From Streptomyces sp. NBC_00708 (GTDB lineage Bacteria > Actinomycetota > Actinomycetes > Streptomycetales > Streptomycetaceae), in contig CP108997.1 in NCBI GenBank assembly GCA_036226585.1, positions 620,001-684,000 on the forward strand: a stretch of 64,000 nt of DNA. The letters run 5' to 3'. Of this stretch, positions 1-64,000 are shown piece after piece. The position numbers and the translations under genes were made by a program. Every line of letters begins with the position of its first letter. Position 1 is the stretch's first letter. The notes beneath the pieces were generated by a model that worked only from the letters and a program-made list of their open reading frames with translations, ran no database searches and was not told the origin of the DNA.

Positions 1-113
1 GAGCCCCGGACCGCGCCGGGACCGGGACACCCGGGCCGTCGTCCACGCCGTTGTCAGTGCCGGGGTACAGACTGGCGCGTATCCGGCACAACGGCGTTTC
101 GGGAGGTTCGGTC

Positions 114-1202
114 ATGACCGGGGTACTGCTCACCGTGGGCACCCGCAAGGGGCTCTTCATCGGCCGCAGGCGCGGCAGTACGTGGGAGTTCGAGGGGCCG
201 CATTTCAACGCGCAGGCGATCTACTCGGTCGCCATCGACACCCGGGGCGACCGGCCCAGGCTGCTCGTCGGCGGGGACAGCGCGCACTGGGGCCCGTCCG
301 TCTTCCACTCCGACGACCTGGGCGCGAGCTGGGTCGAGCCGAAGACCCCGGCGGTGAAGTTCCCGGAGTTCACCGGGACCTCGCTGGAGCGGGTGTGGCA
401 GCTGCAGCCGGCGGGGCCCGAAGCGCCGGACGTCGTCTACGCGGGCACGGAGCCGGCCGCGCTGTTCCGCTCGGCGGACGGGGGCGAGTCGTTCGAGCTG
501 GTACGCCCGCTGTGGGAGCACCCGACGCGTTCGCGGTGGGTGCCCGGCGGGGGCGGCGAGGGGCTCCACACGATCCTGACCGACGAGCGGGACGCCCGCG
601 CCGTGACGGTCGCGGTGTCCACCGCCGGGGTGTTCCGGACCACCGACGGCGGCGCGAGCTGGACCCCGGCCAACAAGGGGGTCTCGGCCGTCTTCCTGCC
701 CGACCCGGACCCGGAGTTCGGCCAGTGCGTGCACAAGGTCAGCCGGGACGCGGCCGACCCGGACCGCCTCTACCTCCAGAACCACTGGGGTGTCTTCCGC
801 AGCGACGACGCCGGGGGCAACTGGACGGACATCGGCGCGGGCCTGCCCTCGGACTTCGGCTTCGCCGTGGCCGCCCACCCGCACCGCGCGGACACGGCGT
901 ACGTCTTCCCGATCAACGCCGACGCCGACCGGGTGCCCGCCGAGCACCGCTGCCGGGTCTTCCGGACGACCGACGCGGGCGCCCACTGGGAGCCCCTGTC
1001 GGCGGGCCTGCCCGAGAGCGCCCACTACGGCACGGTGCTGCGCGACGCGCTCTGCACGGACGACGCGGACCCGGCCGGGGTCTACTTCGGCAACCGCAAC
1101 GGCGAGTTGTACGCGAGCGCGGACGACGGAGACAGCTGGGAGCAGCTGGCCTCGCATCTTCCGGACGTGCTGTGCGTACGGGCGGCGGCGGTCGAGGTGT
1201 GA
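114..1202 (+). CDS. BNR/Asp-box beta-propeller protein (sialidase-fold, exo-alpha-sialidase-like)
   Basis: A 362-aa protein built from repeated Asp-box motifs of the form S/T-x-D-x-G-x-x-W. I see SADGGESF, TTDGGASW, SDDAGGNW, TTDAGAHW and SADDGDSW spaced along the chain, which is the signature of BNR/sortilin-type six- or seven-bladed propellers. No signal peptide is evident, so it is probably cytoplasmic, and I see no sialidase RIP motif or catalytic Arg triad, so enzymatic sialidase activity is unlikely. The ATG at 114 is chosen over an upstream one at 51 because a GGGAGG Shine-Dalgarno precedes it and the extra residues look random. It is convergent with ung, whose end lies 4 nt away. Function unknown beyond the fold. 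Confidence 0.8.
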   Translation: MTGVLLTVGTRKGLFIGRRRGSTWEFEGPHFNAQAIYSVAIDTRGDRPRLLVGGDSAHWGPSVFHSDDLGASWVEPKTPAVKFPEFTGTSLERVWQLQPAGPEAPDVVYAGTEPAALFRSADGGESFELVRPLWEHPTRSRWVPGGGGEGLHTILTDERDARAVTVAVSTAGVFRTTDGGASWTPANKGVSAVFLPDPDPEFGQCVHKVSRDAADPDRLYLQNHWGVFRSDDAGGNWTDIGAGLPSDFGFAVAAHPHRADTAYVFPINADADRVPAEHRCRVFRTTDAGAHWEPLSAGLPESAHYGTVLRDALCTDDADPAGVYFGNRNGELYASADDGDSWEQLASHLPDVLCVRAAAVEV

Positions 1203-1206
1203 GCTG

Positions 1207-1884
1207 CTAGGGAAGCCGCCAGTCGACGGGCTGGGCGCCCTGCGCGGCGAGGAGTTCGTTGACCCGGCTGAACGGCCTGGACCCGAAGAAGCCGCGGTCG
1301 GCGGACATCGGGGAAGGGTGCGCGGACTCGATGGCCGGCAGGTCGCCGAGCAGCGGGCGCAGATTGCGGGCGTCGCGTCCCCAGAGCACGGACACCAGCG
1401 GCTTGCCCCGGGCGACCAGGGCGCGGATGGCCTGTTCGGTGACTTCCTCCCAGCCCTTGCCCCGGTGGGCGCCGGGCGAGCGGGGCGCGGTCGTCAGCGC
1501 CCTGTTCAGCAGCAGCACGCCCTGGCGGGTCCACGGGGTCAGGTCGCCGTTCGACGGGCGGGGCAGCCCGAGGTCGTCGTGGAGCTCGCGGTAGATGTTC
1601 TCCAGGCTGCCAGGGAGCCTGCGGACGTCCGGGGAGACCGCGAAGCTCAGCCCGATCGCCATCCCCGGTGTGGGATAGGGGTCCTGACCGACGATCAGGA
1701 CGCGTACGTCGTCGAAGGGCTGCTGGAACGCGCGCAGCACGTTCGCCCCGGAGGGGAGGTAGGTGCGGCCGGCCGCGACCTCCGCACGCAGGAAATCGCC
1801 CATCTCGGCGATGCGGCCCGCCACGGGGGCCAGGGCGTCGGCCCAGCCGGGCTCGACTACTTCGTTCAACGGTCGCGCTGTCAC
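1207..1884 (-). CDS. ung: Uracil-DNA glycosylase, family 1
   Basis: A 225-aa enzyme of the usual Ung length. It removes uracil from DNA in the first step of base excision repair in the cytoplasm. The water-activating motif GQDPYP is at residues 66-71 (Asp68 the general base) and the minor-groove/leucine-loop motif HPSP is at 189-192, both diagnostic of family 1 UDG. The start is a GTG (MTARPLNE). It is convergent with the BNR protein and divergent from the sugar kinase, so probably monocistronic. Confidence 0.96.
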
Positions 1885-1970
1885 GAAAGATCACCCTACC
1901 GGCGCAACGCGGTCCCCCGGGGATAGGGTGCTGCCCGTCCCTCACCCCTTCGTCCCCCGGGAGCCGGTCC

Positions 1971-2981
1971 ATGACGTCACACGGACAACCGGGCACGTAT
2001 GTCCTCGGGGTGGATTCGGGCGGTTCAGGACTCCGGGTGGCGCTGGGCACGGCGGAAGCGGACGCCCCGTCGGAGACCGCCGAGTGCGGCGGGCCGGTAC
2101 GCACCGGCCCACGCGGCATCGACGCCGCCCATCTCCTGGAACAGGTGCTGCCCGCCGTACGCGGCCTGCTCGACGGGCTCGGCGACGGCGCCCGGATCAC
2201 CGCCGCCGCGATCGGTGCCGCGGGCATGGCCACGCTGGGCGACGAGTTGCGCGCCGAGTTGCCGGGCGCCCTGGCCGACGCACTGGGCGTGCGCCGGATC
2301 GCGCTGGCGGCGGACGCGGTGACCGCGTACGCCGGGGCGGTCGGACAGCGGCCCGGAGCGGTGGTGGCCGCCGGTACCGGGCTGATCGCGCTGGGCACGG
2401 ACCTGACGGCGTGGCGGCGGGCCGACGGCTGGGGGCATCTGCTGGGCGACAGCGGGGGCGGGGCCTGGATCGGGCGGGCCGGACTGGACGCGGCGATGCG
2501 CGCCCACGACGGGCGGCGCGGTGGTTCGCCGGAGCTGCTGACCAGGCTGGAGGCGGTGTTCGGGCCGGCGCAGGAGCTGCCCGGTCTGCTCTATCCGCGC
2601 GCGGACCGGCCGGCCCTGCTGGCCTCGTTCGCACCGGAGGTGGCCGCGTGCGCGGACCGCGACCCGGTGGCCGAGGGCATCCTGCGGGCCGCCGCCGCGC
2701 ACATCGCGGAGGCCGCGGCGGCGGTGTGCCCGGAGGCGAAGGCGGACGAGGAGGCGTACGAAGTCGCGCTCACGGGCGGGCTGTTCCGGATGGGCGAGCC
2801 GTTGCTCGTGCCCCTGCGCGAGGAATTGGCGCGGCTGCTGCCACGGGCACGGGCGGTCCCCGGTTCGGGTGATCCCCTGATCGGCGCGCTGCGCATCGCC
2901 CGGGCCCTGGCCACCGGGGGTCTGCGGCTGCCGCACCACCCGACGCTGCTCTGCGTTCCGGCGCCCGCGCCGCAGGCGTAG
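1971..2981 (+). CDS. BadF/BadG/BcrA/BcrD-type ATPase, N-acetylglucosamine kinase-like
   Basis: A 336-aa protein of the ASKHA sugar-kinase/ATPase fold. Near the N terminus is the phosphate-1 motif DSGGSGLRVALG. A glycine-rich segment AAGTGLIALG and the GDSGGGAWIGR segment in the middle are typical of N-acetylglucosamine kinase-like members of the BcrAD/BadFG family. A C-terminal adenosine-type motif ALTGGLFR is also present. Likely reaction: ATP-dependent phosphorylation of an amino sugar such as GlcNAc. The ATG at 1971 is the first residue giving the conserved N terminus; the Shine-Dalgarno is weak. Stands alone between ung and the CbiX-like gene. Confidence 0.82.
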   Translation: MTSHGQPGTYVLGVDSGGSGLRVALGTAEADAPSETAECGGPVRTGPRGIDAAHLLEQVLPAVRGLLDGLGDGARITAAAIGAAGMATLGDELRAELPGALADALGVRRIALAADAVTAYAGAVGQRPGAVVAAGTGLIALGTDLTAWRRADGWGHLLGDSGGGAWIGRAGLDAAMRAHDGRRGGSPELLTRLEAVFGPAQELPGLLYPRADRPALLASFAPEVAACADRDPVAEGILRAAAAHIAEAAAAVCPEAKADEEAYEVALTGGLFRMGEPLLVPLREELARLLPRARAVPGSGDPLIGALRIARALATGGLRLPHHPTLLCVPAPAPQA

Positions 2982-3119
2982 GGTGACGGGCACCCGCACG
3001 CTGACGACACTTCAGGGCAGTTGCCCAGTAAGCCACTGATCGGATAAAAGCGGACAGAGGCCGCTCGACCGGACCCTCCCCGCGCAAGGGGCCGTCCGAA
3101 ACCAGTAGCATGCGGCGCC

Positions 3120-4043
3120 ATGAGCACCCCCACTGGGCCCGCTTCCGGCCTGCCTGTACGAATGCCGCGACCTCGCCAGTCCGGACGGCACCGCCGCCCG
3201 GAGCCCGTGGTCGCACCCGAGGGCGCTGCCGCGCTCGTTCTCGCCGTTCCCGGTACCCCCTCTTCGGAAAGCCGCGGTCTGGCCGAGGAAGTCATCAGCA
3301 TCGCCCGTTCCGAGCTGCCCGGCCTGAACGCCCTGATCGGTTACGTCGACGGCGACGACGCGGAGTACCCGGCGCTGGCCTCCGTGATCGCGCATTCCGC
3401 CGCCGAGCGCACCGCGCGCTACGAGCAGGCGCTGGCCGTGGGCCGTGAGGTCGCCGAGCCCGAGGGCCCGGCCGCCGTGGTGGTCCCGCTGCTCGCGGGT
3501 CCGGACAGCGCGCTGGTCCAGCGGATACGTCAGGCGATCACCGACAGCGACGCCCCGGCGGAGCTGACCGATGTGCTCGGTCCGCACCCGCTGCTGGCCG
3601 AGGCGCTGCACGTCCGGCTGTCGGAGGCCGGGCTCGCCCGCGCGGACCGGGCGAGGCTCTTCACGGTGGCGACGGCCGCCGACGGGATCGTGCTCGCCAC
3701 GGTGGGCGGCGAGGAGGCCGTGCAGGCCGCCGGGATCACCGGCATGCTGCTGGCGGCCCGGCTCGCGGTGCCGGTGATGGCCGCCGCGCTCGACGTGGAG
3801 GGTTCGGTCGCCTCGATCGCGGAGCAGCTGAAGGGCTCCGGCTCGCTGCAGCTGGCCGTGGCGCCGTATCTGGTGGGTCCGGAGCTGGCGGACGGTCTGC
3901 TGGACGCCGCGGCGAAGGAGGCCGGCTGCGCGACCGCCGAGCCGCTGGGCGCGTACCCGGCGATCGGCAAGCTGGTGCTGTCGATGTACACCTCGGCCCT
4001 CGGGATCGCTCCCCCGGTGGCCCAGGGGGCGCAGGCCCGCTGA
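3120..4043 (+). CDS. CbiX-like sirohydrochlorin chelatase family protein
   Basis: A 307-aa protein with a low-complexity basic N-terminal tail (about 35 residues) followed by two alpha/beta halves resembling the chelatase fold of CbiX/SirB. The first half begins AALVLAVPGTPSSES and includes PAAVVVPLLAGPDS; the second carries VGPELADGLLDAAA and a conserved GAYPAIGKLVL segment near the end. Family members insert Fe2+ or Co2+ into sirohydrochlorin. The usual metal-binding His of the first half (HGS motif) is not obvious here (PGTPS instead), so catalysis is uncertain. A strong hairpin follows the stop codon. Confidence 0.6.
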   Translation: MSTPTGPASGLPVRMPRPRQSGRHRRPEPVVAPEGAAALVLAVPGTPSSESRGLAEEVISIARSELPGLNALIGYVDGDDAEYPALASVIAHSAAERTARYEQALAVGREVAEPEGPAAVVVPLLAGPDSALVQRIRQAITDSDAPAELTDVLGPHPLLAEALHVRLSEAGLARADRARLFTVATAADGIVLATVGGEEAVQAAGITGMLLAARLAVPVMAAALDVEGSVASIAEQLKGSGSLQLAVAPYLVGPELADGLLDAAAKEAGCATAEPLGAYPAIGKLVLSMYTSALGIAPPVAQGAQAR

Positions 4044-4057
4044 CCTTTTCGGCATGA

Positions 4058-4099
4058 GTGAGGCCCCGTACCGGACGGCAGTCCCGTACGGGGCCTCAC
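4058..4099. terminator. Bidirectional hairpin between convergent genes
   Basis: A perfect 14-bp inverted repeat: GTGAGGCCCCGTAC at 4058-4071 and its complement at 4086-4099, with a 14-nt loop. It lies 15 nt after the CbiX-like stop and 17 nt before the lactonase stop on the other strand. No clear U-tract, as is common in Streptomyces terminators. Confidence 0.8.
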
Positions 4100-4115
4100 G
4101 CGTGCCCCGGAGGGA

Positions 4116-5162
4116 TCAGCCGAAGATCACGCAGGAGGCCGCGGGCGCCTCCAGGGAGCCGTCGTGGCGCGGGACACCGGTCTCCGGGTCTACCGTGAAC
4201 CAGGCGACGTTCCCGCTGCGCTCGTTGGCCGTGTAGAGCCGGCGCCCGGCCGGGTCGAGCGCGAGGTCGCGGGGCCAGTGGCCGCCACAGCCCACGGTCG
4301 TGACCAGGGACGGCTGCTCGCCGGCCGCGTCGAGCGCGAGCACGGAGATGCTGTCGTGGCCCCGGTTGGCCGCCCACAGGAACCGGCCGTCGTGCGCGAC
4401 GACGACCTCGGAGGCGTAGCTCGCGCCGGTCACGTCCTCGGGGAGCACCGGCGTCTCGCCGACCGGCTCCAGGACGCCCGCGGTGGCGTCCCAGCGGCAC
4501 ACGGTGACGGTGGGCTCCAGCTCGTTCAGCACGTAGGCGTGCCGGCCCGAGGGGTGGAAGGCCAGGTGGCGGGGGCCGGTGCCGGCGCGCAGCGCCGTCT
4601 CGCCGTGCGGGCGCAGTTCCCCGGTGGCCCGGTCGAGCGCGCAGATCCGCACCGAGTCGGTGCCGAGGTCGACGCTGAGCACCCACTCCCCGGAGGGGTC
4701 GGGCAGCACCTGGTGGGCGTGCGGGCCCTCCTGGCGGTCGGCGACCGGTCCGCCGCCCTCGTGCGCGAGGACCGCGGCGACGGGGCCGAGCGTCCCGTCC
4801 CCGGCGACGGGCAGCACGCTGACGCTGCCCGAGCCGTAGTTCGCGGTGACCAGGTGGTCCCCCGCGAGGGCGAGGTGGGTGGGGCCGTCCCCGTCCACCG
4901 CCCGGACCGCACCGAGCGGGCGGGGTTCGTCCGCGGTGACGTCGAGGGCCGCCGCGGCTCCCGGCTCGGTCTCGCTGACCGCGTAGAGGACCGTGCCGCC
5001 GGGACCGAGTGCCAGGTAGGAGGGGTCGGGTACGGCGTCGGTGGCGCCCAGGACCGTGAGCGCTCCGGTCTCCGGGTCCACGGCGGCGACGGTGACGCCG
5101 TGCCCGCCCGCCGAGGTGAACGACCCGATGAATGCCCGTCCCGCACCGTTGCTGCTGTCCAC
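4116..5162 (-). CDS. Lactonase family protein, seven-bladed beta-propeller (6-phosphogluconolactonase-like)
   Basis: A 348-aa protein with repeating propeller blades, such as FIGSFTS, YLALGPGG, LVTANYGSGSVSVL, GPRHLAFHPSGRHAYVLNE, FLWAANRGHDSISVL and LYTANERSGNVAWF. This pattern is typical of the Pgl/lactonase propeller family (PF10282). Members hydrolyse 6-phosphogluconolactone or related lactones. I chose the GTG at 5162 because GGAGAGGAG stands immediately upstream; an in-frame upstream ATG at 5252 would add a poorly conserved Arg-rich leader. Monocistronic, ending at a bidirectional terminator. Confidence 0.85.
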   Translation of the reverse strand: MDSSNGAGRAFIGSFTSAGGHGVTVAAVDPETGALTVLGATDAVPDPSYLALGPGGTVLYAVSETEPGAAAALDVTADEPRPLGAVRAVDGDGPTHLALAGDHLVTANYGSGSVSVLPVAGDGTLGPVAAVLAHEGGGPVADRQEGPHAHQVLPDPSGEWVLSVDLGTDSVRICALDRATGELRPHGETALRAGTGPRHLAFHPSGRHAYVLNELEPTVTVCRWDATAGVLEPVGETPVLPEDVTGASYASEVVVAHDGRFLWAANRGHDSISVLALDAAGEQPSLVTTVGCGGHWPRDLALDPAGRRLYTANERSGNVAWFTVDPETGVPRHDGSLEAPAASCVIFG

Positions 5163-5282
5163 CGCTGCTCCTCTCCGCCGGCTGTGCGCGGCGGACGTGC
5201 CGTCGTGATCTTTGCGGCGACGGTAGCAGTGCGGCTGCGTGGTCTGGACCAAGGGTGCCGGATCGGGCCGCGCCGAAGGGTG

Positions 5283-6791
5283 TCAGGCGGTGACCAGGGG
5301 TGCGCTCGGCGGGCTGTGCAGCGGTGCGGCGAGCTCCGCGAGCGCGCGTTCCAGGCTGTGCAGGTGGGCGAGGGCGGGTTCGGAGGCGGCCGGGTGCGCG
5401 GGCAGGGCGGCCGTGGCGGCCGTACGGGCGGGCCGCTCGGGTGCCGTGAGGGCTTCGACCGCGTTCTCGACGCGCCAGCAGGCGGCGGCGAGCCGGGCGT
5501 CGTGGGACGCCTCCGGGTCGGCGGCCACCGAGGCGAGGCCGCGCACCTCGCGCGCGCACTCGTCGAGCAGGGCGAGGACGTGCCCGGCCCTGGCCCGGCG
5601 GGCGCGGAGCGGGCTCAGCGGGTGGACCAGCGGGGCGAGCGAGAGCCGGACGCGTCCGAGAAGGGCCTCCAGCTCGGCGACGCGCGGGGCCGGGTCGGCG
5701 GTGGCGGAGCCGGAGAGCCGGGCGGCGGCCTCCTCGGTGCAGGCGTGCACGCAGCGCAGGGCGCGCTGGATCCAGGCATCGGTCGTGGCGTGCGTGGTGA
5801 CGGGCAGGACGAGCAGCACCGCGAGCATCGCACCGAGCGCGCCGACGGCCGTCTCGCCGAGCCGCAGGGCGAGCAGGGCGGGGTCGAGGACGCCGAGGGA
5901 CCCGTAGAGCGCGCCGGCCATGACCGTCACGGAGAGCATCATCCAGGTGTAGGAGACCGCGGCCGTGTAGAAGATGCCGAAGATCCCGGCGGCGACGATC
6001 AGAGCGGTGGGCACGGGCGCGCCGTGCACCGGGATGACGACGGCGAGGCCGATCGGGATGCCGATGAGGGTGCCCAGGATCCGGCGGAAGCCGCGTACCA
6101 GGGTCTCGCCGCGCGAGGCGGTGTTCACGAAGACCCACCAGGTGGCGCCGACGGCCCAGTACCAGCGCTGGTCCGACATCAGCTGTCCGGCCAGCAGCGC
6201 GACGGCTCCGCCCGCGACCGCCTGGACGGCCTGGCGGGTGGTGACCCGGGCCAGACCGGTTCCGGCGGCCGGGGCGGGCACGGCGGGGGCGGGCAGCCGG
6301 CGCTCGTAGCACCAGAGGCCGAAGCGGACGGCCGCCGCGCAGAGCAGGGACAGGGCGACGGCGGAGTAGAGCTCGGGGAGCTGGCGGGGCAGGGTGTGGA
6401 GGAACTGCGTGCTGAAGAAGGCCATGAACGCGAAGACGCCGAGGGAGTGTCCACGCGGCCCCCACCGCCTCGCGTAGACCCCCGCACCCATGACCGCGAG
6501 GAACGCGGCGTCGCGGGCGACGGGGTGGTCGTGGAGGACCGCGGCGAGGGCGAGCACCGGGAAGCCGACGGCGGGCAACAGCGCGGTGGTGACCGCCTGG
6601 CCGCGGACGGTGGGGTCGGTCACGGTGAACAGGGCGAGCAGCGCGGCGAGGCCGCCGGTGATGGCCGCCACGAGCGAGTGGCCGACGAGCCCGCACACCA
6701 CCACGGCGAGCCCGATGCCGAGCACCGCCCGGCACGCGAACCGCAGCCGGATCCGGCCCGGATCCGGTGCGACGAACGCCCTCTTCAGCAA
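5283..6791 (-). CDS. FUSC family integral membrane protein
   Basis: About 502 aa. Hydrophobic helices occur in two blocks near the N terminus (VLGIGLAVVVCGLVGHS onward) and the middle (AVQAVAGGAVALLAGQLM onward), including the FUSC hallmark W-x2-x-A-x-WW-F-V-N-T with GETLVRGFRRILGTLIG after it. A long cytoplasmic C-terminal alpha-helical region follows. FUSC proteins (fusaric acid resistance / aromatic acid exporter-like) are proposed transporters at the plasma membrane. I prefer the TTG at 6791 because GAAGAAGGGG lies about 9 nt upstream; an ATG at 6833 is possible but has no ribosome site. The upstream region has three TTGANCCA motifs. Confidence 0.85.
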   Translation of the reverse strand: MLKRAFVAPDPGRIRLRFACRAVLGIGLAVVVCGLVGHSLVAAITGGLAALLALFTVTDPTVRGQAVTTALLPAVGFPVLALAAVLHDHPVARDAAFLAVMGAGVYARRWGPRGHSLGVFAFMAFFSTQFLHTLPRQLPELYSAVALSLLCAAAVRFGLWCYERRLPAPAVPAPAAGTGLARVTTRQAVQAVAGGAVALLAGQLMSDQRWYWAVGATWWVFVNTASRGETLVRGFRRILGTLIGIPIGLAVVIPVHGAPVPTALIVAAGIFGIFYTAAVSYTWMMLSVTVMAGALYGSLGVLDPALLALRLGETAVGALGAMLAVLLVLPVTTHATTDAWIQRALRCVHACTEEAAARLSGSATADPAPRVAELEALLGRVRLSLAPLVHPLSPLRARRARAGHVLALLDECAREVRGLASVAADPEASHDARLAAACWRVENAVEALTAPERPARTAATAALPAHPAASEPALAHLHSLERALAELAAPLHSPPSAPLVTA

Positions 6792-6874
6792 GTTGCCCCG
6801 CCCCTTCTTCGTATCTGGACCATGCCCGGACATGAGAAAGGCGCCGCATGGGTCCCCGAGGGACCCGCAGCGCC

Positions 6875-6939
6875 ATTGATTGACCCATCTCAGCATCCGA
6901 CGGGCTAATGGTTCAAATCGAGCCTGATTAATTGAGCCA
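6875..6939. promoter_or_regulatory. Three TTGANCCA motifs upstream of the FUSC gene
   Basis: TTGACCCA at 6880-6887, TTGAGCCA at 6932-6939, and the reverse-strand copy TTGAACCA at 6909-6916. The two forward copies extend to 13-bp direct repeats (ATTgATTGAcCCA and ATTaATTGAgCCA) exactly 52 bp apart. The stretch is conspicuously AT-rich for this genome. Placement upstream of a transporter start suggests an operator or promoter; the binding protein is unknown. Confidence 0.4.
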
Positions 6940-7055
6940 ATGGCCCAGAATTCCGCCACTCATCTCGGCCACGGCAGAGCCAACGGACCAGCTTCGCGGG
7001 CCACCGGCGTGAACGGCCGCCACCGCACCCGCGTGGAGACCGGGCCCGGCCGTGC

Positions 7056-8474
7056 TCAGGTCCAGGGCGTGAAGGGCGGGCGGGCGGGAGCGGGGCCGAG
7101 CGTGGTGGTCCCCGGCTCGGCGCGGTGTCCGAGCCCGGTCCGGTACGCGTTCAGCGCCTCCTCCGTACGGCCCTCGCGGCGCATCAGATCGCCGAGGAGG
7201 CGGCAGATGTCGGCGAGGTCTCCGGCGGCTCCGGTCTGTTCGAGCAGGGAGAGCGCGGTCGCGTAGTGCAGCTCGGCGGACTCGGTGTCCCCGGCCTCCT
7301 CCGCGATCAGCCCGAGCAACCGGTGGGCCCCACCGGCGTGCAGCGCGCCGCGGTCGTGCTGGAGACCGGCCAGCAGGGTCCCCAGCAGCTCCGCGGCCTG
7401 GGCCGACTTCCCGCTCCTGCGCAGGACGTCGGCGAGCTCGACCTCCACCTGGGAGACGTACAGGGCCGCGCGCTTGGAGACCAGCATCGAGCGAGCGGTC
7501 CGCAGCGCCGCCTCCGCCTGGACGAGGTCGCCGTCCTGGGCGCAGACGTAACCCCGCATCCAGTGGCAGTGCGCGAGTTCGGTACGGATCTGCAGCTGCT
7601 CATAGAGCTCGGTGGCGCGCGCCAGCGAGGTCCGGGCGGCCTCGGCCCTGCCTTCGGCGATCAGGGTGCGGGCCACGGTGCGGTGCATGCCGGCCACGAG
7701 AGCGGGGTCGGAGACCTGGGGCACCAGGGCGAGCGCGAGTTCGGCGGCCTGCGCGGCGCGGGCGTGGGCACCCATGTCCATGTACGGAGCGATCGAGGCC
7801 GTGTACAGCTGGAGCAGCGCCCCGGGATCGTGCAGCCCCGACGTGTTCAGCTCGTCGATCGCGCTTTCCAGCAGGTAGCAGCAGTAACGGAGTTCGCCCG
7901 CGAGATAGTGCGCGATCGATCTGCCCCGGACGGCCCGCGCACGGGCGGGGAGGGGTTCGCGGGCCAGCGCGACTTCCGCCGCCTCGAAGCGGCCGACGGC
8001 CTCGGCGAGTTCGCCCGTCTCCAGCGCGCACTCCCCCAGGCCGGTGAGGGCGGCTCCCCGTTCCTGGGCGAGCTGGTACTCGTCGGCCCTGCGCAGGATC
8101 CGCTCGTAGGCGGCGCGCGCGTCCGCCGCGTCCCCCACGGCCAGCACCCGCTGCGCGTCGGTCAGCCCGACCCGCAGCTCCGCGACGAGATGGGTGGGCC
8201 GGCCCGTGGCCAGTTCGTCCTCGGCGACCCCGAGCCGCTCGGCGATGTGCCGCAGGGCGGCCCCGGAGGGCCGCACCTTGCCGGCCTCCAGGGTCGAGAC
8301 GTACGCGGCGGTGTACTCGGGCTCGGCGAGCTGCCGCTGGGTCAGCCCGCGCTCCTTGCGCAGACTCCTCACGCGCCGGCCGATCGCCGCGGGATCCCCC
8401 GGCCCCTCCGGCCGCCCGGCCCCGGAGCGGATCGTTCCCTCACCGTTGACCGGCACCCCGTCGGCCTGCGCCAT
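7056..8474 (-). CDS. XRE-family helix-turn-helix regulator with TPR domain
   Basis: A 472-aa protein. Residues ~30-90 form an XRE-type HTH (IGRRVRSLRKERGLTQRQLA, then YVSTLEAGKVRPSG). The remaining ~350 residues are helical tetratricopeptide-like repeats, e.g. RAAQAAELALALVP and SAELHYATALSLLEQTG. This architecture is common in actinomycete regulators that sense peptides or partner proteins through the TPR part. The ATG at 8474 has GAGGGG upstream. It is transcribed divergently from the secreted M64 peptidase, so control of that gene is plausible but unproven. One oddity: the second helix reads LAEPEYTAAYVSTLE, with Pro where Ser is more usual. Confidence 0.88.
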   Translation of the reverse strand: MAQADGVPVNGEGTIRSGAGRPEGPGDPAAIGRRVRSLRKERGLTQRQLAEPEYTAAYVSTLEAGKVRPSGAALRHIAERLGVAEDELATGRPTHLVAELRVGLTDAQRVLAVGDAADARAAYERILRRADEYQLAQERGAALTGLGECALETGELAEAVGRFEAAEVALAREPLPARARAVRGRSIAHYLAGELRYCCYLLESAIDELNTSGLHDPGALLQLYTASIAPYMDMGAHARAAQAAELALALVPQVSDPALVAGMHRTVARTLIAEGRAEAARTSLARATELYEQLQIRTELAHCHWMRGYVCAQDGDLVQAEAALRTARSMLVSKRAALYVSQVEVELADVLRRSGKSAQAAELLGTLLAGLQHDRGALHAGGAHRLLGLIAEEAGDTESAELHYATALSLLEQTGAAGDLADICRLLGDLMRREGRTEEALNAYRTGLGHRAEPGTTTLGPAPARPPFTPWT

Positions 8475-8670
8475 GACAGCCCCTCGTTTCTCGTCCGCGT
8501 GTGGTCCCGGCGGCTGCGTGCGCCGGCCGGACTCGTCACCCGTGGGGACTCGCATATTCCCACACGTACCGGCCGTTGTCGGGTCCGTGAAGCGATACCC
8601 CCTCGATACGCCGCGGCGCGGCCGGCCCGGCGCACCCTCCCGGCCACCCCCTTGTGCGCCCCCGTCGCAC

Positions 8671-8680
8671 AACCTAGGTT
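8671..8680. promoter_or_regulatory. Perfect 10-bp palindrome AACCTAGGTT in a divergent promoter region
   Basis: Lies in the 270-bp divergent region between the XRE-TPR gene (start 8474) and the M64 peptidase gene (start 8745). The same region also has an imperfect inverted repeat around 8541-8566 (CGTGGGGA ... TTCCCACACG). Either could be an operator for the XRE regulator; neither is a recognised consensus. Confidence 0.3.
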
Positions 8681-8744
8681 AAGCGCCAACTCAAGCCCAT
8701 TGAACCACCTACTTAATCCGCGCGGGCATGAGGAAAGGATTGAC

Positions 8745-10088
8745 ATGCACACAAAAAAGGCGGCCGCCCTGTCCACGGGCGTCGCGCTCATGACCCTCCT
8801 CGGGGCGGCCCTCGCCGCTCCCGCGTCGGCCTCGGACCCGGAGCCCACGCGGGAACCGCACGTCGGCGTCGAGTACTTCCCGGAGCCGGGCGGTCCGGGA
8901 CACCGGACCGAGGTCCCGCTCCGCACGGAGACGAAGCACACCGCGGCCCGGAGCTCGGCGTCCGCCGCGTCGACGACGGACGGGGCGGTCGGCCGGCTGT
9001 CGGTGACCGGCTCCTCGGACGACCGGCTCGACGTGGTGCTCATCGGCGACGGCTACACGGCCGGTGAGCAGGAGGCCTTCCACTCCGCGGCCGCCGCCAA
9101 GTGGGCGGACATCACCACCATCGAGCCCTACGCCAGCTATCAGGGCCTGATGAACGTGTGGACGGTCGACGCCGTCTCCGCCGAGTCCGGCATCACCGGG
9201 GACCCCACCGCGGACGTCGCCAAGGACACGGCCCTCGGCAGCTACTTCTGGTGCTCGCAGACCGAGCGGCTGATCTGCGCCGACATCGACAAGGTCGCCT
9301 CGTACGCGGCGAAGGCGCCGGACGCGGACCTGGTCGTCGTCGTCTCCCACTCCACCAAATACGGCGGCGCCGGCTACTCGGGCCTGGAGGCCGAGGGCTA
9401 CCCGTTCGACGGCGTCTCGACCCTCTCGTCCGACAATGAGCAGTCGAGCATGATCGCCGCCCACGAGATAGCCCACTCGGTGGGCCTGCTGGCGGACGAG
9501 TACACGTACGACAGCTACGGCACCTGGACGGGCGGCGAGCTTCCGGACATCAACTCCAGCATCTTCACCGCGGAGCAGATGGCCTCCCACAGGAGCAAGT
9601 GGTACCGCTGGCTCGGTGAGACCGACCCCACGGGCGGCACCGTCGGCACGTACGAGGGCAGCAGTTACTACCCGTACGGGATCTACCGCCCGACCGCCAA
9701 CTCGATCATGCGGGCCCTGAATGTCAGGGACTTCAACCTCCCCGGGCGCGAGGCCATGATCGCGGGCTTCTACCGCGAGGCCAACGCGCTGAGCAGCAGC
9801 ACCCCTTCGGGCGCCACGATCCGCAGGACCGACCGGATCGAGGTGACGCGGGCCGCCCTGACCGGACTGGCGGCTCCCGAGCTGCGCTGGTACGTCGACG
9901 GGGTCCGGGTGAAGCGGGCCACGGGGCTCACCGCCGCCGCCCCCTCCTCGCTGGGCGTACCCAGGGACGGCAGGACGCACACGGTCACGGTCGAGTCGGC
10001 GGACCGCACGAAGTCGGTCCGCGACCCGAAGGTCCGCGCCGAGACCACCGAACGGCTGACCTGGAAGGTCAAGCCCTCCCGCCGGTAG
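8745..10088 (+). CDS. Secreted M64-family (IgA-peptidase-like) zinc metallopeptidase
   Basis: A 447-aa secreted protein. The N terminus MHTKKAAALSTGVALMTLLG with a downstream APASAS is a classic Sec signal peptide. A propeptide-like region precedes the M64 domain (from RLDVVLIGDGYTAGEQ). The zinc motif HEIAHSVGLLADEY is at residues 240-253 (HExxHxxGxxxDEY), with Glu241 the expected catalytic residue. C-terminal to this is a small beta-rich domain. The start has AGGAAAGGA upstream. Known M64 members cleave immunoglobulin A; in a soil organism the substrate is simply unknown. Confidence 0.9.
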   Translation: MHTKKAAALSTGVALMTLLGAALAAPASASDPEPTREPHVGVEYFPEPGGPGHRTEVPLRTETKHTAARSSASAASTTDGAVGRLSVTGSSDDRLDVVLIGDGYTAGEQEAFHSAAAAKWADITTIEPYASYQGLMNVWTVDAVSAESGITGDPTADVAKDTALGSYFWCSQTERLICADIDKVASYAAKAPDADLVVVVSHSTKYGGAGYSGLEAEGYPFDGVSTLSSDNEQSSMIAAHEIAHSVGLLADEYTYDSYGTWTGGELPDINSSIFTAEQMASHRSKWYRWLGETDPTGGTVGTYEGSSYYPYGIYRPTANSIMRALNVRDFNLPGREAMIAGFYREANALSSSTPSGATIRRTDRIEVTRAALTGLAAPELRWYVDGVRVKRATGLTAAAPSSLGVPRDGRTHTVTVESADRTKSVRDPKVRAETTERLTWKVKPSRR

Positions 10089-10107
10089 CACTCCGTCGCC
10101 CCGGAGA

Positions 10108-10135
10108 CCTGCGCGGCGGACGGCCGCCGCGCAGG
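10108..10135. terminator. Hairpin terminator after the M64 peptidase gene
   Basis: Perfect 12-bp stem CCTGCGCGGCGG / CCGCCGCGCAGG with a 4-nt ACGG loop, 20 nt downstream of the M64 stop codon. Confidence 0.8.
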
Positions 10136-10157
10136 CCCTCCCGAGGAGGGCGTTTCC

Positions 10158-10209
10158 TTGGTCTAGACATGTCAACTTGACATCGCTACGCTCACCCTTG
10201 GTCTAGACC
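10158..10209 (+). promoter_or_regulatory. Two DasR-type (dre) / chitinase direct-repeat motifs and -35 box upstream of the LPMO gene
   Basis: TTGGTCTAGAC occurs at 10158-10168 and again at 10198-10208; the second extends to TTGGTCTAGACC (to 10209). The copies are exactly 40 bp apart. The core TGGTCTAGACC is the consensus of the GlcNAc-responsive repressor DasR (dre) and of the direct repeats in Streptomyces chitinase promoters. A TTGACA -35-like hexamer sits between them at 10177-10182, so the second copy overlaps the -10/start region. Confidence 0.8.
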
Positions 10210-10252
10210 GCAGAATTCTCCGGACATCACCCCACATCTCCAGGAGCGACGG

Positions 10253-10843
10253 ATGCGCAGAAAGATCACTTCCTTACTGACCGGGCTCGGGCTCGCCGGG
10301 GCGGCCCTGCTGGCCACCTCCGCCCCCGCCCAGAGCCACGGCTACACCGACTCCCCCATCAGCCGCCAGCAGCTCTGCGGCATCGGCACCGTCAAGCACT
10401 GCGGGCAGATCCAGTGGGAGCCGCCGAGCGTCGAGGGCCCCAAGGGCTTCCCCACCCGTGGCCCGGCCGACGGGCACATCTGCTCGGGCGGCATCGGCCG
10501 CTTCTCCGAGCTCGACGACCCGCGCGGCGGCGCCTGGCCCGCCACCCAGGTCACCGCCAACCAGAACTACACCTTCAACTGGCGGATCGAGGCGCGTCAC
10601 GCCACGACCGACTTCCGCTACTACATCACCAAGGACGGCTACGACCCCACCAAGCCGCTCACCCGGGCCGACCTGGACCCGCAGCCGTTCCTCACCGTGC
10701 CCTTCGGCGGCAGGCTGCCGGGCTCGACCGTGACCCACTCGGGCGTCCTGCCGCAGAAGTCCGGCAAGCACCTGATCCTCGGCGTGTGGACGATCGCCGA
10801 CACCGGCAACGCCTTCTACGCCTGCTCCGACGTGCAGTTCTGA
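10253..10843 (+). CDS. AA10 lytic polysaccharide monooxygenase (chitin-binding protein type)
   Basis: 196 aa. A Sec signal peptide (residues 1-28, ending APAQS) is followed by His29-Gly-Tyr, so cleavage exposes the N-terminal histidine of the copper histidine brace. The second brace His is His116 (EARHATTDF), and the axial Phe188 is in NAFYACSDVQF. The length is that of a single-domain AA10 enzyme without an added CBM, and Cys42/50/77/191 can form the usual disulphides. It would oxidatively cleave crystalline chitin outside the cell. GGAGCGACGG precedes the ATG. Upstream dre motifs fit chitin/GlcNAc control. Confidence 0.93.
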   Translation: MRRKITSLLTGLGLAGAALLATSAPAQSHGYTDSPISRQQLCGIGTVKHCGQIQWEPPSVEGPKGFPTRGPADGHICSGGIGRFSELDDPRGGAWPATQVTANQNYTFNWRIEARHATTDFRYYITKDGYDPTKPLTRADLDPQPFLTVPFGGRLPGSTVTHSGVLPQKSGKHLILGVWTIADTGNAFYACSDVQF

Positions 10844-10983
10844 CCGTCCCGGCCGTGCCCCGCGCCACCCGCCCGTGCGCGGGGCACATCCGGCCGCGAC
10901 GGCGGCCGGGCGACCGGGCTCGTCCCGATGCCGTTGATACAGTCGCTGGCCCCCGAAGGACGCACGAAAGAGGCCGGCGAAGC

Positions 10984-11466
10984 ATGGCGGTGGACGCACT
11001 CGACACCCGTATCCTGCGGCTGCTCATCGAACAGCCGCAGACGAGCGTGCGCGAGTACGCACGCATCCTGTCCATCGCCCGGGGCACCCTCCAGGCACGG
11101 ATCGACCGGCTTGAACGGGACGGCGTGATCACCGGGAGCGGCCCCTTCCTCTCGCCCGCCGCACTCGGCCACCCCGTCCTCGCGTTCGTGCACCTGGAGG
11201 TCACCCAGGGCCATCTCGACGAGGTCGGTGACGCGCTCGCAGCCGTGCCGGAGATCGTCGAGGCCTTCTCGACCACGGGCGGCGGCGACCTGCTGACCCG
11301 GGTGGTCGCCCGGGACAACGGGCACCTGGAGGACGTCATCCAGCGGCTCATCCGGCTGCCCGGCGTGGTCAGGACCCGGACCGAGGTGGCGCTGCGCGAA
11401 CGCGTACCGCACCGGCTGCTGCCCCTGGTCGAATCGCTGGGCCGGCCGGCCGCGGGCAGCCGTTGA
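10984..11466 (+). CDS. Lrp/AsnC family transcriptional regulator
   Basis: 160 aa, typical Lrp length. An N-terminal winged HTH (LDTRILRLLIEQPQTSVREYA, then GTLQARIDRLERDGVITG) spans residues ~4-60. The C-terminal RAM/ligand-binding alpha-beta sandwich begins HPVLAFVHLEV and includes VVEAFSTTGGGDLLTRVVARD-like strands (EIVEAFSTTGGGDLL). It usually responds to amino acids or related metabolites. The ATG at 10984 follows AAAGAGG. The neighbours give no target. Confidence 0.92.
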   Translation: MAVDALDTRILRLLIEQPQTSVREYARILSIARGTLQARIDRLERDGVITGSGPFLSPAALGHPVLAFVHLEVTQGHLDEVGDALAAVPEIVEAFSTTGGGDLLTRVVARDNGHLEDVIQRLIRLPGVVRTRTEVALRERVPHRLLPLVESLGRPAAGSR

Positions 11467-11616
11467 CGGCCGACGGTCGTACGGGGTCCGCGCGCCGGAT
11501 ATCCTGATCTTGCCGCGCACCCCCACCCCGCCCTCGCCCCGGCGAGGCCGCCGCCGCGGCATTCGAAGCGGCCCTCGGTCCGGGCCGCGCGAGAGGTCCT
11601 GGGGGCGGGCCCGGCC

Positions 11617-12852
11617 ATGATCGGCAGGACACCCCCCAGCTATCGAGATAGGTGTGCACAGGTGCTGGTTGCTGGTCGGTACCGGCTGATATCCGCGATC
11701 GGCCGGGGTGGGATGGGTGAGGTCTGGCGGGCCACCGACGAAGTCCTCGGCCGCGCCGTCGCGGTCAAGCTGCTGCTGGGGGAACACGCCGACGAGTCGG
11801 CCACCGCCCGGTTCCGCCTGGAGGCCCAGACGGCGGCCCGGCTGAGCCACCCTCATCTGGTGGCCGTCTTCGACTTCGGGGCGTGGGAGGACCGGCTCTT
11901 CCTCGTGATGGAGCTCGTCGAGGGCCGCAGTCTGGCGGACCTGCTGCTGGCTCAGGAACGGCTGGGTCCCGAACAGGCCGCCCACATCGCCGGCCAGGCC
12001 GCCGCCGGTCTCGCCGCGGCGCACCGGCAGGGCATCGTCCACCGCGACATCAAGCCCGGAAACCTGATGCTGGACGGCGAAGGCACCGTCAAGATCGGCG
12101 ACTTCGGCATCGCGCAGTTCGTCGACGACCCGTCCGCCGCGCTGACGACGACGGGTCATATCGTCGGTACGAGCCTCTACCTCGCCCCGGAACGGGCACT
12201 CGGCCGCACGGCCGACGCCGCGTCCGACATGTACTCACTGGGCTGTGTCATCTACCAACTGCTGCTCGGCCAGCCGCCGTTCCGCTCGGACACCGCCACG
12301 GCCACCCTCTATCAGCACGTGGACACACCGCCGGTGCCGCTGCGTCAGCGCGGCGTGGACGTCTCCGCCGCCTTCGACACGTATCTCCTCGGCCTGCTGG
12401 CCAAGCAGCCGGAGGACCGGCCCACCGCCCAGCAGGTCGCCGACTGGTTCCACAGCGACGCCTGGCGCGGCCGGGCCGAGCCGCTGCCGCTGCACCGTCC
12501 GGCGCCCGCGCAGACACCGCAGCCCGCACCCTTCGCCGCCGCGCCCGCCCCGCGTCCCGGGACGGACCCCGCCGCGCCGACCACGTACCGGCTGCCCCAG
12601 GCCCCCGCCGCGCACGGCCACGGGCAGGGGCACGGACGGCGCGCGGCGGCCCGGACCGCGAAACCCAAGCGGCGCACCGCGGGCGAGGCGATCCGGCGCC
12701 GGCCCCGGGTGGCCAGCGCCATCGCGGGCGCCATCGCCTTCCTGGCGGCCGTGTTCCTGGGGATGAGCCTGTTCTCCCCCGACACCGGCTCAGCCGGCAC
12801 GCCGGACGGCACGGCGACGACCGCGCCCTCGGCCCCCGGGGCCGGCCGGTAA
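11617..12852 (+). CDS. Transmembrane serine/threonine protein kinase
   Basis: 411 aa. The kinase domain occupies about residues 17-285: glycine loop IGRGGMGEVW, VAVKLLL lysine, catalytic HRDIKPGNLML (His142, Asp144), DFGIAQF, and the APE-equivalent LAPERALG. A Pro/Ala-rich juxtamembrane linker follows, then one transmembrane helix (about 365-387, VASAIAGAIAFLAAVFLG) and a short extracellular tail. There are no PASTA repeats, so the external sensor part is minimal. ATG 11617 has a GGGGGCGGG site; a GTG at 11662 giving VLVAGRYRL is an equally reasonable start. The stop directly abuts the convergent aldo/keto reductase gene. Confidence 0.93.
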   Translation: MIGRTPPSYRDRCAQVLVAGRYRLISAIGRGGMGEVWRATDEVLGRAVAVKLLLGEHADESATARFRLEAQTAARLSHPHLVAVFDFGAWEDRLFLVMELVEGRSLADLLLAQERLGPEQAAHIAGQAAAGLAAAHRQGIVHRDIKPGNLMLDGEGTVKIGDFGIAQFVDDPSAALTTTGHIVGTSLYLAPERALGRTADAASDMYSLGCVIYQLLLGQPPFRSDTATATLYQHVDTPPVPLRQRGVDVSAAFDTYLLGLLAKQPEDRPTAQQVADWFHSDAWRGRAEPLPLHRPAPAQTPQPAPFAAAPAPRPGTDPAAPTTYRLPQAPAAHGHGQGHGRRAAARTAKPKRRTAGEAIRRRPRVASAIAGAIAFLAAVFLGMSLFSPDTGSAGTPDGTATTAPSAPGAGR

Positions 12853-13845
12853 CTACCAGCGGTCGTGAACCGCCGCGCGGAACCGGCGGTCGTACAGGTC
12901 GCGCACCGCGTCCAGCGTGCTCCGCGGCAGCGGGTCGAGCGCGGCGGCCGCCGCGTTGGCCCGCGCCTGCTCCGTCGAGCGCGCGCCCGGGATGACGCTG
13001 GTGACGCCGGGCTGCTGGGTGATCCAGCGCAGCGCCGTCTGCGCCGGGGTCGCGCCCTCGGGGGCGAGGCCGGCGAACTCGGCGGCGGCCGCCACACCGG
13101 TCCCGTAGTCCACACCGGAGAAGGTCTCGCCCTGGTCGAACGCCTCGCCGTGCCGGTTGTACGTGCGGTGGTCCCCGGGCGCGAAGACGGTGTCGGCGGT
13201 GTACTTGCCCGACAGCAGCCCGGAGGCCAGCGGCACCCGGGCGATGATGCCGACCCCGGCCTCCCGCGCCGCCGGCAGGACCTCGTCCAGCGGCTTGAGG
13301 CGGAACGGGTTCAGGATGATCTGGACGCTCGCGACGCCCGGCCGGGCGATGGCCGTCAGCGCCTCGGCGCACGTCTCGACACTGACCGCGTAGGCCGCGA
13401 TCCGCCGCTCGGCGACGAGCGTGTCCAGCGCGTCGTACACCTCGTCGGAGGAGTAGACGGGTGTGGGCGGGCAGTGCAGCTGGACGAGGTCGAGCGTGTC
13501 GACGCCGAGGTTGGCGCGGGAACGGTCGTTCCAGGCACGGAAGTTGTCCAGGGTGTAGTTCTCCGGCACCTGGTCGGCGCGGCGCCCCATCTTCGTCGCG
13601 ACGAAGATCCCGGCGTCGGGCCGTTCCTTGAGGTAGCGGCCGATGAGCTGTTCGCTCCGGCCGTCCCCGTACACGTCCGCCGTGTCGAAGAAGGTGACCC
13701 CCGATTCGACGGCCGCGTCGAGCACCCCGAGGGCGTCCGCCTCGCGGACGTCGCCCCAGTCCCCGCCGAGTTGCCAGGTGCCCTGTCCGACGACCGATAC
13801 GTTCCGTCCGGTCCTGCCCAGTTCGCGCTGCTCCATGGGGATCAT
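12853..13845 (-). CDS. Aldo/keto reductase (second gene of a coupled pair)
   Basis: 330 aa, TIM-barrel AKR. Visible family features: NVSVVGQGTWQLGG, the catalytic-Asp/Tyr strand FFDTADVYGDGRSE, the Lys strand FVATKM, His of LVQLHCPP, and the NADPH-binding end QPGVTSVIPGARS. It should reduce an aldehyde or ketone with NADPH. The ATG at 13845 overlaps the stop of the preceding reductase gene as ATGA, which settles the start and implies translational coupling. Cytoplasmic. Confidence 0.92.
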   Translation of the reverse strand: MIPMEQRELGRTGRNVSVVGQGTWQLGGDWGDVREADALGVLDAAVESGVTFFDTADVYGDGRSEQLIGRYLKERPDAGIFVATKMGRRADQVPENYTLDNFRAWNDRSRANLGVDTLDLVQLHCPPTPVYSSDEVYDALDTLVAERRIAAYAVSVETCAEALTAIARPGVASVQIILNPFRLKPLDEVLPAAREAGVGIIARVPLASGLLSGKYTADTVFAPGDHRTYNRHGEAFDQGETFSGVDYGTGVAAAAEFAGLAPEGATPAQTALRWITQQPGVTSVIPGARSTEQARANAAAAALDPLPRSTLDAVRDLYDRRFRAAVHDRW

Positions 13846-14765
13846 GCTACGTCCGCCCCGGCGGGCTGCCCGAGAGCGGTGAGCCGCGCCATCTCCTCGT
13901 CGGTGAGCCGCAGGGCGCCCGCCGCCACGTTGGCCTCCAGGTGGGCCGGGTTGCCGGTGCCGGGGATCGCCAGGACGTGCGGGCCCTGCCGGAGTGTCCA
14001 TGCCAGCCGGACCTGGGCGGGTGAGGCGTCGTGGGCGCGGGCGATGCCGAGCAGCGTCTCGTGCTCGGCGGCGCCGGTCCCGGACTCGCGGCCGGCGCCC
14101 GCGATGGCGTAGAAGGGGACGAAGGCGATGCCCAGTTCACCGCACATGCGCATGACCTCCTGGGAGTCGGCGCGCCGCTCGCCTATGCCGTAGGGGTTCT
14201 GCACGCAGACGACCGGTGCGATGGCCAGGGCCTCGGTGATCTGCTCCGGCCACACGTTGGAGAGGCCGAGGTGGCGGATGAGCCCTTCCTCGCGGAGTTC
14301 GGCCAGGGCGCCGAAGAGGTCGGCGACGGATCGGTTCCCGTTCATCCGGAGGTTCACCACGTCGAGGTGGTCGCGGCCGAGCTGACGGATGTTCTCCTGG
14401 ACCTGGCCGCGCAGCTGCTCGGGGCGGGCCCAGTCGGTCCAGTCGCCACAGGGGCCTCGGCCGGGGCCGACCTTGGTGGTGATGACGAGATCGTCCGGGT
14501 AGGGGCCGAGGGCCCGGTTGATCAGCTCGTTGGCGGAGCGCAGGGGTGAGAAGTAGAAGGCCGCCGTGTCGATGTGGTTCACGCCCAGCTCCACCGCGCG
14601 GCGCAGCACCGCGACGGCCCGGTCCCGGTCGTGCGGGGTGCGCTCGTTACTGAACGCCGCGCCGTTCTGGGTCAGCCGCATGGCACCGAAGCCGATCCGG
14701 TTGACGGTCAGATCACCGAGCCGCCAGGTTCCGGCGGCCGCTGCGGTGAGGGAGTACGAGGTCAA
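13842..14765 (-). CDS. Aldo/keto reductase (first gene of a coupled pair)
   Basis: 307 aa. AKR features: VNRIGFGAMRLTQ, HIDTAAFYFSPL (Asp and Tyr of the catalytic tetrad), LVITTKVGPGRG (Lys), the substrate strand VVNLRMNG where many AKRs have His, and the NADPH segment HVLAIPGTGNPAHL. Replacement of the canonical catalytic His by Asn/Arg context (LRMNG) is also seen in the AKR11/12-like oxidoreductase group. The start is TTG at 14765 with AAGGAAGG about 8 nt upstream. Overlaps the next AKR gene by 4 nt. Confidence 0.9.
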   Translation of the reverse strand: MTSYSLTAAAAGTWRLGDLTVNRIGFGAMRLTQNGAAFSNERTPHDRDRAVAVLRRAVELGVNHIDTAAFYFSPLRSANELINRALGPYPDDLVITTKVGPGRGPCGDWTDWARPEQLRGQVQENIRQLGRDHLDVVNLRMNGNRSVADLFGALAELREEGLIRHLGLSNVWPEQITEALAIAPVVCVQNPYGIGERRADSQEVMRMCGELGIAFVPFYAIAGAGRESGTGAAEHETLLGIARAHDASPAQVRLAWTLRQGPHVLAIPGTGNPAHLEANVAAGALRLTDEEMARLTALGQPAGADVA

Positions 14766-15174
14766 GGCTGGTGCCTTCCTTGTGTGTTGGAGACGAGGAG
14801 AGGAATGCCGTATGAGGGTGAGCCAGCAGTACTTGTGCGCAGACCTGTTGAGTGATATGCTCGCCTCGACAGTTGCGTGTGGATCACCAGCTTGGTGAGA
14901 GTGCAGGATAACGTCCGCCTCCCCGCCTGTCCATCCCCCTCTTCGCATGCGCGCGGACTCCCGTGCGCCCCGCGCCGCCTCCGGACGACTTGACGAGACT
15001 TGCCAACTCCCCGGCGGGCCACCGCAGTTCGTTGACGAGGCCATGACCACGTGTGAGTGTTCGGTCGCTCGATCACGGACACCACCCGTCGGACGGCCGC
15101 GCCGGCCGCACGGGCGGGCGCGTCTCCCCACGCCGCTGCCCGTGACCGGGCTCCCCACGAAACGAGGAGCCTCG
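14766..15174. other. 409-bp divergent intergenic region (aldo/keto reductase operon / M4-M28 protease)
   Basis: No gene seen. It holds the divergent promoters. One inverted repeat, TCACCA-GCT-TGGTGA at 14884-14898, is a candidate operator. TTGACG hexamers at about 14990 and 15032 on the plus strand are possible -35 boxes for the protease gene but lack a convincing -10. Confidence 0.5.
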
Positions 15175-18100
15175 ATGAAACGCAGACCGTTGACGGCCGG
15201 GACAACCCTGGCCGTCCTCGCCGGAATGCTGGTCGCCGTCAGCGGCCAGCCGGCCTCCGCGGAACCCACACCGCCGCCGGCCCCCAAGGCACTCACCGCC
15301 GCCGTCTCGGCCGCCGACAAGGCGGCCGCCAGCGGGCTCGACACCCTGGCCAAGGGGCCGGAGGAGCGCTACGAGCGCCGGATGGTCACCCCGTGGGTCA
15401 ACGGCCTCTACTCCGTCGCGTACGAGCGCACCTACCGCGGCCTGCCCGTGGTGGGCGGGGACGCCGTCGTGGTGGCCGACTCCAAGGGGCGGGTGCGCGG
15501 CTCGCAGTCGGCGCTCTCGCGGCGCATCAACGTGCCCACCACCGCGACGGTCTCCGCGAAGAAGGCCGAGGCCACCTCGCGCAAGCAGCTGCGTACGGTG
15601 AACGAGGTCGAGAGCCACCGGCTCGTCGTACGGGCCACCGGCACCCGCTCCCGGCTCGCCTGGGAGACCGTGCTCACCGGCCGGACCGCGAAGGCGCCGA
15701 GCCGGATGCACGTCTTCGTCGACGCGGGCACCGGCGCGGTCATCGACAGCTACGACGACGTCAAGGCCGGCACCGGCAACAGCCAGTGGAACGGGCCCTC
15801 CCCGCTCTCCATCGACACCACCTCCTCCGGCGGCAGTTACTCACTCCGCGACCCGAACCGCCCCGGGCTGAGCTGCGCCGACTACAGCACCGGAAGCGTC
15901 TTCACCAAGTCCACCGACTCCTGGGGCACCGGCAGCGCGTCCAGCAAGGAGACCGGCTGCGTCGACGTCATGTGGGCCGCCCAGCACGAGTGGAACATGC
16001 TGCGCGACTGGCTCGGGCGCAACGGCCACGACGGCAACGGCCGCAGCTGGCCGGTCAAGGTGGGCCTCAACGACGTCAACGCGTACTGGGACGGCTCCAC
16101 GGTCTCGATCGGGCACAACCAGGCCAACCAGTGGATCGGCGCGATGGACGTCGTGGGCCACGAGTTCGGCCACGGCATCGACCAGTACACCCCGGGCGGC
16201 GCCAACAACGAGTCCGGCCTCGGCGAGGCCACCGGCGACATCATGGGCGCGCTGACCGAGGCGTACACCAACGAGCCCTCCCCGTACGACGACCCGGACT
16301 ACACCGTCGGCGAGAAGATCAACCTCGTCGGCAACGGGCCGATCCGGATCATGTACAACCCCGGTCAGATCGGCGACCCCAACTGCTACAGCTCCTCCAT
16401 ACCCAACACCGAGGAGCACGCGGCGGCCGGGCCCCTCAACCACTGGTTCTACCTGCTCGCCGAGGGCTCGAACCCCGGCGGCGGCAAGCCCACCAGCCCC
16501 ACCTGCAACAGCTCCACGGTCACCGGTGTCGGCATCCAGAGCGCCGGCAAGGTGTTCTACGGCGGCATGCTCCTCAAGACCAGCGGGATGACGTACAAGC
16601 GCTACCGCACGGCCACCCTCACCGCGGCCAAGAACCTCGACGCCACCTGCGTGCTGTACAACCGCGCGAAGGCGGCGTGGGACGCGGTCAGCGTGCCCGC
16701 GCAGAGCGGTGACCCGACCTGCTCGCCCAGCGGCAACAACGACTTCTCGATGTCCCTCGACCCGGCGTCCGGCTCGGTGAAGCCCGGCAGCTCGGTGACG
16801 TCCACCGTCCGTACGACGGTCTCCTCCGGCAGCGCCCAGACGGTGAACCTGTCCGCGAGCGGCCTGCCCGCCGGTGTGAGCGTCTCCTTCAGCCCCTCCT
16901 CGGTGCAGTCCGGCGCCACGTCCACGATGACCGTGTCGACGACGTCGGCCGCCACCCCCGGCTCGTACACCTTCACGGTGAAGGGCGCGGGCACCCAGGA
17001 GCACACCGCCCAGTACACGCTGACCGTCAATGACGGCGGCGGCAACCCCGGCGGCACCGCACCCGACATCAGCGTCGCCAACGTGCAGGCACACCTCGCC
17101 CAGTTCAACACCCTCGCCTCGCAGAACGGCGGCAACCGGCGGGCCGGCAGCAGCGGGTACACCGCCTCGCTCAACTACGTGAAGGGCAAGCTCCAGGCGG
17201 CCGGCTACACCGTCAGCGAGCAGACCTGCACCACGTGCACCTACTCCGGCAAGAACCTCATCGCGGACTGGCCCGGCGGCCCCGCCGACAGCACCGTGAT
17301 GTTCGGCGCCCACCTGGACAGCGTCTCCGCCGGGCCCGGGATCAACGACAACGGCTCCGGCTCGGCGACCCTGCTGGAGAACGCGCTCGCCCTGGCCCAG
17401 CAGAACCCGACCATGACCAAGCACGTCCGGTTCGCCTGGTGGAACGGCGAGGAGCAGGGCCTCCAGGGCTCCAAGTACTACGTCAGCCAGCTGAGTTCGG
17501 CCCAGCGCAGCGCCATCACCGCCTACTACAACTTCGACATGGTCGCCTCGGTCAACGGCGGCTACTTCATCAACAACCTCAACTCGGCCGCCTCCGCGCC
17601 GATGAAGGAGTACTGGACCTCCCTCGGGCTCGCCCCGGAGGAGAACGTGGAGGGCCAGGGACGCTCCGACGACTACTCGTTCCAGCAGGGCGGGATCGCC
17701 ACCTCGGGCTACGCCACCGGCGCCAGTGACACCAAGACCTCGGCCCAGGCGACCAAGTGGGGCGGCACCGCGGGCCGTTCGTACGACCCCTGCTACCACC
17801 AGTCCTGCGACACCACCTCCAACATCAACGCCACCGCGCTCGACCGCAGCGCCGACGGGGTCGCCTACACGCTGTGGAAGACGGCGGTCGGCTCCACCGC
17901 TCCCGCCGACGACTTCTCCGTCTCGGTGAACCCGGTCTCGGGCAGCGTCCAGCCGGGCGGCTCGGTCACCGCGACCGTGTCCACGGCCACCACCAGCGGC
18001 TCCGCGCAGAGCGTGCGGCTGACGGCGTCCGGTGCGCCGAGCGGTGTCACCGTCTCGTTCTCGCCCGCCTCCGTGCAGTCCGGATCCTCGGCCACGATGA

Positions 18101-18672
18101 CCGTCGCCGCCGGCGCCCAGGCCGCGGCGGGTACGTACACGCTCACCGTGACCGGCAGCGGCACCGCCACCCACACCACCACGTATTCGCTCGTGGTCGG
18201 TGGCGGCGGCACCTGCCAGGCGCGCCAGGTCGTGGCCAACGGCGGGTTCGAGAACGGGACCGCGCCCTGGACCCAGACCGACGGCGTCATCAACAACCGG
18301 ACCTCCGAGAAGCCCGCGCACAGCGGCTCCTACCAGGCCTGGTTCGGCGGCTGGGGCAGCACCCACAGCGACACCGCCACCCAGTCGCTGACGGTTCCCT
18401 CGGGCTGTGCGACGTACCGGCTGTCGTTCTATCTGCGCACCGACACCGCCGAGACGCCCGACGGGAACGCGTACGACACGTTCACCGTCAAGCTCGGGTC
18501 GCGGACGCTGGCCACGTACTCGAACCTCGACGCCACCAACAGCTATGTGCTGAAGACCTTCGACGTCTCGTCGGCCGCCGGGCAGACGGTGACGCTGGGC
18601 TTCACCAGCAAGGAGGACGCCTATCTGCAGACCAGCTTCGTCCTGGACGATGTCGCCCTCGATGTGAGCTGA
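15175..18672 (+). CDS. Secreted double protease: M4 (thermolysin-like) + Ig + M28 aminopeptidase + Ig + C-terminal jelly-roll
   Basis: 1165 aa. Signal peptide (residues ~1-30, ending PASAE), then an FTP/PepSY-type propeptide to ~200. An M4 domain follows with the zinc motif HEFGH at 329-333 and GEATGD at 350-355 (third ligand Glu351). An Ig-like domain (~523-617) precedes an M28 domain (~628-905) with HLDSV (His713), INDNGSG, NGEEQG and a late His-containing [10 protein letters not shown] segment. A second, near-duplicate Ig domain (~912-1008) and a C-terminal beta-sandwich (1013-1165, [11 protein letters not shown] type) end the chain. It would carry both endopeptidase and aminopeptidase activities on one extracellular polypeptide. 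ATG has CGAGGAG upstream. Confidence 0.93.
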
Positions 18673-18691
18673 CCCGGTCGCACGGGTGAGA

Positions 18692-18724
18692 GGGGGCGGG
18701 GCGTGTCCGACACGTCCCGCCCCC
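18692..18724. terminator. Hairpin between convergent genes
   Basis: Near-perfect inverted repeat GGGGGCGGGGCGTG ... CACGTCCCGCCCCC (one mismatch) around a TCCGA loop, 19 nt after the protease stop and 16 nt from the stop of the convergent regulator. Confidence 0.8.
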
Positions 18725-18740
18725 GCCGTTCGCCGCGTCC

Positions 18741-20228
18741 TCAGCGGACGGCGGCGGCCAGCCTGCGGACGAAGTCGTCGATCTCGGCCCGGTCGCCGGT
18801 GCGGCCGGCCAGTCTGTTGTGCAGCCCGCGCAGTTCCTGGCCGAGCAGGGTCCGGGGGTGTACCTCGGTACTGTCCAGGAGGTGCCCGGCGACGGCCGAC
18901 GCCGCGACCGGCTCCCCCGCGCAGACGTACGCGTCGGCCGTCCGGGCCAGGAACAGCATGCGGGCCGAGCGCATGCCGGGCGGCAGCAGCCTGGTCGCGG
19001 TGCCGATCGCGTCGAGGGCGCGGAACGCGAGGCGGCGCTCCCCCGTCGCGGCGGCGAGATCGCGCAGCGCGCCGGCGACGCCCGACTCGGTCCGCAGCCG
19101 CAGGGAAGCCACGGACAGCCAGGGCGCCTCCGCCTCGTCCCGCTCACCGGCCAGATCGGCCTGCGACCGGGCCCGGCCGATGTGGTGGAGCGTGCGTTCG
19201 GTGTCGCCGCGGACGGCATGGCCGCGGGCCTGGTAGAGATCGCCCAGGGCACCGGCCCAGAGCCGGCCGGCCGCGGCCCCGTGTATGGCCTCGCCGTACG
19301 CGAGCGCCGAGGCCCCGTCGCCCTCCTGCCGGGCCAGGGTGCTCATGTCGCCGAGCGCCGCCACCCGGGCACCGGTGTGCCCGGCCATGGACGCCCACAG
19401 CAGTGACCGGTCGAGCCAGGCCATCGCCGTGCCGTTGCGCCCCCACAGCAGCCGGAGGCTTCCCGCCGACTGGGCGTACTCGGCGGCCAGCGGCGCGAGT
19501 TGTTCCTGATAGGGGGCGGCCGGCAGGTCCATCCAGCGGAGCATGGCGTGCAGGGTGCGCTCGACCACGGCGGTCGCCCCCGGCCAGGCCTGCTCGTCGT
19601 CGGCGCGCAGGCAGACCGCGAGCAGCGCCGTGAGCGCGTGCAGGGTGTCGGTGTCCAGGGCCGGACGGTACGCGGTGTCGGGGCCCAGGGAGCAGAACCG
19701 CGTGTGCAGGGCGGCCACATCGGCGAGCGCGGGGACCGCGCAGCCGTCCCCGCCGTGCAGCGGGCAGACCACGCCGTACGCGGGCAGCCGCCGGGGCAGG
19801 ACGGCTCCGGGCGGGAGCATCGCCGTGAGCGCTCCGCCGACGGGTTCGCCGGGCAGCGGGCCCTGCCGGACCGGGGCCGGCGGCGGTATCGGAGCGACGG
19901 GGGCCGGAGCCGTCCGCTCCCCCGTCTCGGCCCGCTCCCCCGCCTCGGCCCGCTCGGCCTCCTCGGCCCGCTCGGCCTCTTCGCAGGCGGCCACGAGGTC
20001 GCCTTCGGCCCCCAGCAGGTGGTCCAGGCGGCGGGCCAGCGGCAGCGGGGTCCTGCGGCTGCCGTGTTCGAGTTTGCTGATGGCGGTGTGGTCGTAGCCG
20101 ACCCGGGCGCCCACCTGGGCCTGGGTGAGACCGGCCCGCCTGCGCCAGTGCCGCAGCCGGGCGCCGAAGACGCGCCAGGCCCCGACGCTCCGGGCGCCCG
20201 CCGGTGCGGGGCCCGTCACCTCGGTCAC
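18741..20228 (-). CDS. XRE-family helix-turn-helix regulator with large alpha-helical C-terminal domain
   Basis: 495 aa. HTH at residues ~21-75 (FGARLRHWRRRAGLTQAQVG, then YDHTAISKLEHGSRRTP). A charged repeat follows (EEAERAEEAERAEAGERAETGER), then a Pro/Ala linker and a long helical region with TPR character that resembles other Streptomyces XRE regulators. The repeat is visible at DNA level as tandem GGCCCGCTC/CGGCCT units at 19930-19980. The start is GTG at 20228 with a weak GAGG. Targets unknown. Confidence 0.82.
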   Translation of the reverse strand: MTEVTGPAPAGARSVGAWRVFGARLRHWRRRAGLTQAQVGARVGYDHTAISKLEHGSRRTPLPLARRLDHLLGAEGDLVAACEEAERAEEAERAEAGERAETGERTAPAPVAPIPPPAPVRQGPLPGEPVGGALTAMLPPGAVLPRRLPAYGVVCPLHGGDGCAVPALADVAALHTRFCSLGPDTAYRPALDTDTLHALTALLAVCLRADDEQAWPGATAVVERTLHAMLRWMDLPAAPYQEQLAPLAAEYAQSAGSLRLLWGRNGTAMAWLDRSLLWASMAGHTGARVAALGDMSTLARQEGDGASALAYGEAIHGAAAGRLWAGALGDLYQARGHAVRGDTERTLHHIGRARSQADLAGERDEAEAPWLSVASLRLRTESGVAGALRDLAAATGERRLAFRALDAIGTATRLLPPGMRSARMLFLARTADAYVCAGEPVAASAVAGHLLDSTEVHPRTLLGQELRGLHNRLAGRTGDRAEIDDFVRRLAAAVR

Positions 20229-20692
20229 CCGGGGCCTCGTCGTGCCTGGTCAGCGCCGCGTCGGGCGCCACGCTCACGGCTCATGCACCGGAGGATAGCG
20301 AGGGCCCCGGGCCGCTGTCCCCGGGGCGGGAACAACATGTCCGGTAACAGGCGCGGCCGTGCGCGCCGGACGGATCCGCGTGTCCTCCGTACGCGCGCGG
20401 TGATTGCGGTGGCAACGACCCGTACCGCCTCGCCCACCCCCCGTACGCACCCCGTCATCACCTGAACCGACGTTGCGTCAGTTCATCGGTGCCGACGCCG
20501 CCAAGACAGCATCAACGCGGACACTCGTGAGCTTTCCGTCGTCAAGTGTTGTTCACACGGCCACTTCAACAAGCAGACGGTGCACACCTATTGACGTGTC
20601 GGGAGCAAGGGGAGAAGTATCCCCTCAGCCGGAGAGAGCGCTCTCCGGCTTCGTGTCGTGCACCCGTTCCGCGACTCAGGAGACAAGCCCCC
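20229..20692. other. 464-bp divergent intergenic region (XRE regulator / beta-helix protein)
   Basis: I see no convincing gene. The right part carries the promoter and palindromic operator annotated separately. The left part (20229-20560) has only short ORFs without ribosome sites. Confidence 0.5.
20591..20650 (+). promoter_or_regulatory. Promoter plus LacI-type palindromic operator for the CBM32/beta-helix gene
   Basis: TTGACG at 20591-20596 and AAGTAT at 20615-20620 with an 18-nt spacer form a plausible vegetative promoter. Immediately after it is the perfect palindrome GAGAGCGCTCTC (20634-20645), nested in a longer repeat AGCCGGAGAG ... CTCTCCGGCT (20627-20650). A palindrome with central CG and GAGAGC half-sites is typical of LacI-family sugar repressors, and its place just after the -10 suits repression. 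Confidence 0.6.
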
Positions 20693-22876
20693 ATGTATGG
20701 ACCCCCCTCGCTCCGCAGACCCGCACCTTCGTCCGGAAGAAGACGTACCGGCGTACTGGCCGCCGTCGCCGGCCTCGTCGTCTCGCTCCTCGCCTTCGTA
20801 CCCTCCACCTCGGCCGTCGCCGCGCCCTCCCTGCTCTCGCAGGGCAAGACCGTGACGACGTCCAGCCAGGAGGGGGCCGGTACCCCCGCCACGGCCGCCG
20901 TCGACGGCGACAACGGCACCCGCTGGTCGAGCGCGTTCTCCGACCCGCAGTGGATCAAGGTCGACCTGGGCACCTCCGCCTCGGTCAGCCAGATCGCGCT
21001 CAAGTGGGAGGCCGCGTACGCCAAGAGCTACAAGATCGAGTTCTCGACGGACAACAACACCTGGAGCACCGCCTACTCGACCACCACGGGCCCCGGCGGC
21101 AACGAGACGCTGAACGTCTCCGGCACCGCCCGGTACGTCCGGCTCACCGGCACCGCCCGCGCCACCCAGTACGGCTACTCGCTCTGGGAGTTCCAGGTGT
21201 TCGGCACCACCGGCGGCGACGGCGGCCCGCAGCTTCCGGGCGGCGGCGACCTCGGCCCCAACGTCCTGGTCTTCGACCCGTCGACGCCCAACATCCAGGG
21301 CAAGGTCGACGAGATCTTCCATCAGCAGGAGTCGGCGCAGTTCGGCACCGGCCGCTACGCGCTGATGTTCAAGCCGGGCACGTACAACAACATCAACGCG
21401 CAGATCGGCTTCTACACCTCGATCGCAGGCCTCGGACTGAAGCCCGACGACACCACGTTCAACGGCGATGTCACCGTCGACGCGGGCTGGTTCAACGGCA
21501 ACGCCACGCAGAACTTCTGGCGGTCGGCCGAGAACCTGGCGCTCAACCCGGTCAACGGCACCGACCGCTGGGCGGTCTCGCAGGCCGCGCCCTTCCGCCG
21601 GATGCACGTCAAGGGCGGGCTCAACCTGGCACCGAACGGCTACGGCTGGGCCAGTGGCGGGTACATCGCCGACAGCAAGATCGACGGCCAGGTCGGCCCG
21701 TACTCCCAGCAGCAGTGGTACACCCGCGACAGCTCCATCGGCAGCTGGGGCAACGGCGTCTGGAACATGACCTTCTCCGGCGTCGAAGGCGCACCCGCGC
21801 AGAGCTTCCCCAACCCGCCGTACACCACGCTCGACAACACCCCGGTCTCCCGCGAGAAGCCGTTCCTCTACCTGGACGGCAACGACTACAAGGTGTTCGT
21901 GCCCGCCAAGCGCACCAACGCGCGCGGCGTCTCCTGGAACGGGACCCCGCAGGGTCAGTCCATCCCGCTCAGCCAGTTCTACGTCGTGAAGCCCGGCGCC
22001 TCCGCCGCCACCATCAACGCGGCCGTCCAGCAGGGCCTGCACCTGCTGTTCACTCCGGGCATCTACCACGTGGACCAGACGATCAACATCAACCGCGCGG
22101 ACACGGTCGTGCTCGGGCTCGGCCTGGCCACGATCATCCCCGACAACGGGGTCACCGCCCTCAAGGTCGGCGACGTGGACGGCGTCAAGCTCGCGGGGCT
22201 GCTCATCGACGCGGGCCCGCAGAACTCCCAGGTGCTCGTCCAGGTCGGCCCGGACGGCGCCTCCGCGAGCCACGCGGCCAACCCGACGAGCGTCCAGGAC
22301 GTGTTCGTCCGGGTCGGCGGCGCCGGTGCCGGCAAGGCGACCACGGGCATGGTGATCAACAGCAACGACACGATCGTCGACCACACCTGGCTCTGGCGCG
22401 CCGACCACGGCGAAGGCATCGGCTGGGAGACCAACCGGGCCGACTACGGCCTCCAGGTCAACGGCGACAACGTCCTGGCCACCGGACTCTTCGTCGAACA
22501 CTTCAACAAGTACGACGTCCGCTGGTCCGGCGAGAACGGCAAGACCATCTTCTTCCAGAACGAGAAGGCCTACGACGCCCCCAACCAGGCGGCCGTCCAG
22601 AACGGTGACATCAAGGGATACGCCGCCTACAAGGTGGACGACTCCGTCACCACCCACGAGGGCTGGGGGCTGGGGAGCTACTGCTACTTCAACGTCGACC
22701 CCAGCATCCGCCAGGACCACGGCTTCGAAGCCCCGGTCAAGGCCGGCGTGAAGTTCCACGACCTGCTCGTCGTATCCCTCGGCGGCCAAGGCCAGTACAA
22801 CCACGTCATCAACAACACCGGCTCGCCCACGTCCGGGACCTCCACCGTTCCGTCGAACGTGGTGTCGTTCCCGTAA
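20693..22876 (+). CDS. Secreted CBM32 (F5/8-type C) domain + parallel beta-helix protein
   Basis: 727 aa. A twin-Arg-rich N terminus (SSGRRRTGVLAAVAGLVVSL) leads into a signal peptide ending about AVAA. Residues ~46-175 form a discoidin/F5-8 type C domain (AVDGDNGTRWSS, WIKVDLG, YVRLTG, LWEFQVFG), a carbohydrate-binding module. The remaining ~540 residues look like a right-handed parallel beta-helix, with short repeating strands (NVLVFDPSTPNIQG, TIIPDNGVTALKVGDVDGV, MVINSNDTIVDHTW). Such proteins are often labelled 'coagulation factor 5/8' or, misleadingly, 'adenylyl cyclase'; a glycoside hydrolase or lyase role is plausible, and I cannot assign a family. ATG follows CTCAGGAGAC. Confidence 0.8.
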   Translation: MYGPPSLRRPAPSSGRRRTGVLAAVAGLVVSLLAFVPSTSAVAAPSLLSQGKTVTTSSQEGAGTPATAAVDGDNGTRWSSAFSDPQWIKVDLGTSASVSQIALKWEAAYAKSYKIEFSTDNNTWSTAYSTTTGPGGNETLNVSGTARYVRLTGTARATQYGYSLWEFQVFGTTGGDGGPQLPGGGDLGPNVLVFDPSTPNIQGKVDEIFHQQESAQFGTGRYALMFKPGTYNNINAQIGFYTSIAGLGLKPDDTTFNGDVTVDAGWFNGNATQNFWRSAENLALNPVNGTDRWAVSQAAPFRRMHVKGGLNLAPNGYGWASGGYIADSKIDGQVGPYSQQQWYTRDSSIGSWGNGVWNMTFSGVEGAPAQSFPNPPYTTLDNTPVSREKPFLYLDGNDYKVFVPAKRTNARGVSWNGTPQGQSIPLSQFYVVKPGASAATINAAVQQGLHLLFTPGIYHVDQTININRADTVVLGLGLATIIPDNGVTALKVGDVDGVKLAGLLIDAGPQNSQVLVQVGPDGASASHAANPTSVQDVFVRVGGAGAGKATTGMVINSNDTIVDHTWLWRADHGEGIGWETNRADYGLQVNGDNVLATGLFVEHFNKYDVRWSGENGKTIFFQNEKAYDAPNQAAVQNGDIKGYAAYKVDDSVTTHEGWGLGSYCYFNVDPSIRQDHGFEAPVKAGVKFHDLLVVSLGGQGQYNHVINNTGSPTSGTSTVPSNVVSFP

Positions 22877-22917
22877 GGGGCTGCCGGTGACAGCCGGCGT
22901 CCGGGATGAGTGAGCGG

Positions 22918-22948
22918 CGTGGGGCCCGGCGGTGTGCCGGGCCCCACG
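22918..22948. terminator. Strong hairpin between convergent genes
   Basis: Perfect 13-bp stem CGTGGGGCCCGGC / GCCGGGCCCCACG with loop GGTGT, placed between the stops of the beta-helix gene (22876) and the SpoIIE-type phosphatase gene (22977). Confidence 0.85.
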
Positions 22949-22976
22949 TCGTCGTGGTCACAGCGGCCAGTCGTTG

Positions 22977-25625
22977 TCACAGCGGCCATTCGGCCGAGGG
23001 GGGCGGACCTCCGAGCGTCTGCTCGGACCAGATGACCTTGCCCCGGTCGGTGTATCTGGCCCCCCAGCGCTGGGCGAACTGGGCGACCAGGAAGAGGCCC
23101 CGGCCGCCCTCGTCCGTCGTGGCGGCGTAGCGCAGGTGCGGGGAGGTGCTGCTGCAGTCGGACACCTCGCAGATCAGGGACCGGTCGTGCAGCAGCCGGA
23201 CCTTGATGGGCTCGGAGCCGTAGCGGATGGCGTTGGTGACGAGTTCGCTCAGGATGAGCTCGGTGACGAACCCCTCCTCGTCCAGCCCCTGGTCGGACAG
23301 CCAGCGGATGGCCTGTTTGCGGACACCGGCGACGGCCGCGGGGTCCGGGGGGACGTCCCACTGGACGCGCCGGGCCGGGTCCAGGGTGCGGGTCCGGGCG
23401 ACCAGCAGGGCCACATCGTCGCCGGGGCGGCTGGGCAGCAGGGCATCCAGCACGTCGTCGCAGGTCTCCTCCGGCGTGCGGTCGCGGTCGGCGAGCGAGC
23501 GGCGCAGCAGCTCCATGCCGTCGTCGATGTCCCGGTCACGGCGCTCCACCAGACCGTCCGTGTACAGGACCAGACGGCTGCCCTCGGGCACCTCCAGCTC
23601 GGTCATCTCGAAGGGCATCCCGCCGATGCCGAGGGGCAGCCCTGCCGGGATGTCCGGGAAGCTCACCGTGCCGTCGGGCAGGACGAGCGCGGGCCCGGGG
23701 TGGCCGGCGCGGGCGACCGTGCAGCGGCCGGACACCGCGTCGTAGATCGCGTACAGGCAGGTGGCGCCCGTGATCGCGGCGCCGCCCGAGCCCTCGTCCT
23801 GGTCCATTCTGACGACCAGTTCGTCGAGGTGGCCGAGGAGTTCGTCGGGCGCCAGGTCGAGGGTGGAGAAGTTGAGGACGGTGGTGCGCAGCCGGCCCAT
23901 GGTGGCCGCGGCGTGCAGTCCGTGCCCGACGACGTCGCCCACGACGAGGGCGACCCGGGCGCCGGACAGCGGGATCACGTCGAACCAGTCGCCGCCCACG
24001 CCCGCCTGCGCCGGCAGGTAGCGGTAGGCGACATCCAGGGCGTTCTGCTCGGGCAGGCCGCGCGGGAGGAGGCTGCGTTGCAGGGTGACGGCCATCTCGT
24101 GCTCGCGGGTGTAGCGGCGGGCGTTGTCGACGCTGACCGCCGCGCGGGCCACCAGTTCCTCGGCGAAGGACAGGTCGTCGAGGTCGAAGGACTCCTCGTT
24201 CTCCGCGCGCCAGAAGTTGGCGATGCCGAGAATGACACCGCGGGCCCGCAGCGGGACCGAGAGCAGCGAGTGGTAGCCGGCCTCGATGATGCGGGAGGCC
24301 TGTTCGGAATCGAACGCACGCCACTGCCGGGAGGCGGCCAGATCGGAGACGATCCAGGTGTGCCCGACGCCGGTGCCGAGGCTCTCGGAGCTGGTCGGCA
24401 GGTAGCCGATGACGCGGCCGGCCGAGTGGAAGGGGTGCCCGTCGGCGGTACGGCTGACGGCGGTGCGGCGAAGGTCCAGGGTGTCGCCCGTGGGCGGCCT
24501 CGGCTCCCCGCCGCGCAGGACGGAGTCGGCCAGGTCGACCGTCACGCAGTCGGCGAATCCCGGGGCGGCGACGTCCGCGAGTTCCTGGGCGGTGGTGGTG
24601 ACGTCGAGGGTGGTGCCGATCAGGGCGCCCGCCCGGTAGAGCAGCGTCAGCCGCTCGCGCACGGTCTCCGCCCGTCCGGTGAGGGCCCGCAGTTCGGTGG
24701 TGTCGCGGAGGGTCGCGACCATGCCGGGTTGGCCACCGCGCTCCTCGGTGGGGCGGAGGTTGACCGCGAGCAGCCGGTCCCCGGCGGGCCTCAGCTCGTC
24801 CGTGGCGACCTGTCCGGAGGCGAGCAGCTCCGCGGTGCCGGGCGCGAGCCCGAGGTCGGTCACCGCGCGGCCCTCGGCGTCGGGCGGGAGGTCGAGCAGC
24901 CGCCGGGCCTCGTCGTTGGCCAGCAGCAGCCGGTGGTCGGCGCCGATGATGAGGACGCCCTCGCGCACGGCGTGGAGCACGGCGTCGTGGTGTTCGTACA
25001 TCCGGGTCATCTCGGCCGGGCCGAGGCCGCGCGTCTGGCGGCTGAGGCGGCGGCCGACCAGGGCGGCGCCGGCCGCGGTGAGGGCGAGGGCTGCGACCCC
25101 GGCGCCGATGGTCAGCGGGATGCTCGGGTACGCCAGCCGGTTGACGGCCTCGACCTTGATGCCGACCGCCACCAGTCCGGCCACGGAGCCGTCCCGGCGC
25201 TCGACGGGAACCAGCGAGGTGACCGCTCTGCCCCGGCTCCCCGTTACCGTGCGGGTGACCGCTTCCCCTGCGAGCGCGTCCTTGTAGGGGCCGCTGATCC
25301 TCTTGCCGATGAGGGCGATGTCGCGGTGGGTGTAGCGGATGCCGTCGGGGCCGGCCACGACCACGTTCTCGACGCCGGTGCTCTGCCGGATCTCCTCGGC
25401 GCGCGGCTGGAGGACGGCCGTGGGGTCCTTGCTGTCGAGGGCCGCCGCCACGCCCGGGGCGTGGGCGAAGGTCTGCGCGACGCTCAGCGACTGGGTGCGC
25501 GCCGCGTTCATGCTGTCGCGGCGGCCCTGTACGACGAGGGCGACGACGGCGGCGGCGTCGAGCAGGATGACGATGCCGAGCATGAGCACGAAGAACTGGC
25601 CGGCGACGGTGCGGACGTTGAACAT
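22977..25625 (-). CDS. Membrane sensor SpoIIE-family protein phosphatase with PAS, GAF and HATPase domains
   Basis: 882 aa. Two membrane helices (about 10-32 and 165-190) flank an extracellular Cache/PAS-like sensor. Then follow a cytoplasmic PAS domain (VLIIGADHRLLLANDEARRLL), a GAF domain, a PP2C/SpoIIE domain (DVAYRYLPAQAGVGGDWFDV, VVGDVVGHGLHAAATMG) and a C-terminal histidine-kinase-like ATPase (LSELVTNAIRYGS, DEGGRGLFLVAQFA). Expected role: signal-dependent dephosphorylation of anti-anti-sigma factors, with the ATPase part acting like an anti-sigma kinase. The start is ATG 25625; its ribosome site is weak and an upstream non-ATG start is possible. Divergent from the K+ channel gene. Confidence 0.92.
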   Translation of the reverse strand: MFNVRTVAGQFFVLMLGIVILLDAAAVVALVVQGRRDSMNAARTQSLSVAQTFAHAPGVAAALDSKDPTAVLQPRAEEIRQSTGVENVVVAGPDGIRYTHRDIALIGKRISGPYKDALAGEAVTRTVTGSRGRAVTSLVPVERRDGSVAGLVAVGIKVEAVNRLAYPSIPLTIGAGVAALALTAAGAALVGRRLSRQTRGLGPAEMTRMYEHHDAVLHAVREGVLIIGADHRLLLANDEARRLLDLPPDAEGRAVTDLGLAPGTAELLASGQVATDELRPAGDRLLAVNLRPTEERGGQPGMVATLRDTTELRALTGRAETVRERLTLLYRAGALIGTTLDVTTTAQELADVAAPGFADCVTVDLADSVLRGGEPRPPTGDTLDLRRTAVSRTADGHPFHSAGRVIGYLPTSSESLGTGVGHTWIVSDLAASRQWRAFDSEQASRIIEAGYHSLLSVPLRARGVILGIANFWRAENEESFDLDDLSFAEELVARAAVSVDNARRYTREHEMAVTLQRSLLPRGLPEQNALDVAYRYLPAQAGVGGDWFDVIPLSGARVALVVGDVVGHGLHAAATMGRLRTTVLNFSTLDLAPDELLGHLDELVVRMDQDEGSGGAAITGATCLYAIYDAVSGRCTVARAGHPGPALVLPDGTVSFPDIPAGLPLGIGGMPFEMTELEVPEGSRLVLYTDGLVERRDRDIDDGMELLRRSLADRDRTPEETCDDVLDALLPSRPGDDVALLVARTRTLDPARRVQWDVPPDPAAVAGVRKQAIRWLSDQGLDEEGFVTELILSELVTNAIRYGSEPIKVRLLHDRSLICEVSDCSSTSPHLRYAATTDEGGRGLFLVAQFAQRWGARYTDRGKVIWSEQTLGGPPPSAEWPL

Positions 25626-25926
25626 CGAGATCAGTCCGCGTCCCCGGGAGGTCCGCCGGTGGGGCGGCTTCGAGCGCGCGGGCGCGTCGCCGACCGGGCG
25701 GCCGCCCTCCTGTCGCTGCGGACGCCGGGCGGAGCGGTGAAATATCGCCCGGAATCGACCTTTGCCACCCACGTATCCAGGTTTAACACGGATCGCCGCG
25801 GGGCGATCGGCGTGCGGGACCGGTCCGCGTTCCGGGCAGGCGGGTCCGGGCGCGATCGGGTGACGCGCGGGCGGCGGGCGCGTGGCCGGGGCGCCGGGAG
25901 CGGTGCGGTCGTCCGATGATCCGGAA
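25626..25926. other. 301-bp divergent region (SpoIIE phosphatase / K+ channel)
   Basis: No gene seen. It must hold both promoters. A relatively AT-rich patch at 25741-25790 (minus strand GTTAAACC, GATATTTCACC) is the likeliest promoter for the phosphatase; I see no clear palindrome. Confidence 0.4.
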
Positions 25927-26412
25927 ATGGTGCCTGTATTCCTGACCAAGGCGGTCGAGCTGCTGCTCGGCCGGGAGAACCGCTCACTGCATCTGAAGGC
26001 CGTGGGCTGGGCGACGGTGCTGCTCGCCGTGACGATGCTGGCCGGTTCCTGGCTGGTGGTCCTGGCCGAGCGGCACGCGCCGGACGCCACGATCACCTCG
26101 TATCCGCGGGGGCTGTGGTGGTCGGCGGAGACCGCGACGACCGTCGGTTACGGGGATCTCTTCCCGGTGACGCTGTGGGGGCGGATCGTGGCCGCCGTCG
26201 TGATGGGCGTCGGCATCACGACGTACGGGATGGTCACGGCGGCCCTCGCGACCTGGTTCGTGGGGCACGAGCAGCGGCGCCGGCACCGGCTGGCCGCCGA
26301 GGCCGAGCACGCCGCGCGTCGGATGCGGAACGACACGGAGCGGCTGCTGCACGAGCGCTTCGACCGTATCGAGCGGCTGCTCGCCGACGCGGGCCACAGG
26401 CCGCCGGGCTGA
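25927..26412 (+). CDS. Small two-helix potassium channel protein
   Basis: 161 aa. Two transmembrane helices (VGWATVLLAVTMLAGSWLVV and IVAAVVMGVGITTYGMVTAAL) surround a pore loop with the K+ selectivity filter TVGYGD, as in KcsA-like channels. A cationic, helical C-terminal tail (HEQRRRHRLAAEAEHAARRM) resembles the KcsA cytoplasmic bundle helix. Four copies should assemble in the plasma membrane. ATG 25927 chosen; a GTG one codon later in another frame is not relevant, and the ribosome site is weak. Confidence 0.9.
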   Translation: MVPVFLTKAVELLLGRENRSLHLKAVGWATVLLAVTMLAGSWLVVLAERHAPDATITSYPRGLWWSAETATTVGYGDLFPVTLWGRIVAAVVMGVGITTYGMVTAALATWFVGHEQRRRHRLAAEAEHAARRMRNDTERLLHERFDRIERLLADAGHRPPG

Positions 26413-26573
26413 GCGGCCGCACGAGGCGCCGACGGGCCCGCGGGGGCAGCGCGGGGGCGCCGAGGGGCCTGCGGGGGGTCTGCGGGGGGCCTGCGGGGGC
26501 AATGATCGCCCCGCTCGCGTGTGAACGGCCCGGTGCCGGGCATAGAACGGGATATCGACACGAGGGGGTGGCC

Positions 26574-26669
26574 ATGGGCCGCATCAGAGTCGTCCGGCGT
26601 CCCCAGCTTCCGTCCCGGCCGCCACCGCTCGACCTGCGCACACCGTCGGGGCGCCCGCTTCCCTACTGA
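26574..26669 (+). CDS. Possible 31-aa basic peptide
   Basis: A short ORF, MGRIRVVRRPQLPSRPPPLD onward, ending RPLPY. It is preceded at the right distance by a strong purine run (ACGAGGGGGTGGCC) and is rich in Arg and Pro. No homology recognised. It could be a leader peptide or small protein; the ribosome site is the main support. The G-rich stretch before it (26440-26500) holds short TGCGGGGGGCC-like repeats only. Confidence 0.35.
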   Translation: MGRIRVVRRPQLPSRPPPLDLRTPSGRPLPY

Positions 26670-26794
26670 CCGTCTCCTTACCTTCACGGTCCTTTTTCGA
26701 TCACCCTCCCCCGGTGGCCCGGTAACCCGGCAGGATGTCGGTGTACAGGGCCGTCGTCCCCGGGCGGCGGCGCCCGACCGAGGAAGGGAGCCCC

Positions 26795-28117
26795 ATGCGG
26801 GAGACGCGTGCAGAGCGGTCGCCGTCGGACGAGGAGACCGCGCACGGCGGGGCCGAGGAGGCCCAGGTGATCGTGGTGGGCGCGGGCCCGGCCGGTTCGT
26901 CCGCCGCCTACCACCTCGCCAGGGCCGGTGTGGACGTGCTGCTCCTGGAGAAGTCCCGCTTCCCCCGCGAGAAGGTGTGCGGGGACGGGCTGACGCCGCG
27001 CGCGGTGCACCAGCTGATCCGCATGGGCGTCGACATCCAGGCTCCCGGCTGGACCCGGTCGCGGGGCATGCGCTGGGTGGCCGGTCCCCGGCAGGTGGAG
27101 ATCGACTGGCCCGCGCTGGGCGGCTTCCCGGACTTCGGGCTCACCCGCAGCCGGCACGACTTCGACGACATCCTGGCCCGGCACGCCGTCGCGGCCGGTG
27201 CCCGGCTGCGTACGGGTGTGAAGGTGAAGGAGCCGGTGACCGACCGGGCGGGGCGGATCACCGGGGTGACGGCGGTGTCCGACGCGGGCACGGCGGTGCA
27301 CCGGGCGCCCGTCGTGATCGCCGCCGACGGCGCCTCGGCCCGGATCGCGCTGGCCATGGGTCTGGAGCGGGACCCCGAGCGGCAGATCGCCACGGCCGCC
27401 CGGCGCTACTACCGCAGCCCCGAGCGCTCCCGGGAGGAGTTCCTGGAGCTGTGGGCCGACCTCCGTTTCCCGAAGAGCGACGCCTATCTGCCGGGGTACG
27501 GCTGGATCTTCCCGATGGGGGACGGCCGGGTCAACGTGGGTCTCGGCGCGCTTCCCCACCGCCGCCTCGGCAGCGCCGACCTGCGGGCGACGCTGGACCG
27601 GTGGCTGGCCCGGACCCCGGCCGAGTGGGGGCTGCGCGAGGAGAACGCGGAGGGGCCCGTGCGCAGCGCCGCCCTCCCGCTGGGCTTCAACCGCCATCCG
27701 CTGTACACCCGGGGGCTCCTCCTGGTCGGTGACTCCGGGGGCATGGTCAGCCCGTGGAACGGCGAGGGCATCGGCCAGGCCCTGGAGGCGGGCGAGGTCG
27801 CCGCGGAGACGACGGCGCTCGCGCTGGCACTGCCGGCCGGCCCGCGGCGGGAGCGGGCGCTGCGCCACTACCCGGCCGAGATGAACCGCCGCTGGGGCCG
27901 CTACTACCGGCTGGGCAACACGGCCGCCGACCTGATCTTCAGCCGGTCGGGCTTCCAGCCGGTGCTCAACCGCTACGTGATGGGTTCCCCGGCCCTGCTC
28001 AACACTCTGGCCCGGCTCCTCACCAACCTCACGGAGCACCCCTCGCGCGACGCGATCGACCATGTCCTGAACACGGCGGTCCGGCTCGTGCCCACGCCCC
28101 GCGCCCGGCGCCGCTGA
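26795..28117 (+). CDS. Geranylgeranyl reductase family FAD-dependent oxidoreductase
   Basis: 440 aa. Rossmann motif VIVVGAGPAGSSAAYHLARAG at residues ~25-46, the group-specific EKSRFPREKVCGDGLTPRAV loop, and the second FAD motif LLVGDSGGMVSPWNGEGIGQAL. These place it in the GGR/ChlP-like branch that reduces isoprenoid double bonds (menaquinone side chains, geranylgeranyl lipids) or hydroxylates aromatics. ATG 26795 follows GGAAGGGAG. It sits just left of the polyketide cluster; nothing in the tetronate pathway requires it, so I treat it as outside the cluster. Confidence 0.87.
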   Translation: MRETRAERSPSDEETAHGGAEEAQVIVVGAGPAGSSAAYHLARAGVDVLLLEKSRFPREKVCGDGLTPRAVHQLIRMGVDIQAPGWTRSRGMRWVAGPRQVEIDWPALGGFPDFGLTRSRHDFDDILARHAVAAGARLRTGVKVKEPVTDRAGRITGVTAVSDAGTAVHRAPVVIAADGASARIALAMGLERDPERQIATAARRYYRSPERSREEFLELWADLRFPKSDAYLPGYGWIFPMGDGRVNVGLGALPHRRLGSADLRATLDRWLARTPAEWGLREENAEGPVRSAALPLGFNRHPLYTRGLLLVGDSGGMVSPWNGEGIGQALEAGEVAAETTALALALPAGPRRERALRHYPAEMNRRWGRYYRLGNTAADLIFSRSGFQPVLNRYVMGSPALLNTLARLLTNLTEHPSRDAIDHVLNTAVRLVPTPRARRR

Positions 28118-28121
28118 CCGG

Positions 28122-28343
28122 CTAGGGCTCGGCCCCGGGCATCCCGAGCAGTTGCCGTCCCCAGGCCCGTTCGGCCGCGCTGAGCGGGATCTCGGGGCAC
28201 AGCCGCTCGGGGTGGCCCGGGGGCGGCCCCTCGGCGGGCTCGCTCACCTGCTCGTCGGTGGGCGGGATGTAGACCCAGATCCGACCGAAGGCGATCAATG
28301 AAGAGGCGAAGGACCGCAGATACCGGGCGAGGACGAGGCGCAT
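28122..28343 (-). CDS. Small DUF6059-like protein
   Basis: 73 aa. Begins MRLVLARYLRSFASSLIAFG, a basic amphipathic/hydrophobic helix, then RIWVYIPP and a Pro-rich acidic stretch ending in PERLCPEIPLSAAERAWGRQ. This layout matches, from memory, a small Streptomyces family (DUF6059) often found next to SARP regulators in secondary-metabolite clusters. Divergent from the SARP gene here and convergent with the reductase (4-nt gap). Function unknown; it marks the probable left edge of the cluster. Confidence 0.65.
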   Translation of the reverse strand: MRLVLARYLRSFASSLIAFGRIWVYIPPTDEQVSEPAEGPPPGHPERLCPEIPLSAAERAWGRQLLGMPGAEP

Positions 28344-28516
28344 GTCCCCAGCTTTCCCGCGTAGGCCAAAGCCGCACCAAAGCCGGGCGCCCCCAACGCG
28401 TTTCGGCCAATCGGCATACGTACGCAGTTTCCCCGATGTGCGGACAGGCGCACTCCCTCGAAAGTGACTGGAGCCGGATACACGAAAATCCGTTCCCCCT
28501 ATCGCACGAGGTATCG

Positions 28517-29290
28517 ATGCGCTACGAACTGCTCGGCCCCCTCCGCGTCTCCCACGACGGCCGGGGCTGCACCCTCAGCGCCCCCAAGATGGAAATGACC
28601 CTGGCCACCCTGCTCGTCGGGGCCGGACGCGTGACCACCAAGGATCAGATCATCGAGGAGCTGTGGGGGTCGGGGCCGCCCCGGCGCGCCTCGGCCGCCG
28701 TCCATGTCTATCTCTCGCAGCTGCGCAAGTTCCTCACGGCCACCGGCGGCGACGGCGGCAGCGCCATCGTCACCAAGCCGTCGGGCTATCTGATGCGGCT
28801 CGACGGAGCGGGCTACGACGTCGACGACTTCCGGACAGCCGTGCGGGAGGGCCGTGGCCTCCAGCAGGCCGGACGGTACGAGGCCGCGCTCGACGCCTTC
28901 GGGCGGGCGCTGTCCCTGGTGCGCGGCCCGGTGCTCGACGGCACGCCCGAGGGCCCGGTGCTGACCCGCTTCGCCACCTGGGTCGAGGAGGAACGGCTCG
29001 CCTGCCTGGAGCTGTCCGTCGAGGCCAGTACGGCGCTCGGCCGGCACCGGGAGGTCATCGGTCTGCTGAACACCCTCACCGCCGAATATCCGCTGCGGGA
29101 GTCCTTCTACCGCCAGCTGATGCTGGTCCTGTACCGCTCGGAGCGGCAGGCGGAGGCGTTGCAGGTCTACCGCTCGGCGCAGCGCGTCCTGAGGTCCGAA
29201 CTGGGTCTGGAGCCCTGCCGGTCGCTGCGCCGGCTGCACCAGGCGATCCTCACGTCGGACCGGCTCCTCGACCTGCCGATGGCGAGCTGA
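28517..29290 (+). CDS. SARP family pathway-specific activator (AbyI/AbyR type)
   Basis: 257 aa, the length of a minimal SARP. An N-terminal OmpR-like winged helix (MRYELLGPLRVSHDG, KMEMTLATLLVGAGRVTTKD, AVHVYLSQLRKFL) spans 1-95, followed by a bacterial transcriptional activation domain (YDVDDFRTAVREGRGLQQAG through LEPCRSLRRLHQAIL). SARPs bind direct heptamer repeats near -35 boxes and activate antibiotic genes. The thioesterase gene starts 1 nt after its stop, so the SARP heads the operon SARP-TE-MPE-PPTase. Confidence 0.92.
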   Translation: MRYELLGPLRVSHDGRGCTLSAPKMEMTLATLLVGAGRVTTKDQIIEELWGSGPPRRASAAVHVYLSQLRKFLTATGGDGGSAIVTKPSGYLMRLDGAGYDVDDFRTAVREGRGLQQAGRYEAALDAFGRALSLVRGPVLDGTPEGPVLTRFATWVEEERLACLELSVEASTALGRHREVIGLLNTLTAEYPLRESFYRQLMLVLYRSERQAEALQVYRSAQRVLRSELGLEPCRSLRRLHQAILTSDRLLDLPMAS

Positions 29291-29291
29291 C

Positions 29292-30068
29292 GTGGCCACC
29301 GGACACCGGGACGCCTGGCTGCGCCGCTATCACCCCACGGACGCCCGCGCCGAGCTGGTCTGCTTCCCGCACGCGGGCGGCGCGGCGGGGTTCTGGCGTC
29401 CGCTGTCCGCCGCCGTACATCCCTCGCTGGACGTGCGGGCCGTGCAGTACCCGGGCCGGCAGGACCGGTACCGCGAACCGCCCGTCGCCGATCTGCACCG
29501 GCTCGCCGACCTGATCGCCGAGGCGCTGGAGACCGGGCCGCCGCCGGCCGGACCGCGCGTCTTCCTCGGGCACAGCATGGGCGCCTCGCTCGCGCACGAG
29601 GTGGCACTGAGGCTGTCCGGGACGGGCGGCCACGCCCCGGTGGCGCTGATCGTGTCCGGCCGGCGGGCGCCCTCGCGCCTCGGGGCCGGTGAACGGCTGG
29701 ACACCGACGAGGCGTTGATCGCGCGGGTCCGGTCGCTCGGCGGCACGGACCCCGCCGTGCTGGCCGATCCCGATCTGCTCGACCTGGTCCTGCCGGCGCT
29801 GCGCGGCGACTACGCCGCCCTCGCCGGGTACGAGCCCAGCGGCGGACTGCTGGCGTGCCCGGTCGTCGCCCTCACCGGCGACGACGACCCGGAGGCGCCG
29901 CCGGAGGACGTACGGGCGTGGTCCGAGCACACCGCGGGCCCGTTCGAGCTGCGGGTCCTGACGGGCGGCCACTTCTGCCTGAACGAACACCTGCCGGCCG
30001 TCGCGGAACTCGCCGTCGCGCTGTCCGCCGCCGTCCCCGCGCACGGGCGGGCGGTGGGGCCGTCGTGA
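29292..30068 (+). CDS. Type II thioesterase (editing; AbyT type)
   Basis: 258 aa, alpha/beta hydrolase of the RifR/GrsT family. Nucleophile GHSMGA (Ser95), Asp in TGDDDPEAP (~199) and His227 (GGHFCL) complete the triad, and CFPHAGGAAGFWRPL is the typical oxyanion region. It removes aberrant acyl groups from PKS carrier proteins. Starts with GTG 1 nt after the SARP stop and overlaps the next gene by 4 nt (GTGA), so translation is coupled. Confidence 0.93.
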   Translation: MATGHRDAWLRRYHPTDARAELVCFPHAGGAAGFWRPLSAAVHPSLDVRAVQYPGRQDRYREPPVADLHRLADLIAEALETGPPPAGPRVFLGHSMGASLAHEVALRLSGTGGHAPVALIVSGRRAPSRLGAGERLDTDEALIARVRSLGGTDPAVLADPDLLDLVLPALRGDYAALAGYEPSGGLLACPVVALTGDDDPEAPPEDVRAWSEHTAGPFELRVLTGGHFCLNEHLPAVAELAVALSAAVPAHGRAVGPS

Positions 30069-30928
30069 GCGGGGCCGGGAGCCTGCTGGCCATCAGCGAT
30101 CTGCATGTGGCCTTCGACGACAACCGGACGGTGCTGGAGGGACTGCGCCCGGACCATCCGGACGACTGGCTGCTGGTGGCCGGGGACGTCGGTGAGATCG
30201 CCGGCGATGTCGCCCGCGCGCTGGAGCTGCTGAGCCGGCGCTTCGCCAAGGTGGTGTGGGTGCCGGGCAACCACGAGCTGTGGACGCACCGCCAGGACCC
30301 GCTGCCGCTGCGCGGCCGGAGCAGGTACGAACACCTCGTGCGGATCTGCCGCGACCTGGGGGTGGTGACGCCCGAGGACCCGTACCCGGTGTGGCGGGGC
30401 CCGGGAGGCCCGGTGACGGTGGCGCCGCTGTTCGTCCTGTACGACTACACCTTCCGGCCGCCGGGGACCCGGAGCCGCGACGAGGCGCTGGAACGGGCCC
30501 GCGCGAGCGGCGTCGTCGGGACCGACGAGGCACTGCTGCACCCCGATCCGTACCCCTCGATCGACGCCTGGTGCCGGGCACGCCTGGCGCTGACGGAACG
30601 CCGGCTCGCGGCGCTGGCGCCCGGGACCGAAACGGTGCTGGTCAACCACTTCCCGCTGGTCCGCGAGCCCACCCGGATCCTGCGCCACCCGGAGTTCGCC
30701 CTGTGGTGCGGCACCGAGGCCACGGCGGACTGGCACCAGCGGTTCCACGCCCGCGCCGTGGTGTACGGGCATCTGCACATCCCGCGCACCACCTGGCACG
30801 ACGGGGTCCGCTTCGAGGAGGTGTCGGTGGGCTACCCACGGGAGTGGCGCCGCCGGGACGGAGGGCCGGGCCGGCCCCGCGTCGTCCTGCCCGGCGCGGC
30901 ACCGGACGGACCGGAGGTCCGGCGGTGA
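30065..30928 (+). CDS. Metallophosphoesterase
   Basis: 287 aa, calcineurin-like phosphoesterase. Metal-binding motifs in order: DLH (Asp12, His14), GDVGE, GNHELW, a later NHFPLV and C-terminal GHLHIP. It should be a cytoplasmic dinuclear-metal hydrolase of a phosphomonoester or diester. It is locked between thioesterase and phosphopantetheinyl transferase genes by GTGA overlaps on both sides, so it belongs to the biosynthetic operon, but its substrate is unknown. Confidence 0.85.
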   Translation: MSGAGSLLAISDLHVAFDDNRTVLEGLRPDHPDDWLLVAGDVGEIAGDVARALELLSRRFAKVVWVPGNHELWTHRQDPLPLRGRSRYEHLVRICRDLGVVTPEDPYPVWRGPGGPVTVAPLFVLYDYTFRPPGTRSRDEALERARASGVVGTDEALLHPDPYPSIDAWCRARLALTERRLAALAPGTETVLVNHFPLVREPTRILRHPEFALWCGTEATADWHQRFHARAVVYGHLHIPRTTWHDGVRFEEVSVGYPREWRRRDGGPGRPRVVLPGAAPDGPEVRR

Positions 30929-31635
30929 TCGGCGCGCTGCTGCCCGTGGGGGCGGTGGGGGCGGAGGTGTACGGCGATCCGGCCGGGGCGCGGCTGCATC
31001 CGGCGGAGGAGGCCGCGATGGCGCACGCGGTGGCCTCGCGCCGCCGGGAGTTCACCTCCGTACGTCATTGCGCGCGCCTCGCACTCGCGCAACTCGGCAT
31101 CGGATACGCGCCGTTGGTACCGGGGCGGCTGGGTGCTCCGCGCTGGCCGGACGGGGTGGCCGGGAGCATGACGCACTGCACGGGCTACCGGGCAGCCGCC
31201 GTGGCGCGGACCGGGGTGCTGGCCTCCGTCGGCATCGACGCCGAACCGGACCGCCCGCTGAAGCCGGGCATGCTGGAGGCCGTCGCCCTCCCGGCCGAGC
31301 GGGCGCGGCTGGCGGAACTGGCGTCCGGCCGGCCCGGGGTGGCGTGGGACCGGCTGCTGTTCAGCGCCAAGGAAGCGGTGTACAAGGCGTGGTTCCCGCT
31401 GACCGGGCGGCTGCTCGACTTCCCGGAGGCGGAGATCCGCATCGACGCCGGGGGCACCTTCCGGGCGGTGCTGCTGGTGCCCGGCCCCGTGGTCGGGGGC
31501 CGGGCGGTCCGGGTCCTGCACGGCCGGTGGGCGGCCGGCCGGGGGCTGCTGGTCACCGCGGCCGGGGTGCCTCAGCCGGCCAGGGCCATCAGCCGGACGA
31601 GTGCGGCGCGCGAGTTCACGCCCAGTTTGCTGTAG
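30925..31635 (+). CDS. 4'-phosphopantetheinyl transferase (Sfp/EntD type)
   Basis: 236 aa. Family motifs: SMTHCTGYRAAAVA, the Mg-binding GIDAEPDRPL and FSAKEAVYKAW. It converts apo carrier proteins to the holo form with CoA, here presumably the PKS ACPs and the stand-alone glyceryl ACP. GTG start overlaps the metallophosphoesterase stop. Its last ~21 codons (31572-31635) lie antisense to the end of the LAL regulator gene. Confidence 0.92.
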   Translation: MIGALLPVGAVGAEVYGDPAGARLHPAEEAAMAHAVASRRREFTSVRHCARLALAQLGIGYAPLVPGRLGAPRWPDGVAGSMTHCTGYRAAAVARTGVLASVGIDAEPDRPLKPGMLEAVALPAERARLAELASGRPGVAWDRLLFSAKEAVYKAWFPLTGRLLDFPEAEIRIDAGGTFRAVLLVPGPVVGGRAVRVLHGRWAAGRGLLVTAAGVPQPARAISRTSAAREFTPSLL

Positions 31636-34313
31636 ATGTGCGTCAGGTGGACGTCCACGGTGCGCGGGCTGACCCGGAGCCGGCCGGCGATGTCCTTCGT
31701 CTTCAGCCCCTCACCGGCGAGTTCGGCGACCTCCCGCTCGCGCAGGGTCAGCTCGCCGAGCCCGCTGTCCTCCCGCCGGTCCGTCATCTGCCCTGCGGCG
31801 CGGGCCAGTTCGCGGGCACGGGCGCCCGCGGGGCTGGCATCGCCGAACAGCAGCCGCGCCTCCTCGTAGCAGGCGGCGGCCTCCGCCGGGAGCTCCCGGC
31901 CCATCAGGGCGTGGCCCCGGGCCAGCAGCGCGTGCCCGCTCTGTTCGACCAGGCCGACGGCGGACGCGGCCTCGGTGGCGCGCTCGGCCCAGACGTCCAG
32001 GCTGTCCGCACCGGCCCCGGTCTGGACGGCCGCGGCGGCGAGCAGTTCGTAGTTGCGGGCCGCGAACACGGCGACGGGCTCGGCCACCCGCCACGCCTCC
32101 CGCTCGGGCAGCAGCAGGGCCAGTGCGGCACCGGGCTCGCCCGAGGCGAGCGCGGCCTCGGCGAGCAGCAGCGCGTTGAGCGGCGTCCGTGGCTCCGGGG
32201 CGGTCCGTTCGGCGGGCGCCGGGGCGGGGCGCGGTGAGGTGCGGCCGAGCTGGGCCCAGGCGGCGGCGCTCACCGCGTCGGACAGCGCGGCATGGTCGCC
32301 GCGGCCCATGACACGGGCGACGGCGGTGCCCTCCCGCACCGCGCCGAGCGCGTCGGCGAGCCGGCCGCTCTGGTAGTGGACGTACCCGAGCGTGTCGAGC
32401 AGCGGCGGCAGCAGGTGCGCGTCGCCCCGGTCACGCGCGGCGGTCAGGGCGCGTTCGGCGTGGCCGTAGGCGGGCCCGTACCAGCCCATGAGCGCCTCGG
32501 CCCAGCTGAGGACCAGCAGGTGGCCCGCCTCCGCGTCGCCCGCGGGCCGGCCGGTGTCCAGCTCGTCCAGGGCGTGGGCGGCGGCGTCGAGCGACATCTC
32601 GGCCGCGCACATGTCGGCGTCGAGCACCGCGCACAGCCCGGCGAGGCTGAGGGCGCCGCCCAGGGTGACGGGGTCGGCGCCGTCCGTGCGGTGCGCGAGG
32701 ACCTCGACGTCGGTGCGGGCGGGGACCTGGCCCGCCAGCACCTTGGCCAGCTGCTGGTGGACCCGCAGCAGCAGGCCCGCACCGGCCGAAGCGGCCTGTG
32801 CGGCGGGGAGTTCGGCGGCCAGCAGCGCCTGCGCCCCCTCGTCGTGCCCGGTCCCGGCGAGCACGGCGGCGAGGAAGGCGGCGGTACGGGCGCGGACGTC
32901 CGGGGTGCGGCCGTCGGGCCCGGCGAGGATGTCCGCGCGCAGCGCCATGACGCCTTCGGCGTCGCCCTCCCCGGCCAGGGCCCGCACCACCTGCTTCCAC
33001 AGCTCGGTGCGGGGGCCTCCGGCGTCGCCGCCGTCGCCGGTCCTGCGCCACAGCCGGAGCGCGGCCGTCAGCCAGTGGGCCGCGTCCGCCGCCCGGCCGG
33101 CCTGGACACAGGTGCGGGCCGCGGCGGCCAGGACCTCGCCGTCCGCCGGGCGGACACCCGATCCCGCGCGTTCGATGTGCGGGGCGATGTCGAGGGCGGG
33201 CAGGCCGAGCCGGGTGAGCCGGTCCCTGGCCCTGCGGTGCGCGGCCGAGCGCCAGCAGGGGTCGGCGTCGGCGTACAGGCAGCCCCTGAGCAGCGGATGG
33301 CGGAAGGCCAGGACGCCGGGGCGGTCCGTGGCGCGGACCAGATCGCGGCGGCGCAGGCCGGAGAGCTCCCGGCAGGCCTCGTCGCGGGTCGTCCCGGCCA
33401 CCTCGGCGACGGCGTCGATGTCGAAGACACTGCCGAGCACCGCCGCCGCGTGCACCACGGTGCGGGCGGCGTCGCCGAGGAGTGCGGTCTCCGCGAGCAG
33501 CCGGGCGCCGAGCGCGCTGGAGGTCCAGAGGTCGAGGGCGTCCCCGGTCTGGGCGCCGGCCTCGGCGAGGGCCTTGAGGTAGAGGGGATTGCCCCCGCTG
33601 CGGGCGTACAGGCTCTTCAGTTCCGGGTGGCCGGGGCCGGGGCCGAGGAGTGCGCCGCACTGCTCCTCGGTCAGGGCCCCGAGGCCGATGGTCTCGACCG
33701 CCCCGAGTTCACCGCCCTGCTGGAGGAGGGCGCGCAGCGGCACGGTGGCCTGTCGGGGCCGGTGGGCGACGACGACCATCAGACCCCGGTCGAGCGGCCA
33801 GCGGATCAGGGTCTCCAGGAGCCCGGCCGAGCCGGGGTCGGCCCAGTGGAAGTCGTCCAGGACGAGCAGGGTGCCGGCCGGTGCGGCGGCGGGCCCGGCC
33901 GCGAGCAGGCGGCGGACCTGGGCGAGGAACGGGGAACGCCAGGTGCCCTGTTCGGCTCCGGGCGGGAGGTCGGTGAGCGCGTCGACGAGCGCGGCGGTGG
34001 CCGAGGTCTCCGCTCCCGGCCGGGCCGCGGTGCTCTGCCAGATGGTGAGGGCCTGTACGAGGGGGTGGAACGGCACCCGGGTCTCGGCCTCGGTGCAGCG
34101 GCCGTGGAGCACGGTCACTCCGTGGGCGCGGGCCTCCTGGGCGAGGGCGGTGAGAAGTCTGGTCTTGCCGGCTCCGGGGTCGCCCGTCAGTTCCACGATC
34201 GCCGGGCGTCCGTCGCGGGCCGCCCGCACGAGGCCGGTGAGCCGCGCCCACTCGGCGGTGCGGACGACGGCTGCGGTGCCGGTGCCCGGTCCGGTGATGG
34301 TGGTGATGCCCAT
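31572..34313 (-). CDS. LAL-type LuxR transcriptional regulator (AbyH type)
   Basis: 913 aa, large ATP-binding LuxR family. Walker A GDPGAGKT at residues 44-51, Walker B LLVLDDFHW, a long TPR-like middle, and a C-terminal LuxR HTH (LTLREREVAELAGEGLKTKD, VSPRTVDVHLTHIYSKLGV). Such proteins activate modular PKS clusters. The ATG at 34313 follows GGAAGGGA; an upstream in-frame ATG at 34373 lacks support. Divergent from the Rhs-type gene with 247 bp between. Confidence 0.93.
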   Translation of the reverse strand: MGITTITGPGTGTAAVVRTAEWARLTGLVRAARDGRPAIVELTGDPGAGKTRLLTALAQEARAHGVTVLHGRCTEAETRVPFHPLVQALTIWQSTAARPGAETSATAALVDALTDLPPGAEQGTWRSPFLAQVRRLLAAGPAAAPAGTLLVLDDFHWADPGSAGLLETLIRWPLDRGLMVVVAHRPRQATVPLRALLQQGGELGAVETIGLGALTEEQCGALLGPGPGHPELKSLYARSGGNPLYLKALAEAGAQTGDALDLWTSSALGARLLAETALLGDAARTVVHAAAVLGSVFDIDAVAEVAGTTRDEACRELSGLRRRDLVRATDRPGVLAFRHPLLRGCLYADADPCWRSAAHRRARDRLTRLGLPALDIAPHIERAGSGVRPADGEVLAAAARTCVQAGRAADAAHWLTAALRLWRRTGDGGDAGGPRTELWKQVVRALAGEGDAEGVMALRADILAGPDGRTPDVRARTAAFLAAVLAGTGHDEGAQALLAAELPAAQAASAGAGLLLRVHQQLAKVLAGQVPARTDVEVLAHRTDGADPVTLGGALSLAGLCAVLDADMCAAEMSLDAAAHALDELDTGRPAGDAEAGHLLVLSWAEALMGWYGPAYGHAERALTAARDRGDAHLLPPLLDTLGYVHYQSGRLADALGAVREGTAVARVMGRGDHAALSDAVSAAAWAQLGRTSPRPAPAPAERTAPEPRTPLNALLLAEAALASGEPGAALALLLPEREAWRVAEPVAVFAARNYELLAAAAVQTGAGADSLDVWAERATEAASAVGLVEQSGHALLARGHALMGRELPAEAAACYEEARLLFGDASPAGARARELARAAGQMTDRREDSGLGELTLREREVAELAGEGLKTKDIAGRLRVSPRTVDVHLTHIYSKLGVNSRAALVRLMALAG

Positions 34314-34560
34314 GTCGGCAGGTCCCTTCCCCCGGTCTGCATGGCCGCTCTCCCGGCGCACAGAGACACCCAACTGCTTCGGCCCCCGTCAGAGTAGGCG
34401 CGGGTGACGGCGTGAATCGCTCTGTAACAGAACTTTCATGGACCGTTCCGGGTGGGCGCGGCCCGTGGCCTTAGCAGTGCTTTAGACCTCCCCGGCAGCC
34501 TGACGGACATCGCAACCCCCGCTGATTCACCGCCCAGCCGGTCCAGTTGAGGAGCCGCCC

Positions 34561-37212
34561 GTGCCCACGCCCCGGGACCTTCCCGCCCATCGCGCCGTGC
34601 GGCGCCTGCCCATCGGAGATCTCTGCGAGCTGCTGGTCGGCCTGCACGAGGGCGAACTGATGGTGCGTCAGCTGGACCTGGTGGTCGCCGGGGGCTCCCG
34701 CCCGCTGCGCCTGGTGCGCGAGTACCGCAGCCATTCCCGGGTGGAGCTGGGGTTCGGTCCCGGCTGGTCGTACACGGCGGGTCCCGGCTTCGAGCCGGAC
34801 ACCGGGGGCGAGCCGGTGACGGTCACCGACGCCCGGGGCCGGGTGGTGTCGCTGCACCGTGACGCCGAGGGCCTGGTGTCGAAGATCGTCGACCCGCTGG
34901 GGGCCGAGGCCGCGTCGTTCGCGTACGACCGTGCCGGCCGGCTGGAGCGGCACACCGGAGCGGACGGGGCGACCACCGCCTTCCTGTGGGACGCGGACGG
35001 CCGGCTGGTGCGCGTGACCGATCCGCTCGGCGACGCCGTGGAGATCTCCTACGACGGCATGTTCGCGGTCTCGGAGCTCGCGTGGACCGGCCCCGGCGGC
35101 CGGGCCCGTACGGCCTTCGACTACGGGACGGACCGCACGGTGGTGACCGGGCCCACGGGCCTGCGCACGGGCTATGTCTTCGACGGGCTGGGCCGTCCGA
35201 CGGCCGTGGAGTACCCGTCGGGCCAGGTGCTCGCCCGTACCCGGGACGCCGGTGGCCGCCGGGTCTCCGTCACCGACACCACCGGCGCGACGCTCACCCG
35301 GACCTATGACGAGCAGGGGCGGCCGGTGTCGCTGCGGCTGCCGACGGGGGCGCTGTCCCGGGTCACGTACACCCCGCTGGAGGGCGGCGGGACGCTCACC
35401 GCGCTGCGCGGTCCGCTGGGCAACGAACTGCTGCTGGAGCAGGACGCGGCGGGCCGCCCGGTCCGCAGCCGCGCGGCCGGCCGGGGCGCGGACGTGGACC
35501 GGCGGAGCTACGACCCGGTCCACGGCGGGCTCACGGAGCTCACCGACGGCAACGGTGCCCGGACCCGTTTCGGCTACGACGAGGCGGGCGACCTCACCTC
35601 CGTCACCCCGCCCGCCCCGCTCGGCCGCACGGTCTTCGGCTACGACGGGCTGTCCCGGATCACGTCGGTGACCAGCGGGGCCGGTGACCGCATCGGCCAC
35701 CGCTACGACCCGGCGGGCCGGCTGACGGAGGTCACCGACGAGAACGCGGGGCGGACGCTGCTCGTGCTGGCGCGCGACGCGCTCGGCCGGGTGGTCCGCA
35801 AGTCCGGACCCGGCTGGTCCTACGCGTTCGACTGGGTCAGGACGGCGCGCGGCGACCGTCCGGCGGCCTCGGTCCGCACCGGCGAGGCGGGCTCCGCGCC
35901 GGAGCGGACCGAGGCGGCGTACGACTCCGAGGGCGCGCTGACCTCGTTCACCACCCCGGGCGGCACCACCCGCTACGGCCTGGACGGCGCGGGCCGCACC
36001 GAGTCCGTCACCACCCCGGCCGGCCGTACCGCGCGCTTCGTCCGCGATGCCGCGGGCCGCCCGGTACGGGTCGAACTGGGCGCGGCCGTACAGGAGATCC
36101 GGTACGACGCGTCCGGCCGCAGGACCGCCCTGACGGTGCGCGGGCCGGGCGGCGAGGAACTGCTGTCGGCGGAGTACGGGTACAGCTCGGGCGGCGGAGC
36201 GGACAGCGATCTGCTGCGGTGGGCGGTGACCGACGGGGAGTTCACCGGCTACGCGTACGACGGGCTCGGGCGCCTCGTGCGGGCGGGCGACACCACGTTC
36301 GCGTACGACGGCGCCCACCATCTGCGCCGGCTGGGGACCACGGAGTTCACGCTCAACGAGGCGGGCCAGGTCGCGCGGTTCGGCGACACCCTGTTCGCGT
36401 ACGACGGGGCGGGCAACTTCACCGAGGAGACGAATCCGACCGGCTCGTTCCGCTACAGCGCCACCCACCAGACGCTGACCGGGGTCTTCGGTGGCGTCCA
36501 GGTCGTGGACGTGAGCTACGACGGCCTCGGCCAGGAGACGCCGCGCCGCATCACCGAGACCACCGTGGACGGGCGCACCGTCACCCATGTGCTGACCCAC
36601 TCCGCGCTCGGCATCGTGCGCACCGACGACGACGGGGTGGTGACCGACTATGTGCGCACCCCCGACGGCACCCTGCTCGCCGTGCTCACCGCCGCCGGCC
36701 GCCACTACTGGGCCGTGACCGACCAGCAGGGTTCCGTCCTCGCGCTGATCGACGAGGAGGGCGCGCTCGCCGCCCGCTACCGCTACACCGCGCACGGCGC
36801 GGTCACGGCGTCGGGCGACGCGGCGGCGGCGAACCCCTTCCGCTACCGGGGCGCGTACCAGCTGCTGCGCAGCGCGCACCTCCTGGACCACCACCTCTAC
36901 AACGGGTTCTGGGGGCGTTTCACGCAGCCGGACCCGACGGGCGCCCAGTACGCCCCGTACACCTTCTCCGACAACGACCCGGTGAACAGCGGGACATGGA
37001 CGCGGCACGGCTTCTGGTCGGTGCTCGCCCGCCCGCAGGAGCCCGCCGCGGAGGTCTTCTTCCCGTCGGCGCACTCCCCGGACGCGGCCGCCGCCGCGAC
37101 GGCCGCGCTCACCGGTCCCGGCGCGCATCTCGCGGCGCCTCCCCTGATCGCCCGGACGTCACCGTCCCGGGCCGTAACCCCTTCCTATCGAGAGGAATCG
37201 TCAGATGGCTGA
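34561..37212 (+). CDS. Rhs/YD-repeat protein without toxin domain, in the biosynthetic cluster
   Basis: 883 aa. An N-terminal DUF6531-like segment (LVREYRSHSRVELGFGPGWS) leads into ~25 YD-type repeats (FAYDRAGRLERHTG, FGYDEAGDLTSVTP, HRYDPAGRLTEVTDE and others). An Rhs core end follows (YRYTAHGAV, LYNGFWGRFTQPDPTG) and a ~60-residue Pro/Ala-rich tail. No signal peptide, no PAAR/VgrG neighbour and no recognisable C-terminal toxin, unlike polymorphic toxins. GTG start with GAGGAG 8 nt upstream. Its 3' end overlaps the Diels-Alderase gene by 8 nt, so the two are co-transcribed and probably coupled. Role in the pathway unknown; a shell-like or scaffold protein is one guess. Confidence 0.85.
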   Translation: MPTPRDLPAHRAVRRLPIGDLCELLVGLHEGELMVRQLDLVVAGGSRPLRLVREYRSHSRVELGFGPGWSYTAGPGFEPDTGGEPVTVTDARGRVVSLHRDAEGLVSKIVDPLGAEAASFAYDRAGRLERHTGADGATTAFLWDADGRLVRVTDPLGDAVEISYDGMFAVSELAWTGPGGRARTAFDYGTDRTVVTGPTGLRTGYVFDGLGRPTAVEYPSGQVLARTRDAGGRRVSVTDTTGATLTRTYDEQGRPVSLRLPTGALSRVTYTPLEGGGTLTALRGPLGNELLLEQDAAGRPVRSRAAGRGADVDRRSYDPVHGGLTELTDGNGARTRFGYDEAGDLTSVTPPAPLGRTVFGYDGLSRITSVTSGAGDRIGHRYDPAGRLTEVTDENAGRTLLVLARDALGRVVRKSGPGWSYAFDWVRTARGDRPAASVRTGEAGSAPERTEAAYDSEGALTSFTTPGGTTRYGLDGAGRTESVTTPAGRTARFVRDAAGRPVRVELGAAVQEIRYDASGRRTALTVRGPGGEELLSAEYGYSSGGGADSDLLRWAVTDGEFTGYAYDGLGRLVRAGDTTFAYDGAHHLRRLGTTEFTLNEAGQVARFGDTLFAYDGAGNFTEETNPTGSFRYSATHQTLTGVFGGVQVVDVSYDGLGQETPRRITETTVDGRTVTHVLTHSALGIVRTDDDGVVTDYVRTPDGTLLAVLTAAGRHYWAVTDQQGSVLALIDEEGALAARYRYTAHGAVTASGDAAAANPFRYRGAYQLLRSAHLLDHHLYNGFWGRFTQPDPTGAQYAPYTFSDNDPVNSGTWTRHGFWSVLARPQEPAAEVFFPSAHSPDAAAAATAALTGPGAHLAAPPLIARTSPSRAVTPSYREESSDG

Positions 37213-37609
37213 CCAGATCGTGCTGCGCGTCCCCAGGGAAGTCGTGGTCAAGGTGGTCGACGACGTCGAGGTGGCCGATCCGAGCGTGGGCCAGACCGGC
37301 ACGTTCGACGACGAACTGTTCGACGAGGACGGCAAGTTGATCGGCACCTCGCACGGTTCGTTCCGCATCGAGTACGTGCGGCCGGGCGACGGCGGGCTGC
37401 TGACCTACTACACCGAGGACATCACGCTCGACGACGGCACCATCCACGCCGAGGGGTGGGCGGACTTCAACGACGTGCGCACCAGCGAGTGGGTGCACTA
37501 TCCGGCGACCGGCACCGGTGGCCGTTACGAGGGGCTGCGCGGCTTCCGCACCTGGCGGATGACCGGGGTCCGGGCCTCCGCCGAGGCGCGCATCCTGCTG
37601 TCCGACTGA
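37205..37609 (+). CDS. abyU: AbyU-type spirotetronate cyclase (Diels-Alderase)
   Basis: 134 aa, single-domain beta-barrel of allene-oxide-cyclase-like fold. It matches abyssomicin AbyU closely in my memory of that protein, e.g. VVVKVVDDVEVADP, FRIEYVRPGDGGLLTYY, HAEGWADFNDVRTSEWV and RTWRMTGVRASAEARILL. The residues lining the AbyU pocket (Phe41, Tyr76, Phe95, Tyr106, Arg122, Trp124, Met126) correspond here to Phe34, Tyr69, Phe88, Tyr99, Arg115, Trp117 and Met119, all unchanged. It should catalyse the intramolecular [4+2] between the exocyclic methylene of the tetronate and the chain-end diene to form the spiro centre. AGAGGA precedes the ATG. Confidence 0.9.
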   Translation: MADQIVLRVPREVVVKVVDDVEVADPSVGQTGTFDDELFDEDGKLIGTSHGSFRIEYVRPGDGGLLTYYTEDITLDDGTIHAEGWADFNDVRTSEWVHYPATGTGGRYEGLRGFRTWRMTGVRASAEARILLSD

Positions 37610-37641
37610 GGCCGGTTCCGTACGAGCGAGGAAGGGCCCTC

Positions 37642-38673
37642 ATGACGGGTCGGGACGTGTACATACGGTCGGCGGCCTCCGCGCTTCCCGGCCCGCCGCT
37701 GGACAACGCCACGCTGGCACAGCGGTTCGGCATGGACGCGCTGTGGCAGCAGTGGGTGGATGTCTTCATCGGCACCGCCTCGCGCCACCTGGCGCTGGAC
37801 CTGGACTCCGGGAAGCTCACCGTCTCGCTGGCGGACCTGGCCGAGGAGGCCGGGCGCGCGGCACTGGAGCGGGCGGGCCTGGGCCCGGACGGGGTGGACG
37901 CGGTGGTGCTGGGCACGGCGACACCGGACCGCCTGATGCCGGCGACGGTCAACATCGTCGCGGACCGGCTGGGCATCGACGGCGTACGGAGCTTCCAGCT
38001 CCAGTCGGGGTGCTCCGGCGCGGTCCAGGCGCTCGACCTCGCCCAGCAGCTGCTGCGCGCCGGGAGCGCCCGTACGGTGCTGGTGCTCGGCGGTGATGTG
38101 ATCGCCAGGTTCTACGACCTGGACGCCGATCTGCGCGCCACCGCCCCGGCCGAGCTGGTGAACTACGTCCTGTTCGGGGACGCGGCGGGCGCCGCCGTGC
38201 TGTCCACCGAGCCGGGCCCCGGGTCCGCCTCGGTGCGGGCGCTGTTCAGCCGGCTGGTGGGGCTCGGCCGGGAGCCGGGCGCGGTCCTGGAATGGTTCGG
38301 CCCCGCCGACCGGGACAGCGACCGGCCGGCCGCGACCGAGGACTACAAGGCGATCGAGCAGCACGTCCCGGTGATGGCCGGCGAGGTGCTGGACGAGCTG
38401 CTGGAGGGCCTGGGCTGGGCGCGCGAGGACGTGGACCTGCTGCTGCCCCCGCAGCTGTCGGGCCGGATGACCCGGCTGATCACCGAGGGGCTGGGGCTGC
38501 CGGACGCCGAGGCGGTCTCCTGCGTGGACGACGCCGGCAACTGCGGCAACGCCATCGTCTTCCTCCAGCTGGAGCGGGCGCTCGCGCGGCTGGCGGGCGG
38601 GCGGCGCGCGGTGGGCATCTCCATCGAGTCCAGCAAGTGGCTCAAGGCGGGCTTCGCCCTGGAAGGGAACTGA
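37642..38673 (+). CDS. abyA1: KASIII-like tetronate-forming synthase (AbyA1 type)
   Basis: 343 aa, FabH-fold. The acylated cysteine is Cys124 in LQSGCSGAVQAL and the late Asn is in DDAGNCGNA. The place of the FabH motif H-Q-A-N is taken by PPQLSG (269-274), so the classical decarboxylation histidine is missing. This fits a non-decarboxylative role in joining the polyketide thioester and glyceryl-ACP into the tetronate. GGAAGGG precedes the ATG, and the FkbH-like gene starts 4 nt after its stop. Confidence 0.9.
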   Translation: MTGRDVYIRSAASALPGPPLDNATLAQRFGMDALWQQWVDVFIGTASRHLALDLDSGKLTVSLADLAEEAGRAALERAGLGPDGVDAVVLGTATPDRLMPATVNIVADRLGIDGVRSFQLQSGCSGAVQALDLAQQLLRAGSARTVLVLGGDVIARFYDLDADLRATAPAELVNYVLFGDAAGAAVLSTEPGPGSASVRALFSRLVGLGREPGAVLEWFGPADRDSDRPAATEDYKAIEQHVPVMAGEVLDELLEGLGWAREDVDLLLPPQLSGRMTRLITEGLGLPDAEAVSCVDDAGNCGNAIVFLQLERALARLAGGRRAVGISIESSKWLKAGFALEGN

Positions 38674-38677
38674 CACC

Positions 38678-40543
38678 GTGACCGATGCGACCGCCGAGAG
38701 GCTGCGGGAGATCACGGCCGAGGACTACCCGGCCGTACGGGGGCTGGTGGCCGGTCTGTCCGGGGACGCGCTCGTCCGGGCGGGACGGCTGCTGGCCCGG
38801 CTCGACCCGGACCGGGTGCTCGCCGCGCACCCCGCCACACCCGCCCCGCTGATCGCGGTGACCGGCCACGGCACGCTCTCCGCGCTGGTGCCCGCGCTCA
38901 CCGGCGAGCTGGCCCGGCACGGGCTGCTGGCGCGGGTGCGGCTCTCCGACTTCGACAGCTGGGTCTTCGACCTCGCGGACCCCGGCAGCGCGCTGTACGC
39001 CGCCGCGCCCTCCCTCGTCCTGTGTGTGCTGGACGCGGATCTGGTGGCCGGCGAACTGCCGCTGCCCTGGCGGGTGGAGGACGTGGAACGCGTCCTGGCC
39101 GAGAAGACGGCCCTGGTCGAGCGGGCCGCCGAGGTCTTCGCGACGGCCGCCCGGGGCGCCACGCTCGTCCTCAACACCCTGCCGCTCCCCCGCTCGCTGA
39201 CCGCCCAGCTCGTGGACCTGGGCGCCCGTGCCCGGCTCGGCGCGGTGTGGCGGGAGGCCAACGCACGGCTGCTGCGGCTGACGGAGGCCCGGCCCGAGGT
39301 GGTCACCGTCGATCTGGACCCGCTGCTCGCCGAGGGGACCGCCGCCCGGGACGTACGGCAGAGTGTCTACGCCAAGGCGCACCTGTCCGACGCGCTGCTG
39401 GCCGGGTACGCCCGCGAGGTCGGCCATCTGGCGCGCCAGGCGGCGGGCGGCGCGAAGAAGGTGCTCGCCCTGGACCTGGACGACACGGTGTGGGGCGGGG
39501 TGCTCGGGGAGGCCGGCCCCGAGGGGATCGAGGTGGCGGGGAGCTATCGCGGGGAGGCGTTCCGGCGCTTCCAGGCGGTGGCGAAGCAGCTGGGCTCGCA
39601 GGGGGTGCTGCTGGCGGCCGTCAGCAAGAACGACCGGGAGCCGGTGGTGAAGACCCTGCGCGAGCACCCCGAACTGACCCTGCGCGAGGACGACTTCGTG
39701 CAGGTGCGGGCCAACTGGCGGCCGAAGCACGAGAACCTGGCCGAGCTGGCCGCCGATCTCAACCTCTCCACGGACAGCTTCGTGTTCGTCGACGACAGCG
39801 CCTTCGAGTGCGGTCTCGTGCGCCGCGAGCTGCCCGGTGTCGCGGTCCTCCAGGTGGGCGGGGAGCCCGCGCTGCACGTCGGACGTCTCCTTGCCGACGG
39901 CTGGTTCGACGTACGGGCGCTGACCGCCGAGGACCGGGCCCGCCCCGCCCGCTACCGCGAGGAGCAGGCCCGGCAGGACTTCCTGCACACCTTCGACTCG
40001 CTCGACGGCTATCTGCGCGAGCTGGACATCTCCGTGACCCTCGCGCCCGTGGACGCGTCCCGGACCGACCGGATCTCGCAACTGACGCTGCGCACCAACC
40101 AGTTCAACCTCACCACCCGGCGTCTCCAGCCGGCCGAGGTACGGGCGCTGCGCGAGGACCCGGCGGCGCGGGTGCTGGCGATCGAGTCGGCGGACCGGTT
40201 CGGGGACAACGGCCTGGTCGGGGCGGTGCTGCTGCGGCGCGATGCCGGGGTGCTGCACATCGAGAACTTCCTGCTGAGCTGCCGGGTCTTCTCACGCTCC
40301 ATCGAGCAGGCGGTGCTCGGCGCCGTGCTGGAGCACGCCTTCGACGAGGGCGCGGAGGAGGTGCGGGCCGGGTATGTGCGGACCGCCCGCAACGGCAAGG
40401 TGGCGGACTTCTATCCGCGGGCCGGCTTCGAGACCGTGCGCGCCGACGACGCCTCGGCCGACTTCCGGCTCACGTCCCGGCCGGCCGCCAGCCCCGTGGA
40501 CCACATCCGACTGACCGCGCGTTTCGAAAGGGACCTCCCGTGA
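38678..40543 (+). CDS. abyA2: FkbH-like glyceryl-ACP synthase (HAD superfamily; AbyA2 type)
   Basis: 621 aa. An N-terminal SGNH-like half (to ~250) precedes a HAD phosphatase domain with the nucleophile motif DLDDT at 266-270, WGGVLGE, SKNDREPV and FVDDSAFE. A C-terminal GNAT-like region follows (LTLRTNQFNLTTRR, IENFLLSCRVFSR, GFETVRAD). FkbH proteins take 1,3-bisphosphoglycerate, dephosphorylate it and load D-glyceryl onto an ACP, the three-carbon unit of tetronates. GTG start with GGAAGGG upstream. Overlaps the ACP gene by GTGA. Confidence 0.93.
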   Translation: MTDATAERLREITAEDYPAVRGLVAGLSGDALVRAGRLLARLDPDRVLAAHPATPAPLIAVTGHGTLSALVPALTGELARHGLLARVRLSDFDSWVFDLADPGSALYAAAPSLVLCVLDADLVAGELPLPWRVEDVERVLAEKTALVERAAEVFATAARGATLVLNTLPLPRSLTAQLVDLGARARLGAVWREANARLLRLTEARPEVVTVDLDPLLAEGTAARDVRQSVYAKAHLSDALLAGYAREVGHLARQAAGGAKKVLALDLDDTVWGGVLGEAGPEGIEVAGSYRGEAFRRFQAVAKQLGSQGVLLAAVSKNDREPVVKTLREHPELTLREDDFVQVRANWRPKHENLAELAADLNLSTDSFVFVDDSAFECGLVRRELPGVAVLQVGGEPALHVGRLLADGWFDVRALTAEDRARPARYREEQARQDFLHTFDSLDGYLRELDISVTLAPVDASRTDRISQLTLRTNQFNLTTRRLQPAEVRALREDPAARVLAIESADRFGDNGLVGAVLLRRDAGVLHIENFLLSCRVFSRSIEQAVLGAVLEHAFDEGAEEVRAGYVRTARNGKVADFYPRAGFETVRADDASADFRLTSRPAASPVDHIRLTARFERDLP

Positions 40544-40767
40544 AGACCGTCGATGACTTCGTCACGCTGCTGCGCGACGAACTCGCCCTGCCCGTCACCG
40601 CCGAGGACCTGGGGCGCGGGCTGGACACCGTGGAGTCCTGGGACTCGGTGCATCTGCTGGCGCTGTGCACGGCGCTGGAGCGGGAGACCGGCCGTTCGCT
40701 GCCGCTGGCGGACGTCCTGGAGGCGACGAGCCTGCGGGACGTGTACCTGCTGGCGGTGGCACCGTGA
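40540..40767 (+). CDS. abyA3: Stand-alone acyl carrier protein for the glyceryl unit (AbyA3 type)
   Basis: 75 aa. The phosphopantetheine site is Ser36 in VESWDSVHLL, a W-D-S variant common in glyceryl ACPs rather than the D-S-L of fatty-acid ACPs. It carries glycerate between the FkbH-like enzyme and the KASIII-like synthase. Starts GTG at 40540 inside the FkbH stop (GTGA) and itself ends in a GTGA overlap with the next gene. Confidence 0.92.
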   Translation: MKTVDDFVTLLRDELALPVTAEDLGRGLDTVESWDSVHLLALCTALERETGRSLPLADVLEATSLRDVYLLAVAP

Positions 40768-41534
40768 GCGACGCCCCGGAGGCCGGTGAGCCGCTGCCCC
40801 GCCAGCGCCGGCACACGCTGTTCTTCCTGGAGGTCATCCGGGACTTCTCGCCGGTGTTCCTCGACACCGAGGTGGATATGACCCGGGTGCTCGCCCACCG
40901 GGCGGCCGCGCTGGAGAGCGAGGGCGTGCGGTATGCGACCACCTCGTACGTGCTGCGCGCGGCCGGCCGGGTCCTCGCGAAGCACCCGGACGCCAACGCG
41001 GCGGTGAGCGGAGGACCGCTCCGGCCCAGGATCGCCCACTATCCGTTCGTCAACGGGAAGGTCGCCCTGGACCGCACCCTGGACGGCCGCCGGGTGGTCC
41101 TCGGCACCATCGTGCCCGGTGTCCATGAGGCGGAACTCCCCGCCATCCAGGACCATCTGGCGCGGATCAGGGACGGCGACCCGGAGAAGCTGCCCGAGTT
41201 CGAAGGGGTGCGGAAGCTGCACCGGGCGGGCTGGACCGAGGGCCGCAGGGCGTTCCGCAAGGCGGCGCACTCGCTCGCCCTGCGCCCTCATCTCAACGGC
41301 ACGTTCGCGGTCACCTCGCTGGGCCACCGCGCGGTGGACTCCTTCCACTCGGTGGGCGGCACCACGACCACGTTCGGGGTGGGCAGGGTCCTGGACCGGC
41401 CCGTCGTGCGGGACGGGCGGATCGTGGTGGCACCGGTGCTGCGGCTCAGTCTCGCCTTCGATCACCGGGTCATCGACGGGGCCGAGGCGGCGGACGTACT
41501 GACCGAGGTCAAGGAGGCGCTGGAGAGCGTATGA
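40764..41534 (+). CDS. abyA4: 2-oxoacid dehydrogenase E2-like acyltransferase (AbyA4 type)
   Basis: 256 aa, only the catalytic domain of dihydrolipoamide acyltransferases; no lipoyl or E3-binding domains. The CAT-fold motif FDHRVIDGAEAA has the catalytic His234 and Asp238, and NGTFAVTSLG supplies the usual core strand. In abyssomicin-type pathways this enzyme O-acetylates the primary alcohol of the tetronate, preparing elimination. GTGA and ATGA overlaps join it to its neighbours. Confidence 0.92.
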   Translation: MSDAPEAGEPLPRQRRHTLFFLEVIRDFSPVFLDTEVDMTRVLAHRAAALESEGVRYATTSYVLRAAGRVLAKHPDANAAVSGGPLRPRIAHYPFVNGKVALDRTLDGRRVVLGTIVPGVHEAELPAIQDHLARIRDGDPEKLPEFEGVRKLHRAGWTEGRRAFRKAAHSLALRPHLNGTFAVTSLGHRAVDSFHSVGGTTTTFGVGRVLDRPVVRDGRIVVAPVLRLSLAFDHRVIDGAEAADVLTEVKEALESV

Positions 41535-42616
41535 ACGACATCGCGGAACTGAAGAACTTCGTGGTCGCCCACACCCGTTCGCAGGGGCTGCCACCCGAGC
41601 ACTACGACCCGCTGCTCGCCCGGATCACCGACGACGGGGACGGCACTCCGGGCTCCTGGGTGCACGAGTGGAGCGCCGAGGGCGCACGGCTGGAGGCCGA
41701 CGGCAGACCTCTGGACGCGTGCGTGCACTACAACATGGCCCGCTTCCCTTTCGTGGACGGGGCCGCGCGGCAGGAGGCGCTGGAGCGGTGCACGGCGGCC
41801 TTCGACACCTGGCGGTCGGACTTCCCGGCGGTGCAGCGGCTGGACGTCGGCCTCGCCGGAGGCCGTATCCGCTGCTGGACGGCGGGTCTCGACGCCTCGG
41901 ACCCGAAGCCGCTCCTGGTGATGACCGGCGGGATCGTGTCCATCAAGGAGCAGTGGGCGCCGGTGCTGCTCCAGCTGGCGGCGCTGGGCTTCGCCGGGGT
42001 GGTCACCGAGATGCCGGGAGTGGGCGAGAACACCCTGTTGTACGGGGCGGACAGCTGGCAGATGTTCCCGGCCGTGCTCGACGCGGTCGGCGACCGGGCC
42101 GACACCTCCCGTACGTACGCGCTGGCGCTGAGCTTCAGCGGTCATCTGGCGCTGCGGGCGGCCCTGCACGACGCGCGGATCAGCGGGGTCGTCGGGGCGG
42201 GGGCTCCGCTGCACGACTTCTTCACCGACACGGCGTGGCAGCGGACGGTGCCCCGGGTCACCACGGACACGCTCGCGCATCTGACCCGGACGAAGCCGGA
42301 CGAGGTGTACGGGTTCATCCGGGACTGGGCGCTGACGCCCGATGAGCTGGCGGCGCTGCGGATTCCGGTCGCGCATGTGACGAGCCTGCGCGACGAGATC
42401 ATCCCGCCGGGCGACGCCCGGCTGCTGCGGGAGCGGGTGCGCGGGGTGCGGCTGCTGGCCCACGACGATGTGCACGGCTCCCCGTCGCACTTCGCACAGA
42501 CACGGCTGTGGACGCTGCTGTCGGTACTGCGGATGCGCGGCGGTTACGGAGAGCAACGGACCGCGCTCACACGCGAGTTCGCACGGCTGCGGTACGGCGG
42601 GGGGAAGCGGGGATGA
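41531..42616 (+). CDS. abyA5: Alpha/beta hydrolase-fold acetate-eliminating enzyme (AbyA5 type)
   Basis: 361 aa with an N-terminal helical cap and an alpha/beta hydrolase core. The nucleophile elbow is LSFSGHL (Ser203), the acid is likely in SLRDEIIPPGD, and the base His is in VHGSPSH. By homology to AbyA5 it eliminates acetate from the acetylated tetronate to create the exocyclic double bond used by the Diels-Alderase. ATGA overlaps at both ends place it inside the tetronate operon. Confidence 0.9.
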   Translation: MNDIAELKNFVVAHTRSQGLPPEHYDPLLARITDDGDGTPGSWVHEWSAEGARLEADGRPLDACVHYNMARFPFVDGAARQEALERCTAAFDTWRSDFPAVQRLDVGLAGGRIRCWTAGLDASDPKPLLVMTGGIVSIKEQWAPVLLQLAALGFAGVVTEMPGVGENTLLYGADSWQMFPAVLDAVGDRADTSRTYALALSFSGHLALRAALHDARISGVVGAGAPLHDFFTDTAWQRTVPRVTTDTLAHLTRTKPDEVYGFIRDWALTPDELAALRIPVAHVTSLRDEIIPPGDARLLRERVRGVRLLAHDDVHGSPSHFAQTRLWTLLSVLRMRGGYGEQRTALTREFARLRYGGGKRG

Positions 42617-43113
42617 CCGGCACGAGAGCCCTTGAGGGCGGCGCCCGATGTCTGCGCAATGTGCTCGGGCGGTTCGCGACGGGTGTGGTGGCCGTCGCCT
42701 CGCAGGACCCGGTGACCGGTGTGCGGTCGGGGCTGGCGGCGAACTCCTTCTGTTCGGTGTCCCTCGATCCGCCACTGGTCTCGTTCTGTGTGGCGGACAC
42801 CAGCACCAGCTGGCCGCGCATCCGGGCCGGCGGGCTGCTGGGCATCAGCATCCTGGGCGTCGGGCAGCGCGAGGCCGCGTCCCGGCTCGCGGTGACCGGC
42901 GGGGACAAGTTCCACGGCATGCCGTGGGGCCGGTCGCCGGACGGGGCGCCGGTGCTGGAGGGCGCGCTGGCGTGGCTGGAGTGCTCCATCGAGGCGGAGC
43001 ACCCGGCGGGCGACCATGTGATCGTGGTCGCCCGGGTGCACCGGCTGGACGCGGTCGAGGACGGCGACCCGCTGCTGTTCTTCCGCGGGTCGTACGGACG
43101 GCTCAGCCGCTGA
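42613..43113 (+). CDS. NAD(P)H:flavin reductase (AbyZ type)
   Basis: 166 aa, flavin-reductase-like domain (FMN-binding split barrel). Motifs include GRFATGVVAVAS, GLAANSFCSVSLDPPLVSFCV and DHVIVVARVHRLD. It supplies reduced flavin to a two-component monooxygenase, most likely the luciferase-like protein encoded at 45447. Overlaps the hydrolase gene by ATGA, and its 3' end overlaps the convergent TetR gene by 11 bp. Confidence 0.92.
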   Translation: MTGTRALEGGARCLRNVLGRFATGVVAVASQDPVTGVRSGLAANSFCSVSLDPPLVSFCVADTSTSWPRIRAGGLLGISILGVGQREAASRLAVTGGDKFHGMPWGRSPDGAPVLEGALAWLECSIEAEHPAGDHVIVVARVHRLDAVEDGDPLLFFRGSYGRLSR

Positions 43114-43807
43114 TCCCGCCGGGGGCCCCCGGTGCCGCGGCGCCGGGGGCCTTGCTGTCGGTGCCGAAGGCGCGCAGGAAGGTGTCGACGCCCGCCGTGA
43201 CGACCTTGGCGACGTCCTCCGGGTCGAGCGGCCGGGTGCCCAGCGCGCTCATCCCCGGCAGCTCGTCGTAGACCAGCGCGATGAACTGATTGGCCGCCCT
43301 GACCGGGTCCTCGACCCGCAGGTGTCCGGCGTTGGCCAGCCGGGCGAGGCGGCCCGCGAGCGCCTCGGTGAACTGGTTGGGCCCGCTGGCCCGTACCGCG
43401 TCGAAGAGGTCCGGGAAGCGCACGGCCTCCGCGTACAGCAGCCGGCGCACGGCCTCGGACTGCTCGTCGCAGTAGCAGTCGACGAGCTTGGTGGCCAGGT
43501 CCTCCAGGCCGGGGCGGAGCCGGCCCGGGTCGGCGGGGAAGGCGGTGAGGACGTCGAGGGTCTTGGCGTTGGACCGGGCGGCCGTCTCCGTCATGACGTA
43601 CCGGAAGAGCTTCTCCTTCGAGCCCAGGTGGTTGTAGATCGTCGGCTTGGAGACCCCGGCCTCGGCGGCGATCACGTCCAGACTCGCCTGGGCGTAGCCG
43701 ACCTGCGCGAAGACCCGCAGGGCCGCCTCCACGATCGCCCGTCGCTTGTCGAGGCGCCCCCGGTCCGCGGGGCGCCCGGCCGTCTCTTCGTTCTCGCCAA
43801 CGCTCAT
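43103..43807 (-). CDS. TetR family repressor (AbyC type)
   Basis: 234 aa. TetR HTH at residues ~23-68 (AIVEAALRVFAQVGYAQASL, AGVSKPTIYNHLGSKEKLF) with a helical ligand domain after it. It is divergent from the MFS exporter gene, with a palindromic candidate operator between them, the standard layout of an exporter repressor relieved by the antibiotic or an intermediate. Confidence 0.93.
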   Translation of the reverse strand: MSVGENEETAGRPADRGRLDKRRAIVEAALRVFAQVGYAQASLDVIAAEAGVSKPTIYNHLGSKEKLFRYVMTETAARSNAKTLDVLTAFPADPGRLRPGLEDLATKLVDCYCDEQSEAVRRLLYAEAVRFPDLFDAVRASGPNQFTEALAGRLARLANAGHLRVEDPVRAANQFIALVYDELPGMSALGTRPLDPEDVAKVVTAGVDTFLRAFGTDSKAPGAAAPGAPGGISG

Positions 43808-43841
43808 GCGCCCATGCTACCGTGCCAGCCACCTGTTTTAA

Positions 43842-43866
43842 CTACCCAGTAAAATTTTCTGGGTAG
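43842..43866. promoter_or_regulatory. Palindromic operator between tetR and the MFS exporter gene
   Basis: Exact 8-bp arms CTACCCAG (43842-43849) and CTGGGTAG (43859-43866) separated by the AT spacer TAAAATTTT. It lies 35 bp upstream of the tetR start and 20 bp before the exporter GTG, so one dimer pair could silence both promoters. Confidence 0.7.
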
Positions 43867-43886
43867 AGTGGTTCAAAGGAGTTGCC

Positions 43887-45359
43887 GTGTCTGAAACAAA
43901 GCCGGCGGAGAGCGGGCCTGCCCGGCTCGATGCCGCTCTGCTCACGCTCGTCGGCGTCATGGTGCTCGGCGGGATGATGTCGTACCTGGACGCGACGATC
44001 GTCAACGTCGGGATCAGCACGCTGGGCGGGGAGTTCCACGCGACGCTGGCCACCATCGAGTGGGTCACCACCGGCTATCTGCTCGCGGTCGCCCTGGCGA
44101 TCCCGCTGGCCGGCTGGGCCGTGGTCCGCTACGGCGCCAAGCGCATGTGGCTGCTCGGTCTGTCGGTGTTCCTCATCGGCTCGACGCTCTGCGCCTTCGC
44201 CTGGAACGCCGAGAGCCTGATCGCCTTCCGCATCGTCCAGGGCTTCGGCGGGGGCATGGTCGACCCGATCATGATGACCGTCGTCGCGGGCGCCGCCGGA
44301 CCCGCCAGGATCGGCCGGGTCATGGGCCTGGTCTCCGTCCCGATCACGCTCGGCCCGGTGGTCGGCCCCATCATCGGCGGACTGCTGCTGGACAACTTCT
44401 CCTGGGAGTGGATGTTCCTGGTCAACATCCCGTTCGCGCTGGCCGCGATCGTGCTGGCGGTCCGGGTGCTGCCGGCCGACCCGCCGCCGAGCGGTGACCC
44501 CGTCCCGTTCGACGCGCTGGGCGTGGCGCTGCTCTCCCCCGGTTTCGCCGCGATCGTGTTCGCGCTGTCCCAGGCGGGCGGCGACGGCTTCGGCAGCACG
44601 AAGGTGATCATCGGGCTCGCGGTGGGCGTCGCCCTGTTCGCCGCGTACACCGTGCACGCGCTGCGCACCTCGGTCACACCGCTGCTGGACCTCCGGCTGT
44701 TCGGCAGCAAGGGCTTCAGCGCGAGCGTGACCACCATGTTCCTGCTCGGCGGCGGACTGTTCTCGCTGCTCTTCCTGCTGCCGCTGTACTACCAGCAGGT
44801 CCACGGGCACTCGGTGCTGGAGTCCGGTCTGCTGCTCGCTCCGCTGGGCCTCGGCACCCTGATCGGGATGCCGATCGCGGGCAACCTCGCGGACAAGGTG
44901 GGCGCCCGGAGGCTGGTTCCGACCGGCGCGCTGCTGATCGGCCTCGGCGCCCTGGTCTTCACCGGCTCGGGCTCCGGCACCTCCCAGGTCGCGCTGACCG
45001 CCGCGCAGTTCGCCGCCGGCTTCGGCATGGGCCTGGTCGGGGCACCCACCATGGGCTCCGTCTACAAGACGGTCCCGGGCGAGTCGGTCGCCGGTGCCAC
45101 CGGCGCCGTCTTCATCCTCAACCAGATCGGCGCCTCGCTCGGTATCGCCGTCGTCGCCCTGATCCTCCAGGGCGGCGGCTCACACGCGGCCCCCACCGCC
45201 GACTCCTTCTCCAACGCCTTCTGGTGGCCGGTCGCCGCGGCCGTCGTGGTCTTCGCCGCCGGGCTCCTGCTGCCCGGGAAGCCCAAGCCCGAACCGGCCG
45301 CCGCCGAGGCGCCGGAGGAGACGCCCGCCGAGGCGGAACCGGTCACCGACCACGCCTGA
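43887..45359 (+). CDS. MFS drug exporter, DHA2 (EmrB/QacA) family (AbyD type)
   Basis: 490 aa with about 14 hydrophobic helices. Motif SYLDATIVNVGISTLGGEF in helix 1, the loop GWAVVRYGAKRMWLLG (motif A), and the motif-C-like GPVVGPIIGGLLLD are diagnostic of DHA2 drug:H+ antiporters. Probable self-resistance exporter. GTG start with AAAGGAG upstream. The acidic C-terminal tail (AAAEAPEETPAEAEP) is cytoplasmic. Confidence 0.93.
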   Translation: MSETKPAESGPARLDAALLTLVGVMVLGGMMSYLDATIVNVGISTLGGEFHATLATIEWVTTGYLLAVALAIPLAGWAVVRYGAKRMWLLGLSVFLIGSTLCAFAWNAESLIAFRIVQGFGGGMVDPIMMTVVAGAAGPARIGRVMGLVSVPITLGPVVGPIIGGLLLDNFSWEWMFLVNIPFALAAIVLAVRVLPADPPPSGDPVPFDALGVALLSPGFAAIVFALSQAGGDGFGSTKVIIGLAVGVALFAAYTVHALRTSVTPLLDLRLFGSKGFSASVTTMFLLGGGLFSLLFLLPLYYQQVHGHSVLESGLLLAPLGLGTLIGMPIAGNLADKVGARRLVPTGALLIGLGALVFTGSGSGTSQVALTAAQFAAGFGMGLVGAPTMGSVYKTVPGESVAGATGAVFILNQIGASLGIAVVALILQGGGSHAAPTADSFSNAFWWPVAAAVVVFAAGLLLPGKPKPEPAAAEAPEETPAEAEPVTDHA

Positions 45360-45446
45360 GACCGGCCCCACCCCGCACCCGCACATCCGTCCCGCCCCGC
45401 GCCGCCGGGCCACCCGCCCGGCGGCGCGCCCCTTCCGGAGGTCTCC

Positions 45447-46490
45447 ATGAGCCGTCCCACCGGCATTCCCCTGTCCGTGCTCGACGTGGTGCCCGTCTTC
45501 GAGGGCGGCTCCGCGACCCAGGCCCTGCGCGACACCGTCGCCCTGGCCCCGCGCGTCGAGGAGCTCGGCTATCTGCGCTACTGGGTGGCCGAGCACCACA
45601 GCACCCCCAGCCTCGCCACCTCCGCGCCCGGCATCCTCGCCGGACGCCTGGCCGCCGCCACGACCACGCTGCGCGTCGGCTCCGGCGGTGTCCTGCTGCC
45701 CAACCACGCGCCCCTGGTGGTCGCCGAGCAGTTCGGCACCCTGGAGGCGCTGCACCCGGGCCGCGTGGACCTCGGGCTCGGGCGGGCGCCCGGCACCGAC
45801 CCGCACACCGCGCGCGCCCTGCGCCGCGCCCCGGAGCGCGGCGCCGACGACTTCGCCGAGCAAGTGGCCGAGCTGAACGGCTACTTCGCGCCCGGCGACC
45901 CCGCCTCGCCCATCACGGCCGTGCCCGCCGCCGACGGCCGGCCGGACCTGTGGCTGCTCGGGTCCAGCCCGGCCAGCGCCGAACTCGCCGCCTCGCTGGG
46001 GCTTCCGTACGCCTTCGCCCACCAGATCAACCCGCACGCCACGGCCTACGCGCTGGACCGCTACCGGCAGGCCTTCCGGCCGTCGCCGTACCTGGACCGG
46101 CCGCGCACCCTGATCTCCGCGCTGGTCACCGTCGCCGACACCGACCGGACCGCGCGCGAGGTCGCGGCGCCCTATCTGCTCGGCAAGATACAGATGCGTA
46201 CGGTGCGCCGCTTCGACGCGTTCCCCTCGGCGCGGAGCGCGGCCGGATACACCTACGCCGAGCCGGAGCTGCAGTTCCTGGAGGAGCTGGCCGAGCGTCA
46301 GCTCATCGGCGCTCCGGACACCGTGCGCGACAAGCTGGCGGAGCTGGTGGAGCGCACCGGGGCCGATGAGCTGATGGCGCTGACCGTGGTGCCGGACCAG
46401 GCGGACCGGCTGCGCTCGTTCGAGCTGCTGGCGCACGCGGCGCAGGAGGTGCGGCCCGGCTCCGCCGAGGGCGTTTCAGCCCGGCTTTAG
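45447..46490 (+). CDS. LLM-class flavin-dependent monooxygenase (AbyE type)
   Basis: 347 aa, luciferase-like TIM barrel. It has [41 protein letters not shown] and [14 protein letters not shown], the flavin-binding elements of the LLM group that includes the MsnO8-like branch. It would use reduced flavin from the reductase at 42613 for hydroxylation or Baeyer-Villiger oxidation. GGAGG precedes the ATG. Same strand as and between the exporter and ABC genes. Confidence 0.92.
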
Positions 46491-46549
46491 ACGCTCTGGC
46501 GACAGTACGTCCGGCCCCCCTCACCCCGTTTCACGTCCCGGAGTCCCCT

Positions 46550-48199
46550 ATGCACCCGCCCCACCCGCGCCGTACCGCCCGCAGAGCCGCTCTGCTGTCC
46601 GCCCTGCTCCTCGCCGCCGTCACCGCGTGCAGCTCCGACGACGGGGCATCGCCCGCCGGGCAGGCGAAACCCCGCAGCGGCGGCAGCCTCACCTACGCGG
46701 CGCAGCAGGAGCCGGACTGCTGGGACCCGCACACCAGCGCGCAGGACGTGACCGCCTTCGTCCAGCGCCCGGTCTTCGACTCGCTCGTCTACCAGACCCC
46801 GGACGGGGAGCTGGAACCGTGGCTGGCGAAGTCCTGGAAGACCTCCGAGGGAGGCCGGACGTACACCTTCGAACTGCGCGACGACGTCACCTTCCACGAC
46901 GGGAAGCACCTGGACGCGGCGGCGGTGAAGGCCAACTTCGACCACATCACCGCCAAGGCGACCCAGTCGCAGTACGCGGCGGGGCTGCTCGGCCCGTACC
47001 AGGGCACCACCGTGAAGGGGACGTACGAGGTCGAGGTCCGCTTCAGCCGTCCGTACGCGCCCTTCCTCCAGGCGGCCAGCACCACCTATCTGGGCATAGC
47101 CTCGCCCGCCTCGCTGAAGGCGGGCGCCGACAAGCTCTGCGCGGGCACCGATTCCGTCGGCTCCGGGCCTTTCCGGGCCGGTGCCTACACCCGGGGCCAG
47201 AAGCGCGGTTACACCAGGAACGCCGCCTACGCGTGGGCTCCGAAGGACGCCGGTCACAGCGGGCCCGCCCGGCTGGACGCGTTCACCATCCGCTTCCTCA
47301 CCGAGGACGCGACCCGGGTGGGCGCGCTGACGTCCGGTCAGGTCGACGCGGCGGCCGCACTGCCGGCGAACCAGGTCGCGACCGTACGCCGCAACACGCG
47401 GCTGGACGTCGTCAGCAAGAACGTGCCGGGCGCGGTCGACACGTTCTACCTGAACACCAAGAGCCCGCTCTTCTCCGACGAGCGGGTACGCAAGGCGTTC
47501 CAGCGGTCCATCGATCTGGACGCCCTGGTGAAGTCGGTGTTCCAGGGCACCGGCACCCGCGCCTGGAGCACCCTGTCCCCCGCCACCCCGCACAGCTACG
47601 ACTCCGCGCTGGAGAAGAGCTGGCCCTACGACCGGGCGCTCGCCGGCCGGCTCCTGGACCAGGCCGGCTGGAAGGGCCGCGACGCGGAGGGCTACCGCAC
47701 GAAGAACGGCAAACGGCTGACCGTGGTCGCCCCGGTCTACGGCAAGGCGTCGGTTTTCTCGCAGGCCGTGCAGGGCGACCTGAAGAAGGCGGGCATCTAC
47801 TTGAAGCTCGCCGCCTCGACCGACGCGACGGCGGTCTCCGCCCAGCTGGACGAGGGGCGCTACGACGTCGTCGAGACGTCCTGGGCGCGCGGTGACGGCG
47901 ACATCCTCAGCAGCTTCTTCCTCTCCACCGAGTCGTCCGAGGGCGGCGGGCACAACTTCGCGAAGGTCACCGACCCGCAGGTCGACGCCTGGCTGAAGAA
48001 GGCACAGGCCGCGACCTCGCCGGACAAGCGCGCCGCGTACTACGCGCAGGTGCAGAAGTGGACGATCGACCACGCCGCGGTGGTCCCCGCCTACGTCCAG
48101 AAGGCGTCCGTCGGGGTGAACAAGAAGGTGCACGGGCTGCGGCTGTCCCTGTCGGCGTGGCCGGAGTTCTACGCCGCCTGGGTCGAGGCCGGCCGATGA
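46550..48199 (+). CDS. ABC transporter substrate-binding lipoprotein, peptide/nickel type (AbyF type)
   Basis: 549 aa. Lipoprotein signal with lipobox LAAVTAC (Cys27), then a family 5 extracellular solute-binding domain (GGSLTYAAQQEPDCWDPHTS, AKSWKTSEGGRTYTFELRDDVTFHDGK). Anchored outside the membrane, it would present a peptide-like or other bulky ligand to the permeases encoded next. Coupled to the first permease gene by ATGA. Confidence 0.93.
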   Translation: MHPPHPRRTARRAALLSALLLAAVTACSSDDGASPAGQAKPRSGGSLTYAAQQEPDCWDPHTSAQDVTAFVQRPVFDSLVYQTPDGELEPWLAKSWKTSEGGRTYTFELRDDVTFHDGKHLDAAAVKANFDHITAKATQSQYAAGLLGPYQGTTVKGTYEVEVRFSRPYAPFLQAASTTYLGIASPASLKAGADKLCAGTDSVGSGPFRAGAYTRGQKRGYTRNAAYAWAPKDAGHSGPARLDAFTIRFLTEDATRVGALTSGQVDAAAALPANQVATVRRNTRLDVVSKNVPGAVDTFYLNTKSPLFSDERVRKAFQRSIDLDALVKSVFQGTGTRAWSTLSPATPHSYDSALEKSWPYDRALAGRLLDQAGWKGRDAEGYRTKNGKRLTVVAPVYGKASVFSQAVQGDLKKAGIYLKLAASTDATAVSAQLDEGRYDVVETSWARGDGDILSSFFLSTESSEGGGHNFAKVTDPQVDAWLKKAQAATSPDKRAAYYAQVQKWTIDHAAVVPAYVQKASVGVNKKVHGLRLSLSAWPEFYAAWVEAGR

Positions 48200-49161
48200 C
48201 ACCACCGCACATATCCGCCGCGGTCCGGGCCGTCACGGTCCGGGCCGGGGCGGCCGTCCTCGTTGTCTGGGGGGCGGCCACCTGCGCCTTCCTGGCACTG
48301 CACCTGATCCCCGGCGATCCGGTCAGCGCGATCGTCGGGTCCAACGCCCTGGTCGGCGCGGAGCAGCGCGAGGGGATCCGCCACCACTACGGCCTCGACC
48401 GCTCCCCGCTCGTCCAGTACGGCGCGTACCTCAAGCAGCTGGCCACCGGGGAGCTGGGCGACTCCTACCAGTTGCAGCAGCCGGTCTCCTCGCTGCTGGC
48501 GGACCAGATCGGGCCGACCGCGCAGCTCGCGCTCTGGTCCTCGCTGGTCGCGGTGGTGCTGGCCGCGACCGTGACCGTGCTGACGTCGGGGCGTTCCCGG
48601 TGGCCGCGCCGGGTGTCGTCGGCGGTGGAGCTGCTGGTGGTGTCCACGCCCTCGTTCTGGCTCGGGATCATGCTGCTGACGGTGTTCTCGTTCCGGCTGG
48701 GCTGGCTGCCGGTCTCCGACAGCGGCGACGCCCGTTCGCTGGTCCTGCCGGTGATCACACTGGCGCTGCCGATCGCGGCGGTGCTCACCCAGGTGATGCG
48801 GGAGGGGCTGCTCGGGGCGCTGGAGCAGCCGTTCAGCCTGACCGCGCGCTCGCGCGGGCTCGCCGAGCACACCGTGCGCTCGCGCCACGCGCTGCGCCAT
48901 GCCGCACTGCCGGCGCTCACCCTCACCGGCTGGTTCACCGGGACGCTGCTGGGCGGCGCGGTGGTGGTGGAGAACGTCTTCGCCCGTTCGGGCATCGGCC
49001 GGATCACCCTCCAGGCGGTCAGCGACCGCGACCTGCCGGTGGTGCAGGGCGTGGTGGCGCTGTCGGCCGTGGTGTTCGTGCTGGTCGGCGCGGTGGTGGA
49101 GCTGCTGTACGTGGTTGTGGATCCCCGGCTGCGCAAGGGTACGGGGGTGGCCGCCGCATGA
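48196..49161 (+). CDS. ABC transporter permease, DppB/OppB type (AbyF type)
   Basis: 321 aa with six predicted membrane helices. It has the N-terminal HLIPGDPVSAIVG motif of DppB-like permeases, and the EAA loop is at SLTARSRGLAEHTVRSRHALRHAALP. ATGA overlaps with the preceding lipoprotein gene and the following permease gene. Confidence 0.92.
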   Translation: MTPPHISAAVRAVTVRAGAAVLVVWGAATCAFLALHLIPGDPVSAIVGSNALVGAEQREGIRHHYGLDRSPLVQYGAYLKQLATGELGDSYQLQQPVSSLLADQIGPTAQLALWSSLVAVVLAATVTVLTSGRSRWPRRVSSAVELLVVSTPSFWLGIMLLTVFSFRLGWLPVSDSGDARSLVLPVITLALPIAAVLTQVMREGLLGALEQPFSLTARSRGLAEHTVRSRHALRHAALPALTLTGWFTGTLLGGAVVVENVFARSGIGRITLQAVSDRDLPVVQGVVALSAVVFVLVGAVVELLYVVVDPRLRKGTGVAAA

Positions 49162-50030
49162 GCGTCGAACAGGCCGTACGGGCCGGGGCACCGGTCGCGG
49201 CGGTCCGCAGAGTCCGCCGGGGCCGGGTGCGGCCGGGGGTACTGGCCGCCGCCGTGCTGCTGGGACTGATCCTGCTGGCCGCGCTGGCACCCTCGGTCCT
49301 CGCCCACGGCAGCCCGACCGACACGGACCCGGTGCACGCGCTCCGGGCGCCGGGCGGGGCGCACTGGTTCGGTACGGATCAGCTGGGACGGGACGTCTTC
49401 GCCCGGGTGGTCCACGGCACCCGCTACTCGCTGGCCATCGGGGCGGCGGCGACGGGCGCCGGGGTCGGGCTCGCCGTGGTGTGGGGGCTGGCCGCCGCGC
49501 TGTCCGGCCGGTTCGGGGACGCGGTGCTGATGCGCGCCGCCGACGCACTGCTGGCGCTGCCGGGGCTGCTGCTGGCCCTGATGGTGGTGCTCATCGCCGG
49601 CAAGGGGGTGCTGGGCACCACGATCGCCGTCGCGGTGGGGACGGCGCCCGGGTTCGCCCGGGTGGTGCGGGCGCAGGCGCTGGTGGTGCGGCGTTCCGGG
49701 TACGTCGAGTCGGCGGTGGCGCTGGGCGTGCCGCGTCCGCTGATCGTGCTGCGCCATGTGCTGCCGAACACGCTGGGGCCGCTGCTGGTGCTGGCGACGG
49801 TCACGCTCGGGGCGTCCATCTCGACGGGCGCGGCGCTGAGTTATCTGGGTCTGGGCGCGCAGCCGCCGACGCCGGAGTGGGGGGCGATGCTCACGGAGGG
49901 CCAGGGATTCCTGGACCAGGCGTGGTGGATCGCGCTCTTCCCGGGGCTGCTGCTGGTCTCCACGGTCCTCGCGGTCACCGTCGTGGGCCGCCACGCACAG
50001 GCACGAGCCGAAGGACGGGCCGCCTCATGA
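49158..50030 (+). CDS. ABC transporter permease, DppC/OppC type (AbyF type)
   Basis: 290 aa, six helices, with the DppC hallmark HWFGTDQLGRDVFARVVHG and EAA loop YVESAVALGVPRPLIVLRHVLP. It forms the membrane heterodimer with the DppB-type protein. Start and stop both overlap neighbours by 4 nt. Confidence 0.92.
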   Translation: MSVEQAVRAGAPVAAVRRVRRGRVRPGVLAAAVLLGLILLAALAPSVLAHGSPTDTDPVHALRAPGGAHWFGTDQLGRDVFARVVHGTRYSLAIGAAATGAGVGLAVVWGLAAALSGRFGDAVLMRAADALLALPGLLLALMVVLIAGKGVLGTTIAVAVGTAPGFARVVRAQALVVRRSGYVESAVALGVPRPLIVLRHVLPNTLGPLLVLATVTLGASISTGAALSYLGLGAQPPTPEWGAMLTEGQGFLDQAWWIALFPGLLLVSTVLAVTVVGRHAQARAEGRAAS

Positions 50031-51655
50031 CGACCGCATCGACCACGACGCCCCTGTTCGAGGTCGCCGGCCTGAACGTGCGCTTCGGCACCGGACCCGG
50101 CGAGGTGCACGCGGTGCGCGACGCGGCGTTCTCGCTCGACGCCGGCCGGTGCCTGGCGATCGTCGGCGAGTCGGGCTCCGGGAAGAGCGCGCTGGCCCGC
50201 TCCCTGCTCGGCCTCGCGGGCCCGACCGCCCGTGTCACGGCGGACCGGCTGCGCGTCTCGGGCCGCGAGGCCCGGGAGTTCGGCCCCCGCGAGTGGCGTA
50301 CGGTACGGGGCCGGCGCGTCGGCCTCGTCGCCCAGGACGCGCTGGTGGCCCTGGACCCGTTGCGGCCCGTCGGCAAGGAGATCGCGGAGCCGCTGCTGGC
50401 CCACCGCGTCGTCCCGCGCAAGGAGGCCGGGGCGCGCGTCCTCGCCCTGCTGGAGCGGGTCGGGGTGCCGGAACCGGCGGAACGCGCGCGGGCGTACGTC
50501 CACCAGCTGTCCGGCGGGCTGCGGCAGCGGGCGCTCATCGCCTCCGCGATCGCCGCCGAGCCCGGTGTCCTGATCGCGGACGAGCCGACGACCGCCCTCG
50601 ACGCCTCCGTCCAGTCGCGCGTCCTGGCGCTCCTGGGCGAGCTGAAGGAGGGCGGCACCGGGCTGCTCCTCATCAGCCACGACCTGGCGGTCGTCGAGGC
50701 GCTGGCGGACGAGGTCGCCGTGATGAAGGACGGCCGGATCGTGGAGTCCGGACCGGTCGGCCGGGTGCTGGAGGCGCCGGAACACCCTTACACCAAGGGC
50801 TTGTTGGCGGCCATCCCGGGCAGCGGCCCGCGCCGTGCCCGGAGCCTGGCGGAACCGGACGACGGCACCGGCCCGCTGCTCGACGTGTCCGGGGTCACCA
50901 AGGTGTTCAAGGGGGCGCGGGGCAGCCGCAGGACGGCGGTCGACGAGGTGTCGTTCGCGCTGCGGCCGGGCGAGGCGCTGGGCCTGGTCGGTGAGTCCGG
51001 TTCGGGCAAGTCGACGCTGGCCCGCATGGTGCTGGGGCTGGCCGCGCCGGACGGCGGCACGGTGGAGCTGGGCGGGGAGCCGTGGAGCACCTTGCGCGAG
51101 CGGGACCGCCGGGAGCGGCGGCACACCGTGCAGCTCGTGCCGCAGGACCCGCTCAGCGCCTTCGACCCGCGCTGGAGCGTGGCCCGGATCGTGGGCGAGG
51201 CCCTGGCCACGGCCGGGGTGGCGCGCGCGGAGCGCCGGGAGCGCACCGTACGGCTGCTGGAGCACGTGGGCTTGTCCGCCGGGCACTTGGAGCGCCGGCC
51301 GCTCGCGCTGTCCGGCGGGCAGCGTCAGCGGGTCGCCATCGCGCGGGCCCTCGCGCCCTCGCCGCGGCTGCTGGTGTGCGACGAGCCGGTGTCGGCCCTC
51401 GACGTGTCCGTCCAGGCCCAAGTGCTGGACCTGTTGCGGTCGTTGCAGGACGAACTCGGGCTGGCGACGCTCTTCATCTCGCATGATCTCGCGGTCGTAC
51501 GGGAGGTGTGCGCGCGGGTGCTGGTGATGAAGGACGGCCGGATCGTGGAGTCCGGTCCTGTCGAGCGGGTCTTCGCCGAGCCGGCGCATCCGTACACGCG
51601 GGCCCTGCTGGAGGCGGTGCCGCGACGGGCGCGTACCGCCGTAGAGCGGCTTTAG
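50027..51655 (+). CDS. ABC transporter ATP-binding protein with two fused NBDs (DppD-DppF type; AbyF type)
   Basis: 542 aa, two complete ATPase domains in one chain. Walker A: GESGSGKSALA and GESGSGKSTLA. Signatures: LSGGLRQRA and LSGGQRQRV. Walker B: LIADEPTTALD and LLVCDEPVSALD. Each ends in an oligopeptide-family C-terminal motif (HPYTKGLLAAIPG and HPYTRALLEAVP). The fused DppD/DppF halves share long identical stretches, e.g. at 50730 and 51535, showing duplication. It energises the two permeases. Confidence 0.93.
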   Translation: MTTASTTTPLFEVAGLNVRFGTGPGEVHAVRDAAFSLDAGRCLAIVGESGSGKSALARSLLGLAGPTARVTADRLRVSGREAREFGPREWRTVRGRRVGLVAQDALVALDPLRPVGKEIAEPLLAHRVVPRKEAGARVLALLERVGVPEPAERARAYVHQLSGGLRQRALIASAIAAEPGVLIADEPTTALDASVQSRVLALLGELKEGGTGLLLISHDLAVVEALADEVAVMKDGRIVESGPVGRVLEAPEHPYTKGLLAAIPGSGPRRARSLAEPDDGTGPLLDVSGVTKVFKGARGSRRTAVDEVSFALRPGEALGLVGESGSGKSTLARMVLGLAAPDGGTVELGGEPWSTLRERDRRERRHTVQLVPQDPLSAFDPRWSVARIVGEALATAGVARAERRERTVRLLEHVGLSAGHLERRPLALSGGQRQRVAIARALAPSPRLLVCDEPVSALDVSVQAQVLDLLRSLQDELGLATLFISHDLAVVREVCARVLVMKDGRIVESGPVERVFAEPAHPYTRALLEAVPRRARTAVERL

Positions 51656-51720
51656 AACCGGCCAACACGTGACTGCGAGCCTCGACGGGCCAGTTTCGGA
51701 CAAGCCGGAGGTCATCAGCC

Positions 51721-52923
51721 ATGCCAGGCTCACCCGTCCCATCCACCGCTTCCCCGTCCGCCCCGGACCGGCCGCGGGCCGCCCGGCTGCCGTCCCTCAC
51801 CGGGATGCGCTTCCTGGCGGCCCTGCTGGTCTTCGCCTTCCACACCACGTTCCAGACCCGGTTCATCGGCGGCGGCTTCGGCGACACACTGAGCGACTGT
51901 TTCGCCAACGCCGGGTTCTACGGGGTGACGTTCTTCTTCGTGCTCAGCGGCTTCGTCCTGACCTGGTCGGCGCGGCCCGCGGAGGGCGCGCCCCGGGTCT
52001 GGCGGCGCAGACTGGTGAAGATCTTCCCCAACCACCTGGTCACGTTCGCCGTCGCCGCCGTCCTGATGGCGGCGACGTCCGAGGTGTTCACCACGAAGGG
52101 CGTCCTGGCCAACCTCTTCCTGGTCCAGGCGTGGATACCGGAGATCCAGGTCCCCAACACGATGAACGCGGTCAGCTGGTCGCTGTCGTGCGAGCTGTTC
52201 TTCTACCTCGCCTTCCCGTTCCTGCTGCCGGTCCTGGAGCGGCTGACGGCCCGCCGGCTGTGGACGCTCGCCGGGGCGCTCGCCGCCCTCACCGTCCTGG
52301 TGCCGGCCGTCAGCAGCTGGACGGTGGCCGGAACCCCGCTGCCGTTCATCGCCGACGGCTCGCTGTCCTTCGAGCAGATCTGGTCCGTCTACTTCTTCCC
52401 GCCGGTGCGGGCGATCGAGTTCGTGCTCGGCATGATCGCCGCGCGGCTGGTGCTGACCGGCGCCCTGCCCCGTATCGGACTGCTGCCCGCCGCCGCGATC
52501 GCCGTCGGCGGGTACGTGCTCAACTCCTCGGTGCCGTACCTGTACGGGGTGGCCGGCACCGGCGCCCTGTGGCTGGCCCCGCTGGTCGTCGCCGCCGCGC
52601 AGGCCGACGTCCGGGAGACCGCCTCGCCGTTCCGGGGGCGGGTGCTGGTGCGGCTCGGGGAGCTGTCGTTCGCGTTCTACATGGTGCACGGGCTGGTGGT
52701 GACGTACGGCCACAAGTGGCTCGTGGCCGACGCGAACCCGTCCGGCGCCGCGGCGGCCGCGCTGCTGCTCGCCGCCCTGCTGACCGCCCTGGCCCTGGCC
52801 CTGGCTCTGTACAGCTGGGTCGAGGCGCCCGCCGTACGGCGGTTCAGTGCTCCTCGCGCGAAGAAGCCGGCGGGCCCCGCGCCCGCCGTCGTCCCACTCA
52901 CTGTCCTGGAGGCCGGGGAATGA
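51721..52923 (+). CDS. Acyltransferase-3 family membrane O-acyltransferase
   Basis: 400 aa with ~10 hydrophobic helices. AT3 features: SLTGMRFLAALLVFAFHTTF (catalytic-region His), FFFVLSGFVLTW, RRLVKIFPNHLV and LSFAFYMVHGLVV. AT3 enzymes move acyl groups (often acetyl or longer) onto sugar or other hydroxyls at the membrane. GGAGG is 9 nt before the ATG, and the P450 gene follows by ATGA overlap, so it is part of the tailoring operon. Substrate in this pathway unknown. Confidence 0.88.
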   Translation: MPGSPVPSTASPSAPDRPRAARLPSLTGMRFLAALLVFAFHTTFQTRFIGGGFGDTLSDCFANAGFYGVTFFFVLSGFVLTWSARPAEGAPRVWRRRLVKIFPNHLVTFAVAAVLMAATSEVFTTKGVLANLFLVQAWIPEIQVPNTMNAVSWSLSCELFFYLAFPFLLPVLERLTARRLWTLAGALAALTVLVPAVSSWTVAGTPLPFIADGSLSFEQIWSVYFFPPVRAIEFVLGMIAARLVLTGALPRIGLLPAAAIAVGGYVLNSSVPYLYGVAGTGALWLAPLVVAAAQADVRETASPFRGRVLVRLGELSFAFYMVHGLVVTYGHKWLVADANPSGAAAAALLLAALLTALALALALYSWVEAPAVRRFSAPRAKKPAGPAPAVVPLTVLEAGE

Positions 52924-54143
52924 CCGAGACCAGCACCGCAGCACCCGCCGACGCACGCGAACTGCCCGCCTACCCGCAGGCACGCGGCTGCCCCTACCAG
53001 CCGCCCGCCGGCTACGACACGTACCGGGAGCAGGGCCCCGTCTCCCTGGTGGAGCTGTACAACGGCCGCCGGGTGTGGGCGGTGAGCGGGCACGCGGAGG
53101 CGCGGCAGGTCCTGCTCGACGCGGCCACGTACTCCTCCGACCGGGTCCATCCGCACTACCCGGCCACCGCCCCGCGTTTCGAGTCGGCGCGCAAGGTGCG
53201 CAACTTCATCGGCATGGACCCGCCGGAGCACACCGTGCAGCGGCGCATGCTGCTCACCAACTTCACCGTCCGCAAGGTGCAGGCGCTGCGGCCCGGCATC
53301 CAGCGGCTGGTCGACGAGCTGATCGACGCGATCGAGGCGAAGGGCCCGGTCGCCGACCTCGTCCCGGACTTCGCCCTGCCGGTCCCGTCCGTCGTCATCT
53401 GCGAACTGCTCGGCGTGCCGTACACCGATCACGCCTTCTTCGAGCAGCAGTCGCGGCGGGTGGTGACCGGGACGACGAGCCTGGAGGACAGCGCCGACGC
53501 GTTCGCCCAGCTCGCCTCGTATCTCGACGGGCTGATCCGGCGCAAGGAGCAGGAGCCCGGCGACGGGCTGCTGGACACCCTGATCGCGGAACAGCTGTCC
53601 ACGGGCGCGCTGACCCGCCGCGACCTGGTCGACATCGCGCTGCTGCTCCTGGTGGCCGGGCACGAGACCACCGCGAGCGCCATCGCGCTCGGTGTGCTGA
53701 CCCTGCTGGAGAACCCGGAGCAGCTGGCGGCCCTGCGCGCCGACGAGACGCTGCTGCCGGGCGCGGTCGAGGAGCTGCTGCGGTACATGGCGATCGCCGA
53801 CGGGGTCGCCCGGTTCGCGACGGTCGACACGGAACTGGGCGGGCACCAGGTGAAGGCGGGTGACGGGGTGATCGTCGTCATCTCCTCGGCCAACCGGGAC
53901 GACGAGGCGTTCCCGGCCGCCGACGCCTTCGACGTCGGGCGCGGCGCACGCCACCACATCTCCTTCGGGCACGGCGTCCATCAGTGCATCGGCCAGAACC
54001 TGGCCAGGGCCGAGATGGAGATCGCGCTGTCCACACTCTTCCGCCGGCTGCCGGGGCTGCGCCTCGCCGAACCCTCGGGGCAGCTGCCGGTCAAGGAACC
54101 GGGCGGGGTCCAGGGCATCTGGCGCCTGCCCGTCACCTGGTGA
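52920..54143 (+). CDS. Cytochrome P450 (CYP105/107-like; tailoring, AbyV/AbyX type)
   Basis: 407 aa. I-helix AGHETT at 246-251, heme-ligand loop FGHGVHQCIGQNLAR with Cys356, and the ExxR motif in VEELLRYM. Soluble bacterial P450 fed by the ferredoxin encoded next. In abyssomicin pathways P450s oxidise the spiro-tetronate or its precursor, e.g. epoxidation; I cannot assign the site. ATGA overlap with the acyltransferase gene. Confidence 0.92.
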   Translation: MTETSTAAPADARELPAYPQARGCPYQPPAGYDTYREQGPVSLVELYNGRRVWAVSGHAEARQVLLDAATYSSDRVHPHYPATAPRFESARKVRNFIGMDPPEHTVQRRMLLTNFTVRKVQALRPGIQRLVDELIDAIEAKGPVADLVPDFALPVPSVVICELLGVPYTDHAFFEQQSRRVVTGTTSLEDSADAFAQLASYLDGLIRRKEQEPGDGLLDTLIAEQLSTGALTRRDLVDIALLLLVAGHETTASAIALGVLTLLENPEQLAALRADETLLPGAVEELLRYMAIADGVARFATVDTELGGHQVKAGDGVIVVISSANRDDEAFPAADAFDVGRGARHHISFGHGVHQCIGQNLARAEMEIALSTLFRRLPGLRLAEPSGQLPVKEPGGVQGIWRLPVTW

Positions 54144-54186
54144 GCACTCCTGCCGCCACGTGGTGATCAGAAGGGAACCGGAAGCC

Positions 54187-54381
54187 ATGCACATCAAGGC
54201 CGATACACAGCGGTGTCTGGGCGCGGGTCAGTGCGTCCTGTCCGCGCCCGACCGCTTCGACCAGTCCGACGAGGGCACGGTCCTGGTCCTGGAGGACCGG
54301 GTGGACGGTCCGGCCGAGGAGGCGAGGCTGCGGGACACCGTGGCGCTCTGCCCCTCGCAGGCCATCGCTCTGGAGGCCTGA
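54187..54381 (+). CDS. Three-cysteine ferredoxin, probably [3Fe-4S] (AbyW type)
   Basis: 64 aa. Cysteines at 10, 16 and 55 (RCLGAGQC ... ALCPSQAI) with Ala/Gly at the position of the fourth ligand, as in [3Fe-4S] ferredoxins of Streptomyces P450 systems. Electron donor to the adjacent P450. Begins 43 nt after it and 2 nt before the esterase gene. Confidence 0.92.
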   Translation: MHIKADTQRCLGAGQCVLSAPDRFDQSDEGTVLVLEDRVDGPAEEARLRDTVALCPSQAIALEA

Positions 54382-54383
54382 CC

Positions 54384-55301
54384 ATGCCGGTGACGGGACG
54401 GCTGGCCGACGCGGTCGCGGACCACCGGGCGGGCCCCCGGCCGCTGGGTGAACTCCCGGCGGTGCCGGGGGCCGAGGTGTCGGAGCGGTGGATTCCGGGC
54501 GCACCCGGGGCGCCCCGGGTGCGGGTACGGATCTACCGCCCGGCCGGGGCGGGGGCGACGCTGCCCGCCGTGGTGTGGATCCACGGCGGGGGCTTCGTCC
54601 TCGGCAATGTGGACTCCGTCCACCACTCGGCCGCCCAGGCGGCGGTGTTCGCCTCGGCGGTGGTCGTGGCGGTGTCCTACCGGCTGGCGCCGGAAGACCC
54701 GTTCCCGGCGGGGCTCGACGACTGCTGGGCCGCGCTGGAGTGGACCGCCGGGAACGCGGCGGAGATCGGCGCGGACCCCGGCCGGCTGGCGGTCGCGGGG
54801 GCCAGTTCCGGGGGCTGCCTGGCCGCCGGTCTGGCCCTGCTCGCCCGGGACCGGGGCGGCCCGGCCCTCGTCTTCCAGCACCTGAGCACCCCGGTGCTCG
54901 ACGACCGGCTGGAGACGGACTCGATGACGGCGTTCACGGACACCCCCATCTGGAACCGCCGTCTGGCACAGGAGAGCTGGGAGCTGTACCTGGGCGGCCG
55001 GGCCGAACTCCCCGCGCACGCCGCACCGGCGCGCGCCGCGGACCTGGGCGGGCTGCCCCCGGCGTACCTCTCGACGGCGGGGCTCGATCCGCTGCGCGAC
55101 GAGGGCCTGCTGTACGGGCTCCGCCTGGCGCGGGCCGGGGTGCCGGTGGAGGTGCACAACTACCCCGGCGCGTACCACGCGTTCGGCGGCTGGGCGGACA
55201 GCCCGGACGGGCCGGACGCCGACGAGCCGCACCGCGTCGCGCTGGAGCACCTGACCGCGCTGCGGCGCGGGCTGCACGCGGGCGGGCCGGGGGCGATTTA
55301 G
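54384..55301 (+). CDS. Alpha/beta hydrolase, hormone-sensitive-lipase (family IV esterase) type
   Basis: 305 aa. Oxyanion motif HGGG from His67 (WIHGGGFVLG), nucleophile Ser142 in GASSGG, acid Asp in STAGLDPLRDEG and base His in YHAFGG. It would hydrolyse an acyl ester in the cytoplasm. Its position directly after P450-ferredoxin, downstream of an O-acyltransferase, suggests it trims or removes an acyl group on the polyketide; this is inference. Confidence 0.9.
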   Translation: MPVTGRLADAVADHRAGPRPLGELPAVPGAEVSERWIPGAPGAPRVRVRIYRPAGAGATLPAVVWIHGGGFVLGNVDSVHHSAAQAAVFASAVVVAVSYRLAPEDPFPAGLDDCWAALEWTAGNAAEIGADPGRLAVAGASSGGCLAAGLALLARDRGGPALVFQHLSTPVLDDRLETDSMTAFTDTPIWNRRLAQESWELYLGGRAELPAHAAPARAADLGGLPPAYLSTAGLDPLRDEGLLYGLRLARAGVPVEVHNYPGAYHAFGGWADSPDGPDADEPHRVALEHLTALRRGLHAGGPGAI

Positions 55302-55385
55302 AACGCGCAAAGGCCGCCGTTAGCGCGGCCGGTGAAGGTGGTGGCTCCGCCGGGTCGTCCTCGACGAGGGAGTACGTCACAGATC

Positions 55386-58300
55386 ATGCGTAGCGCCCAC
55401 TCCGCACCTATCGCCGTCATCGGTCTCGCCTGCCGCCTCCCCGGGGCATCCGATCCCGCCGCGTTCTGGGACCTTCTCAGCCGGGGCGGGGACGCCGTCG
55501 GGGAGGCACCGGCGGACCGCCGTCCGGCCGGTGTGCCCGACCGTGGCGGCTTCCTCGACGAGGTGGACCGGTTCGACGCCCCCTTCTTCTCGGTCCCGCC
55601 CCGCGAGGCGGCCGCGATGGACCCCCAGCAGCGGCTGCTCCTCGAACTGGGCTGGGAAGCGCTGGAGGAGGCGGGCATCGTCCCCGGCACGCTGGCCGGC
55701 AGCCGGACCGCCGTCTACGCGGGCGCCATCTGGGACGACTACGCGGCGCTCCACCACCGCCGGGGCGAGGCGGGCGCCGACCGCTACTCCGTGACCGGGC
55801 TGCACCGGGGCATCCTCGCCAACCGGCTGTCGTACGTCCTCGGCCTGACCGGTCCGAGTCTGACCGTGGACTCGGCGCAGTCCTCGTCGCTGGTCGCGGT
55901 CCATCTGGCCTGCGAGAGCCTGCGCGCCGGGGAGTCCGATCTCGCGATCGTCGGCGGCGCCAACCTGATCCTCTCCCCCGGCAGCAGCGCGGACAGCGCG
56001 AAGTTCGGCGCCCTGTCGCCGGACGGGCGCTGCTTCACGTTCGACGCGCGGGCCAATGGCTATGTACGCGGCGAGGGCGGCGTCGCCGTCGTCCTGAAGC
56101 CCCTGGACCGGGCCCGCGCGGACGGCGACCGGGTGCACTGCGTGATCCTGGGCAGCGCGGTCAACAACGACGGTGCGTCCGAGGGCCTGACGGTCCCGGA
56201 CCGGCACGCGCAGGAAGCGGTGCTGCGCGAGGCGTACGCACGGGCGGGCGTCACCGCCGACCGGGTCCAGTACGTCGAACTGCACGGCACCGGCACGCCC
56301 GTGGGCGACCCGGTGGAGGCCGCCGCGCTCGGCGCCGCCCTCGGCACGGACCGGCCCGCCGGCGCCCCGCTCCAGGTCGGCTCGGCCAAGACGAATGTCG
56401 GCCATCTGGAGGGCGCGGCGGGCCTGGTGGGGTTGCTGAAGACCGCCCTGTCGGTGTCCCGGCGCCGGCTCCCGGCGAGCCTCAATTTCGAGCGCGCGAA
56501 CCCGGCGATTCCCCTGACGGAGCTGGGCCTGCGGGTCCGGACGGAGGCGGGCCCGTGGCCGCGCGAGGAGCTGCCGCTGATCGCGGGGGTCAGCTCGTTC
56601 GGCATGGGCGGCACGAACTGCCATGTGGTGGTGGGCGAGGCGGGGGCCGGCGGCGAGGCGGTGGCGGGGAACGACGCGGAGGCCGCGTCCGACCTCCGCC
56701 CGCTGCCCTGGCTGCTCAGTGCCCGTGACGGCCGTGCCCTGCGCGGGCAGGCCGCCCGGCTGCGGGATCACCTCGCGGGCGCCTCGACCGCCCCGCTCGA
56801 CATCGCCTACTCCCTCGCCGCCACCCGTACGCTCTTCGACGAGCGCGCCGTCGCGGTCGCGGCGGACCGGGAGGGGCTGCTGCGCGCCCTCGACGCGCTC
56901 GCCGAGGGCCGGGACGAGCCGGCTCTCGTACGCGGCAGGGCGCGGGCGCAGACCCCGCTCACCGCGTTCCTGTTCACCGGTCAGGGCAGTCAGCGGGCCG
57001 GCATGGGGCGCGAGCTGTACGCCGCGTACCCCCCGTACGCGGCGGCGTTCGACGAGGTCTGCGCGGCCTTCGCGCCGTACTTGGACCTGCCTCTCGCGGA
57101 ACTCGTCCACGCGCCGCGGGAGGCGGCCCTGCTGGACGAGACGCGGTACACCCAGCCCGCCCTGTTCGCCGTGGAGACCGCGCTGTTCCGGCTGGTGGAG
57201 CACCTGGGGCTGCGCCCGGACCGGCTCGCCGGGCACTCGATCGGGGAGCTGACGGCGGCCCATGTCTCCGGGGTCCTCTCGCTCGACGACGCCGCGCGCC
57301 TGGTCGCGGCCCGGGGCCGGCTGATGCAGGAGCTTCCGGCGGGCGGTGCGATGGCGGCGCTGGAGGCGGCCGAGGAGGAGGTGGTCCCGCTCCTGAACGA
57401 CCGGGTCTCGCTCGCGGCCGTGAACGGGCCCCGCTCCGTGGTCGTCTCGGGCGACGAGTCCGACGTCCTGCGCATCAAGGACGCGTTCGCCGCGCAGGGC
57501 CGCCGCACCCGGCGCCTCACGGTGAGCCACGCGTTCCACTCGCCGCTGATGGACCCGGCGCTCGACGCCTTCCGCCGGATCGCCGCCGAGGTCACGTACG
57601 GGACGCCGCGCATTCCGGTCGTCTCCAACGTCACGGGCCGCGTCGCGACACCGGAGGAACTCGCCTCACCGGACTACTGGACCCGCCACATCCGCGACGC
57701 GGTCCGCTTCCACGACGGCCTGCGCACCCTGCGGGACGAGGGCGTACGCGTCTTCGTCGAGCTGGGCCCGGACGCCGTGCTCACCGCGATGGCCCGCGAG
57801 ACCTTGGCCGAGGGCGATCCCGCACCGCTCTCCGTGCTGCGGCGCGGCCGGCCCGAACCGGAGACCCTGGTCGCCGCCCTGGCCGGGGCGCAGACCCGGG
57901 GCGCCCGGGTGGACTGGGCGGGCGCGCTCGCGGACCGGGGCGGCAGGCCCGTACCGCTGCCGACCTACGCGTTCCAGCGCGAGCGCCACTGGCTGGACGG
58001 ACCGGCACAGGCACCGGAGGCACCCGTACCGGCAGCCCCGCGCGAGGCCGCGCCCGCCGCGAAGCCCGACGCGGACCTGCTGGACCTGGTGCGGACGCAG
58101 GTCGCGATCGTGCTGGGTCATGTGACGGGCGAGGCGGTCGATCCGGGCCACGCGTTCAAGGACCTGGGCTTCGACTCACTGGCCGGGGTGGAGCTGCGCG
58201 ACCGACTCCAGACTGCGACCGGGCTCTCCCTCCCGTCGGCGCTCGTCTACCACCACCCCACCCCCGAGGCCGTGGTCCGTCTGCTGCGCGACCGGCTCGA

Positions 58301-61300
58301 CGGGTCCTCGGACAGCGCCGCACGCGCGCGGCCGGGCGCCTCCGCCGAACACGCGGACGAGCCGATCGCCATCGTGGGCATGGCCTGCCGCTATCCCGGC
58401 GGAGTGGCGTCGCCGGAGGACCTGTGGCGGGTGGTGTCGGAGGGCACGGACGCCATCGGCCCGTTCCCCACGGACCGGGGCTGGGACCTGGACGCGCTGT
58501 ACGACCCCGACCCGGACCGGCCCGGCACCGCCTATGTGCGGGAGGGCGGATTCCTGTACGGGGCCGGGGAGTTCGACGCCGGGCTGTTCGGGATCAGCCC
58601 GCGCGAGGCGGCGGCCATGGACCCGCAGCAGCGGTTGCTGCTCACCACGGCCTGGGAGGCGTTCGAGCGGGCCGGGATCGCGCCCGACAGCCTGCGCGGG
58701 AGCGCGGCCGGGGTGTTCGTGGGTGCGACCGCCCAGGACTACGGGCCCCGCCTGGACGAACCGGCGGAGGGGCTGGACGGCTACCTCCTCACCGGTAGCA
58801 CGGCGAGTGTCGCCTCGGGCCGGGTCGCGTACACCTTCGGTCTTGAGGGTCCGGCGGTGACGGTGGACACGGCCTGCTCGTCCTCCCTGGTGGCGCTGCA
58901 TCTCGCGGCCCAGGCCCTGCGCCATGGCGAGTGCGATCTCGCGCTGGCGGGCGGGGTCACCGTGATGCCGACGCCGGGCATGTTCCTGGAGTTCAGCCGG
59001 CAGCGCGGGCTCGCGGCGGACGCCCGCTGCAAGGCGTTCGCCGCATCGGCCGACGGCACGGCATGGGCGGAGGGGGTGGGCCTGCTGCTGGTGGAGCGGC
59101 TGTCGGATGCCCGCCGCAACGGCCACCAGGTGCTCGCGGTCGTCCGGGGCTCGGCGGTCAACCAGGACGGCGCCAGCAACGGCCTCACCGCCCCCAACGG
59201 CCCCTCGCAGGAGCGCGTCATCCGCCAGGCCCTGGCCCAGGCCGGTCTGGGGACGGCGGACGTGGACGCGATGGAGGCGCACGGGACGGGCACGCGGCTC
59301 GGCGACCCCATCGAGGCCGATGCCCTGCTGGCGACGTACGGGCAGGACCGGCCGGCCGAACAGCCGCTGCTGCTCGGCTCGTTGAAGTCGAACATCGGGC
59401 ACGCACAGGCAGCCGCCGGGGTGGGCGGCATCATCAAGATGGTCGAGGCGATGCGCCACGGCGTACTGCCCCGCACCCTGCACGTGGACGAGCCGTCCCC
59501 GCATGTGGACTGGGAGTCGGGGGCGGTGCGGCTGCTGATCGAGGACACGCCCTGGCCGGAACGTGACCGGCCGCGCCGTGCGGCGGTGTCGTCGTTCGGC
59601 ATCAGCGGGACGAACGCCCATGTCGTCCTGGAGCAGGGCCCGGAGCCGGTCGAGGCCGAGTCGGTCGCGGCCGAGCCCGGGGCGGACGACGAGAGCCCGG
59701 TCGTGCTGTGGCCGCTGTCCGCGCAGAACCCCGACGCACTGCGGGAGCAGGGTGCGCGGCTGCGGACGTATGTCGATGAGCACCCCGGCGTCGAGCTCGG
59801 CGCGGTCGCTGCGTCGTTGAGCCGTGGCCGGGCCGCCCTGGAGCACCGGGGCGTGGTGCTGGCGGCGGACCGCGACCAGGCGCTCGACGCGTTGAGCGCG
59901 CTGGCGGCGGGTCTGGAACACCCAGCGCTGGTACGGGGCACGGCCGCGCCCACACCCCGTATCGCGTACCTGTTCACCGGGCAGGGAAGCCAACGCCCGC
60001 AGATGGGTCACACGCTGTACACCACGTACCCGGTGTTCGCCACCGCGCTCGACGAGGTCTTCGACGCACTCGACCCGCACCTCGAACGACCCCTCCGTGA
60101 CGTCATGTTCGCCCCGGCCGGGACCGAGAACGCCGCACTCCTCGACGAGACCCGCTACACCCAACCCGCCCTGTTCGCCCTGGAGACCGCGCTCCACCGA
60201 CTCCTCGCCCACCACGGCATCACCCCCGACTACGTCACCGGCCACTCCATCGGCGAACTCACCGCCGCCCACGTCGCCGGCATCCTCACCCTCCCCGACG
60301 CCGCACTCCTCATCACCACCCGCGCCCGCCTCATGCAATCCGCACCCACCGGCGGAGCCATGACCGCCATCGAGGCGACCGAAGAACAGATTCAGCCCTA
60401 CCTCAACGCGCACGTGGCCCTGGCTGCCGTGAACAGCCCGACCTCCCTGGTGATCTCGGGTGATGCGGACGCCGTCCGGCGCACCGCGCAGGCGTTGAAG
60501 GACCGGGGTCACCGCGTCCACCCGCTCACCGTCAGCCACGCCTTCCACTCCCCCCACATGGACCCGATTCTCGACCAGTTCCGGGACGTGGCACAGACGG
60601 TCACCTACCACCAGCCGCGCATCCCCCTGATCACCACAGGCGACCCCACCAGCCCCGACCACTGGACCTCCCAGATACGCGGCACCGTCCGCCACCACGA
60701 CCACATCACCGCCCTCACCGGCAAGAACGTGACGACCTATCTGGAACTGGGGCCCGACGCCTCCCTCACCGCCCACACACCCCACGCCGTCCCGCTCCTC
60801 CGCAAGAACCAGAGCGAACGCCACACCTTCGAGACCGCTCTCGCCACGGCGTACGCCCACGGCACCCCTCTCGACCTGGGCGGACGCGGGCACACCGACC
60901 TCCCCACCTACCCGTTCCGGCCGACCCGCTACTGGCGGGTGCCGAGCCGGGTCACCGCCGGTCCGGAGTCCCTGGGGCTCGTGGCCGCCGCACATCCCTT
61001 CCTCGGGGCATCCGGGGAACTGGCCGGGCAGGGCGGCTCGGTGTTCACCGGCCGGCTGTCGCGCTCCGCCCACCCCTGGCTCGCGGACCACGAGATCCTG
61101 GGCCACGCCCTGCTGCCGGGCACGGCCTTCGTGGATCTGGCGCTCGCGGCCGGTGAGGCCGTGGACGCGCCGAGGGTGGCCGAGCTGACGCTCGAAGCGC
61201 CGCTCGTGCTGCCCGCCGAGGGCTCGCTCCCGCTCCAGCTCGCCGTCGGCCCGGCCGGCACCGACGGCCACCGCAGCCTCAGCGTCCACACCCGGCCGGA

Positions 61301-64000
61301 CCCGGCAGGCGACTGGACCCGCCACGCGACGGGCACGCTGGCCCCGTCGACCGCCGCGCCCGCCGCCCTCCCGGACACCACCTGGCCCCCGGCGCGCGCC
61401 GACGCGCTCGACGTGGAGGCGCTGTACGCACGGCTCGACCGGCTGGGGTACGCGTACGGGCCCGCGTTCCGTGCCGTACAAGCCGCGTGGAGCGACGGCG
61501 ACGACCTCTTCGCGGACATCGCGCTTCCGGACGAACTGCGGGAGCAGGCTTCGGAGTTCCCGGTGCACCCGGCCCTTCTGGACGCGGCCCTGCATCCACT
61601 GGTCGGCCGGGAGGAGGCACGGGAGGACGGCCGTCTGCCCGTGCCGTTCGCCTGGTCGGGCGTCGAGCTCTTCGCGACCGGCGCCACCGCCCTGCGCGCC
61701 CACTGGTCGTCGGGCCGGCTCACGGTCACCGATCCGGCCGGCAGCCCCGTCCTGTCCGCCGAATCCCTCACCCTGCTTCCGGTCGACGCCGCCGCACTGG
61801 GCACACCGGCCGGCCGGGCGCCCACTCCCTACCGCGTCGACTGGACGCCCGTCCCGCACCACCCCTCCCCCCGCACACACACCGCGCACATCGACGCGCT
61901 CGCGGACCTCGCCGCCGACGCACCCGTCCCGGACGTCGTCGCCGTGTCCGTGCCACAGGGCCGCGAGGCCGCCGCGCACACGCTGGCGCTGGTACGGGAG
62001 TGGCTGGACGAGGACCGCTTCGGCAACGCCCGGCTGCTGCTCCTGACGCGTGGCGCACAGGCCGTGGCGGCCGGCGATTCCGTACCCGATCCCTGGTCGG
62101 CCTCCGCCTGGGGGCTCGTACGGTCGGCACAGTCGGAGCACCCGGGGCGGTTCGTGCTCGTGGATGTCGACGAGGGCACACCGGACCTGGACGTGCTGGC
62201 GGATGCGTCCCGCGACGAGCCTCAACTCGCCCTGCGCGGTGGCACTCTGTCCGCCCCCAGGGTCACCCGTGGCGGCGCCACCGACATCCCGGAGCCGCGC
62301 GACTACGGCCACCGCACCGTCCTGATCACCGGTGGGACCGGTGGGCTCGGCCGGCTGGTCGCCCGGCATCTCGTGGCACGACACGGGGCGCGGCATCTGC
62401 TGCTGGTGAGCCGCAGCGGCGAACAGGCCCGAGGTGCCGACGAGTTGGCCCGCGAGCTGGCCCGATCCGGGGCCGAGGTGCGGTTCGCGGCCGTGGACGC
62501 GTCCTCGCGCGAGGAGCTGGCGGGGGCGCTGGACGCGATCCCGGCCGACCACCCCCTGGGCGCCGTCTTCCACCTGGCCGGTGCACTCGACGACGTCACG
62601 GTCGAGGGGCTGACGCCGGACCGGCTGGAAGCCGTGCTCCGGACGAAGGCCGATTCGGCCGCCCATCTGCACGAGCTGACGGCCGGCGGCGAGCTGAGCG
62701 ACTTCGTACTGTTCTCGTCGGTCGTCGGGGTCACCGGCAACGCCGGGCAGGCCAACTACGCCGCAGCCAATGCCTACCTCGACTCCCTCGCCCACCACCG
62801 CCACGCCCACGGTCTGCCCGCCACCTCGCTCGCCTGGGGACTCTGGGACCAGCCGGAGGGAATGAGCGCAACCCTGGGTGAGACCGAACTGGCCCGCTGG
62901 GCGCGTTCCGGGCTCGGCCCGCTGTCCGTCGCCGACGGGCTCGTCCTGCTCGACGCGGCCCTCACGGGCGAGGACCCGGCGCCGGTCCTCGTACGCTTCG
63001 ACACACCCGCGCTGCGGGCGCGGGCGGAACACGGCGCGCTGCCCTCCGTGCTGCGCGGGCTGGTACGCGCTCCGCGTCCCCGCGCCTCGGCCGCGACGGC
63101 CGGGAACTCCGCGGCCGGAACATGGGCCCAGCACACCTCCGCCCTCCCGGAGGAGGAACGGCAGTCCGCCGTCACGGACCTGGTGCGGGCGACGGTGGCC
63201 ACCGTGCTCGGCCACACCGGCCCGGCGGCGCTCGACGACTCGCGCGCCTTCCGGGACCTGGGCTTCGACTCCCTCGCCGGTGTCGACCTGCGCAACCGGC
63301 TGGCCACCGTCACCGGGCTGCGGATCTCCACGACGGCCGTCTTCGACCACCCCACACCCCGGTCGTTGGCAGCCCACCTGCTGACCCTCCTGCCGGGCGG
63401 CACCGCCCACTCCCCGCTCCCCGCCCCCGTCACCGGCGCGCGGCCCGTCGGCCAGGACGACCCGGTCGTCATCGTCGGCATGGCCTGCCGCTACCCGGGC
63501 GGCGTGGCGTCGCCCGACGACCTGTGGGACCTCGTCGCGTCGGGGCGGGACGCCATCGGCGGCTTCCCCACCGACCGGGGCTGGGACCTGGCGGGCCTCT
63601 ACGATCCGGACCCGGACCACCTCGGCACCTCGTATGCCCGTGACGGCGGATTCCTTTACGGGGCAGGGGAGTTCGACGCCGAGTTCTTCGGGATGAGCCC
63701 CCGCGAGGCCCTTGCGGCCGACCCGCAGCAGCGGCTTCTCCTGGAGACGGCCTGGGAGACGTTCGAGCGCGCCGGCATCGACCCGGGCAGCGTGCGCGGG
63801 AGCCGGACGGGTGTCTTCGCCGGGGTCATGTACAACGACTACGGATCACGGCTCGTGAAGGCGCCCCGCGATCTGGAGGGCTATCTGCTCACCGGCAACA
63901 CATCGAGCGTGATCTCGGGGCGGGTGGCGTACACCTTCGGTCTGGAAGGCCCGGCGGTGACCGTCGACACGGCCTGCTCGTCCTCCCTGGTCGCTCTGCA
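55386..64000 (+). CDS. Type I modular polyketide synthase, 5' part (loading module, module 1, start of module 2; AbyB1 type)
   Basis: 2871 residues in the window; runs off the right edge. Loading module: KS (7-~430) in which the active-site Cys is Gln165 ([12 protein letters not shown]) while His300 and His340 remain, so KSQ; AT with Ser618 (GHSIGE) and HAFH 715-718, malonyl type; ACP Ser931. Module 1: KS Cys1164, His1299, His1339; AT Ser1621 with HAFH 1718-1721 (malonyl); DH His1902 and Asp2066; KR NADPH loop GGTGGLG 2316-2322, LDD 2401-2403 (B type) and Tyr2458; ACP Ser2629. Module 2 KS begins ~2694 with Cys2864. No ER, no methyltransferase. Expected product of module 1: an E-crotonyl thioester. 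ATG start chosen where the KS begins. Confidence 0.95.

Follow-up and report, generated by a model that had tools for sequence, protein, structure and literature searches.

We identified, in the 64,000-nucleotide stretch of DNA analysed here (the window, which covers bases 620001–684000 of a contig of 7.3 Mb; the genome totals 7.65 Mb in three contigs), a gene cluster that is very probably a complete abyssomicin-type spirotetronate pathway of type I, the AbyU lineage. Abyssomicins are folate biosynthesis inhibitors that attract interest for use against Gram-positive pathogens. The cluster spans 61.3 kb, from 28517 to 89827 in window coordinates, and its final 25.8 kb lie past the window edge in the same genome. 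Genes were called from codon usage with a custom script over 128 kb of the contig and annotated by Pfam (Table 1). The identification draws on the observed gene content, module logic, co-occurrence and synteny; the abyssomicin product is predicted from the genes, and the cluster could be silent. An initial annotation had proposed an abyssomicin-like spirotetronate, and the full polyketide synthase (PKS) plan, together with a cyclase that shares 76% identity over 97% with M. maris AbyU (5DYV), lends support to this proposal.

Table 1. Features of the cluster in window coordinates; the window ends at 64000.
Feature	Position	Strand	Basis or remark
SARP activator (AbyI/AbyR type)	28517..29290	+	Pfam BTAD + Trans_reg_C; left cluster edge
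Type II thioesterase (AbyT/AbmT-like)	29292..30068	+	PF00975
Metallophosphoesterase (AbmL-like)	30065..30928	+	PF00149
LAL-type LuxR regulator (AbyH)	31572..34313	-	AAA_16 + GerE
AbyK, YD/RHS-repeat protein, 883 aa	34561..37212	+	PF05593, PF20148
AbyU-type spirotetronate cyclase (Diels-Alderase)	37205..37609	+	AOC-like Pfam match, E 5.5e-45
AbyA1, KASIII-like tetronate-forming enzyme	37642..38673	+	PF08545/PF08541
AbyA2, FkbH-like glyceryl-S-ACP synthase	38678..40543	+	A2-position matches in relatives' regions
AbyA3, discrete ACP	40540..40767	+	PF00550
AbyA4, E2-like acyltransferase	40764..41534	+	PF00198
AbyA5, alpha/beta-hydrolase fold eliminase	41531..42616	+	PF06500
Flavin reductase (AbyZ/AbmZ-like)	42661..43113	+	PF01613
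TetR repressor (AbyC)	43103..43807	-	PF00440
MFS exporter (AbyD)	43887..45359	+	PF07690 (run from 43959)
Luciferase-like monooxygenase (AbyE)	45447..46490	+	PF00296
AbyF1–F4: substrate-binding protein, two permeases, fused two-domain ATPase	46550..51655	+	PF00496, PF00528 x2, PF00005
AT3-family membrane O-acyltransferase, 400 aa	51721..52923	+	PF01757 (run from 51805)
AbyV-type P450, predicted epoxidase	52920..54143	+	Best solved structure 7QAN (AbyV)
Ferredoxin adjoining AbyV	54187..54381	+	PF13370
HSL-type esterase	54384..55301	+	PF07859
AbyB1 PKS, 6109 aa	55533..73862	+	KSQ loading + modules 1–3
AbyB2 PKS, 3850 aa	73891–85443 (past window)		Modules 4, 5
AbyB3 PKS, 1019 aa	85477–88536 (past window)		Module 6
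AbyX-type P450 past PKS	88613–89827	-	Grouping in P450 tree; past window

The gene types that the initial annotation had listed are present with Pfam matches, save the FkbH-like AbyA2, which had none at E ≤ 0.001 and was placed by matches in the A2 position in 5 of 6 relatives' regions. Its four-component ABC transporter, P450 and ferredoxin were all recovered; the second P450 past the window was not on its list, nor were the YD/RHS protein, the metallophosphoesterase, the AT3 acyltransferase and the alpha/beta-hydrolase that we call an esterase. The cluster that it began at 28122 stands, with its left edge moved to the SARP gene: the DUF6059 gene at 28122–28343 has a match, among six relatives' regions, only in the close Streptomyces relative, the genes left of SARP match the near relative alone in this comparison, and SARP itself is collinear in four relatives. 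To the right of the cluster (L011:1904-6350) lie genes for a SpoIIE-type phosphatase, an MT0933-like small protein and an FG-GAP repeat protein.

The position of AbyH is kept in four relatives. The metallophosphoesterase is variable: in the S. fragilis region it sits elsewhere, and the regions of Herbidospora and Acrocarpospora lack a match. The flavin reductase is not essential to the plan, because it has no match in 4 of the 6 relatives' regions (Herbidospora, Acrocarpospora, Frankia EI5c and M. wenchangensis). The AbyD reading frame opens with GTG, preceded by AAAGGAG. Allowing up to 3 mismatches, we found no copy of the published aby AbyC operator in the window; the abyC–abyD intergenic stretch (43808–43886) carries a degenerate form of this 16-base operator, and related 16-base sites, closer than the window's form, occur in the same intergenic stretch of Herbidospora and Acrocarpospora.

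Proposed chain assembly, tetronate formation and ring closure

The full PKS consists of a KSQ loading module and six extension modules, and the KSQ motif that the initial annotation had claimed was found in the loading module. Modules 1–3 on AbyB1 are each KS-AT-DH-KR-ACP, and AbyB3 is one KS-AT-ACP module. A PKS at odds with about five acetates and two propionates had been named beforehand as an observation that would count against an abyssomicin; across the whole PKS the AT motifs run HAFH, HAFH, HAFH, HAFH, YASH, YASH, HAFH, that is, five acetates and two propionates, with the two YASH ATs in modules 4 and 5. In the KR of module 4, both the glycine-rich motif for NADPH and the Tyr are lost (NYAAAN becomes DTAAVG), and the DH of this module is degenerate, with HPALLTAAVQ replacing the intact motif. 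This non-reducing module precedes module 5, which has DH, ER and KR and is fully reducing. The AT count over the full PKS and the degeneracy of module 4 therefore favour an abyssomicin chain. Judged by its motifs, the plan is the published atrop-abyssomicin C plan: the aby PKS shares this module plan as well as the Asp-to-Thr change in the DH, although its AbyB2-DH1 has additionally lost the first His that is retained here, and the published table places KSQ at the second module (PMC3625739). In four relatives, the KSQ loading module (detected with a looser pattern in Herbidospora and Acrocarpospora), the HAFH x4 of AbyB1, the YASH x2 of AbyB2 and the HAFH of AbyB3 recur in 4/4. Some of the remaining DH and KR motifs, in active modules, escaped our patterns; by these patterns, AbyB2 shows a single intact KR motif rather than two in 4/4 relatives, and the module 4 DH motif takes the degenerate form in 3/4, S. 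fragilis matching neither form. A second large modular PKS region, with eight PS-DH matches, occurs in the same genome (contig C1, 3593035–3638562).

Each catalytic step of the proposed pathway is assigned by homology. KSQ would decarboxylate malonyl to an acetyl starter, modules 1–3 would build a triene from three malonates by KR-DH processing, methylmalonates would enter at modules 4 and 5, with a ketone left by module 4 and full reduction by module 5, and module 6 would add a malonate. The A1–A5 tetronate cassette is complete; it is expected to transfer the chain to a glyceryl unit, freeing it in the form of an exo-methylene tetronate, after which AbyU would close the spiro ring by [4+2] cycloaddition.

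The cyclase scores 221 bits against AbyU, 63–64 against AbmU and at most 120 against the other solved cyclases listed. Its Glu12, Tyr69, Arg115 and Met119 correspond, with a shift of seven residues, to Glu19, Tyr76, Arg122 and Met126, which are named for AbyU in PMC11268479; across 14 aligned sequences Glu12, Tyr69 and Arg115 never vary and Met119 is almost invariant. The cyclase is 100% identical to those of Streptomyces sp. 2131.1 and col6, and we take the genome to be a Streptomyces on this ground and because hit coordinates in AbyU-bearing members of its genus coincide with those in S. flaveolus, S. regalis and S. poriferorum. The cyclase lineage predicts type I (15R) ring closure, as discussed in PMC11318650.

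These data bear on two other product classes. A different tetronate with an AbyU-like cyclase, of the chlorothricin, quartromicin, tetronomycin or tetramate type, might be considered, since cyclase relatives occur in such clusters (PMC7176366) and distant U homologues lie near KASIII genes (L015, L017, L018). However, the PKS has only seven modules, on the aby plan, the cyclase score to AbyU stands well above those to the other solved cyclases listed, and the gene set matches the published aby list and the type 1b order (PMC3625739, PMC7176366), which makes such a product highly improbable. A type II (abm/abs-like, 15S) abyssomicin is extremely improbable. The metallophosphoesterase and the ferredoxin do resemble abmL and abmG by type, but abm takes up propionate at its first extension step and acetate at its fully reducing module (PMC5819245), whereas the two YASH ATs of this PKS sit, like those of aby, in modules 4 and 5, and the cyclase scores only about 63 bits to AbmU.

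AbyK, the RHS/YD protein beside the cyclase

The abyK gene overlaps abyU by 8 bases, and a profile of AbyK picks up Rhs proteins and teneurins of solved structure. We surveyed the pair in 34 loci, 27 of them named. In all 22 named loci with a cyclase of at least 76% identity, an AbyK match lies directly upstream of U; in 21 of these, the distance from its stop to the start of the cyclase ranges between –18 and +104 bases, and the remaining one is a shared open frame. No AbyK match was found in the five distant named loci (cyclase 34–51%), of which L042 holds only 472 upstream bases. Of the seven remaining loci, the window's own and L014 have AbyK, four short distant ones were without a match, and one had no cyclase match. 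The pair is intact in Micromonospora, though A1–A5 run the opposite way. One AbyK homologue (L027:7299-9998) has 3 stop codons within the matched stretch and was excluded from the alignment. Chance placement of an RHS gene beside the cyclase was ruled out, given that AbyK is known in aby and adjoins U in 22/22 loci.

U is mostly a separate gene adjoining the YD-repeat core, and it is part of a single polypeptide in two genomes. A search of full-length proteins with the fused cyclase part found these two fused K-U chains (P0023, P0024), both from Streptomyces: a 1025 aa protein of S. iconiensis, the source of the query, and a 1024 aa protein of Streptomyces sp. NPDC048057 (89% over the cyclase part). 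Free cyclase may also arise in S. iconiensis, because the cyclase part of its fusion retains its own ribosome-binding-site-like stretch and ATG.

The constant pairing and the natural fusions point to a role for AbyK shared with the cyclase. More speculatively, and we consider this quite unlikely as it stands, AbyK would act as a cytosolic RHS/YD shell for holding, folding or delivering AbyU, a toxin-shell architecture used as chaperone or micro-compartment, with fused K-U as its single-chain form. DPxGL is the usual Rhs core-terminal autocleavage motif. It is absent from the core end in all 21 aligned AbyK rows, the core in the window terminating DNDPVNSGTWTR, and the AbyK of aby is shorter (579 aa; PMC3625739). 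A strict need for AbyK is opposed by two reports: deletion of abyK lowered production to about 30%, a plasmid-borne copy restored it, and the function was called elusive (PMC3625739), and the AbyU authors describe AbyU as a standalone enzyme (PMC11318650). Our searches of open-access literature found no paper linking AbyK with AbyU. The pairing sharpens the question of the role of AbyK, and a role shared with the cyclase is directly testable.

P450s, acyltransferase and esterase

The P450 at 52920 scores 499.7 bits against AbyV (7QAN), and a ferredoxin directly follows V in 5 of 6 relatives' regions; the ferredoxin is likely the redox partner of AbyV. The AbyV study used spinach partners, since aby had no identified native ferredoxin, and here the P450 and ferredoxin stand side by side within a complete contiguous cluster. 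AbyV and the ferredoxin would epoxidise the cyclohexene, so that the tetronate oxygen could then close the ether bridge to give an atrop-abyssomicin C type skeleton.

The definition of type 1b includes an extra abyV copy downstream of the PKS (PMC7176366). We do not favour the downstream P450 as an abyV duplicate: it scores 386.7 bits to AbyV and best (464.1) to P450-SU1, and in a tree of 14 P450s it groups with an M. wenchangensis P450 (66% identity, 100/100) that stands between LAL and SARP genes, the place of abyX in the aby table. Because of the tree and the scores, the supposed extra copy of abyV looks here like a relocated abyX, as judged through the M. wenchangensis gene.

The AT3 and esterase genes flank the AbyV–ferredoxin pair. 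The start of AT3 was moved to 51721, and R-x10-H is present. The esterase has HGGG and GASSG motifs and candidate Asp and His residues; we weighed whether this hydrolase, at 54384, might be the missing epoxide hydrolase and set the idea aside because both motifs fit a Ser esterase. No AT3-type gene appears in the aby and abm gene tables consulted, and an acyltransferase may already be listed in the type 1b tables of PMC7176366. Published AT3-only proteins include CarE and MdmB, which acylate macrolides, and others that modify chromomycin (PMC9558356). The AT3 protein here probably O-acylates a hydroxyl, for instance one left by epoxide opening, the acceptor being our guess, and the esterase would reverse or edit this acylation.

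We searched 27 cyclase-bearing genomes whole for both genes. AT3 is on the cyclase's contig in 18 of them (61–98% identity, 13.1–14.9 kb downstream). In Frankia AiPa1 the cyclase's contig carries a 45% relative, differently arranged; in Streptomyces or43 (92%) and Frankia AiPs1 (56%) AT3 is on a separate contig, the cyclase contig being short, and two Micromonospora have only 40–44% matches, on other contigs. There was no match at E ≤ 1e-20 in Frankia EI5c, Parafrankia and two Actinomadura (4/27). Sixteen of the 27 genomes have the esterase on the contig of the cyclase (68–95%; in two pieces in G048), with a 59% relative in Frankia AiPa1. In Frankia EI5c, V and ferredoxin adjoin and both AT3 and esterase are absent; S. 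iconiensis has AT3 and no esterase match beside V. The rearranged cluster of Frankia AiPa1 (L101/L102) has a 51% cyclase, V, ferredoxin, F1–F4 and A1–A3 matches, and an HSL esterase adjoining AT3. A second search covered 392 genomes of the window's genus (cyclase at E ≤ 1e-30, AT3 at E ≤ 1e-100, scoring the best ≤ 10 and ≤ 4 first-look candidates per genome). The cyclase was found in 6, the window's own included, and AT3 in 8, namely the same six at 72–100% and two cyclase-less genomes at 55%.

Both genes could be passengers with a role in the cell envelope instead of tailoring enzymes, which we regard as possible but unlikely. AT3 proteins are best known for surface sugar modification (PMC9558356), the two 55% homologues lie outside cluster context (stretches of 12.9 and 40 kb had no cluster genes beyond two weak matches), and S. 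iconiensis does without the esterase match. Against this, AT3 stands between F4 and V in 4/4 collinear relatives and in S. iconiensis, an AT3 gene adjoins an HSL gene in the rearranged Frankia cluster, and at ≥ 72% identity AT3 occurs in 6/6 genomes of the genus with AbyU and 0/386 without, a count weakened because the clusters share ancestry. Altered acyl tailoring, which the initial annotation had raised as a possibility, thus gains support from a pair that appears to go with this cluster lineage. Gene content alone would suggest O-acylated abyssomicins, and the cluster carries genes that predict such members of the family. In the sections of the abyssomicin reviews consulted, we found no natural O-acyl abyssomicin; one review names "acetyl abyssomicin C", with its origin unstated there.

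Comparison with known abyssomicin clusters

The abm cluster of Streptomyces koyangensis SCSIO 5802 (neoabyssomicins; PMC5819245) shares the tetronate cassette, MFS, ABC, SARP, LAL, TE II, metallophosphoesterase and V with ferredoxin. It differs in the order of AT specificities, in gene order and in its type II cyclase, and the AbmJ, AbmK, AbmM and AbmN types and a second LLM monooxygenase are absent from the genes annotated here.

The aby cluster of M. (Verrucosispora) maris AB-18-032 (atrop-abyssomicin C) was compared through the gene table of PMC3625739 and the M. wenchangensis region. It shares the module plan, AT specificities and tetronate cassette, as well as AbyU, AbyK, AbyH, SARP, AbyC, AbyD, AbyE, AbyF1–F4, AbyV, AbyT and the AbyX-type P450. 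In contrast to aby as tabulated, everything here except the AbyX-type P450 lies upstream of the PKS, K-U runs in the same direction as A1–A5, a ferredoxin stands where aby has the abyW alcohol dehydrogenase, AT3 and the HSL esterase are added, and a single SARP gene is among those annotated.

The initial annotation had called for a comparison of gene order with known clusters, and the order agrees with type 1b as published (Iglesias et al., 2020; PMC7176366), in which the conserved blocks all lie upstream of the PKS and a P450 lies downstream; the one difference that we noted is that this P450 groups here with the M. wenchangensis gene in the abyX position, not with abyV. Gene order is also collinear in Streptomyces, Herbidospora and Acrocarpospora. 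The fit to type 1b and the collinearity in three genera therefore make this another member of an established cluster type. It is well supported that this is an abyssomicin cluster of the ordinary kind, already foreseen in print as type 1b, and a few of its details merit bench work.
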